DNA of 32,771 nt from NCBI GenBank assembly GCA_947627765.1, contig CANQXA010000017.1, positions 1 to 32,771 on the forward strand, in the 5' to 3' direction. Below, one piece after another: positions 1 to 32,771 of the stretch; position 1 is the first letter of the stretch; each line of letters begins with the position of its first letter. This DNA comes from an uncultured Clostridia bacterium. Its GTDB lineage: Bacteria; Bacillota; Clostridia; Christensenellales; Borkfalkiaceae. A program made the translations under genes and the position numbers. A model generated the notes under the pieces. That model saw only the letters and a list, made by a program, of their open reading frames with translations. It made no database searches and was not told where the DNA came from.

Positions 1-618
1 GTGCAGGAGGTCGGCGTATTCGAGATGACCGAGACGGGGATCCGCGGGGTCTCGGACTATTCCTCCCTCTTCCTCTCCGAGAGCCGCGGGATCGCGGCGG
101 GCGCGGTCGTTACGCCCAGCGAAACGGGCAACCGCTGTATGATGGTGGAGATCCAGACGCTGATGACCAAGACCGCCTACGGGCTCCCCCGCAGGATGTC
201 CCTCGGCGTCGATCTGAACAGGCTCATTGTCCTCATCGCCGTCCTCGAAAAGCGGTGCTCGGTCCCCCTCGGAAACCAAGACGTCTACCTCAACGCGATG
301 GGCGGGATCCGCCTGAACGAACCGAGCGCCGACCTCGCCGTCGCCGCGGCGCTTGCCTCCGCCGAACGGGGGATCGCCGTGGACAAATATACCGCCGTCT
401 TCGGCGAAGTGGGGCTGACGGGGGAGGTGCGCGGCGTGAGCTATGCCGATAAGCGGGTCAACGAATGCCTGAAAATGGGATTCAAACGGGTCCTGCTCCC
501 CTCGAAAAACCTCAAAGCGTGCGAAAAGTACCGCGACAAGATCGAACTCGTGCCCGTCGGCTATCTCTCGCAGATGATCAAGGCGCTGTTCCCTTCGGAA
601 AAATCCGCGCAAAACTGA
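1..618 (+). CDS. radA: DNA repair protein RadA (Sms), C-terminal part, cut by window start
   Basis: The reading frame is open at base 1, so the GTG there is probably an internal valine and not the start. The 205 visible residues match the end of RadA: a linker reading EVGVFEMTE followed by the Lon-protease-like C-terminal domain (SLGVDLNRL, LNAMGGIRLNEPSADLA, FGEVGLTGEVR). Full-length RadA is about 450 residues, so the zinc finger, the RecA-like ATPase and the KNRFG motif lie outside the window. RadA is a branch-migration helicase that processes recombination intermediates with RecA in the cytoplasm. The Lon-like domain acts as a scaffold and lacks protease activity in the family. The gene ends in TGA and is followed at once by a strong terminator, so it is the last gene of its operon. 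Confidence 0.92.
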   Translation: MQEVGVFEMTETGIRGVSDYSSLFLSESRGIAAGAVVTPSETGNRCMMVEIQTLMTKTAYGLPRRMSLGVDLNRLIVLIAVLEKRCSVPLGNQDVYLNAMGGIRLNEPSADLAVAAALASAERGIAVDKYTAVFGEVGLTGEVRGVSYADKRVNECLKMGFKRVLLPSKNLKACEKYRDKIELVPVGYLSQMIKALFPSEKSAQN

Positions 619-639
619 AAAATTTTTCCCGAAATGGAC

Positions 640-669
640 GGGACGGAGCGGCTTCCGTCCCCTTTTTTT
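640..669 (+). terminator. Rho-independent terminator of radA
   Basis: GGGACGGA at 640-647 pairs perfectly with TCCGTCCC at 654-661 around a six-base loop, followed by seven T at 663-669. It lies 21 bases after the radA stop. Confidence 0.88.
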
Positions 670-753
670 CCCGTTTTTGGAGCGGTTTTGAAAATTTATT
701 TCATCAATTTGTACTTTTTAGGGCATTTTTGTAGGATTTTTTTCAATTTCCGC

Positions 754-782
754 TTGTTTTTTTGCGGACGGTTTGCTATAAT
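754..782 (+). promoter_or_regulatory. Sigma-A promoter for the antiporter-MgtC pair
   Basis: TATAAT at 777-782 is a perfect -10 box. TTGTTT at 754-759 is a partial -35 box, with a 17-base spacer. The site lies in an AT-rich gap after the radA terminator. Confidence 0.6.
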
Positions 783-862
783 ACATACACTCTCCCGCGC
801 CCGCGCATACAATGAAGGCGCGGAGGCGGTTCCTCTCCGGAGGGGACCGAAACGGACTTACC

Positions 863-2323
863 ATGTTAGATAAATTTTACGCACATCTCGCGGAGACTTC
901 GACCGTACCCGTTGTCATCATCGCGGTCGCGATCATGCTCCTTGCGGGCTTTTTGGGGACGCGCATCACCAAACTTCTGCGCCTCCCCAACGTCACCGCC
1001 TATATCCTCGTCGGGATCGTACTCGGGCCCTACTGCCTCGACCTGATCCCCGACTATGTCGCCTCGGGCATGGACTTCATCTCCGACATCGCGCTCGCCT
1101 TCATCGCGTTCAGCGTCGGGGAATATTTCCGTTTCTCCGTACTCAAAAAGAACGGCGGGAAGGTGGTCGTGATCACCCTCTTCGAGGCGTTGGGGGCGTC
1201 CGTCCTCGTCTTCATCCTCACCTTTTTTATTTTACATCTCGGGCTGGCGTTTTCGATCATCCTCGCGGCGCTCGCCTCCGCGACCGCGCCCGCCTCGACG
1301 ATGATGACCATCCGCCAAACGGGGGCCCGCGGCGACTTTGTCGATACCCTCTTCTCCGTCGTCGCGCTCGACGACGTCGTCAGCCTCATCGCGTACAGCG
1401 TCGCCGTCTCCGTAGCGCTCGCCTCGCTCGGGGGAGCTTTTTCCGCCGCGGACGTGCTCCTGCCCATCGCGTGGAACCTCATGATGATCGCGGTCGGGAT
1501 CGCATTCGGCTTCCTTTTGAAACTGCTGATGGCAAAACGTTCGACGGACAACCGCCTCATCGTCTCGGTCGCCCTGCTCTTTGCGATGTGCGGGATCGGC
1601 GCCGCGGTGGACGTCTCCCCCCTGCTCGGCTGTATGGCGATGGGGACGGTGTACATCAACATCTCGGGAGACGATAAGCTCTTCAAACAGCTCAACTACT
1701 TCTCGCCGCCCATTCTGCTCCTCTTCTTCGTGAAGTCGGGGATCGGGTTCCGCCTCGACGCGCTGACAAGCTCGGGGGTCGCTTTCGGCGGGATCCCGCT
1801 GATCGCCGTCGGGATCCTCTACTTCTTCGTGCGGGCGTTCGGAAAATACGGCGGCGCCTTCCTCGGCTGTCTCGTCACCAAAAAGCCCAAAAAAGTGCGA
1901 AACTATCTCGGGCTCGCCCTGACCCCGCAGGCGGGCGTTGCGATCGGCCTCGCCGCACTCGGCGCAAGGGTGCTCGGCGGGGAGACGGGAAGTATCCTCG
2001 AGACGATCGTCCTCTCCTCGAGCATTCTCTACGAACTCGTCGGCCCCGCGCTCGCAAAGCTCTCCCTCTATCTCTCGGGATCTTACGGCAAACGTGCGTT
2101 GGAGACGGAAAACGGGGCACCCATGCCCGCGACACACCCCTCGCGGGAGGAGGAAGTCGCTTCGCTGAAAGAGCAGCTGTGCGCCATCCAAAAGGAGCTC
2201 TCCGTAAAGGAATACGCGCGCTCGCCCGAGGAGGAGGCCTTCCTCGAAGCGACCGAAGAAAACACGGAGGAGTTCTCCGTGGGAACGGAATACAACCGGA
2301 AAAAATTCATCAATAAGAGGTAA
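863..2323 (+). CDS. Cation:proton antiporter, CPA2 family
   Basis: A 486-residue membrane protein with about a dozen hydrophobic segments in residues 1-390, of the sodium/hydrogen exchanger fold. Family hallmarks include LPNVTAYILVGIVLGP near the N-terminus, SATAPAS (139-145) and the paired acids ALDD (168-171), which in CPA2 proteins carry protons and cations. The last ~95 residues are hydrophilic and acidic, with a short coiled-coil-like stretch (EEEVASLKEQL). Expected role is Na+ or K+ export against H+ at the inner membrane; the ion cannot be told from sequence. I chose ATG 863, giving MLDKFYAHL. An in-frame ATG at 812 adds 17 charged residues and has no ribosome site. GGAGGGG lies about 17 bases before 863, which is rather far, so the start is less certain than the family. 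The MgtC gene follows after two bases. Confidence 0.85.
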   Translation: MLDKFYAHLAETSTVPVVIIAVAIMLLAGFLGTRITKLLRLPNVTAYILVGIVLGPYCLDLIPDYVASGMDFISDIALAFIAFSVGEYFRFSVLKKNGGKVVVITLFEALGASVLVFILTFFILHLGLAFSIILAALASATAPASTMMTIRQTGARGDFVDTLFSVVALDDVVSLIAYSVAVSVALASLGGAFSAADVLLPIAWNLMMIAVGIAFGFLLKLLMAKRSTDNRLIVSVALLFAMCGIGAAVDVSPLLGCMAMGTVYINISGDDKLFKQLNYFSPPILLLFFVKSGIGFRLDALTSSGVAFGGIPLIAVGILYFFVRAFGKYGGAFLGCLVTKKPKKVRNYLGLALTPQAGVAIGLAALGARVLGGETGSILETIVLSSSILYELVGPALAKLSLYLSGSYGKRALETENGAPMPATHPSREEEVASLKEQLCAIQKELSVKEYARSPEEEAFLEATEENTEEFSVGTEYNRKKFINKR

Positions 2324-2325
2324 CT

Positions 2326-3042
2326 ATGCCCACCGATTTTCTTGCCGATCTGCTCGGAACATGGTCGAGCGAAGTCAATATTGCGTCTACCGCGCTCAAA
2401 ACGGCGCTCGTCATCGTAATGGCGGTCATTCTCGGCTGCGAACGCTCCAAAAACCGCCATGCCGCGGGACTGCGCACCCTCATCGTGCTCTCCATCGGCT
2501 CGATGTTCGCGGGGATCGGAGACATCTATTTCATCACCGTCCACCAAGTGCGGTTCCCCTTCCTCTCCGCCGCCGTCTTCATCGGGATCTCCGTCATCAC
2601 CGCGAATACGATCATCTACTCCTCCAAAAACCAGATCATGGGGCTGACGACCTCGGTCGGGATGTGGACGATGTCGATCCTCTCCGCGATCCTCGGCTTC
2701 GGGCTCTACACCGCCGCGCTCATCGGATTTGTCGCCCTGATGATCGGGCTCCTCGGATTCTCCAAGATGGAGACGTATATCAAAAACAAGTCCAACCACT
2801 TCGAGATCCACCTCGAACTCAAATCGAGGAGCAGTTTGCAGGACTTCATCGCGACGGCGCGGGAATTCGGGCTCACCATCGACAACCTCGAACTCAACCC
2901 CGCTTACGCCAACTCCGGGCTCAGCGTGTACACCGTGAAATTCACCATCGTGAGCAAGGAACTCCGCAAAAAGAGCCACAGCGACATCATCGAAGCGCTC
3001 TCCGTGCTCGACTGCGTGTATTACGTCGAAAAGCTCGGCTGA
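2326..3042 (+). CDS. MgtC/SapB family membrane protein
   Basis: This protein has 238 residues. The N-terminal half has four or five membrane segments and the MgtC signature (GCERSKNRHAAGLRT, residues ~38-52). The C-terminal ~90 residues form a soluble ACT-like domain. MgtC proteins modulate membrane energetics, for example F-ATPase or potassium homeostasis under low Mg2+ or acid stress; the exact role here is unknown. The start lies two bases after the antiporter stop, and its ribosome site AGAGG overlaps the end of that gene, so the two are co-transcribed. The pairing with a cation:proton antiporter points to ion or pH homeostasis. A strong terminator follows. Confidence 0.82.
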   Translation: MPTDFLADLLGTWSSEVNIASTALKTALVIVMAVILGCERSKNRHAAGLRTLIVLSIGSMFAGIGDIYFITVHQVRFPFLSAAVFIGISVITANTIIYSSKNQIMGLTTSVGMWTMSILSAILGFGLYTAALIGFVALMIGLLGFSKMETYIKNKSNHFEIHLELKSRSSLQDFIATAREFGLTIDNLELNPAYANSGLSVYTVKFTIVSKELRKKSHSDIIEALSVLDCVYYVEKLG

Positions 3043-3077
3043 CAACGCCCCGAAATGCGCCAACATAAGCGGCGTAC

Positions 3078-3120
3078 AAAAGGCGCCCCCCGAAAGAGAT
3101 CTTTCGGGGGGCGCCTTTTT
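3078..3120. terminator. Bidirectional terminator between MgtC gene and alcohol dehydrogenase
   Basis: A very strong hairpin has arms at 3078-3096 and 3101-3119, a four-base loop and flanking A and T runs. Because of the AAAA on the left and TTTTT on the right it can end both the rightward MgtC operon and the leftward rny-dut-trmB-dehydrogenase operon. Confidence 0.9.
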
Positions 3121-3129
3121 GAAAAACTC

Positions 3130-4245
3130 TCAGCGGAACGACCGCAAAAAGATCCTCCGCACCTCTTGCTCCGTCGGTTCGTACGCCGATTTCGCAATGT
3201 TCTTATTCTGCATGGCACGCACGGAATATTCCTCAAGTTTTGAGAGCGGGATGTCCTCCCGCTTGCCGAGGAGACGGGCGAGCGTTTCGGCAATTTGTTC
3301 TACGTTCTCCCCGCAGGCGGCGACGATCTTCGATACCGCGGAGGCCTTCTTTTCCTCCGCAAGCCGAAGCGTCTCGCCGAGGAGAAGCCCGTTGGCGCGG
3401 CCGTGGCCGATCCCGTAATCGTAGGTCAAGAAGTACCCCATGCCGTGGACTGCCGTCGTCCCTGTCTGTGCGATCGCCATTCCCGCGAGCATGGAGCCGT
3501 ACAACAAGCCGTCCCGCTCTTCGTCGGTCAACGCCCCCGCCGTGCGCTTCAAAAGAGGATAAAAGCCGCGAAGACATTCCTCGGCGATGGCTTCGGAAAG
3601 GGGGAAAGCGTTCTTGGAGAGCAGGCTCTCCGCCGCATGGGAAAATGCGTCGATCGCGGTATTTACCGTAATATTTGGCGGAAGCGAACGGGTGTATTTC
3701 CCGTCTAAAAAGGCGAGCTTCGGAAAGAGCGCGGACGAGGAGATGCTCGTCTTGGTGCGCAGGCGGTCGTTGGTCAGAATGGAATAGGGTGTGACCTCGC
3801 TTCCCGTCCCCGCCGTCGTGGGAATGTGCGCCATGGGAAGCGCCGCGCCGCCGTATCCGCCCGCAAAGATCTCTTCGTCCGTCCGCTTTTCGACGGCGAG
3901 AATGGCGATCGCTTTCGCCGCGTCCATCGGGGAGCCGCCGCCCACCGCGACGAGAAAATCCGCGCCCTCCCGCCTGAGACAGGCGATCCCTTCGCGGACG
4001 CAGGCGACCGTCGGATTGGGCGTCACGCGGTCGAACAGGGCATAGGTCTGCCCGTTTGCATGGAGCGCCGCAATGAGATCGGCAAGAGAGCCGTTGGTCT
4101 TCGAAGAGCGCCCCGTGACGATGAGAGCCCGCCCGCCGAGCGCCTTCAACCTCTCCCCGTAGCGGCATACGCAATCCCTTCCGAAGAGGACGGTCGTGGG
4201 CATGGTATAGGCGAACGCCGTCTCCCCGTTCCTTTCGCGGCTCAT
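3130..4245 (-). CDS. Iron-containing alcohol dehydrogenase
   Basis: A 371-residue member of the group III (Fe-type) alcohol dehydrogenase family, which interconverts alcohols and aldehydes or ketones with NAD(P). The nucleotide-binding GGGS (102-105) and TTAGTGSE (143-150) are present. All four metal ligands expected from the family are visible: Asp199 and His203 in TAIDAFSHAAE, His267 in TAVHGMG and His281 in IGHGRAN. It is cytoplasmic and the substrate cannot be predicted. The start is ATG 4245, which overlaps the trmB stop as ATGA. A longer frame up to 4383 would add 46 residues read inside trmB and is not credible. It is the last gene of the rny-dut-trmB operon and has no obvious functional link to its neighbours. 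Confidence 0.88.
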   Translation of the reverse strand: MSRERNGETAFAYTMPTTVLFGRDCVCRYGERLKALGGRALIVTGRSSKTNGSLADLIAALHANGQTYALFDRVTPNPTVACVREGIACLRREGADFLVAVGGGSPMDAAKAIAILAVEKRTDEEIFAGGYGGAALPMAHIPTTAGTGSEVTPYSILTNDRLRTKTSISSSALFPKLAFLDGKYTRSLPPNITVNTAIDAFSHAAESLLSKNAFPLSEAIAEECLRGFYPLLKRTAGALTDEERDGLLYGSMLAGMAIAQTGTTAVHGMGYFLTYDYGIGHGRANGLLLGETLRLAEEKKASAVSKIVAACGENVEQIAETLARLLGKREDIPLSKLEEYSVRAMQNKNIAKSAYEPTEQEVRRIFLRSFR

Positions 4246-4922
4246 TGTCTCACCCTCGCCACGGCGCGGTAGATCGGAAGTCCCTTGGCGGAAAAGTTCG
4301 CTTCGTACTCCGTTACGATGTTCTCCGCCGCCCATTCGCTGTGATGAAGATCCCGCGTGACGTCCTCCACCGCAAACCCGCACGCCTCATACTGCGCGAG
4401 CGAATCGTCGAAGAAGAACTCGCTGTCCGTCTTTTGTTCGATCCTCCCGTCCGCCGTGAGAAGGTCTCGGTAAATGGCGAGAAAGCGGGGCGACGTCAGA
4501 CGCTGGCGGGCGTGCGTGCTCCCCGGGAGCGGCGTGGAAAAGTTGAGGTAAACGGCCTCCACGCTGTGGGGCGGGAGATAGCAGGGCAGGATCTCGGCGG
4601 GGATATTGAGGAAGCGGACGTTGGGGATCCCCTCCGCGAGGACCCGCTCCATCGCCGTCAGAATGACGTTGGTACAAATCTCGACCGCGAGAAAATTGAC
4701 GTTTGCAAAGCGGCGCGCCTTCTCTGCGATAAAGGCGCCGTTTCCGCACCCCACCTCGAGTTCTACGGGATTTTCGTTGCCGAAAATCTGAGGTAAGTCG
4801 AGGAGCGCACGGTAATTCTCCGCCGCCTCTTTGAGGTTGTCCATGGGTCTGCCGCGCGCGAGCAAGACGGGCGCGCACCGTTCCATCCGCGGCTCCAAAT
4901 GCCGCTTTTTCCGCATCCGCAT
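4242..4922 (-). CDS. trmB: tRNA (guanine-N7-)-methyltransferase TrmB
   Basis: A 226-residue enzyme that methylates G46 of tRNA using S-adenosylmethionine. Visible are the SAM-binding motif EVGCGNGAF (56-64), the acid after it (AVEI, Glu81), LTSPRFL (142-148) and the C-terminal T-E-Y-E region (VTEYEANF). Length fits the family. The N-terminus (MRMRKKRHLEPR) is typical of Bacillota TrmB, and GGGAGG lies about 8 bases upstream of ATG 4922. One motif is unusual: the normally near-invariant LNFSDPWP reads LNFSTPLP (126-133), so the conserved Asp and Trp are replaced by Thr and Leu. It lies 13 bases after dut and overlaps the dehydrogenase start. Confidence 0.88.
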   Translation of the reverse strand: MRMRKKRHLEPRMERCAPVLLARGRPMDNLKEAAENYRALLDLPQIFGNENPVELEVGCGNGAFIAEKARRFANVNFLAVEICTNVILTAMERVLAEGIPNVRFLNIPAEILPCYLPPHSVEAVYLNFSTPLPGSTHARQRLTSPRFLAIYRDLLTADGRIEQKTDSEFFFDDSLAQYEACGFAVEDVTRDLHHSEWAAENIVTEYEANFSAKGLPIYRAVARVRQ

Positions 4923-4935
4923 TCCTGCCTCCCGC

Positions 4936-5367
4936 TCAGTTGTTCCCTGTGGAACCGAATCCGCCGACGCCGCGCACGGTCTCGGAGAGCTCGGATGTCT
5001 CTTCGAACTCCGCCGTATAATATGGAACGACGACGAGCTGGGCGATCCTGTCCCCCGCGCAAACTTCCCTCTGTATCCTCCCGTGGTTGTGGAGGGCGAC
5101 GATGATCTCGCCGCGGTAATCGCAGTCGATGACCCCCACCTTGTTGGCGGGAGCGAGGCCTTGCTTGCAGGCGAGCCCGCTTCTGGCGAAGACGAGCCCC
5201 ACCGTCCCCGCGGGAAGTTCTACGGCGATCCCCGTGCGGATCATTCTCGTCTCCCCGGCGGGAATGGTCTCCCCGCAGAGGGCGTAGAGGTCTGCACCGG
5301 CGGCAAACCCGGAGCCGTAACGGGGCAGTTTCGCGCCGCTTTCGGTTTTCTTGACTTTCACTTTCAT
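4936..5367 (-). CDS. dut: Deoxyuridine 5'-triphosphate nucleotidohydrolase (dUTPase)
   Basis: This 143-residue trimeric dUTPase hydrolyses dUTP to dUMP and pyrophosphate, keeping uracil out of DNA and supplying dUMP for thymidylate synthesis. All five family motifs are intact: AGADLYA (23-29), ARSGLA (61-66), GVIDCDYRGE (78-87, with the catalytic Asp81 and the Tyr84 that selects against ribose), GDRIAQL (105-111) and the mobile C-terminal RGVGGFGSTG (132-141). The ribosome site GGAGAGG precedes ATG 5367. It sits between rny and trmB on the same strand, with 57 bases to rny. Confidence 0.95.
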   Translation of the reverse strand: MKVKVKKTESGAKLPRYGSGFAAGADLYALCGETIPAGETRMIRTGIAVELPAGTVGLVFARSGLACKQGLAPANKVGVIDCDYRGEIIVALHNHGRIQREVCAGDRIAQLVVVPYYTAEFEETSELSETVRGVGGFGSTGNN

Positions 5368-5388
5368 ACTTTCCTCTCCGTAGAGAAG

Positions 5389-5406
5389 CGCCCGTCCAAA
5401 CGGGCG
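5389..5406 (-). other. Hairpin between rny and dut
   Basis: CGCCCGT (5389-5395) pairs with ACGGGCG (5400-5406) around a four-base loop. No T-run follows on the minus strand, so it looks more like an mRNA-processing or stability hairpin than a full terminator. Confidence 0.4.
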
Positions 5407-5424
5407 GGCGCCGAAATCTTTTGT

Positions 5425-7053
5425 TTACTTTGCGTATTCCACACTGCGGAACTCGCGGATCACGTTGACCTTGATCTGCCCGGGATATTCGAGCTCGCTC
5501 TCGATCTTCTTGGCGATGTCCTTGGCGAGGAAGATCGCCTTGGCGTCGTCGATCTGCTCGGGCTTGACGATGACGCGGACCTCTCTGCCCGCCTGTATCG
5601 CATAGCTCTTGTCCACGCCGTGGAAACTGCCCGCGATCTCCTCGAGCTTTTCGAGACGCTTGACGTAGCCCGAACCCGTCTCCCTTCTCGCACCGGGACG
5701 CGCGCCCGAAATGGCGTCCGCCGCCTGTACGAGAACTGCCTCGATCGTCTTGGGCTCTACGTCGCCGTGGTGCGCCATGATCGCGTTGACGATCATCGCA
5801 TTTTCCTTATACTTTTTGGCGATGTCGGCGCCGAGCTGGATATGGGTGCCCTCCTGCTCGTGGTCCACCGCCTTGCCGATGTCGTGCAGAAGCCCTGCGC
5901 GCTTGGCGAAGTTGACGTCCAACCCGAGCTCCTGCGCCATGAGGCCCGCAAGCTGGGCGACCTCGATGGAGTGACGGTAGACGTTCTGCCCGTAGCTCGT
6001 TCTGAATTTCAGCCTGCCGATGAGCTTGATGATCTCGGGATGGAGCCCGAAGATGCCCACCTCGAACATCGCGTTCTCGCCCGCCGCCTTGATCTGCTGT
6101 TCGAGCTCTTTGGTCACCTTCTCCACCGTCTCCTCGATGCGGGCGGGATGGATCCGTCCGTCGGAGATGAGTTTTTCGAGGGTGAGACGCGCGATCTCGC
6201 GGCGGACAGGGTCGAACCCCGAGAGGATGACGACTTCGGGCGTATCGTCGATGATGAGCTCGATGCCCGTCGCGTTCTCGATGGCGCGGATGTTCCTGCC
6301 TTCCCGCCCGATGATCCGCGCCTTCATGTCGTCGTTGGGAAGAGGGACGACGGAGACCGTAGACTCCGAGGCATGGTCGGCGGCACAGCGCTGGATGGCG
6401 AGGGAGATGATGTTCTTCGCGTTGATATCCGCCTCGTCTTTCGCCTGCTGTTCCATATTTCTCACCTGTACGGCAAGGTCGCGGCGGGTCTCGTCGAGGA
6501 TCTCCTCGGTGAGCTGTTTCTTCGCTTCCTCCTTGGTGAGCTGGGCGATGCGCTCGAGCTCGGCGGTCATGAGTTCCTGCTGGTGGGAGACTTGCTCCTG
6601 CGCCTTGCGGACCTCCTCCGTCTTCCGCTCGAGATTCTTCTTCTGGTCTTCGAGGGACTGCTCTTTGCGGGAGATCTCCGTCTCGCGCTTTTCAAGCTGG
6701 TCCTCCTGACGGGAGAGACGCGCCTCTACACGCTGCTGTTCGGCGCGCTTTTCCTTCATCTCCTGATCGAACTCGTTGCGTCTCTTAAGATCCTGCTCCT
6801 TCGACTCTAAAATTGCTTCCTTTTTTAACTGCTTACACTCCGCTTCCGCGCTCTTCAGCATTTCTTCCACGCGTTGCGAAGTTTCATCGAGTTTTTGTTC
6901 CGACTTCTTCTTGGAAACCTTTTCGAGATGCCGTTTCGTCAACATCCAAGCCGCGACCGTTGCCGCGGCGCCGAGGACGAATATGGCGACGATCAGACCG
7001 ATCGCAAGACCGGACATCGTCTCCGCAAGGAGCAGGCTGAAAATGTTGTTCAT
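5425..7053 (-). CDS. rny: Ribonuclease Y
   Basis: A 542-residue membrane-anchored endoribonuclease that starts decay of many mRNAs in Bacillota. In order: one N-terminal membrane helix (about 13-37), a long Gln/Glu/Lys-rich coiled coil (about 45-210), a KH RNA-binding domain with GREGRN (249-254), and an HD domain with metal-binding His361 and the HD pair His390-Asp391 ([12 protein letters not shown]). Length is normal for the family (about 520). It is the first gene of the rny-dut-trmB-dehydrogenase run and has its own promoter upstream. Confidence 0.96.
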
Positions 7054-7136
7054 CTTAGCCTCCTTCTCGGTTGATTTTTTCCGACGCTATCCGAATGTTA
7101 CCCGTTTTGGGGCATACTTCGGCATTGTCGCTATCT

Positions 7137-7165
7137 ATTATACTATATCTTGCCCCGGAAAGCAA
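7137..7165 (-). promoter_or_regulatory. Sigma-A promoter of rny
   Basis: On the minus strand TTGCTT (7160-7165) and TATAAT (7137-7142) are separated by 17 bases. The start would be near 7130, giving a leader of about 77 bases. The tRNA-Ala promoter in this window uses the same TTGCTT/TATAAT pair. Confidence 0.72.
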
Positions 7166-7310
7166 TGAAATTCAGAAGTTTTTCCGAAGTTTTTTTTCGG
7201 AAAGCCGTTTTGCGAACGCTTGACGGAAAAGCCCGTTCGTGCTATCATGGTTGGTTGTCGCGGCCGTACAAAAAATCTCGGGAACACCCCCGCTTTTTCA
7301 TTGAAAAGTA

Positions 7311-7339
7311 TTGACATTTTGTCCCGGCCACGGTAAAAT
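7311..7339 (+). promoter_or_regulatory. Sigma-A promoter of the ArsB-like transporter
   Basis: TTGACA (7311-7316) and TAAAAT (7334-7339) are separated by 17 bases, with the predicted start near 7346. The leader is only about 10 bases, just holding the ribosome site GAGGAG (7346-7351). Confidence 0.8.
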
Positions 7340-7356
7340 TATCATGAGGAGAATGC

Positions 7357-8700
7357 GTGGCCGCTTCGCCTGCGGGCGGGGCGGTCTCCCCCAAAAAGCA
7401 TATGCTCGTCTCCGTGCTTCTGCTGTGCGCGGTCTGCCTTCTTCTGATCGCCTCGATCCTCTTCTTTCCCCGCCTGAAATTGGGCAAGATCACCCTTTCG
7501 ACCTATTGGATCGTCGCGCTCTTCGGCGCCGCCCTGTTCCTTGCGACGGGGCAGACGGACGTCGTCACCGTCTTCCGTGCGCTCACGGCGGACAATGCGG
7601 TCAACCCGCTGAAAATTCTCGTCCTGTTCCTCTCGATGACGGTCCTCTCCGTCTTTTTGGACGAACTCGGCTTCTTCCGCGCGCTCGCGTCCTTCGCCCT
7701 GCGCCATGCGCACAAGGGGCAGACGCGCCTCTTTTTCTCGCTCTATCTCACCGTCTCCGTGCTCACGGTGTTTACTTCCAACGACATTATCGTCCTCTCC
7801 TTTACGCCCTTCATCTGCTATTTCGCGCGGAAGGCGAAGGTGCGCGCCCTCCCCTATCTTGCGGCGGAATTCGTCGCCGCCAACACTTGGAGCATGGCGC
7901 TCATCATCGGAAATCCGACCAATATCTACCTCGCGACGGCGTACGGCGTGGACTTTGTAGAATACCTCAAAGTGACGGCTTTACCCACCCTGTCCGCGGG
8001 CATGGTAGCCCTCTTTGCGCTCTTACTCCTCTTCCGCAAGCAATTAAAAGAGCCCCTCGGCGGCAGTGCGGAGCGGGTAAAAACCGAAGATAAGCCGCTC
8101 CTTGCGGTCGGCGTCGTCCATCTTGCCGCGGCGACCGTGCTTCTCGCCCTCTCCTCCTATCTCGGCTTCGAGATGTGGTACGTTGCGCTCGCCTGTGCGG
8201 GCAGTCTTGCCGTCGTCTCCCTCGCCGTCTCGCTGGTGCGAAAGAAAAAGCCGTCTGCGCTGATCGGTGCGGTCAAACGCGCCCCCTATCCCCTCGTTCC
8301 CTTCATGCTCTCGATGTTCGTCATGATCGTGGGGCTCGAAGAGCACGGGTTCACCGGGAGGGTCGCCGCCCTCTTCGGGGAACAGCTCCCCATCCTCAAA
8401 TACGGCGCCGCCTCTTTTTGCGCCTCCAATCTCATCAACAACATTCCGATGAGCGTGCTCTTCTCCTCCATCATCGCGAACGCCGGCGGCGCCGCTCTGC
8501 CCGCCATGTATGCGACGGTGGTCGGCTCCAACCTCGGCGCTTTCTTTACGCCCATCGGGGCGCTCGCGGGCATCATGTTCGGGAAGATCGTCACCGAACA
8601 CGGCGAATCGTTCGGATACCTGCAATTTTTGAAGATGGGCGTTTTCGTCGCGATCCCCGCGCTCGCCGCGGCGCTCGGCGTTCTCGCGCTCATCGTTTAG
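7357..8700 (+). CDS. ArsB/NhaD-type membrane transporter (ion transporter superfamily)
   Basis: A 447-residue protein with 10-12 hydrophobic segments. It shows the inverted-repeat hallmarks of the ArsB/CitM/NhaD ion transporter superfamily: IIGNPTN in the first half, and NNIPMSVLF plus GSNLGAFFTPIGALAG in the second. The latter resembles the conserved G-x-L-x-P-x-G-S-L-A stretch of arsenite exporters. It may export arsenite or act as a Na+/H+ or anion transporter; no arsR or arsC lies nearby to settle this. The start is GTG 7357 with GAGGAG five bases upstream; ATG codons at 7344 and 7353 are out of frame. It has its own promoter and stands 60 bases before the ABC ATPase. Confidence 0.82.
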   Translation: MAASPAGGAVSPKKHMLVSVLLLCAVCLLLIASILFFPRLKLGKITLSTYWIVALFGAALFLATGQTDVVTVFRALTADNAVNPLKILVLFLSMTVLSVFLDELGFFRALASFALRHAHKGQTRLFFSLYLTVSVLTVFTSNDIIVLSFTPFICYFARKAKVRALPYLAAEFVAANTWSMALIIGNPTNIYLATAYGVDFVEYLKVTALPTLSAGMVALFALLLLFRKQLKEPLGGSAERVKTEDKPLLAVGVVHLAAATVLLALSSYLGFEMWYVALACAGSLAVVSLAVSLVRKKKPSALIGAVKRAPYPLVPFMLSMFVMIVGLEEHGFTGRVAALFGEQLPILKYGAASFCASNLINNIPMSVLFSSIIANAGGAALPAMYATVVGSNLGAFFTPIGALAGIMFGKIVTEHGESFGYLQFLKMGVFVAIPALAAALGVLALIV

Positions 8701-8760
8701 ACGTCATTGCGGCATACCATGTCCGCAAAGTACCGCATAAAATCCATTCGGGGGGATAGT

Positions 8761-9450
8761 ATGATCGTCATCCAACACATCAAAAAAGAGTACCGCACGG
8801 GGACGCGGAAGTTCTTCGCGCTCGACGACGTCTCGCTCGAGATCGGCGAAAACGAATTCGTCGCGATCACGGGGAAATCGGGGAGCGGGAAATCCACCCT
8901 CCTCAACCTCCTCGGCACGCTCGACAGCGTGACCGAGGGCAAGATCTTCGTGGACGGCGTCGATCTCTCCAAGCTCTCGGGGCGAAAGATTGCCGATTAC
9001 CGCAACAAAAAGGTGGGATTCGTCTTCCAGAGCTTCTATCTCGAACCGAGCTACTCCGTCTATAACAACGTGGAATTGCCCCTCCTGCTCGCGGGAAAAT
9101 CGGGGCGGTCCAACAGGATCGCGGTGGAGGCGGCGCTCGAGGCGGTCGGGCTGAAAGGTAAGCTCCGCGAAAAGGCGCGCAACCTCTCGGGGGGCGAACA
9201 GCAACGCGTCGCCATCGCCCGCGCCATCGTAAACAATCCCGCCTACATCTTGGCGGACGAGCCCTGCGGCAACCTCGATACTGCGAACAGCGACAACATC
9301 ATGAACATCCTCGGGCAACTGCACGACAGCGGCAAGACGGTCGTCATGGTCACCCACGATCCGGGCGACGCGATGAAGGCGGTGCGCGTCGTCACGATGT
9401 CGGACGGAAAGATCGTAAACGACGTCAAAAATTATCGTTTCGTCGTCTGA
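8761..9450 (+). CDS. ABC transporter ATPase (MacB/LolD/FtsE-like)
   Basis: A 229-residue ATPase with Walker A GKSGSGKST (38-46), a Q-loop (FVFQSFYLEPS), the signature LSGGEQQRVAIARA, Walker B ILADEPCGNLD and the switch His in MVTHD. This subfamily couples to FtsX-like permeases that move lipids, peptides or antibiotics, or transmit mechanical signals, and do not import sugars. I chose ATG 8761 (MIVIQHIKKEY, after GGGGGAT). The longer frame from 8707 adds 18 residues and lacks a ribosome site. Two FtsX-type permease genes follow immediately, making a complete three-gene transporter. Confidence 0.9.
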   Translation: MIVIQHIKKEYRTGTRKFFALDDVSLEIGENEFVAITGKSGSGKSTLLNLLGTLDSVTEGKIFVDGVDLSKLSGRKIADYRNKKVGFVFQSFYLEPSYSVYNNVELPLLLAGKSGRSNRIAVEAALEAVGLKGKLREKARNLSGGEQQRVAIARAIVNNPAYILADEPCGNLDTANSDNIMNILGQLHDSGKTVVMVTHDPGDAMKAVRVVTMSDGKIVNDVKNYRFVV

Positions 9451-9464
9451 GAAGGAGGTTTGGC

Positions 9465-10709
9465 GTGCGCGTATTCAAACTGATCCGTCTCGAGATCGGC
9501 TTTCTCAAAAAATCCATTGCGCTGATCGGCGTGATCCTCGTGGCGTTCATCTCCGCCCTTCTCTCGGTCGTCTCCGTCCTCTTGGACGTTCCCGACGGAA
9601 TGTACGCGGGCATCAACGAGTTCAGCAATTATCACGGGCTTCAAGCCCTCGGCGTGAAGGAAGGATTCGCCGCGGCGGGCGGCACCGCGTTCGGCGGCAA
9701 GATCAACGGGCTGACGCAGTACTGCACGATCACGGGGACGACTTCCCTCAACATCTCCGCCCACAAACCCGCCTCCAAGGACGATGAAGAGGACACGGAA
9801 GTGGAAGTCGCGATGAGTTTCACGGGGTTCGCCGTGTTGGAATCGATGGCGGAGCAGGTCTTCGCCCCCTACCAACAATATGCCCAGAGCGCGACCTATG
9901 CCTTCCCCGCCCGCGCGGGCGAGATCTGTATCAATAAGAGCGTCGCCAACCTCATGGGCGCGAAGATCGGCAGCGAGGTGACGATCACCGCCGATCCCTA
10001 CTTCTTCGGGCGGGAGGACATCACCTTTTCCGACCGCGAGATCAGCGAGACGTACACCGTCGTCGGGTATTTGGACAATACGTCCATCTCGCGGTACAAC
10101 GGTCTCCATTCCAAGGACGTCTACCTGCCAAGCGCATACTTCTATCTCATTCCCAAGGCGGATCCCGTCTATACGTCCCTGTATTACTATTTCACGGACG
10201 CCAAGACGTTGCACCGCACCTATCTCTCGCTCACGCACAGCGGATACGGGGTGACCCTTTCCGGCACGATCTCCGCGCAGATCTCGAACATCGGCATGGC
10301 GCAGGCGCTCTTCGGCGCGGTGACGGGCGTGCTCGCGATCCTCGTGCTCTTCATTTTGTATACCCTCATCGCGATCTTCTTCCGCCAGCGGAGGGCGCAG
10401 ATCTGCCGCCTGAAACTGCTCGGCGCGCGCAACGGCGTCATCGCGGCGGTGTACTGCCTCATCGCGATCTTCCTCATCGTCGTTGCGATCGTCGCGGGGT
10501 CGGCGTTCTCGATGGCGTTCAACGTCTATTTCATCGGTCTGTGCGGGCGGCTCTTCCGGAAATTCAGCGCCAACTTCATCTCCAATTTCCGCCCTGTGGT
10601 CCCCGCCTTCCTCTTACTGTTCCTTACGGTCTACACGCTCTTACTCTTCTTCTTCGTTGTGCGCAAGATCAAAAATACCGCGATCGCGCGGGAGGTGCGG
10701 AATGAATAA
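9465..10709 (+). CDS. FtsX-like ABC transporter permease (first of two)
   Basis: A 414-residue protein with the FtsX/MacB layout: one membrane helix near the N-terminus (about 18-40), a large extracytoplasmic region (about 45-275), then three helices in the last 130 residues. The external region is not similar enough to a known family for me to name a substrate. The start is GTG 9465 with a perfect AAGGAGG six bases upstream. It lies 14 bases after the ATPase and overlaps the next permease by eight bases, so the three are one operon. Whether it serves peptide-antibiotic resistance, lipid handling or signalling is open, as no sensor kinase is next to it. Confidence 0.78.
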   Translation: MRVFKLIRLEIGFLKKSIALIGVILVAFISALLSVVSVLLDVPDGMYAGINEFSNYHGLQALGVKEGFAAAGGTAFGGKINGLTQYCTITGTTSLNISAHKPASKDDEEDTEVEVAMSFTGFAVLESMAEQVFAPYQQYAQSATYAFPARAGEICINKSVANLMGAKIGSEVTITADPYFFGREDITFSDREISETYTVVGYLDNTSISRYNGLHSKDVYLPSAYFYLIPKADPVYTSLYYYFTDAKTLHRTYLSLTHSGYGVTLSGTISAQISNIGMAQALFGAVTGVLAILVLFILYTLIAIFFRQRRAQICRLKLLGARNGVIAAVYCLIAIFLIVVAIVAGSAFSMAFNVYFIGLCGRLFRKFSANFISNFRPVVPAFLLLFLTVYTLLLFFFVVRKIKNTAIAREVRNE

Positions 10710-12066
10710 ACGGGAATTACAAGAGATCGGCGGAGAGGTCACCGAAGAGCTCGGAAAGGGATTCAGCCTCTTCCGTCTCGCCGTCAAAAACATCTTCACC
10801 TACTTCTGGCTCAACGCCAAGATCTGCCTCACGCTCGCCTGTCTCTCCTTTTTGATCTGCCTCTTTACGGTCTACAACGCCGCCGTGCAGGACAGGAACG
10901 AGCAGTTTGCGCGGGAATCCGCATCCTGCAACCTCTACTGCTGTGAATCGTCGAGCCTCTTCAAGAAATTCAAAGAGACGGGGGTGGACATCGCCTATTC
11001 CGACGACATCTACGTCCACTCCTTCAATCAGCTCATCACCAATCTCTATGGCGTGGGCGGACAGTGGCTGGGAAACAGCTCTTACTTCGTGCTCAAAATC
11101 GACGGCGAGGAGTACCGTCCCTATGAAAATATCAGCTTCTGCACGACGGCAAGCCCTCAAAACAACTATTTCACCGCCGCCGACTACACGGAGCTGAGGG
11201 CGCGGACGGGAAAGACGTCCTTCTTCGTCGCGGGGAATTATCCCGCCGCCGACGATGAGATCGCCGTCAACGAGACCCTGCTCGACGCTTACCGCATCGA
11301 GCCCGAAGGTCTGATCGGAAAGGAGATTTCCGTCTATATCAAGGATCCGCGCGAGGGGAAGGAGCCCCTGCTCTTCCAATATACCGCGAAGGTGGCGGGG
11401 ATCATGACGGCAGACCTCAGCAGGCTCACGGGGCACAGCGCCGATTCCAATCTCCGCCCCGCCGTACTCTTCCGCTACGAAAATACCTTCTTCCGCAGCG
11501 CGACCGTGGTGCGTCACCGCGCCTATCTCAGCAAGTGGCCGACCGTCGAACAAGTCGATACGTGGGGATTCGGCTCGGCGTCGCCCAATACCGTTTACCT
11601 CGGCTACATCAAGCTCGCGCAGATCCAAAACCTCAACAATTTGCAGGTCTTGGCGACCAACCTCTACATCATCGTCGGGACGGCGCTCGTCATCGGGCTG
11701 GTGCTGACGATCTTCCTCGTCATCGATAAGTACATGAAGGTCTTTTCGCGCTCGGGCGGGATCCTGCTCAGCTTCGGAATGCGCAGAAGCCAGCTCTACG
11801 GTCTGCTCGTGCTCCAACTTCTTCTGCTCTGCATCGTCTCGGTGCCCATCTCCTTCGCCCTGACGTTTGTCGGCTATTTCGCCATCAACGCCGTCGTCAA
11901 GTGGGCGACGGACGTCATGCTCACCCTATCGCTGAGACGGATCGCGGGGACCCTCCTCTTCGGCGTGATCACCGTCGTCGCCCTTTCCCTCTTCTTCTTC
12001 ACTTACGCCGTTCTCAAACTCAGGCGGCATACCGTCCGCCAATTCCTCGCGACGGAAGTCAATTAA
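10702..12066 (+). CDS. FtsX-like ABC transporter permease (second of two)
   Basis: A 454-residue partner of the preceding permease, with one helix near residues 30-55, an external domain of roughly 260 residues and three C-terminal helices. The external domain begins with a cysteine cluster (CNLYCCESS) that could form disulfides or bind metal. The start is ATG 10702, inside the end of the first permease, with GGAGGTG just upstream. A longer frame from 10483 is an out-of-frame reading of the first permease and is rejected. With the ATPase it forms a heterodimeric MacB/Bce-like exporter or mechanotransmitter. The operon ends at a terminator. Confidence 0.78.
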   Translation: MNKRELQEIGGEVTEELGKGFSLFRLAVKNIFTYFWLNAKICLTLACLSFLICLFTVYNAAVQDRNEQFARESASCNLYCCESSSLFKKFKETGVDIAYSDDIYVHSFNQLITNLYGVGGQWLGNSSYFVLKIDGEEYRPYENISFCTTASPQNNYFTAADYTELRARTGKTSFFVAGNYPAADDEIAVNETLLDAYRIEPEGLIGKEISVYIKDPREGKEPLLFQYTAKVAGIMTADLSRLTGHSADSNLRPAVLFRYENTFFRSATVVRHRAYLSKWPTVEQVDTWGFGSASPNTVYLGYIKLAQIQNLNNLQVLATNLYIIVGTALVIGLVLTIFLVIDKYMKVFSRSGGILLSFGMRRSQLYGLLVLQLLLLCIVSVPISFALTFVGYFAINAVVKWATDVMLTLSLRRIAGTLLFGVITVVALSLFFFTYAVLKLRRHTVRQFLATEVN

Positions 12067-12093
12067 AGGGCAACGAAGCGAAGTCCGTTGCCC
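12062..12093 (-). terminator. Candidate terminator of fucI (convergent)
   Basis: GGGCAACG (12068-12075) pairs with CGTTGCCC (12086-12093) around a ten-base loop. Read leftward, the stem is followed by TTTAATT, which suits fucI. The T-run is short. Confidence 0.4.
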
Positions 12094-12110
12094 TAAACGA
12101 TCGGTTCTCT

Positions 12111-12143
12111 GCGCGCAGCCGCACGGCTGCGCGCTCTTATTTT
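12111..12143 (+). terminator. Terminator of the ABC/FtsX operon
   Basis: GCGCGCAGCC (12111-12120) pairs perfectly with GGCTGCGCGC (12125-12134) around GCAC, followed by TCTTATTTT. A direct repeat of CTGCGGTCCGC lies just after it, between here and the fucI stop. Confidence 0.75.
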
Positions 12144-12192
12144 GTCTGCGGTCCGCTTTTTTCTGCGGTCCGCCTTTTTGTCGATCTTCGGT

Positions 12193-13971
12193 TCAGCGGC
12201 GGTAGCGGGGACCGAATGCGGCACAGGCGCGGTAGTCCTGCCCCTCGGGGTCACTGCCGAAGGCGTTCCACACGGCGGGACGGAACGGTTCGCCCTCTAC
12301 GTTGTGCATCGAAACGGGGATGCGGAGCATGGAGGCGAGGGTCAAAAGGTCGGCGCCGATGTGCCCGTAGGCGATGGCTCCGTGGTTGGCGCCCCAGTGG
12401 TTCATGACGTCGTACGCGCTCTTGAAGGCACCCATGCCCGTGATACGGGGTGCAAACCAAGTGCAGGGCCATGTGTAATCGGTGCGCTTCCAAAGGGTAT
12501 CGCTCACCTCTTCGGGGAGGCAGACCGTCCAACCCTCGGCGAGCTGGAGGACCGGCCCCAACCCTTTGACGAGGTTGACCCGCACCATCGTGACGGGCAT
12601 CTCCGCCCTCGTCTCGAAGCGGGAAGAGAATCCGCCGCCGCGGAAGTACCCGAGATCGGCGTAGCACCATTTTGTCGCCGCAAGACAGTTTTCAACGTCC
12701 TCCCCGGTCATCTCCCAATGGGGTTTTACCGCGGGCTTGCCGTCTTTTAAGGCGCGGCCCGAGAAGTCGAGCGCCGACGCACCCGAATTGATGAGGTGCA
12801 AAAAGCCGTTCGCCTCCTTCGCCTTGCCCTCGATGTCATACCCCGTCACCCGCTTGACGCTCTCCCCGCTCCAACAGGTACGGACGTCGGAGAACATCGC
12901 GGCGCGCCCCGTAAGCAACTTGATAAGGAGCATGGAGACGCCGTTTAAGGTGTCGTTTTCGGTGGCGAGGACGACGGGCTCGCGCGCTCCGTCCCAATCG
13001 AAGGAGGAATTGAGGATCGCCTCCGCGAAATCGGTATTGGGAAGAAAATCCGTCCACTGCCGCTGACCCTGAAAACCGCCCGCGATTGCGTTGTGCCCGA
13101 GCGCTTCCTCGCTCTTGCCGAGGGCGGAGGAGCCCTGCATGAGGTCGCGGATGATGAGCGCGCACTTGACCGAGAATTCGAGGTCCTTCGCCTTCTTCGC
13201 GGGGGAGGCGCGAAGTTCTTCGGGATTCTTATCCAACCCTTCGAGGCATTTCGTCTTCGCCCACTTCACGGCGCGGTTGTACTCCTTTTTGTCGTAGATG
13301 CCGAGCTCGGCGCGGCGGAGGACTTCCACCTCGTCTACCGACTCCACGCGCATCCCGAGGTATTCCTCGAAGAAATTACAGTCGATAAAGGACCCTGCGA
13401 TGCCCATGCACGGGCCGCCGATCTGGAGATAGCTCTTGCCGCGCATTCCCGCACAGGCGATCGCGGCGCGCGCAAAGCGGAGCAGTTTCTCCGCGACGTC
13501 TTCGGGGATCTCCGTCGCCGAAGCGTCCTGCACGTCCTTGCCGTAGATGCCGAAGGCGGGAATCCCCTTTTGGGCATGGGCGGCAAGCACCGCGGCGAGA
13601 TAGACCGCGCCGGGGCGCTCGGTGCCGTTGAATCCCCAAACTGCCTTAATGGTGTCGGGGTCGGTGTCCATCGTCTCAGAGCCGTAGCACCAGCAGGGGG
13701 TGACGGTGAGCGTGATCTCCACGTTCTCCCGCTTAAACTGTTCGGCGCAAGCCGCCGCCTCGGCGACCCTGCCGATGGTCGTATCCGAAATGACGACCTT
13801 GACGGGCGTACCGTCCGGGTAGCGGAGCCCTCCGATGAGGGCGGCGGCGGATCTCGCCATCGTTACGGTCTGCTCTTCGAGACCTTCGCGCACTTTGAGG
13901 GCGCCGCGGCGGGCGTCTATTACGGGACGGATCCCCACGACGGGGTGGCGGCTGATTGTTTTTTTCATCAC
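12193..13971 (-). CDS. fucI: L-fucose / D-arabinose isomerase FucI
   Basis: A 592-residue protein matching full-length FucI (591 in E. coli). It interconverts L-fucose and L-fuculose and, in characterised members, D-arabinose and D-ribulose, using Mn2+. The three metal/catalytic residues are visible: Glu338 (ATENDTLNG), Asp362 (SDVRTCWS) and His530 (NHGAIAYGH). It is cytoplasmic and hexameric in the family. The start reads GTG-ATG. GTG 13971 lies six bases after GAGG; ATG 13968 is the alternative. It follows the YesL-like gene by three bases in the LacI-led operon. No fucosidase, fuculokinase or fuculose aldolase is in the window, while GH172 and three GH183 genes are. I therefore infer that D-arabinose is the natural substrate; L-fucose remains possible. 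Confidence 0.93.
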
Positions 13972-13974
13972 TGA

Positions 13975-14892
13975 TTACCTCGATTTAGGATCTTCGTCCT
14001 CCCACACGATCCCCTTCCCCGCGATCTGCGAATTCTCTCCGACATTCAAATATTTGTCAAACATGGAATTTGCGTTGAGAATGCACAGAGAAAGCGCATA
14101 TGCGGGATAGAGAACGGTAAATATCGTCGCAAACACCGACATGGTTACGGCGTTTGGGATGAGAAGGAGCGCGGGCGGAAGGAGAACGAGAAGGAGGACG
14201 CCGACGTTCCTCGGGAGCTTTGCTATAAAGAAAATGAGTGAATTTCTCCACGTCTTGAACCATGAGAGACGGTAGAGATTGCCGTGCGGGAGCGCAAAGA
14301 GCAAGCCGCCGAGCACGAAGAAGAGCACGAGCGCCGCGATCGCGATGCACACCCCTTTGAGCGCGGGGTGATAGCCCGAGGCGAGATAATAGCCCGTGAC
14401 GAACCCGAAGAAAAAGAGCGCCGCCGAAAACAGCAGGGAGGAGAGCAGGCAAAAGCCCCAATTCCCCTTGATCCCCTGCCCGAAGTCGTATGAGACGCTC
14501 ACGGGCTCTCCCCATACGAGAAGCTGTAAGACGCGCACTCCCCCTCCCAAGCCGAGAAAGAGGATCGCGTTCGTCGCAAAGGCGATGAGAAGGGCGAAGT
14601 TGTCTACGCGGGTGCGGAGAATGAAGTAGGAGAGCGCCTCGTCTCCCTCGACGGGAAGCGGAAGGGAGCCGCTCTCCACGAGGGACGGGATCATTCCCTT
14701 GACGAAAAAGCCCAGAAGGACGACCGCGGCGGTGGGCAGGGCGAAGAGGGTCAGAAGGAGACTCGTCTTCACGAGCACGCCCTTGCGGTAGCGGAAGAGC
14801 TCGGAAAAGACTTCCTTCCTCGTCCGCGGATAGAGCGGCGCCGCCTTCGCGTTCTTATACGTCCCCGTGATGAGCTTATCGAGAAGTCCCAA
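13975..14892 (-). CDS. YesL-like (DUF624-type) membrane protein
   Basis: A 305-residue protein with about six hydrophobic segments and an ending (LNANSMFDKYLNVGEN) that resembles YesL/DUF624 proteins, which commonly accompany sugar ABC-transporter operons. Its molecular job is unknown. At 305 residues it is longer than the roughly 210 of typical YesL, so the assignment is moderate. The start is TTG 14892, with GGAGG six bases upstream. It overlaps the end of the ATPase gene by 17 bases and is followed by fucI after three bases, so translation is probably coupled. Confidence 0.55.
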   Translation of the reverse strand: MGLLDKLITGTYKNAKAAPLYPRTRKEVFSELFRYRKGVLVKTSLLLTLFALPTAAVVLLGFFVKGMIPSLVESGSLPLPVEGDEALSYFILRTRVDNFALLIAFATNAILFLGLGGGVRVLQLLVWGEPVSVSYDFGQGIKGNWGFCLLSSLLFSAALFFFGFVTGYYLASGYHPALKGVCIAIAALVLFFVLGGLLFALPHGNLYRLSWFKTWRNSLIFFIAKLPRNVGVLLLVLLPPALLLIPNAVTMSVFATIFTVLYPAYALSLCILNANSMFDKYLNVGENSQIAGKGIVWEDEDPKSR

Positions 14893-16540
14893 GGTCCGCC
14901 TCCACGCGCGCCGTCTCCTTGAAATAGACGGGATAATCGGCGCCGACGATCACCGCGACGTACGCTTCGGGCTCCCCGCAGTAGAGGAGATGCCGCTTGC
15001 CGAGGCATTCGTCCGCGAGGATCCTCAGTTGCTTGCCGTGTTTGGAGAGGCGGGACATCCGCCCTCGCACGGCATGGCAGGCGAGAAGGCGTTCCCCTTC
15101 GCCGTCTTCCAGCTGAAGATCTACGGGGGAGAAGGTCAGCGCGACCTGTTCGCCCGCGCGGTAGCTCCCCTTCCCCGACGAAAAGACAAAGGAGCCCAGC
15201 CCTTCGATTTCGGCGAGGATCACTTCGTCCGACGCGCGCGGATATACGCCCCCGATCAGGGCGGGGAGGGAAAGCGTCGCGCCTTCCCCGCGGTCGGGCC
15301 CCGCGGCGGGGAGGGACAGGACGACGTCGCCCAAAGAGGTCTCGTCGATCACGAACTCCGCGAGCGGAGCGCGGAGCGTATGGCCACCCGCTTCCACGAT
15401 GAGATCGTCGCCTTCGAGACGGGCGTGCGCGGGGAAACGGTTGCGGTCGGGCGGGGCGAGGAGAGAGCGCTCTGAGACGGGGTCGAAGTAATTCGCGTAT
15501 ACCATGTCCGCGACAAGGTGCACGGAAATGCCCGATTCCACCCGTTCTCTTCCGCCGAGAAGGACGGTGGTCTCCCCGCGGGCGGGCGCAGAAATGTGGA
15601 GATAGGAATTGGAACCGAGCGTCTCGAGCGTCTCCGTGACCGCTTCGAATCCGCCCGTCTCCGCAAGGTGCAGATGTTCGGGGCGGAGCCCCAAGACTAC
15701 CCGCCCTCCGACGTATTTTTTGAGGCGGGGCATTGTCTCTTTGGGGATCTCGAGCCGCCCGCTTGCGAGCACGGCATAGAGCTTCCCGTCCTCCTCGGCG
15801 AGATCGGCGTCGAAGAGGTTCATCGGCGGTGATCCCATGAACGTCGCGACGAACAGATTGGCGGGATGGTCGTAGATCTGGACGGGCGTATCGTACTGTT
15901 GCAGGTAGCCGTCGCGGAGGACGGCGATGCGCGTCCCCATCGTGAGCGCCTCGGTCTGGTCATGGGTGACGTAGACAAAGGTGGTCTTGAGTTTTTCGTG
16001 GAGACGGATGAGCTCACTGCGCATGGAGGCGCGCAGTTTTGCGTCGAGATTGGAGAGCGGCTCGTCGAGCAGGAAGACGCGGGGCTGGCAGACGATCGCC
16101 CTGCCGAGCGCGACGCGCTGCTTCTGTCCGCCGCTGAGCTGGGCGGGCTTGCGGGTGAGAAGCTGTTTGATGCCGAGGATCTCCGCCGCCTCTTCGACCC
16201 GCCGTTTGATCTCCTTGCGGTCCGTCTTCTGCAATTTGAGGCGGAACGCGATGTTCTCGTAGACGGTGAGGTGCGGAAAGAGAGCGTAATTTTGGAAAAC
16301 CATGGCGACATTGCGGTCCTTCGCGGGAAGCTCGTTGACAAGCTCGCCGTCGAAGCGGAGTTCGCCGAAGCTCACTTCCTCCAATCCCGCGATCATGCGC
16401 AGGACGGTGGATTTTCCGCAGCCCGACGGCCCCACAAGGACGATGAAGTCCTCCGCGCCGATCTCGAGGGAGAGATCGTGTACGGCGTGGACCTTGCCGT
16501 CGTAGATCTTATTGACCTTTCTCAGAGAAATCTCTGCCAT
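14876..16540 (-). CDS. Sugar-importer ABC ATPase (UgpC/MsmX type) with extended C-terminus
   Basis: A 554-residue protein. Residues 1-235 are a canonical CUT1 sugar-importer ATPase: Walker A GPSGCGKST (37-45), signature LSGGQ (135-139), Walker B FLLDEP (156-161), and THDQTEA. A regulatory OB/TOBE domain follows (about 240-355, with LGLRPEHLHLAE). Related ATPases end near 360-380 residues; this one continues for about 195 more, apparently with further OB/TOBE-like strands. It should power the permease pair at 24.7-26.5 kb, which has no ATPase of its own. The start is ATG 16540 (MAEISLRKVN). The open frame extends to 16891 but that part runs inside the lacI-type gene. Eight bases separate it from the regulator. 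Confidence 0.9.
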   Translation of the reverse strand: MAEISLRKVNKIYDGKVHAVHDLSLEIGAEDFIVLVGPSGCGKSTVLRMIAGLEEVSFGELRFDGELVNELPAKDRNVAMVFQNYALFPHLTVYENIAFRLKLQKTDRKEIKRRVEEAAEILGIKQLLTRKPAQLSGGQKQRVALGRAIVCQPRVFLLDEPLSNLDAKLRASMRSELIRLHEKLKTTFVYVTHDQTEALTMGTRIAVLRDGYLQQYDTPVQIYDHPANLFVATFMGSPPMNLFDADLAEEDGKLYAVLASGRLEIPKETMPRLKKYVGGRVVLGLRPEHLHLAETGGFEAVTETLETLGSNSYLHISAPARGETTVLLGGRERVESGISVHLVADMVYANYFDPVSERSLLAPPDRNRFPAHARLEGDDLIVEAGGHTLRAPLAEFVIDETSLGDVVLSLPAAGPDRGEGATLSLPALIGGVYPRASDEVILAEIEGLGSFVFSSGKGSYRAGEQVALTFSPVDLQLEDGEGERLLACHAVRGRMSRLSKHGKQLRILADECLGKRHLLYCGEPEAYVAVIVGADYPVYFKETARVEADLGTSR

Positions 16541-16548
16541 TTGACTCC

Positions 16549-17547
16549 TTATTCGCTCGACTCCCGCTCGATAAGCGTGGGTTTGAGCGTGATGTTGCGG
16601 ATTTTCGTGTTGCCCTCGATGCGCTCCAAAAGGCGCAGGGCGAGCTGTTCGCCGAGGCTGTACTGGCACATATCGACGGAGGTCAGCGTGGGAGAACTGA
16701 CGAGGGCGTAGTCGGTGTTGTCGAAGCTCACGAGCCGAAGATCTCCGGGGACGCTGAGCCCGTGCTCCCTGCAAGAGCGCAGAACGCCGTAAGCCGCAAG
16801 GTCGTTGGCGGCGATGACGCCGTCTACGGGGATCCCCCGCTCCAAAAAGCGGTTGAACGCCTCGTATGCGCCGCTCGTGTTGTAGCGGCAATCGACGATG
16901 TAGGCGGGATCTTCGGGAAGGGAGCGCCTTCCCAGCGCGCGGAGGAAGCCCTCGGTGCGCTCGCGGCTCGTCTGATCCTCGCGGCTGCCCGTAAGCAGAA
17001 GCACGTTCTTACAGCCCTTATCGAAGAGATGGTCGGCGGCGAGCTCCATGCCGTAGATGTGATCGACGTAGACGTAGTCGAAAGGATCGTCTTCCCGCTG
17101 TCCGAGGTAGCGGTTGCCGAGGATGACGGGCCGCCCGATCCTGCGGATCGCCCCGATGTTCTCCTCGCAGAAGTTGAAGGAAATGAGGATCACGCCGTCG
17201 CAATACTTCTGTTGGAGAAGGGAGAGCATTTTCAGCTCTTTGGCGATCTCCTTCTCGGTGGAGCAGAGCATGACGTAGTAGTCATTCTCCTCGAGGACCT
17301 TGGAGGCGCCCTGTATCATGCGGAAATAGAAGGGATTGCAGATGTCGGGAATGCAGAGCAGGATGCGCTGGGTACGGTTGTTGCGGAGGGTCTTCGCGGA
17401 GAGGTTGGGCGTGTAGTTGAGCGTACTCGCCGCCTCATAGATGATCTCCTTCGTCTTGGGTTTGCAATAGCCCTTATTGCTGAGCGCCCTTGCGACGGTC
17501 GTAGAAGAAAAGCCCGTTAGTTTCGCAATGTCGTAAATGCTGCTCAT
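16549..17547 (-). CDS. LacI-family transcriptional regulator
   Basis: A 332-residue repressor. An N-terminal helix-turn-helix (MSSIYDIAKLTGFSSTTVARAL) is followed by the hinge region (NLSAKTLRNN) with the leucine that in this family wedges into a central CpG step. A periplasmic-binding-protein-like sugar-sensing domain follows, with family landmarks GVIAANDLAAYGVL and LVSFDNTDYA. It should bind palindromic DNA with a central CG and release it on binding a sugar. Three such palindromes (centre ATCGAT) lie in the leader of the transporter operon at 27.95-28.08 kb, so it is the obvious candidate to control them; no copy lies at its own promoter. ATG 17547 has GAGGAG four bases upstream. It leads the operon with the ATPase, YesL-like gene and fucI. 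Confidence 0.92.
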   Translation of the reverse strand: MSSIYDIAKLTGFSSTTVARALSNKGYCKPKTKEIIYEAASTLNYTPNLSAKTLRNNRTQRILLCIPDICNPFYFRMIQGASKVLEENDYYVMLCSTEKEIAKELKMLSLLQQKYCDGVILISFNFCEENIGAIRRIGRPVILGNRYLGQREDDPFDYVYVDHIYGMELAADHLFDKGCKNVLLLTGSREDQTSRERTEGFLRALGRRSLPEDPAYIVDCRYNTSGAYEAFNRFLERGIPVDGVIAANDLAAYGVLRSCREHGLSVPGDLRLVSFDNTDYALVSSPTLTSVDMCQYSLGEQLALRLLERIEGNTKIRNITLKPTLIERESSE

Positions 17548-17560
17548 GAATGCTCCTCGG

Positions 17561-17593
17561 GCCCCGCAAAGTGAGCGGGGCAACGTCTTTTTT
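17561..17593 (+). terminator. Hairpin in the regulator's leader, terminator-like on the opposite strand
   Basis: GCCCCGC (17561-17567) and GCGGGGC (17575-17581) form a stem with a seven-base loop. Read rightward it is followed by ACGTC and seven or more T, a terminator shape, yet no rightward gene ends here. Read leftward it is a GC hairpin just upstream of the regulator's ribosome site and downstream of its promoter. Confidence 0.45.
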
Positions 17594-17599
17594 TAATAA

Positions 17600-17629
17600 A
17601 TTATACAACGGAAGAGGCTGCCGTGTCAA
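17600..17629 (-). promoter_or_regulatory. Sigma-A promoter of the LacI-ATPase-YesL-fucI operon
   Basis: On the minus strand TTGACA (17624-17629) and TATAAT (17600-17605), both perfect, are 18 bases apart. The start would be near 17593, giving a leader of about 45 bases that contains the GC hairpin. Confidence 0.85.
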
Positions 17630-17651
17630 CCCTGCCCGACCATTTTATGGC

Positions 17652-18890
17652 TCATTTGAGCACGATTTTCATGAGCGAAGAGTTGTAGACCGGCATCCAT
17701 TGGGAGAGCACGAGATAGAACGTTTTTCCGTTGTCTTCCGTCCATTTCTCGTGGACGATCCCTGCGTAAATGCTGTGCACGTCGTTCTCGAAGGGGAAGC
17801 TGTAATGCACGAGCGTGCGCGGTTCGCTGTAAGGTCCCCAGATCTTGTCCGCCGTGCGGCAGACGATCCCCGCGCCGCCGTCGATGAGATAGACGACCAT
17901 CCATTGCCCGAGATAGGCGTTGTACATCGCGGACTGCTCGGAGCAACGGTCGCTGACGATATAGGCGCCGCGGTTCTTTTCCACCGTTTCGAGCCCCGCG
18001 TGCCCTTTGAGCCAAACGGGGTTGTCCTCTTCATCAATGCCGTTGAAATACTCGTACGCCTCGAAGCGCTCGATGTCGGCATAGGCGACCCTTCCGAGAC
18101 GGATCCCGCCCTTCCTGTATCCCCCTTCGCCGAGGATATAGACGTAGCCGTCCTTTCCGTCGATGGGGAAGATCTGCGTGAAGGAATACCCAGAATGGGT
18201 CTCCATCGTGACGACCTTCCCGCCGTCCGCCATGTCGATGGTTTGGTTGGCGAGCCGCTCGATCTCCTCCTTCCGCTCGGGAAGGGAGGGATCGAGCCAG
18301 CTGAGGTCGTTGACCCGCTCCCACGTGGCGCCGCCGTCCTCCGACTTCACGCACCCGCCGTAATTCATCGAATAGTTCGCCTCGACGTTCCACGAATACT
18401 TGGAGAAGTAGAAATAGTACATCACGCCGTTGACCTCGATCCCGCCCGTGGGGATCTTGGTCATCTCATAGCGGTCGATGTGCTGACCCTCGAAGATCGC
18501 CGAAGCGACGACGCCGTTCCCCTTGAAGGATTCGAAGGAGATGCCGTCCGAAAGGTCGAAATCTTTGGTGATCCCGAGGACGTTGCTCCTCCAAAGTCCG
18601 CTCTGGTTGGAGGCGTTCATGAAGGTGTCGCCGAACGCGACGTACATGGTACCGTTGGTCTTGTTGTAGATGGGGAAACCGAGGTCGGTCCCCCCGACCT
18701 GCCAATTCTCCTTGGTATCGACGGGCGCCCCGGGTCCCGTGAGATAGCTGTGCCAAGAGACGCTGTCTACCGAGGCGTCGTAGCTGATTTTATCCTGATC
18801 GTCGTCCATGGGACCTCCCTTTCCTCCGCACCCGAAGAGGGCGAAGGCGCTGAATGCCGCGAGCGTTACCGCAAAAATTTTCCGTTTCAT
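17652..18890 (-). CDS. DUF4185 (GH183) lipoprotein, paralogue 1; candidate endo-D-arabinofuranase
   Basis: A 412-residue secreted lipoprotein with a basic N-terminus, a hydrophobic stretch and the lipobox LFGC (lipidated Cys21). The rest is one DUF4185 domain, a predicted beta-propeller. The signature acids are Asp69 in GTDLG and Asp88 in FGDTF, 19 residues apart as in the other two paralogues. DUF4185 is family GH183, whose studied members are endo-D-arabinofuranases cutting D-arabinan. I infer the same activity on the outer membrane face; the catalytic residues are not proven from this sequence. Repeated aromatic blade motifs are visible (NYGGCVKSEDGG, AMYNAYLGQW, YAGIVHEKW). It is the last of three tandem copies, seven bases after paralogue 2, and shares with it an almost identical 255-bp stretch. 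Confidence 0.85.
   Translation of the reverse strand: MKRKIFAVTLAAFSAFALFGCGGKGGPMDDDQDKISYDASVDSVSWHSYLTGPGAPVDTKENWQVGGTDLGFPIYNKTNGTMYVAFGDTFMNASNQSGLWRSNVLGITKDFDLSDGISFESFKGNGVVASAIFEGQHIDRYEMTKIPTGGIEVNGVMYYFYFSKYSWNVEANYSMNYGGCVKSEDGGATWERVNDLSWLDPSLPERKEEIERLANQTIDMADGGKVVTMETHSGYSFTQIFPIDGKDGYVYILGEGGYRKGGIRLGRVAYADIERFEAYEYFNGIDEEDNPVWLKGHAGLETVEKNRGAYIVSDRCSEQSAMYNAYLGQWMVVYLIDGGAGIVCRTADKIWGPYSEPRTLVHYSFPFENDVHSIYAGIVHEKWTEDNGKTFYLVLSQWMPVYNSSLMKIVLK
18475..18729. repeat. Near-identical patch shared by GH183 paralogues 1 and 2
   Basis: Bases 18475-18729 match 19736-19990 at a constant offset of 1261 with a single difference (18696 G against 19957 C); the first 221 bases are identical. 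Identity falls sharply on both sides. It encodes the N-terminal third of the domain, including the TDLG and FGDTF motifs. Confidence 0.93.
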
Positions 18891-18897
18891 AACCCAC

Positions 18898-20145
18898 CTA
18901 TACGAGTGTGATCCTCATGACAGAGGAATTGTAGACGGGCTTCCACTGCGATATGACGAGGTAGAACACTTTACCGTTCTGTTCCGTCCATTTCTCGTGG
19001 ACGATGCCCGCATACAGGCTTGCCGATTGGTTGGGGAAGGGATACTGCCCTCCCGCGGGGACGAGCGTCATGGGCGCGCTCCACGGTCCCCAGATCTTGT
19101 CTGCCGTACGGTAGACGATGCCCGTGCCGGGAAGAAGGTAGGTCACCATCCACTTCCCGAGATAGGCGTTGTACATCGCCGACTGCTCGGAGCATTTCCC
19201 GTCGCAAATATAGCTGTTTGCGTTCTTCTCCGCTTCGAGGAGCCCCTCGTGCCCTTTGAGCCAAACGGGGTTGCCCTCTTCGTCAATGCCGTTGAAATAC
19301 TCGTACGCCCCGAAGCTCTCGATGTCGGCATAGGCGACCCGCGCGAGACGGATCCCGCCCGAGCGGTACCCGCCCTCGCCGAAGAGGTAGATGTAGCCGT
19401 CCTTGCCGTCCAAGGGGAAGATCTGCGTGAAGGAGAAGCCCGAATGGGTCTCCATCGTGACGACCTTCCCGCCGTCCGCCATGTCGATGGTCTGGTTGGC
19501 GAGCTGTTCGATGTCGTCTTTATGCGAGGGAAGGGAGGGATCGAGCCAGCTGAGGTCGTTGACCCGCTCCCATGTGGCGCCGCCGTCCTCCGACTTCACG
19601 CACCCGCCGTAGTTCATCGATTTGGCGACGGGGATCTCCGCGGTGTACGTCCATGTGTTCTTGGAGAAATAGTAGTAGTACATCACGCCGTTGACTTCGA
19701 CCCCGCCCGTCGGGATCCGCGTCATCTCGTAGTAATCGATGTGCTGACCCTCGAAGATCGCCGAAGCGACGACGCCGTTCCCCTTGAAGGATTCGAAGGA
19801 GATGCCGTCCGAAAGGTCGAAATCTTTGGTGATCCCGAGGACGTTGCTCCTCCAAAGTCCGCTCTGGTTGGAGGCGTTCATGAAGGTGTCGCCGAACGCG
19901 ACGTACATGGTACCGTTGGTCTTGTTGTAGATGGGGAAACCGAGGTCGGTCCCCCCCACCTGCCAATTCTCCTTGGTATCGACGGGCGCCTCGGGTCCCG
20001 TAAGATAGGCGATATATTCGACGTCGTCCACCGAGGGATCGTAGCTGAGTTTGGTGTGGGGAGGGTCGGACGGTCCGCCGCACCCGAAGAGGGCAAAGGC
20101 GCACAGGAGAGCGACGGGCAGAGCTGCCGTTTTTATGATCTTCAT
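18898..20145 (-). CDS. DUF4185 (GH183) lipoprotein, paralogue 2; candidate endo-D-arabinofuranase
   Basis: A 415-residue lipoprotein with the lipobox LFGC (Cys22) and one DUF4185/GH183 domain. The conserved pair is Asp67 (GTDLG) and Asp86 (FGDTF). It matches paralogue 1 along its length, but insertions and substitutions make the C-terminal half clearly divergent, for example TYTAEIPVAKSMNYGG against VEANYSMNYGG. Such changes may tune substrate length or branching. The start is ATG 20145 after GAGGTGA; the gap to paralogue 3 is eight bases and to paralogue 1 seven, so all three are co-translated. Secreted endo-acting cleavage of D-arabinan is inferred from the family. Confidence 0.85.
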   Translation of the reverse strand: MKIIKTAALPVALLCAFALFGCGGPSDPPHTKLSYDPSVDDVEYIAYLTGPEAPVDTKENWQVGGTDLGFPIYNKTNGTMYVAFGDTFMNASNQSGLWRSNVLGITKDFDLSDGISFESFKGNGVVASAIFEGQHIDYYEMTRIPTGGVEVNGVMYYYYFSKNTWTYTAEIPVAKSMNYGGCVKSEDGGATWERVNDLSWLDPSLPSHKDDIEQLANQTIDMADGGKVVTMETHSGFSFTQIFPLDGKDGYIYLFGEGGYRSGGIRLARVAYADIESFGAYEYFNGIDEEGNPVWLKGHEGLLEAEKNANSYICDGKCSEQSAMYNAYLGKWMVTYLLPGTGIVYRTADKIWGPWSAPMTLVPAGGQYPFPNQSASLYAGIVHEKWTEQNGKVFYLVISQWKPVYNSSVMRITLV

Positions 20146-20153
20146 GGTTCACC

Positions 20154-21407
20154 TCACGCGAAGACGACTTCGATCAAATGGACGTTGTAGGTCGGATACC
20201 ACTCCGAGACGAAGAGATAGATGCGCTTACCGTCGTGATCGCTCATCGCGGCGTGGCTGAATCCGCCGTAGAGCCCTTGCAAATTGGATTGGTCCATGAT
20301 GATGTCCGAAGCCGACCAGTCGCCCCAAGGCGTCGCGCTTCTGCGGATGACGATCTTGGAATTGTTCTGCATATAGCTCATGACATAGCGTTGGAGATAG
20401 GCGTTGTAGTGAACGGAGATCTCCCCGCACGAGGGGGCGACGATATAGCTATTGTTGTCCGTCTTGATGCTTTTAAGCCCGTTGGACCCCTTGCGCCATG
20501 TGACGGTCCCGCTCGCGTCCTTGCTCTTGTAGTACTCGTAGGACTCGAAGTCCTCGATGTCGCCGTAGGCGACCCTGCCGAGCTTGACGCCGCCGCTCCT
20601 GCCGCCCGGAATGCCATAGATATAGACGTAGCCGTCGCCGCCGTCGAGCGGATAGATCTGCCCGAAGTTGGGCGCGATCCCCGCGGTCTGACCGGCGTCT
20701 TTCGAGACCCATTCGAGCCCCTCGACGCGCGTCCACGTCTGCCCTTTGTCGGAGGACTTGACCACGCAACTGCGGTAGACGTCCCATTCGCCCGTGGCGT
20801 CGAACGCGCCGACTTCCATATACCAAAGGTAATACGTCCCGCCGAGGACGAGCCCGCCCGTCGGGATACAGGTGGTCGCGCCCGCGGTGACGTCCCCCGC
20901 ATGGGCGCCGTCTCCCCAATACTTACGGTTGGAGTCGACGACATTCTGCGGAAGAGGGGTGACGGTGCGGGTGGAGCCGTTCTGCCCCGGCAGGGCGCCC
21001 TGCCAATTCACGCCCTTCGTGAAGTCGAGATCGTCGGTATAGAGAATGACGTTTGTGTTCCATTCCCTGCCGCCGTCCGGCGTCGCGTTGTTATTGGTAT
21101 CGCCGAAGGCGGCATACAGCCTGCCGAGCTCTTCGTCGTAGAAGGCGAATCCCAAGTCGGTCGCCGTCATGTTCCATTGAGATGTGTTCACGTGCGCATT
21201 CGGACCAGTGGCGAACCCGAGATCGCGGACGTAGAAGATACGGTCGGAATACGACCAGCTGTTTTCGGGGACCGTCCACTCTTCCGCGGGCGGGTCGTCG
21301 CCGGGACCCGGTTTGGGATCTTTGGGTTCTGTGGGTTTCCCGCAGCCTGCGAAGACTGCGAGCGCGCCGAAGAGCAACGCAAATGCTCCGATCAAACTCT
21401 TTTTCAT
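20154..21407 (-). CDS. DUF4185 (GH183) lipoprotein, paralogue 3; candidate endo-D-arabinofuranase
   Basis: A 417-residue lipoprotein: signal peptide with lipobox AGC (Cys22), a Pro/Asp-rich linker (about 23-45), then the DUF4185/GH183 domain. The conserved acids are Asp84 (ATDLG) and Asp103 (FGDTNNN), again 19 apart. Protein similarity to the other two copies is only moderate, so this is the older branch. Motifs such as SCVVKSSDKGQTW, HYNAYLQRY and LYGGFSHAAM line up with the blades of paralogues 1 and 2. The ribosome site TAGGAGGT precedes ATG 21407. It is first of the three copies, directly after the surface protein. It could have a different arabinan linkage preference from the other pair. 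Confidence 0.83.
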   Translation of the reverse strand: MKKSLIGAFALLFGALAVFAGCGKPTEPKDPKPGPGDDPPAEEWTVPENSWSYSDRIFYVRDLGFATGPNAHVNTSQWNMTATDLGFAFYDEELGRLYAAFGDTNNNATPDGGREWNTNVILYTDDLDFTKGVNWQGALPGQNGSTRTVTPLPQNVVDSNRKYWGDGAHAGDVTAGATTCIPTGGLVLGGTYYLWYMEVGAFDATGEWDVYRSCVVKSSDKGQTWTRVEGLEWVSKDAGQTAGIAPNFGQIYPLDGGDGYVYIYGIPGGRSGGVKLGRVAYGDIEDFESYEYYKSKDASGTVTWRKGSNGLKSIKTDNNSYIVAPSCGEISVHYNAYLQRYVMSYMQNNSKIVIRRSATPWGDWSASDIIMDQSNLQGLYGGFSHAAMSDHDGKRIYLFVSEWYPTYNVHLIEVVFA

Positions 21408-21440
21408 GGCTACCTCCTAAGATGCCTGCTCCGAATAGTT

Positions 21441-21460
21441 CTCCGCCCTTTCGGGCGGAG
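21441..21460 (-). other. Intercistronic hairpin between surface protein and GH183 genes
   Basis: CTCCGCCC (21441-21448) pairs with GGGCGGAG (21453-21460) around a four-base loop with no following T-run on the minus strand. It probably protects or separates mRNA segments within the long operon. Confidence 0.4.
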
Positions 21461-21481
21461 GATCGGAGGAATATGGGTGGG

Positions 21482-23389
21482 TCAGTGCTTTTTCTTCTTG
21501 ACGACGACGATCACGGCGGCTACGATCGCAACGGCCGCGACTGCCGCGATGACGATCCCCGCGATGGCGCCCGTCGAGAGCCCGCCGCCATCGCCGCCCG
21601 TTGCGGGAGGATTGCTCGCGATGTTGCCCGAGACGGTGACCGTAAAGGTGCATTCCCCGCCGAGCGTGGTGATCTTGAAGGTGTGGGAACCGTTCGTCAG
21701 CGTGGAGAGATATTCCTTCTTCAACGTGAGGACGGTGTCGTTCTCGGTGAGGGTGTAGTTGGTCGCCGCAACGGTCGCCGTACCCTCTTTCAAGGTGTTG
21801 ATCTTATACTCTTTGAGATCGACATGGAAGACGAGATCGGCGGGAGAGGCGCCGTTGAACGTCGCGGCCGTCTCGGTGACTTCGGGGATCTCGGCATTCT
21901 CACTGCCCTCTTCGACCCAGCGATCGAGGCTGACGTTGTCGATATAGACTGCGGACTCGCCCTGAATGCTGTAGAGGAAGCGGAGAGAGTTGGTGGCGTT
22001 GAGGAAGGAGAAATCGACGATGAAGCTCATCTCGACGTTCGTATAGCCGTTTTCGCCGTCGGTGTACTTGATATCCCACTTCGCGACGTTGGCGTTGCCC
22101 TCGTTGGTCTGGGCAGGCTTGGTGATGAGGTTGATCTCATGGTAGGCGGTGTTGGACGCGCCGACGAAACAGACGTTGGTGTTGCCCGAGGCGATCTCGC
22201 CCACGAACTTGTAGGAGAATTTGAGGGTGACGATGTCGCCCAGCCCGATCTCGGGAGCGGTCATGCAGAACGCGGAGGAGAACGTCTTTTCGGAGCCCTC
22301 TTTTCTGCCGAGACGGAGCACATGATTGCCGTTGTCGTCCACAATCACGCCGGGATCGTCGTAGTTGGCGAGGGAACCCCAAGCCTCGTCGGTCTGCGCG
22401 TCGCTGAACGTAAGCCCGATGTCATAGCTCTCGAAGTCGCCGCCGAGCATCGTCGCGACGAGCTCGTAGCCCTCCGTCGTCTCGGGGATCGTAGCGGTTT
22501 TGAGATAGACGGTGATGACCAGCTCGACGCTACCGTTTGCGGTCGCCGCCACGAGGGTGTGGTCGCCTTCGCCGAGGGACTTCACATAGCCGGAATCGAT
22601 CGTGAGCTTGCCCGAGGCGGCGTCGAAGGTGTACTCGCCCTCTTCGAGCTCATACTCCGATTCCTTCTCCATGACCTTGGTCAGCTCCGCGCCTTTGAGA
22701 TCGAGGGTGAACTCGACGTCCGCGGCGCTCTCCTCTCTCCAGATCTTGCTCGCCCCGCCTACGGCTTCGGGCGCGTCCTCTTCGGGAATGATACGGCGGA
22801 TGCTGATGTCGTCCATATCGAGCACGTTCGCCGTGTTGCCCATCGTGTTGAACCACATCGAGAAGGAATCGATCTTGGAGAGATTTGCCTCGGGGACGTT
22901 ATAGGTCTCGGTGAGGGTAAACCACTCGTTGGCTTCCGCCGCGTTGATCTCGTTCTTCCAGCCCTTGCTGTCGATCCCGTTGTTGTAGAAACGGAATCCG
23001 AAGTTGTCGGTCGTAACGAAGCCCTCATGCTTTCTGAGCCGCATACTGACCTGATAGTCGCCCCCTTCGGTGAGCCTCATCATCGAAAAGATGGAGGCAA
23101 ACCCGCGCGATCCGTCGTATTTGAGTTCGAGGTAGACGTTGTCCCCCTCTTTCTTTGCAACGGCGGGGCTGTCGGCGTTCAGAGTCCCCGTCTTCTCTCT
23201 CTGCGTTTCCGAGAGAGTATATGTCTCCTCGCCTTCGAGGAGCATCCCGTCGAAGCCGGGGCACGGGAACATCTCCGCGCCCAGCTGAGGAGAGGCTTCC
23301 TCCGCGGAGACGTGCATCAACCCGGGAACCGAGATCCCCGCGACCAGCGTACAAGCAAGTACCGCTGCCAAAAGTCCTTTTGTCTTCAT
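21482..23389 (-). CDS. Cell-surface protein with two beta-sandwich plus X2-like repeats and a C-terminal membrane anchor
   Basis: A 635-residue exported protein. A signal peptide (1-29, ending HVSA) is followed by two copies of a two-domain unit. Each has a beta-sandwich region resembling carbohydrate-binding modules (about 40-205 and 310-490; both end in a similar DMDDISIRR / YIDNVSLDR strand) and an Ig-like X2 domain (about 215-300 and 505-590; GEYTFDAASGKLTI and NYTLTENDTVLTL). A Gly-rich linker, one membrane helix (605-630) and KKKKH complete it, a type I membrane anchor. No catalytic motif is seen. I infer that it binds the polysaccharide at the cell surface and presents it to the GH183 lipoproteins encoded just downstream. 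AAGGAG precedes ATG 23389. Ligand identity is unknown. Confidence 0.75.
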   Translation of the reverse strand: MKTKGLLAAVLACTLVAGISVPGLMHVSAEEASPQLGAEMFPCPGFDGMLLEGEETYTLSETQREKTGTLNADSPAVAKKEGDNVYLELKYDGSRGFASIFSMMRLTEGGDYQVSMRLRKHEGFVTTDNFGFRFYNNGIDSKGWKNEINAAEANEWFTLTETYNVPEANLSKIDSFSMWFNTMGNTANVLDMDDISIRRIIPEEDAPEAVGGASKIWREESAADVEFTLDLKGAELTKVMEKESEYELEEGEYTFDAASGKLTIDSGYVKSLGEGDHTLVAATANGSVELVITVYLKTATIPETTEGYELVATMLGGDFESYDIGLTFSDAQTDEAWGSLANYDDPGVIVDDNGNHVLRLGRKEGSEKTFSSAFCMTAPEIGLGDIVTLKFSYKFVGEIASGNTNVCFVGASNTAYHEINLITKPAQTNEGNANVAKWDIKYTDGENGYTNVEMSFIVDFSFLNATNSLRFLYSIQGESAVYIDNVSLDRWVEEGSENAEIPEVTETAATFNGASPADLVFHVDLKEYKINTLKEGTATVAATNYTLTENDTVLTLKKEYLSTLTNGSHTFKITTLGGECTFTVTVSGNIASNPPATGGDGGGLSTGAIAGIVIAAVAAVAIVAAVIVVVKKKKH

Positions 23390-23581
23390 AATTTTCTCCT
23401 TATCTTTTTTTACGGCTCATGCCGCAGTTACCGAAATTTCCCCGCGGCGTCCTCTTCTTGGGGGAGGACGTATGGAATTGCGGGGATCCGCCGCCCGCAA
23501 CAAATGCGGGCGTATCCCAAGCTGCGCAGGGGACGAAATTCAGGGGGGGGGGAGGAGGAAAACGATCCCCCGCGCAGCAGG
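23390..23581 (-). other. Gap in the operon with hairpins and a ten-G tract
   Basis: This 192-base gap is the largest inside the transporter-enzyme cluster. It holds a stem CGCCCGC/GCGGGCG near 23499-23516, a second one with CGTCCTC/GAGGACG near 23449-23470, and a run of ten G at 23543-23552. No clear terminator or promoter is seen, so the surface-protein and GH183 genes may still be read from the upstream promoter at a reduced level. Confidence 0.5.
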
Positions 23582-24676
23582 TTACGGCTTTTCCAAAACG
23601 ATCCTGTTTTCTCTGCGCAGGATCTCTTCGTCTACGGGAAGGCGCTCCGCGGCGGGCGGAAGCGGAAAACTTGCCCGCACGGGTTCGGTCTGATACCAAT
23701 ACGCCGTCGTAGACCAATCGTCGCTCCTGTGATTGCAGTGCCCGTGCTCGATCGTGACTTTGATCTCGCGGTCGAAGTAGACGGGATCGGCAATGTGGTA
23801 GCGGTAGTAGGTGATCTTGCCCTTCCAATTATCCCTTCCGCCGAGGATGAGCCCGTGGTAGGGCGCGCTGTATTCCTCAGTCGGGCACCACGCCATGTTG
23901 ACGTAATCCTCCGTGCCCGTGCCGTTCAGCGTGGGCATGGGGTCGCCGTCGATGAAGATCATATCGTCTCCCTCGCCCGGCCAATCCCAAAGATCGGAAG
24001 TGGAGAGGTTGTGGATGTTGACGTTACAGCCGCAGTAGTGCCCCTTCCCCTTCGTGCGGAGGACGAGATAGTTCTCCCCGCCTTGAAGGTTCTCCCCTTC
24101 GAAGCACCACGCGTCGTGGCTCTCCATCGAGGCGGGCGAAACGCCCTTCGTCGGGCATTCCCTGCGCCATGTCGCGTGGAAATAGAGGAGATCGTCCGCA
24201 AACGTCTCGTATTCCTCGTAGTCCACATAGTAGTAGAAAATGAGGTCGGTGTTGCACTCGTTGGTGACGGTCAGCCGCGCGCTCCTGTAAGGCATGGGCC
24301 ACCAGCAGTTGAAGCCCTTGCCGTTTTCGGGAGACATTTGGAGGGGCGCAGAGACGAAATTGCGGCTTTGGGCGTGCCCCATGCCGAAGAAATCCCCGAT
24401 GGGCGCCTCTACGCTGGGCTCCGCGGAGCCGTTCCAATAGAAGCGGAGCACGACCTTGCGGTAGCAGTTCTTTTCGAGCTCGAATCCCGCGTTGTTGAGC
24501 GTGATCCAAATATGGCAGATACAGCCCGGCTTCTCCATGCGGGCGAATTCGTAGGTCTCGCCCGGCTTGACGTACACCCTGTCGTCGTTTCCGCCCGTCC
24601 TGTCGTAACTCGAAGCCCGTCTCCGCTTGGCGTCGCGCCTCTTACAGACGGTCGCGAGGTTGTTGGGTAAATACAT
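23582..24676 (-). CDS. GH172 (DUF2961) glycoside hydrolase, probably cytoplasmic
   Basis: A 364-residue enzyme of DUF2961/GH172, a family with fructofuranosidase/difructose-anhydride and D-arabinofuranosidase activities. The two catalytic glutamates known in the family are 21 residues apart; here Glu235 (PGEGDD) and Glu256 (GTGTEDY) keep that spacing. The family's end motif is present (HGHCN, TAYWYQTEP). No signal peptide, so it should act inside the cell on imported oligosaccharides, releasing single sugars; beside GH183 genes and FucI, D-arabinose is the best guess. GAGGAAC precedes ATG 24676. It lies 18 bases after the permease gene in the same operon. Confidence 0.87.
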   Translation of the reverse strand: MYLPNNLATVCKRRDAKRRRASSYDRTGGNDDRVYVKPGETYEFARMEKPGCICHIWITLNNAGFELEKNCYRKVVLRFYWNGSAEPSVEAPIGDFFGMGHAQSRNFVSAPLQMSPENGKGFNCWWPMPYRSARLTVTNECNTDLIFYYYVDYEEYETFADDLLYFHATWRRECPTKGVSPASMESHDAWCFEGENLQGGENYLVLRTKGKGHYCGCNVNIHNLSTSDLWDWPGEGDDMIFIDGDPMPTLNGTGTEDYVNMAWCPTEEYSAPYHGLILGGRDNWKGKITYYRYHIADPVYFDREIKVTIEHGHCNHRSDDWSTTAYWYQTEPVRASFPLPPAAERLPVDEEILRRENRIVLEKP

Positions 24677-24694
24677 ATTGGTTCCTCTTTATGC

Positions 24695-25531
24695 TTATTT
24701 GAGTCCGCTGATGGCGATCCCCGCGACGATCTTCTTCTGAAAGATCGCAAAGATCAAAAGGGGCGGGGCGATGGCGAGCAAGGTCGCCGCGATGACGATC
24801 CCGTATTCGCCGGAGTAGCTCGTCTTGAGCACGCGGATCACCTGCATGACCTGCGCGATGGACGAATTGTTGATGATGGTGAGCGTGGGCCACATGAAGC
24901 TGTTCCAATAGCCCATAAAGGTGCTCACGCCGATGATGATCATGGGCGTCACAGACATGGGGAGGAAGATCCTCAAAAAGACGCCGAAGGGTTTGCATCC
25001 GTCGATCGCCGCCGCCTCCTCGAGGGACGCGGGCATCCCGAGATAAAACTGTCGGAAGAAAAAGATGTTGTATCCCGAGACGAGACCGGGCAGGATGAGC
25101 ACGGCGAGGCTGTCCGTCATTCCGAGGGCGCTCACGACGCGGATGGAAGTGAGCAGAATGGTGATGGACGGGATGAACATCGTCGCGAGGAAGTAGACCC
25201 AAAGGAATTTCTTGCCGCGGAATTCGAGGCGGGCAAAGACGTACGCCGCCGTCATGTTGACGGCAAGGCTCCCGACGACGCTGACCGTCGCGACCAAAAA
25301 GGTGGCGCCGAGGCTCCGTAAGAAGTTGTAGCCGTTGTGGTTGAGGCTGAAGATCTTCTCGAAGTTCTCCGTCGTGAAGTGCTTGGGGAAGAAGGTATTG
25401 GGGATCTGCCAGATCTCCCGCTTGGATTTGAACGCCGCGGGGAGCATCCAAATGATGGGAAAGAGGATGATCGCGATGACCAAAACCGTCACGATATAGC
25501 AGAGGACCTTGTTTGCCGTGATCTTTTTCAT
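24695..25531 (-). CDS. Carbohydrate ABC transporter permease, MalG type
   Basis: A 278-residue permease with six hydrophobic segments and the cytoplasmic EAA loop (EEAAAIDGCKPFGVFLRIFLP, about residues 170-190) that docks on the ATPase. It forms a heterodimer with the adjacent MalF-type subunit in a CUT1 sugar importer. GGAGG precedes ATG 25531, nine bases after the MalF-type gene. No ATPase lies in this part of the cluster; the UgpC-type ATPase at 14876-16540 fits. Imported cargo is inferred to be arabino-oligosaccharides. Confidence 0.92.
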   Translation of the reverse strand: MKKITANKVLCYIVTVLVIAIILFPIIWMLPAAFKSKREIWQIPNTFFPKHFTTENFEKIFSLNHNGYNFLRSLGATFLVATVSVVGSLAVNMTAAYVFARLEFRGKKFLWVYFLATMFIPSITILLTSIRVVSALGMTDSLAVLILPGLVSGYNIFFFRQFYLGMPASLEEAAAIDGCKPFGVFLRIFLPMSVTPMIIIGVSTFMGYWNSFMWPTLTIINNSSIAQVMQVIRVLKTSYSGEYGIVIAATLLAIAPPLLIFAIFQKKIVAGIAISGLK

Positions 25532-25540
25532 ATCCGCCTC

Positions 25541-26488
25541 CTATAGGTCCTGACTCTTTTCGGAGCGCACCGCTTTGAACACGAAGGCGTTCACCGCGGC
25601 GATGAAGAGCATGACGACGATGGCGCCCGCGATCGTGGAGTTTTCGGGACGGTTGGCGTCGCGGAAACAGTTGAAGAGGTAGAGGACGGGGGTGAGGGTC
25701 TTTTTGAGGGGACCGCCGCCCGTCATCATATAGGGCACCTCCATCATCTGCATATTCGCCGTCACGAGGTTGATCACGATGAGCACGAAGTAGTTCTTCA
25801 TGTTGGGGATCGTGATGTGGATCATCTTCCGCCAGCCGTTCGCCCCGTCGATGGACGCCGCCTCGTAGTATTCCTTGGGAATGTTGAGGATGCCCGCGTA
25901 CATCACGAGGGTGTTGTAGCCGAAGCCCAGCCAAATGGTGGGCACGATGACGGCGATGTAGGGCAGGATCCCCTGCGTCTCGAAGGCGACGGGATCGGCG
26001 CCCAGCGAGATCAAAATGGAATTGATGAGCCCGCCGCCGAAGTTGGTCAGAAGGGAGAAGATGATGGACGCGATGATCCCCGAGATGAAGAAGGGAACGT
26101 AGATGAGCGTCTTCGCCACGCTCCCGAGGCGGTTGTTCATGTTTTTGAGAACAAGCGCGAACAGGAAGGTGAGAACGACCATGCTCACCGTGATGACCGC
26201 CGTGAAGAGCAGGGCGTTGCCGAAGGAGATCAGAAAGTCGCTCGCCGCGCCGCTCTTGAAGAGCGCTTTGAGCCCGAGGACGTATTCGTAGTTGTAGAAC
26301 CATACGAACTTGCCCGTGCGGTACTCCTGAAAACTCCTCACGACCGCCATCAGAAGCGGAACGATGACGAACACGGTCAGAAGAAGGAACGCGGGCAGAA
26401 GCATACAGTAGGCATACTTCGCGTTCCGGTAGCGGAATCTGTTGCGCCGCCGCCTGTCGGGGCGGTCCATCGGGTTAAATTCAGCCAT
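25541..26488 (-). CDS. Carbohydrate ABC transporter permease, MalF type
   Basis: A 315-residue permease with six membrane segments, a basic cytoplasmic N-terminus (RPDRRRRNRFRYRN) and the EAA loop (EAASIDGANGWRKMIHITIP). It pairs with the MalG-type subunit encoded next. GAGGGGG lies about 8 bases before ATG 26488, and 22 bases separate it from the binding-protein gene, so all three transport genes are one unit. Confidence 0.92.
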   Translation of the reverse strand: MAEFNPMDRPDRRRRNRFRYRNAKYAYCMLLPAFLLLTVFVIVPLLMAVVRSFQEYRTGKFVWFYNYEYVLGLKALFKSGAASDFLISFGNALLFTAVITVSMVVLTFLFALVLKNMNNRLGSVAKTLIYVPFFISGIIASIIFSLLTNFGGGLINSILISLGADPVAFETQGILPYIAVIVPTIWLGFGYNTLVMYAGILNIPKEYYEAASIDGANGWRKMIHITIPNMKNYFVLIVINLVTANMQMMEVPYMMTGGGPLKKTLTPVLYLFNCFRDANRPENSTIAGAIVVMLFIAAVNAFVFKAVRSEKSQDL

Positions 26489-26510
26489 GGGTATACGCCC
26501 CCTCGTCCGT

Positions 26511-27869
26511 TCAGCCCGCGGAATATGCGGGATTTCTGCCTTGCTGCTCCATCATGCGCTCGATCTTCGAGACGCAGGCCTTGATCTGCTGTTCGATGAG
26601 CGTAGTCTTGTTGGCGTTGGAATTGAGCGCGACGTACTCGAGCATCCCCGAGACTGCCGTGGAGATCTCCCACGAATAGGTGGGCTCGGGAATGGCGAGG
26701 GAGCAGACCTCCGTGACGACGTTGAGCCAATCGCGAAGATCTTCGCGGGCGTTCTCGGCGATATATTGTTGCACGCTCTTGGTCACCGCGCTCTTGGAAT
26801 AGCAGGCGGCTTCGAAGAAGCGGGCTGTGCGGGCGGCGTCTTCCGCGAAGAACCACTCGAGCACCTTCGCCGCGAGATCCTTGTGCTTGCTCGCCGAGGA
26901 GACGCAATACGTCCAGCCGCCGTTGGAGGCGGTCGTCTCGCCCGAGTTGCCCGAAAGGGTGGGAAGAGGCACCACGCCGATCTTGTCTTTGAGGTCGGGA
27001 TAGGAGTTCATGATCTCGGCAATGGACCACGAGCCCGCGAACGTCATGGCGAGCTTATTCATGCAGAGACCTTCGATGATGTCGTTGTACCCTCTCGCCG
27101 TCACGTTGCCCGCGGGAACGTAGCCGCCCGCATAGAGGTCGTACCAAAGACCCGCAAGGGCGCGGTAGCCGTCGCAGTCCACGAGGCACTCCGTCCATTC
27201 ATCGTTGAGCGCGACCGAGCCAGCCGCATTGTATTGGAGCCCGTAGGTCGCCCAGCCGAGCGCGGAATAGATGGGAAGCCCGAGGGTGTACTGCCCCTTG
27301 CCGAGCACGGGTTTGATCTTCGCGCAGACGCTGAGAAGATCCGCCCAAGACTTGGGAGGTTCGGTCACACCCGCTTCGAGGAAGATGTCTTTGCGGTAGA
27401 AGAGGAGGGCGGACGCCTCGGTGAGCTGGGGATAGGCGTAAACGTTGCCGCCGAAGGTCACCATGGGTTTTACGGTATCCGTAATGTCGTCGAGATATTC
27501 GTCCTTCATGAGCCCGTTGAGGGGTTCGGCGTAGTCGTGGGAGACAACGGTGCCGTAGAGATTTCCGTAACTGCACATAAAGATGTCGGGCGCGTTGCCG
27601 CTCTCGCGGGCGGAAGCAAGAGCGTCGGGATAGGCTTCATCCTGGAAGAAACGCGCTTCGAGCTGGATGCCGTCCTCGAGGTTGGAGTTAAATTCGTCGA
27701 TCATCTTGTTCATGTGCTCGTTGCTCCATGCCTCGAAGTCTTGCAGGTAGACAACGACTTTCGTCGCACCCGCTTCGACTTTTCCGCCCCCTCCGCCTCC
27801 GCAGCCCGCAAAGGAAAGAAGGGAGAGCGAGGTGACCGCAGCAAGCCCGATCGCCAACAGTTTTTTCAT
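26511..27869 (-). CDS. Sugar-binding lipoprotein of the ABC importer
   Basis: This 452-residue extracellular solute-binding protein belongs to family 1 (MalE-like). A signal peptide ends in the lipobox SFAGC (lipidated Cys23), followed by a Gly run and the two-lobed binding fold. Recognisable are the early strand TKVVVYLQDFEAW, a central PKSWADLLSVCAKIKP and SASKHKDLAAKVLEWF. It captures oligosaccharides outside the membrane and delivers them to the MalF/MalG-type permeases. GGAGG lies eight bases before ATG 27869. It is the first gene of the cluster, downstream of the operator-bearing leader of about 220 bases. Confidence 0.92.
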   Translation of the reverse strand: MKKLLAIGLAAVTSLSLLSFAGCGGGGGGKVEAGATKVVVYLQDFEAWSNEHMNKMIDEFNSNLEDGIQLEARFFQDEAYPDALASARESGNAPDIFMCSYGNLYGTVVSHDYAEPLNGLMKDEYLDDITDTVKPMVTFGGNVYAYPQLTEASALLFYRKDIFLEAGVTEPPKSWADLLSVCAKIKPVLGKGQYTLGLPIYSALGWATYGLQYNAAGSVALNDEWTECLVDCDGYRALAGLWYDLYAGGYVPAGNVTARGYNDIIEGLCMNKLAMTFAGSWSIAEIMNSYPDLKDKIGVVPLPTLSGNSGETTASNGGWTYCVSSASKHKDLAAKVLEWFFAEDAARTARFFEAACYSKSAVTKSVQQYIAENAREDLRDWLNVVTEVCSLAIPEPTYSWEISTAVSGMLEYVALNSNANKTTLIEQQIKACVSKIERMMEQQGRNPAYSAG

Positions 27870-27951
27870 CTTGGATCCTCCGTTTTGAAATTAGTCTTTG
27901 CCGTTTTCCCTCCCCTATTCTTCCGCTTAGTGGGGAGATCGTACCATCGGT

Positions 27952-27967
27952 ATGACATCGATGACAT
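27952..27967. promoter_or_regulatory. Operator site 1 (ATGNNATCGATNNCAT)
   Basis: ATGACATCGATGACAT is a 16-base near-palindrome centred on ATCGAT. It lies inside the transcribed leader of the binding-protein operon, about 125 bases downstream of the predicted start. It has the central CpG that LacI-family repressors prefer. Confidence 0.75.
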
Positions 27968-28006
27968 TTTTTCGGAAAAAAATAGCGGGAAAGTACGGCG
28001 CCCGAA

Positions 28007-28028
28007 AATATGGTATCGATTTCATATT
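28007..28028. promoter_or_regulatory. Operator site 2 (extended palindrome)
   Basis: The core ATGGTATCGATTTCAT (28010-28025) is flanked by AAT and ATT, making a 22-base dyad. The centre lies 58 bases from site 1 and 56 from site 3. Confidence 0.75.
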
Positions 28029-28062
28029 GTCCCAAAAAAAGAATCGGGTGTTCCCTCTTCAC

Positions 28063-28084
28063 AAAATGACATCGATAACATTTT
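28063..28084. promoter_or_regulatory. Operator site 3 next to the transcription start
   Basis: The core ATGACATCGATAACAT (28066-28081) has AAA and TTT flanks, making a 22-base dyad. It starts about six bases downstream of the predicted start, a position suited to blocking RNA polymerase. Confidence 0.78.
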
Positions 28085-28096
28085 TTCTTTGTCACA

Positions 28097-28125
28097 ATAT
28101 TACACCATTCTTCTCATTTTGTCAA
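28097..28125 (-). promoter_or_regulatory. Sigma-A promoter of the transporter / arabinan operon
   Basis: On the minus strand TTGACA (28120-28125) and TAATAT (28097-28102) are 17 bases apart, in AT-rich DNA. The predicted start is near 28090. It drives the binding protein and probably all genes down to 17652. Confidence 0.83.
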
Positions 28126-28306
28126 TGGTTTTATGAAAATTTTTTACTGAAAAATTAAAATTTTTTTCTTTTTATTAACTTAATGAATGAATTTCGGTCC
28201 CTCGTGCGCGAACTATATAATATGTCCCCTTTCGCGGCTATTCTCAGTCCCCCTTCGCGCCTCCGACCCTCCGCCGTTTTCCACCGTCATCCTGCCCCAC
28301 CCTTCT

Positions 28307-28512
28307 GTCATCCTGCCCCGACCGAAGTTTCTATTTGTAATACTAAGGTCGGGGCGAGCCGAAGGCGAAGTAGGCGAAGCCGAAGGATCCCGAAGTACGA
28401 AGTCCGTCTTACCCGTCATCCTGCCCCGACCGAAGTTTCTTTTAATACTAAGGTCGGCACGAGCCGAAGGCGAAGTAGGCGAAGCCGAAGGATCCCGAAG
28501 TACGAAGTCCGA
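28307..28512. repeat. Two tandem copies of a 108-bp repeat
   Basis: The copies start at 28307 and 28415 (GTCATCCTGCCCCGACC) and end at AAGTCCG. Each begins with an inverted repeat (GACCGAAG... and ...AAGGTCG), then CGAAGGCGAAGTAGGCG and the core GATCCCGAAGTACGAAG shared with the array at 29287. A fragment of a third copy starts at 28285. Frames open through it look like chance ORFs. Confidence 0.85.
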
Positions 28513-28539
28513 CATTGACCAAGGGGATTCTTCGGTCGC

Positions 28540-28735
28540 TCCGCTTCCTCAGAATGACACGGGGGCTCCCCGCGTGTTTGCCGCCCCACCCCCTTTGTCC
28601 CCCTCCCACGGAGGGGGTGAGTTGGGCGGCGTTCCCCAATGGAGGGGGTAAAACGCGAACCCCTTCCTGCGGAGGGGGGGTAGGGGGGTGGGCATCCCCC
28701 CCTTTTTTCGTCATGTCGGGGCGAACGCGTACACA
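28540..28735. repeat. G/C-run repeat fragments, partly inverted
   Basis: Pieces of the same repeat family: CTCAGAATGACACGGGGGC near 28550, CCCCTCCCACGGAGGGGG near 28602, CAATGGAGGGGG near 28638, and near 28671-28693 an inverted copy of CACCCCCCTACCCCCCTCC. The stretch at 28683-28708 can form a G/C hairpin followed by TTTTTT on the plus strand, but no gene ends there. Confidence 0.65.
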
Positions 28736-28763
28736 CTTTCTCATGCGCGCTATCCCCGCCACG

Positions 28764-28788
28764 AAAAAAAAGGACGGCTTTGCCGTCC
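28764..28788 (-). terminator. Terminator of tRNA-Ala
   Basis: On the minus strand GGACGGC pairs with GCCGTCC around AAA and is followed by eight T. It lies six bases after the tRNA 3' end. Confidence 0.9.
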
Positions 28789-28793
28789 CTTCG

Positions 28794-28869
28794 TGGTGGA
28801 GATAGCGCGACTCGAACGCGTGACCTCTGCGTTGCGAACGCAGCGCTCTACCAGCTGAGCTATATCCCC
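28794..28869 (-). tRNA. tRNA-Ala, anticodon CGC
   Basis: The 76-base gene folds as a full cloverleaf with encoded CCA. The anticodon loop TTCGCAA gives CGC, reading GCG codons. The acceptor stem GGGGATA/TATCTCC carries a G3-U70 wobble pair, the identity mark of alanine tRNAs, which confirms the assignment. Confidence 0.96.
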
Positions 28870-28998
28870 ATGGAATGTGCAAGTTGCGTCCTTAGCCGTT
28901 CCCGCCGCATTCCCGCGACCGGGCGCCATCGTTCCCCTTGTCATCCGCAAAGGACCTTCCTCCCTTGCGATTTTCGATCAACGCACACTTGCTAAGTC

Positions 28999-29026
28999 AT
29001 TATATCACATCGGCGGAAAAAAGCAA
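28999..29026 (-). promoter_or_regulatory. Promoter of tRNA-Ala
   Basis: On the minus strand TTGCTT (29021-29026) and TATAAT (28999-29004) are 16 bases apart. The start would be about 120 bases before the mature tRNA, leaving a long 5' leader for RNase P to remove. Confidence 0.6.
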
Positions 29027-29076
29027 GCGATTTTGTCTGCCTTTCCGAAAAATTTTTCCCGACGTAAGAAAAACGG

Positions 29077-29105
29077 TTGACAAGCGCGCGGGAACCGTGT
29101 ACAAT
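29077..29105 (+). promoter_or_regulatory. Promoter of tRNA-Val
   Basis: TTGACA (29077-29082) and TACAAT (29100-29105) are separated by 17 bases. The start falls about seven bases before the mature tRNA 5' end. Confidence 0.83.
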
Positions 29106-29118
29106 AAGTGTGTGACTC

Positions 29119-29195
29119 GGGGGCATAGCTCAGCTGGTTAGAGCGCACGCTTCACATGCGTGAGGTCACAGGTTCGAGTCCCGTTGTCCCCACCA
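29119..29195 (+). tRNA. tRNA-Val, anticodon CAC
   Basis: The 77-base gene with encoded CCA has the anticodon loop TTCACAT, giving CAC for GTG codons. Acceptor GGGGGCA/TGTCCCC pairs with one G-U. The T stem ACAGG/CCCGT has one A-C mismatch in its middle; the rest is canonical. Confidence 0.94.
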
Positions 29196-29221
29196 CCGCG
29201 TCGCGGCAAAGCGACATTTCG

Positions 29222-29254
29222 AAGTGCCCGCCTTTTGGCGGGCACTTTCCTTTT
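29222..29254 (+). terminator. Terminator of tRNA-Val
   Basis: AAGTGCCCGCC (29222-29232) pairs perfectly with GGCGGGCACTT (29237-29247) around TTTT, followed by TCCTTTT. Confidence 0.87.
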
Positions 29255-29286
29255 GCCGACATCCTGCCCGTTGCGGCGACAGGGAA

Positions 29287-29866
29287 TGCCCACCCCCCTA
29301 CCCCCCTCCGTGGGAGAGGGTCCGTCATCCTGAGCTAAGCGAAGGATCCCGAGGTACGAAGTCCGACATCGACCGACGGGATTCTTCGGGGGCGTTGCCC
29401 CCTCAGAATGACATGAGGGAGCCCGTACGTTTGCTGCCCACCCCCCTACCCCCCTCCGTGGGAGGGGGTCCGTCATCCTGAGCGTATGCGAAGGATCCCG
29501 AAGTACGAAGTCCGACATCGACCATCGGGATTCTTCGGTCGCTTCGCTTCCTCAGAATGACATGAGGGAGCCCGTACGTTTACTGCCCACCCCCCTACCC
29601 CCCTCCAATGGAGGGGGTCCGTCATCCTGAGCGTATGCGAAGGATCCCGAAGTACGAAGTCCGACATCGACCGGCGGGATTCTTCGGTCGCTTCGCTTCC
29701 TCAGAATGACATGAGGGGCGGGCGTTTACTGCCCACCCCCCTACCCCCCTCCAACGGAGGGGGTCCGACATCCTGAGGCGAAGCCGAAGGATCCCGAGGT
29801 ACGAAGTCCGACATTGACCATCGGGATTCTTCGGGGGCGTTGCCCCTCAGAATGACGAGGGGGCGG
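29287..29866. repeat. Four tandem copies of a ~148-bp unit
   Basis: Units start at 29287, 29435, 29584 and 29730 (periods 148, 149, 146). Each has a G/C-run dyad (CACCCCCCTACCCCCCTCC ... GGAGGGGG), then GTCATCCTGAG, a GATCCCGARGTACGAAG core, and the inverted partner GGGATTCTTCGG ... CTCAGAATGAC. The second part can thus fold into one long hairpin. The units differ mainly in the loop regions. No coding potential is convincing. Confidence 0.9.
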
Positions 29867-29892
29867 GGTCTGTGCGTTTTCATCGCGTGCGC

Positions 29893-29921
29893 TTGCATGA
29901 AAGAACACATTATGGTATAAT
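29893..29921 (+). promoter_or_regulatory. Promoter of tag
   Basis: TTGCAT (29893-29898) and TATAAT (29916-29921) are 17 bases apart. The expected start falls at or beside the ATG of tag (29928), leaving no room for a ribosome site. Confidence 0.72.
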
Positions 29922-29927
29922 CGGGGT

Positions 29928-30500
29928 ATGGAAAAGAAACGGTGTCATTTCAGTTTTGGGGCGAAACCTTCCCCCCTCTCGGGAAAATCGTTGCTCTATC
30001 ACGATACAAGGTGGTGCAAGCCCGAACATCGCGACGGCGAACTCTTCGCCATGCTCGTGCTCGAAGGAATGCAGGCGGGGGTGAATTGGGACCTCATCCT
30101 GAGCAAGGAAGAGAACTTCCGCAGGGCGTTTGACGGGTTCGACCCGAACATCGTCGCAACGTACGGCGAAGAGAAGATCGAAGCGCTCATGCAGGACCGC
30201 GGCATCATCCGCAACCGCAACAAGATCGCGGCGGCGATCTCCAACGCGCGGGCGTTCCTCAAAGTGCAGGAGGAATTCGGCAGTTTCGACGCCTTCATCT
30301 GGAGTTTTACGGACGGCAAAACGATCGACCACCGGCTGTCGGACGAAGACCAAATGCCCGCAAAGGACGCGCTCTCGGAAAAAGTCAGCGCGGAGCTCAA
30401 AAAACGCGGCTTCCGCTATGCGGGACCGACAATCGTATACTCCTATTTACAGGGCATCGGCGTCATCAACGACCACTCGGTCACCTGCGAATTCCGCTGA
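29928..30500 (+). CDS. tag: DNA-3-methyladenine glycosylase I
   Basis: A 190-residue base-excision repair enzyme that removes 3-methyladenine from alkylated DNA. Family features: YHDTRWCKPEHRDGELF, LEGMQAGVNW with Glu46, and RNKIAAAISNARAF. The structural zinc site (Cys6, His25, His183, Cys187) is complete. The family's usual RCxW start reads RCHF here. The start is fixed by the conserved RC motif at ATG 29928, yet no Shine-Dalgarno sequence precedes it and the -10 box ends only six bases upstream, so the mRNA is probably leaderless. It stands alone between the repeat array and the convergent GH127 gene. Confidence 0.93.
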   Translation: MEKKRCHFSFGAKPSPLSGKSLLYHDTRWCKPEHRDGELFAMLVLEGMQAGVNWDLILSKEENFRRAFDGFDPNIVATYGEEKIEALMQDRGIIRNRNKIAAAISNARAFLKVQEEFGSFDAFIWSFTDGKTIDHRLSDEDQMPAKDALSEKVSAELKKRGFRYAGPTIVYSYLQGIGVINDHSVTCEFR

Positions 30501-30582
30501 GACGGCGGGATGCCGCGGCGCGGTCGCAAAAAGAGGTCTATGATGCAATTTCCGTCCGATCTCTTTGCGGTTGCGGACCGGT

Positions 30583-32379
30583 TCAAGCGAGAAACCAGAT
30601 TTGCATATCCGTCTCGCCGCGGTTCGCCCATGCGTAATACGGGATGAGTTTGACGGTACAGGGGACCTTTTTGGGCTTTTTGCGGGAGTACAACGCGCCG
30701 TCCGTCGTGAGACGTTCGGCAGGGAGCAGGAAGCACGGGATCCCCCCTTCCGTCCTCCGCTCGCCGTGAAGGGAAGTGACCGAGAGATTGCGGAGCGCAC
30801 TGCCGTTATCGACGCCCTCGGCGCAGAGCACGAGCGGGCCGTATTCGACGGCGCGGCGGCCGCTGTTTTCCGTCACGCGCTCGTTGGCGTAGACGAATCT
30901 GAGACGGGGATCGAGGTCGAGCGCGATCTCAGTTTTTCCTTCGATCTTCACGGTGAAATACTTCCCGCGCGGGCGGATGGGATAGGGCTTGCCGTTGACC
31001 GTACAGGTCGGTTTTCCGCTCCATGCGGGGATGCGGAGTTTGAGGGTGCCCGTGCCCTCCGCGTCGATGCGGACGTGCCCGCCGAGGGGGTATTCCGACT
31101 GCAACAACAGTACCATGTCCGCGATGGATACCTTCGAAGAGAGATATTGGTTGACGAGGAGCGCGCTTTCTTCCTCGCCGTAGAGGGCGGTTTCGAGTTG
31201 CCCGAAGAAGCGGGTGAGATTGGGCGGACAGCAGGAGCAGTCGAAGAGCTCAACGCGCTCGGCGATCGGCTGATAGGGAACGGCGTGCTCGTGCGCGAAT
31301 TTCAAATGCGGAAGGTTGGTCTCGAGGGGATTGGTATAGAAGAATCCCTTGCCGCTCAGCGACTGTCCCGCCAAAATGTTGTTGCAGAGGACGCGCTCGA
31401 AGACTTCATGGTACTCGGCGCGGTTTTCGATCTTGGAAAGTCTGCCGCAGAAGAGGGCGAGCGCGATCGCGGAACAAGTCTCGGCGTAGGCGTATTCGTT
31501 GGGGAGGTCGTACGGCTCGGTGAACCATTCGCCCACATAGTTGGAGCCCGTCCCGCCCGTAATATACATTTTTTGGTCTACGATGCTACGGAACAGCGTT
31601 TTTGCGGCGTCGATGAGGGCGTCGTCGTGCGTGAGCCTGCCCGCGTCCGCCATGGCGATGTAGAGGTAGATCGCGCGGACGGCGTGCCCCACCGCCTCGC
31701 GTTGCTCGCGCACGGGGAGATGGGTCTGGTCGTACTGCGGCTCCCGCCCGGGGTAGATCTCCTCGGCGCGCGTCCCCCGTTCGTCGAGGAAAAACTTCGC
31801 GAGCCGAAGGTATTTTTCCTCCTTGGTGTGCTCGTACAATCTGATGAGGGCGAGCTCGATCTCGGGGTGCCCGCAGGTGACGAACGCCGCGTCCCGCTTG
31901 ACGTAAAACCGCTCATAGATATAGTCTGCATACTTCCTCATGGCGGGGAGCAGTTCTTTGTTGAGACCCGTCCCGTCGAGCGCGACCGCCGCCTCGATGA
32001 GGTGCCCCGCGCAGTACAATTCGTGCTCTGTGCGCTCGCAGAAGATCCTGTCGGGCTTGTAGACCTGATAGTAACTGTTGAAATACCCGCAGGGAAGCTG
32101 GTGGGCGACGATCTTTCCAACCGTCTCACCGACGATCTTCGCGATCGCTTCGGAGGGATAGCGGACGGAGAGGTACGCCGCGCTCTCCAACCACTTTGCG
32201 ACGTCCGAATCGAAGAAGATGTGCGAGGGCGGGTCGCGTTTGACGCAGTCGAGCGCCGCAAAACGGGTGGGTTGGAACCTGCGGTAGATGTTCATGAGGG
32301 AAACTTCGGCGTTTCGCCCAACGACTTCTTTGAAAAATCCGTCCGTGAGGACGACGGAATCGGGACCGAGCGGTTTCAT
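30583..32379 (-). CDS. GH127-family glycoside hydrolase (beta-L-arabinofuranosidase type)
   Basis: A 598-residue enzyme of GH127 (formerly DUF1680) with an alpha/alpha-barrel followed by beta domains. The zinc-thiolate active site known from bifidobacterial HypBA1 is complete: Glu300 and Cys302 (AETC), Cys383 and the nucleophile-type Cys384 (CSCC), with the candidate acid/base Glu284 (GEWFTEPYD) 16 residues before Glu300 as in HypBA1. There is no signal peptide, so it acts in the cytoplasm. The substrate is probably a beta-linked L-arabinofuranoside or related furanoside; a role with the arabinan cluster is possible but unproven. I chose ATG 32379 (MKPLGPDS), seven bases after AAGGAG; upstream ATGs at 32385 and 32409 are too close to, or ahead of, that site. 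Confidence 0.88.
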   Translation of the reverse strand: MKPLGPDSVVLTDGFFKEVVGRNAEVSLMNIYRRFQPTRFAALDCVKRDPPSHIFFDSDVAKWLESAAYLSVRYPSEAIAKIVGETVGKIVAHQLPCGYFNSYYQVYKPDRIFCERTEHELYCAGHLIEAAVALDGTGLNKELLPAMRKYADYIYERFYVKRDAAFVTCGHPEIELALIRLYEHTKEEKYLRLAKFFLDERGTRAEEIYPGREPQYDQTHLPVREQREAVGHAVRAIYLYIAMADAGRLTHDDALIDAAKTLFRSIVDQKMYITGGTGSNYVGEWFTEPYDLPNEYAYAETCSAIALALFCGRLSKIENRAEYHEVFERVLCNNILAGQSLSGKGFFYTNPLETNLPHLKFAHEHAVPYQPIAERVELFDCSCCPPNLTRFFGQLETALYGEEESALLVNQYLSSKVSIADMVLLLQSEYPLGGHVRIDAEGTGTLKLRIPAWSGKPTCTVNGKPYPIRPRGKYFTVKIEGKTEIALDLDPRLRFVYANERVTENSGRRAVEYGPLVLCAEGVDNGSALRNLSVTSLHGERRTEGGIPCFLLPAERLTTDGALYSRKKPKKVPCTVKLIPYYAWANRGETDMQIWFLA

Positions 32380-32409
32380 AGTCATTCTCCTTGGATTGAG
32401 TTCGTACAA

Positions 32410-32439
32410 ATTATAACACGGCGCGAAGCGGAATGTAAA
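32410..32439 (-). promoter_or_regulatory. Promoter of the GH127 gene
   Basis: On the minus strand TTTACA (32434-32439) and TATAAT (32410-32415) are 18 bases apart, start near 32403 and a 24-base leader. No ATCGAT operator lies here, unlike the transporter operon. Confidence 0.78.
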
Positions 32440-32533
32440 GAAATTGCAGAAAAAAAGAGAACAAATTTCCCTTTGACCTCCGCGCCCTCCCTTTCGGGAT
32501 CATCTTCGATCGGTTGCGGGCATGGTATCGGAC

Positions 32534-32569
32534 TGAAAATCAAACGCCGTACCTCGGACATGGTACGGC
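32534..32569 (-). terminator. Probable terminator downstream of the recombinase
   Basis: GCCGTACC (32546-32553) pairs with GGTACGGC (32562-32569) around an eight-base loop; leftward the T-rich GTTTGATTTT follows. Confidence 0.55.
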
Positions 32570-32591
32570 CGTTTTCTGTGAACAGACATTT

Positions 32592-32771
32592 TTATAATCG
32601 GTATAACGCAAGCCCTGCGCCGAACACGGCGCAGGGCTTGTGTGGTACACCATTTGATAACAAATCCGAACGCTCGATTTCCTCTAACGAGATGCGAATT
32701 GTTCCGTCCTTGTAGTTGCAGGTGATGAGAGCATAATCGTCGTAGAGGTAAATTGCGTTCACAAACGTATC
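32592..32771 (-). CDS. C-terminal end of a probable large serine recombinase, cut by window end
   Basis: An open frame enters from the right edge and ends at TAA (32592-32594), giving 59 residues. It begins DTFVNAIYLYDDYALITCNY and continues KDGTIRISLEEIERSDLL. The F-V-x-A-(V/I)-Y-L-Y-D-D ... N-(F/Y) pattern is what I know from the C-termini of large serine recombinases on clostridial integrative elements. The catalytic N-terminal domain is outside the window, so this is a tentative call. A 13-bp perfect hairpin (32610-32639) lies within the last codons. If correct, the window's right edge is the end of a mobile element inserted beside the GH127 gene. Confidence 0.55.
   Translation of the reverse strand, partial: DTFVNAIYLYDDYALITCNYKDGTIRISLEEIERSDLLSNGVPHKPCAVFGAGLALYRL

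Follow-up and report, generated by a model that had tools for sequence, protein, structure and literature searches.

A candidate operon for the utilisation of D-arabinofuranose glycans in a Clostridia-type bacterium

The D-arabinan locus of Microbacterium arabinogalactanolyticum is described as carrying four GH183 genes together with a GH172, a GH116, an ABC importer and a putative isomerase and kinase, and as being inducible by D-arabinose and by cell-wall extract (PMC10509167). For PUL42 of Dysgonomonas gadei, a predicted fucose isomerase is reported as the most abundant carbohydrate-active enzyme on D-arabinan; DgGH172c is active on pNP-alpha-D-Araf, and arabinose was freed from lipoarabinomannan by the GH172 enzymes that were assayed (PMC10115798). 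A further GH172, the aFFase1 of Bifidobacterium dentium, cleaves alpha-D-Araf as well as alpha-D-Fruf, and homologues of it in gut Clostridia have already been reported (PMC8605356).

The initial annotation of the locus considered here knew of no complete, ABC-importer-based D-arabinan system in Bacillota. As regards the system itself this has been overtaken, one having been published for Microbacterium, a member of the Actinomycetota (PMC10509167); as regards the lineage it seems to hold, in that the words ‘Bacillota’, ‘Firmicutes’ and ‘Clostridi’ are absent from the main text of that paper and of PMC10115798, and a literature search covering titles and abstract openings found no description of D-arabinan/GH183 systems in Clostridia. 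We suggest that the present operon very probably serves the utilisation of alpha-linked D-arabinofuranose glycans (mycobacterial/corynebacterial-type D-arabinan or similar) in a Clostridia-type, Gram-positive bacterium.

Layout and enzymes of the operon

The window, by which we mean the whole 32,771-nucleotide stretch that was analysed, is one entire contig of a 1.46-Mb, 46-contig assembly that is ~93% complete (genome G000). Pfam and NCBIfam searches recovered every gene that the initial annotation had named within 12193..28125, on the minus strand throughout; the order is solute-binding protein (SBP), permease A, permease B, GH172, CBM_X2 protein, GH183a-c, LacI, MalK-type ATPase, membrane protein and FucI. 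The base composition of the operon (0.596) is like that of its flanks (0.591 and 0.584), and a foreign origin on this ground was rejected. No clean empty site emerged from a search by way of the flanking glycosylase gene, which in G019 and G012 lies near homologues of the window's genes from 3.1-5.4 kb, which indicates that the flanking region has been rearranged.

At the cell surface we place three lipoproteins, GH183a (20154..21407), GH183b (18898..20145) and GH183c (17652..18890), each a predicted endo-D-arabinanase. All three match DUF4185/PF13810 at 215.7-224.7 bits (224.7 for GH183b and 224.6 for GH183c; cut-off 39.5) and, like the SBP, have lipobox motifs; the catalytic Asp pair and third Glu (D33, D51 and E243 in EndoMA1) are present, as is the five-bladed propeller fold. 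GH183a has Phe in place of the stacking Trp138, GH183b retains the catalytic residues along with the Arg, Trp and Tyr and has Thr for P141, and GH183c retains the catalytic residues with P141 replaced by Glu and L292 by Ile. GH183b and GH183c are 79% identical in protein and 85% in DNA; judged by sequence, GH183c is a recent duplicate of GH183b. The neighbouring gene (21482..23389; CBM_X2 by Pfam) encodes a membrane-anchored, predicted surface glycan-binding protein, running from a signal peptide through a CBM-like sandwich, an X2 domain, another CBM-like sandwich and another X2 domain to a transmembrane tail that ends KKKKH. With the whole of this two-CBM protein Foldseek returned mainly Ig chains and was not informative; VIA-align took its place, with residues outside 35-203 barely covered.

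The importer is of the CUT1 sugar type. Its SBP (26511..27869) is a lipoprotein that matches PF01547 at 113 bits and PF13416 at 94.9 bits, its nearest solved chains being mostly sugar-binding proteins; both permeases (A, 25541..26488; B, 24695..25531) match PF00528, and the MalK-type ATPase (14876..16540, start read from the sequence; ABC_tran, OB_MalK and TOBE_2) bears a C-terminal extension. The membrane protein (13975..14892) has no Pfam match and a weak similarity to the MusI family (19.7 bits, cut-off 160). GH172 (DUF2961, 23582..24676; PF11175 at 274.4 bits, cut-off 27) is a predicted intracellular exo-alpha-D-arabinofuranosidase, with both catalytic Glu present in the alignment and no signal peptide seen when its N-terminus was inspected by eye. 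FucI (12193..13971), predicted to convert D-arabinose to D-ribulose, scores 975.9 bits against the NCBIfam L-fucose isomerase model (cut-off 775); its best solved relative is 3a9r, a ‘D-arabinose isomerase’, at 807.4 bits, with L-fucose isomerases reaching up to 796.6, and the structural matches therefore do not discriminate.

Bringing these parts together, we propose a model in which the three surface GH183 endo-D-arabinanases would cut the chain, with the membrane-anchored two-CBM protein keeping them close to it; the LacI-controlled CUT1 importer would bring in oligosaccharides, from which the cytoplasmic GH172 would release D-arabinose; FucI would convert this to D-ribulose, and a kinase encoded elsewhere would phosphorylate the latter, allowing entry to the pentose phosphate pathway. 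Substrates, step order, kinase and polymer source are given here as we infer them. A path of surface cleavage, import, intracellular trimming and isomerisation had already been put forward for the locus, and it is supported by the catalytic residues, the fold, the operator-like sites and the co-occurrence with D-arabinose-type genes in relatives, all of which, like the gene content itself, the analysis shows.

To call the system ‘complete’, as had also been done, is too strong. There were 0 PF04685 matches, and hence no GH116, in G000 (the genome is 93% complete, so the absence is unproven), meaning that beta-capped ends would remain uncut; no D-ribulose kinase was found among the operon genes, and no dedicated pentulokinase among the two FGGY proteins of G000, which are a glycerol kinase (GlpK) and a protein below all listed model cut-offs. 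Nor does G000 have a strong match (at least 161 bits) to a KdsD-clade isomerase. A GH127 gene (30583-32409), absent from the initial annotation, sits outside the operon, past tRNA genes; we did not adopt it as the missing beta-enzyme, as the tRNA genes intervene and no operator was found nearby, and it is further disfavoured by its presence in 31/41 sampled genomes of the genus, against 1/41 (G000 alone) for GH183.

Operators and gene associations in relatives

The regulator is of the LacI family (16549..17547, with the start at ~17547 read by eye; PF00356 and PF13377), and homologues 44-55% identical to it lie near GH183 in other genomes. Three predicted LacI-family operators, TGACATCGATGACA (27953), TGGTATCGATTTCA (28011) and TGACATCGATAACA (28067), lie on the minus strand ahead of the SBP start, following a promoter-like site (28125-28096); the pattern TGNNATCGATNNCA occurs 3 times in the window, always within 27953-28080, against 0.03 expected, and no shuffle gave as many. 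Ahead of LacI stands a TTGACA-18-TATAAT promoter-like site (17600..17629, minus strand) with a 12/12 sigma-70 match, in a region where 9 promoter-like sites were found against 5.0 expected; LacI, the ATPase and FucI may thus form their own transcription unit, separate from the repressed part. Like the GH127 gene, the three operators and the LacI promoter-like site go beyond the initial account of the locus.

Five relatives carry exact operator matches at their GH183 loci. In G098 and G140 these lie upstream of the SBP gene, and in G627 where the longest SBP frame begins; in G494 they lie both where the GH183 frame begins and in the gap from kinase to LacI, and in G049 a longer operon is headed by one. 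In G542 the site has one mismatch. Loci L040-L059 (370,913 bases) hold 5 sites, where a first-order Markov model predicts 0.05. A search that allowed one mismatch gave none ahead of the SBP in G223 and none at the second locus of G049, and no exact match is listed anywhere in the fetched loci of G053 and G070. Separately, G262 has one exact match within a FucI locus.

GH183 was detected in 10 of the 251 sampled genomes of the family (9 strong) and in 7 of the 391 of the class sample (4 strong); the genome left out of the 9, G193, has one partial match of 39.8 bits, over 112/309 positions. Within the family sample GH172 is found in 17 genomes, FucI in 85 and a strong KdsD-clade (A5P) isomerase in 10, the last counted only at 161 bits or above, with the next score, after a gap, at 124.8 bits. 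Weaker matches to the KpsF model, which 231/251 genomes match at E 0.001, were left out; the A5P-isomerase family cut-off of 203.7 is reached by 0/251, the short proteins spanning ~153/268 model positions. GH172 is present in 9/9 strong GH183 carriers (Fisher 2.6e-12) and the strong A5P isomerase in 7/9 (Fisher 3.7e-10; both over the 251 family genomes), where the genomes are related and the 9 carriers amount to 6 genera, fewer independent events than the counts imply; with G193 included the fractions become 9/10 and 7/10. Conversely, strong GH183 is absent from 8/17 GH172 carriers and from 3/10 A5P-isomerase carriers (G150, G153 and G179). For FucI there is no association in the same 251 genomes (3/9 carriers vs 82/242 others, p = 1.0), and it was rejected as a GH183 marker.

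The two strong GH183 carriers that lack the A5P isomerase, G000 and G072, both have FucI, inside the operon in G000 and on a separate contig in G072, where a xylulokinase-like FGGY gene lies near the GH183s; G223 has the isomerase plus a FucI fragment. The isomerase gene lies no more than ~1.1 kb from a GH183 gene in 7/7 GH183-carrying genomes that have it, and a PfkB (ribokinase-type) kinase adjoins it in five of them (G098, G140, G053, G070 and G083); in G049 a kinase is close to a second isomerase stretch, which looks broken, at the other GH183 locus, and in G223 one adjoins a further isomerase gene carried by a different contig. Against the ribokinase model, the G098 and G070 kinases score above the cut-off and the G494 kinase narrowly below it. 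The SIS proteins of G098, G223 and G070 score 186-201 bits with the best KdsD or KpsF/GutQ model, against 44-49 with HxlB, and for the more distant G494 protein the figures are 120 and 57; among solved structures, the G098 protein is related to a phosphosugar isomerase (5uqi, 192.9 bits) and an arabinose-5-phosphate isomerase (2xhz, 146.6 bits). Stretches of GKSG, EAxHGD, EAD and HPxGALG are common to the relatives' proteins and 5uqi, with G494 departing from them; the GKSG, EAxHGD and HPxGALG stretches presumably contain active-site residues.

Kinase and isomerase together would take D-arabinose through D-arabinose-5-phosphate to D-ribulose-5-phosphate. A search of titles and abstract openings, with subscription journals mostly outside it, found no description of a catabolic route that pairs a ribokinase-type kinase with a KdsD-clade isomerase. 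The substrate of this isomerase is a phosphate of D-arabinose, and for that reason its linkage provides the strongest independent clue to what GH183/GH172 systems eat. We think it somewhat more likely than not that D-arabinan operons with ABC importers form a family in gut Clostridia, that many of its members share one type of LacI operator, and that the entry of D-arabinose is exchangeable in it between FucI (the window and G072) and a ribokinase-type kinase paired with a KdsD-clade A5P isomerase (the isomerase being present in 7/9 strong GH183 carriers), with the related genus g14 as an extreme D-arabinan specialist.

Competing readings of the substrate

The same machinery might be directed at some other D-Araf glycan, such as O-antigens or pilin glycans, in place of mycobacterial/corynebacterial arabinogalactan or lipoarabinomannan; D-Araf is reported in the pili of P. 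aeruginosa PA7 and in a Stenotrophomonas O-antigen (PMC10115798, PMC8605356), and the window's genome gave no match to GH116, the family that would deal with the beta-linked ends in mycobacterial arabinan, which would fit; but a polymer is a more likely target than short decorations for three GH183s of endo action together with a surface protein bearing two CBMs, and we hold this alternative to be possible, if doubtful. It is extremely unlikely, in our estimation, that the GH183s are a weapon or a means of attachment, opening corynebacterium-like envelopes with feeding secondary: predation or epibiosis has been suggested in print for Mycosynbacter amalyticus (PMC10115798), and the related genus g14 shows small genomes and a strong GH183 expansion (14 domains counted in G053, ~1.2 Mb), yet the window's enzymes are tied to an importer, a GH172, FucI and a LacI-type operon, which is a nutritional layout. 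A reading in which FucI serves L-fucose, with GH183 and GH172 acting on an unrelated furanoside, draws on the NCBIfam name of the isomerase and on FucI being common in the family without enrichment alongside GH183; we judge it very unlikely, as no fucosidase, fuculokinase or fuculose-phosphate aldolase was recognised among the operon genes, the GH183 carriers without the D-arabinose-type A5P isomerase are the very two with FucI in its stead, and 12 bp separate GH172 from FucI in G163 and G153, both of which lack GH183.

A fructan or difructose-anhydride locus, with GH172 acting as an alpha-fructofuranosidase like aFFase1, is a matter of the specificity of GH172. The window enzyme scores 254.9 bits to aFFase1, against 258.2 bits for its best match, and the aFFase1 operon of B. 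dentium likewise has LacI and an ABC importer (PMC8605356). In our tree, for which solved chains were entered as printed fragments and where the aFFase1 branch is long, the window sequence groups with GH183-linked sequences of its family and one from G093 (without GH183); the half of the tree that holds it also holds aFFase1 and DgGH172c, with ExoMA1 in the other half. GH172 alone is thus weak evidence, given that it shares a large clade with an enzyme that cleaves both sugars. Specificity for fructose or arabinose has been ascribed to Gly299 in aFFase1, which admits the fructose hydroxymethyl, and to Asn253 in ExoMA1, which excludes fructose (PMC10509167). These two residues align in one column, where the window enzyme has Cys, in common with DgGH172c and BACUNI_00161. 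The initial annotation had held that a GH172 placed among fructan enzymes would speak against a D-arabinan diet; with aFFase1 in the clade, D-arabinan-active DgGH172c there too, and Cys instead of Gly in the column, this objection seems neither to take hold nor to fall away entirely. The operon's Pfam matches include no GH32, whereas the aFFase1 operon has one, and GH183, FucI and the relatives' A5P isomerase have no obvious role in fructan use. With Cys at the specificity column and GH32 absent from the operon matches, we rejected fructan as the main explanation and consider such a locus very unlikely indeed.

Comparison with described systems

If the utilisation of D-Araf glycans is indeed the function, it would mean D-arabinan feeding in small-genome Clostridia, for which the envelopes of corynebacteria and related bacteria would serve as food, probably in the guts of animals. 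The operon would also give candidate enzymes, a candidate surface arabinan-binding protein and a candidate operator for arabinogalactan work, and the relatives' A5P-isomerase/kinase pair offers a directly testable candidate for a new D-arabinose route. Short SIS proteins of the relatives resemble the KdsD/GutQ A5P isomerases in fitting KpsF/GutQ/KdsD models over HxlB, and differ from them in lacking the CBS half, which keeps their scores under the full-length cut-offs. The relatives' isomerases adjoin GH183 and often a ribokinase-type kinase; we therefore predict them to be catabolic and not Kdo-synthetic.

The aFFase1 operon of B. dentium is like the present one in its LacI, ABC importer and GH172, and differs in being fructose-directed, in having GH32 and Gly299, and in that no GH183 is named in the account of it (PMC8605356). 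PUL42 of D. gadei shares GH183 and a GH172 with the same Cys (DgGH172c; PMC10115798), but is a Bacteroidota PUL, whereas the window has an ABC importer and LacI. The Microbacterium locus (EndoMA1/2, ExoMA1 and ExoMA2; PMC10509167) is alike in its several GH183s, a GH172 without signal sequence, an SBP_bac_8 ABC importer and a putative isomerase, and in its extracellular cutting and intracellular trimming; secreted GH183, cytoplasmic GH172, a sugar ABC importer and an isomerase are likewise found in one locus in the window. It differs in that the actinomycete locus has a GH116 and a putative kinase, neither of which is found in the operon of our Clostridia-type host; in that EndoMA1 has its own C-terminal putative CBM, where the window has single-domain GH183 lipoproteins and a separate two-CBM protein; and in that the window's GH172 belongs not with ExoMA1 but to the DgGH172c and aFFase1 side of the tree. 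The type of system is thus known from other phyla, while its Clostridia lineage and the two interchangeable D-arabinose routes look new.

GH183 expansion and neighbouring isomerases

The endo-D-arabinanase family GH183 is strongly expanded in two relatives with genomes of ~1.1-1.2 Mb, namely G053 (MAG SIG381; loci L047, L049, L051, L053, L055, L059, L104, L105 and L226) and G070 (RGIG5519, sheep colon; L046, L050, L052, L054, L102, L103 and L227). We counted 14 GH183 domains in G053, including one partial at a contig end, with some sitting terminally in proteins of 798-2235 aa; as each is 40-78% identical to its nearest other copy, these are not assembly duplicates.

A KdsD-clade arabinose-5-phosphate isomerase, adjoined in most loci by a ribokinase-type kinase, is encoded near GH183 at L043:15041-16560, L044:8250-10717, L042:4885-6538, L046:5911-7412, L047:1841-3342, L045:7671-8252, L041:16338-16943 and L058:5390-5980, an arrangement that probably represents a catabolic route for D-arabinose. 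In genome G049, an isomerase-like stretch (L040:1490-1949; G049:C1:75489-75948), with a PfkB kinase adjoining and a GH183 locus near, comprises two adjoining match pieces in different frames; an intact copy lies at another of that genome's GH183 loci.

Flank of the window operon

Outside the operon, past tRNA-Ala and tRNA-Val, lies a minus-strand gene (30583-32409) of the beta-L-arabinofuranosidase family GH127, which is frequent in the genus (31 of 41 genomes). The stretch 'gtcatcctgccccgaccgaagttt ... aaggtcgg ... gaaggatcccgaagtacgaagtccg' is present twice at 28300-28520, in near-identical copies with the operon leader on one side and the tRNA genes on the other.

GH172 loci and DUF6259 proteins

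In host genomes without GH183, a divergent 'DNGTED' clade of GH172 stands beside, or clusters with, the isomerase FucI and PfkB-like kinases (L176:6342-9194, L177:8442-11297, L178:254-12573 and L179:2435-15402), two of these four loci also carrying a window-like CUT1 importer; perhaps they serve short D-arabinofuranosides.

DUF6259-domain proteins of 741-771 aa occur at GH183 and/or GH172 loci (L056:11698-13923, L057:3192-5417 and L178:2258-6866). Within these three loci there is no gene for GH116, the exo-beta-D-arabinofuranosidase of the published Microbacterium locus; genomes G542 and G627 carry GH116 at other sites. The DUF6259 proteins are candidates for another exo-enzyme.
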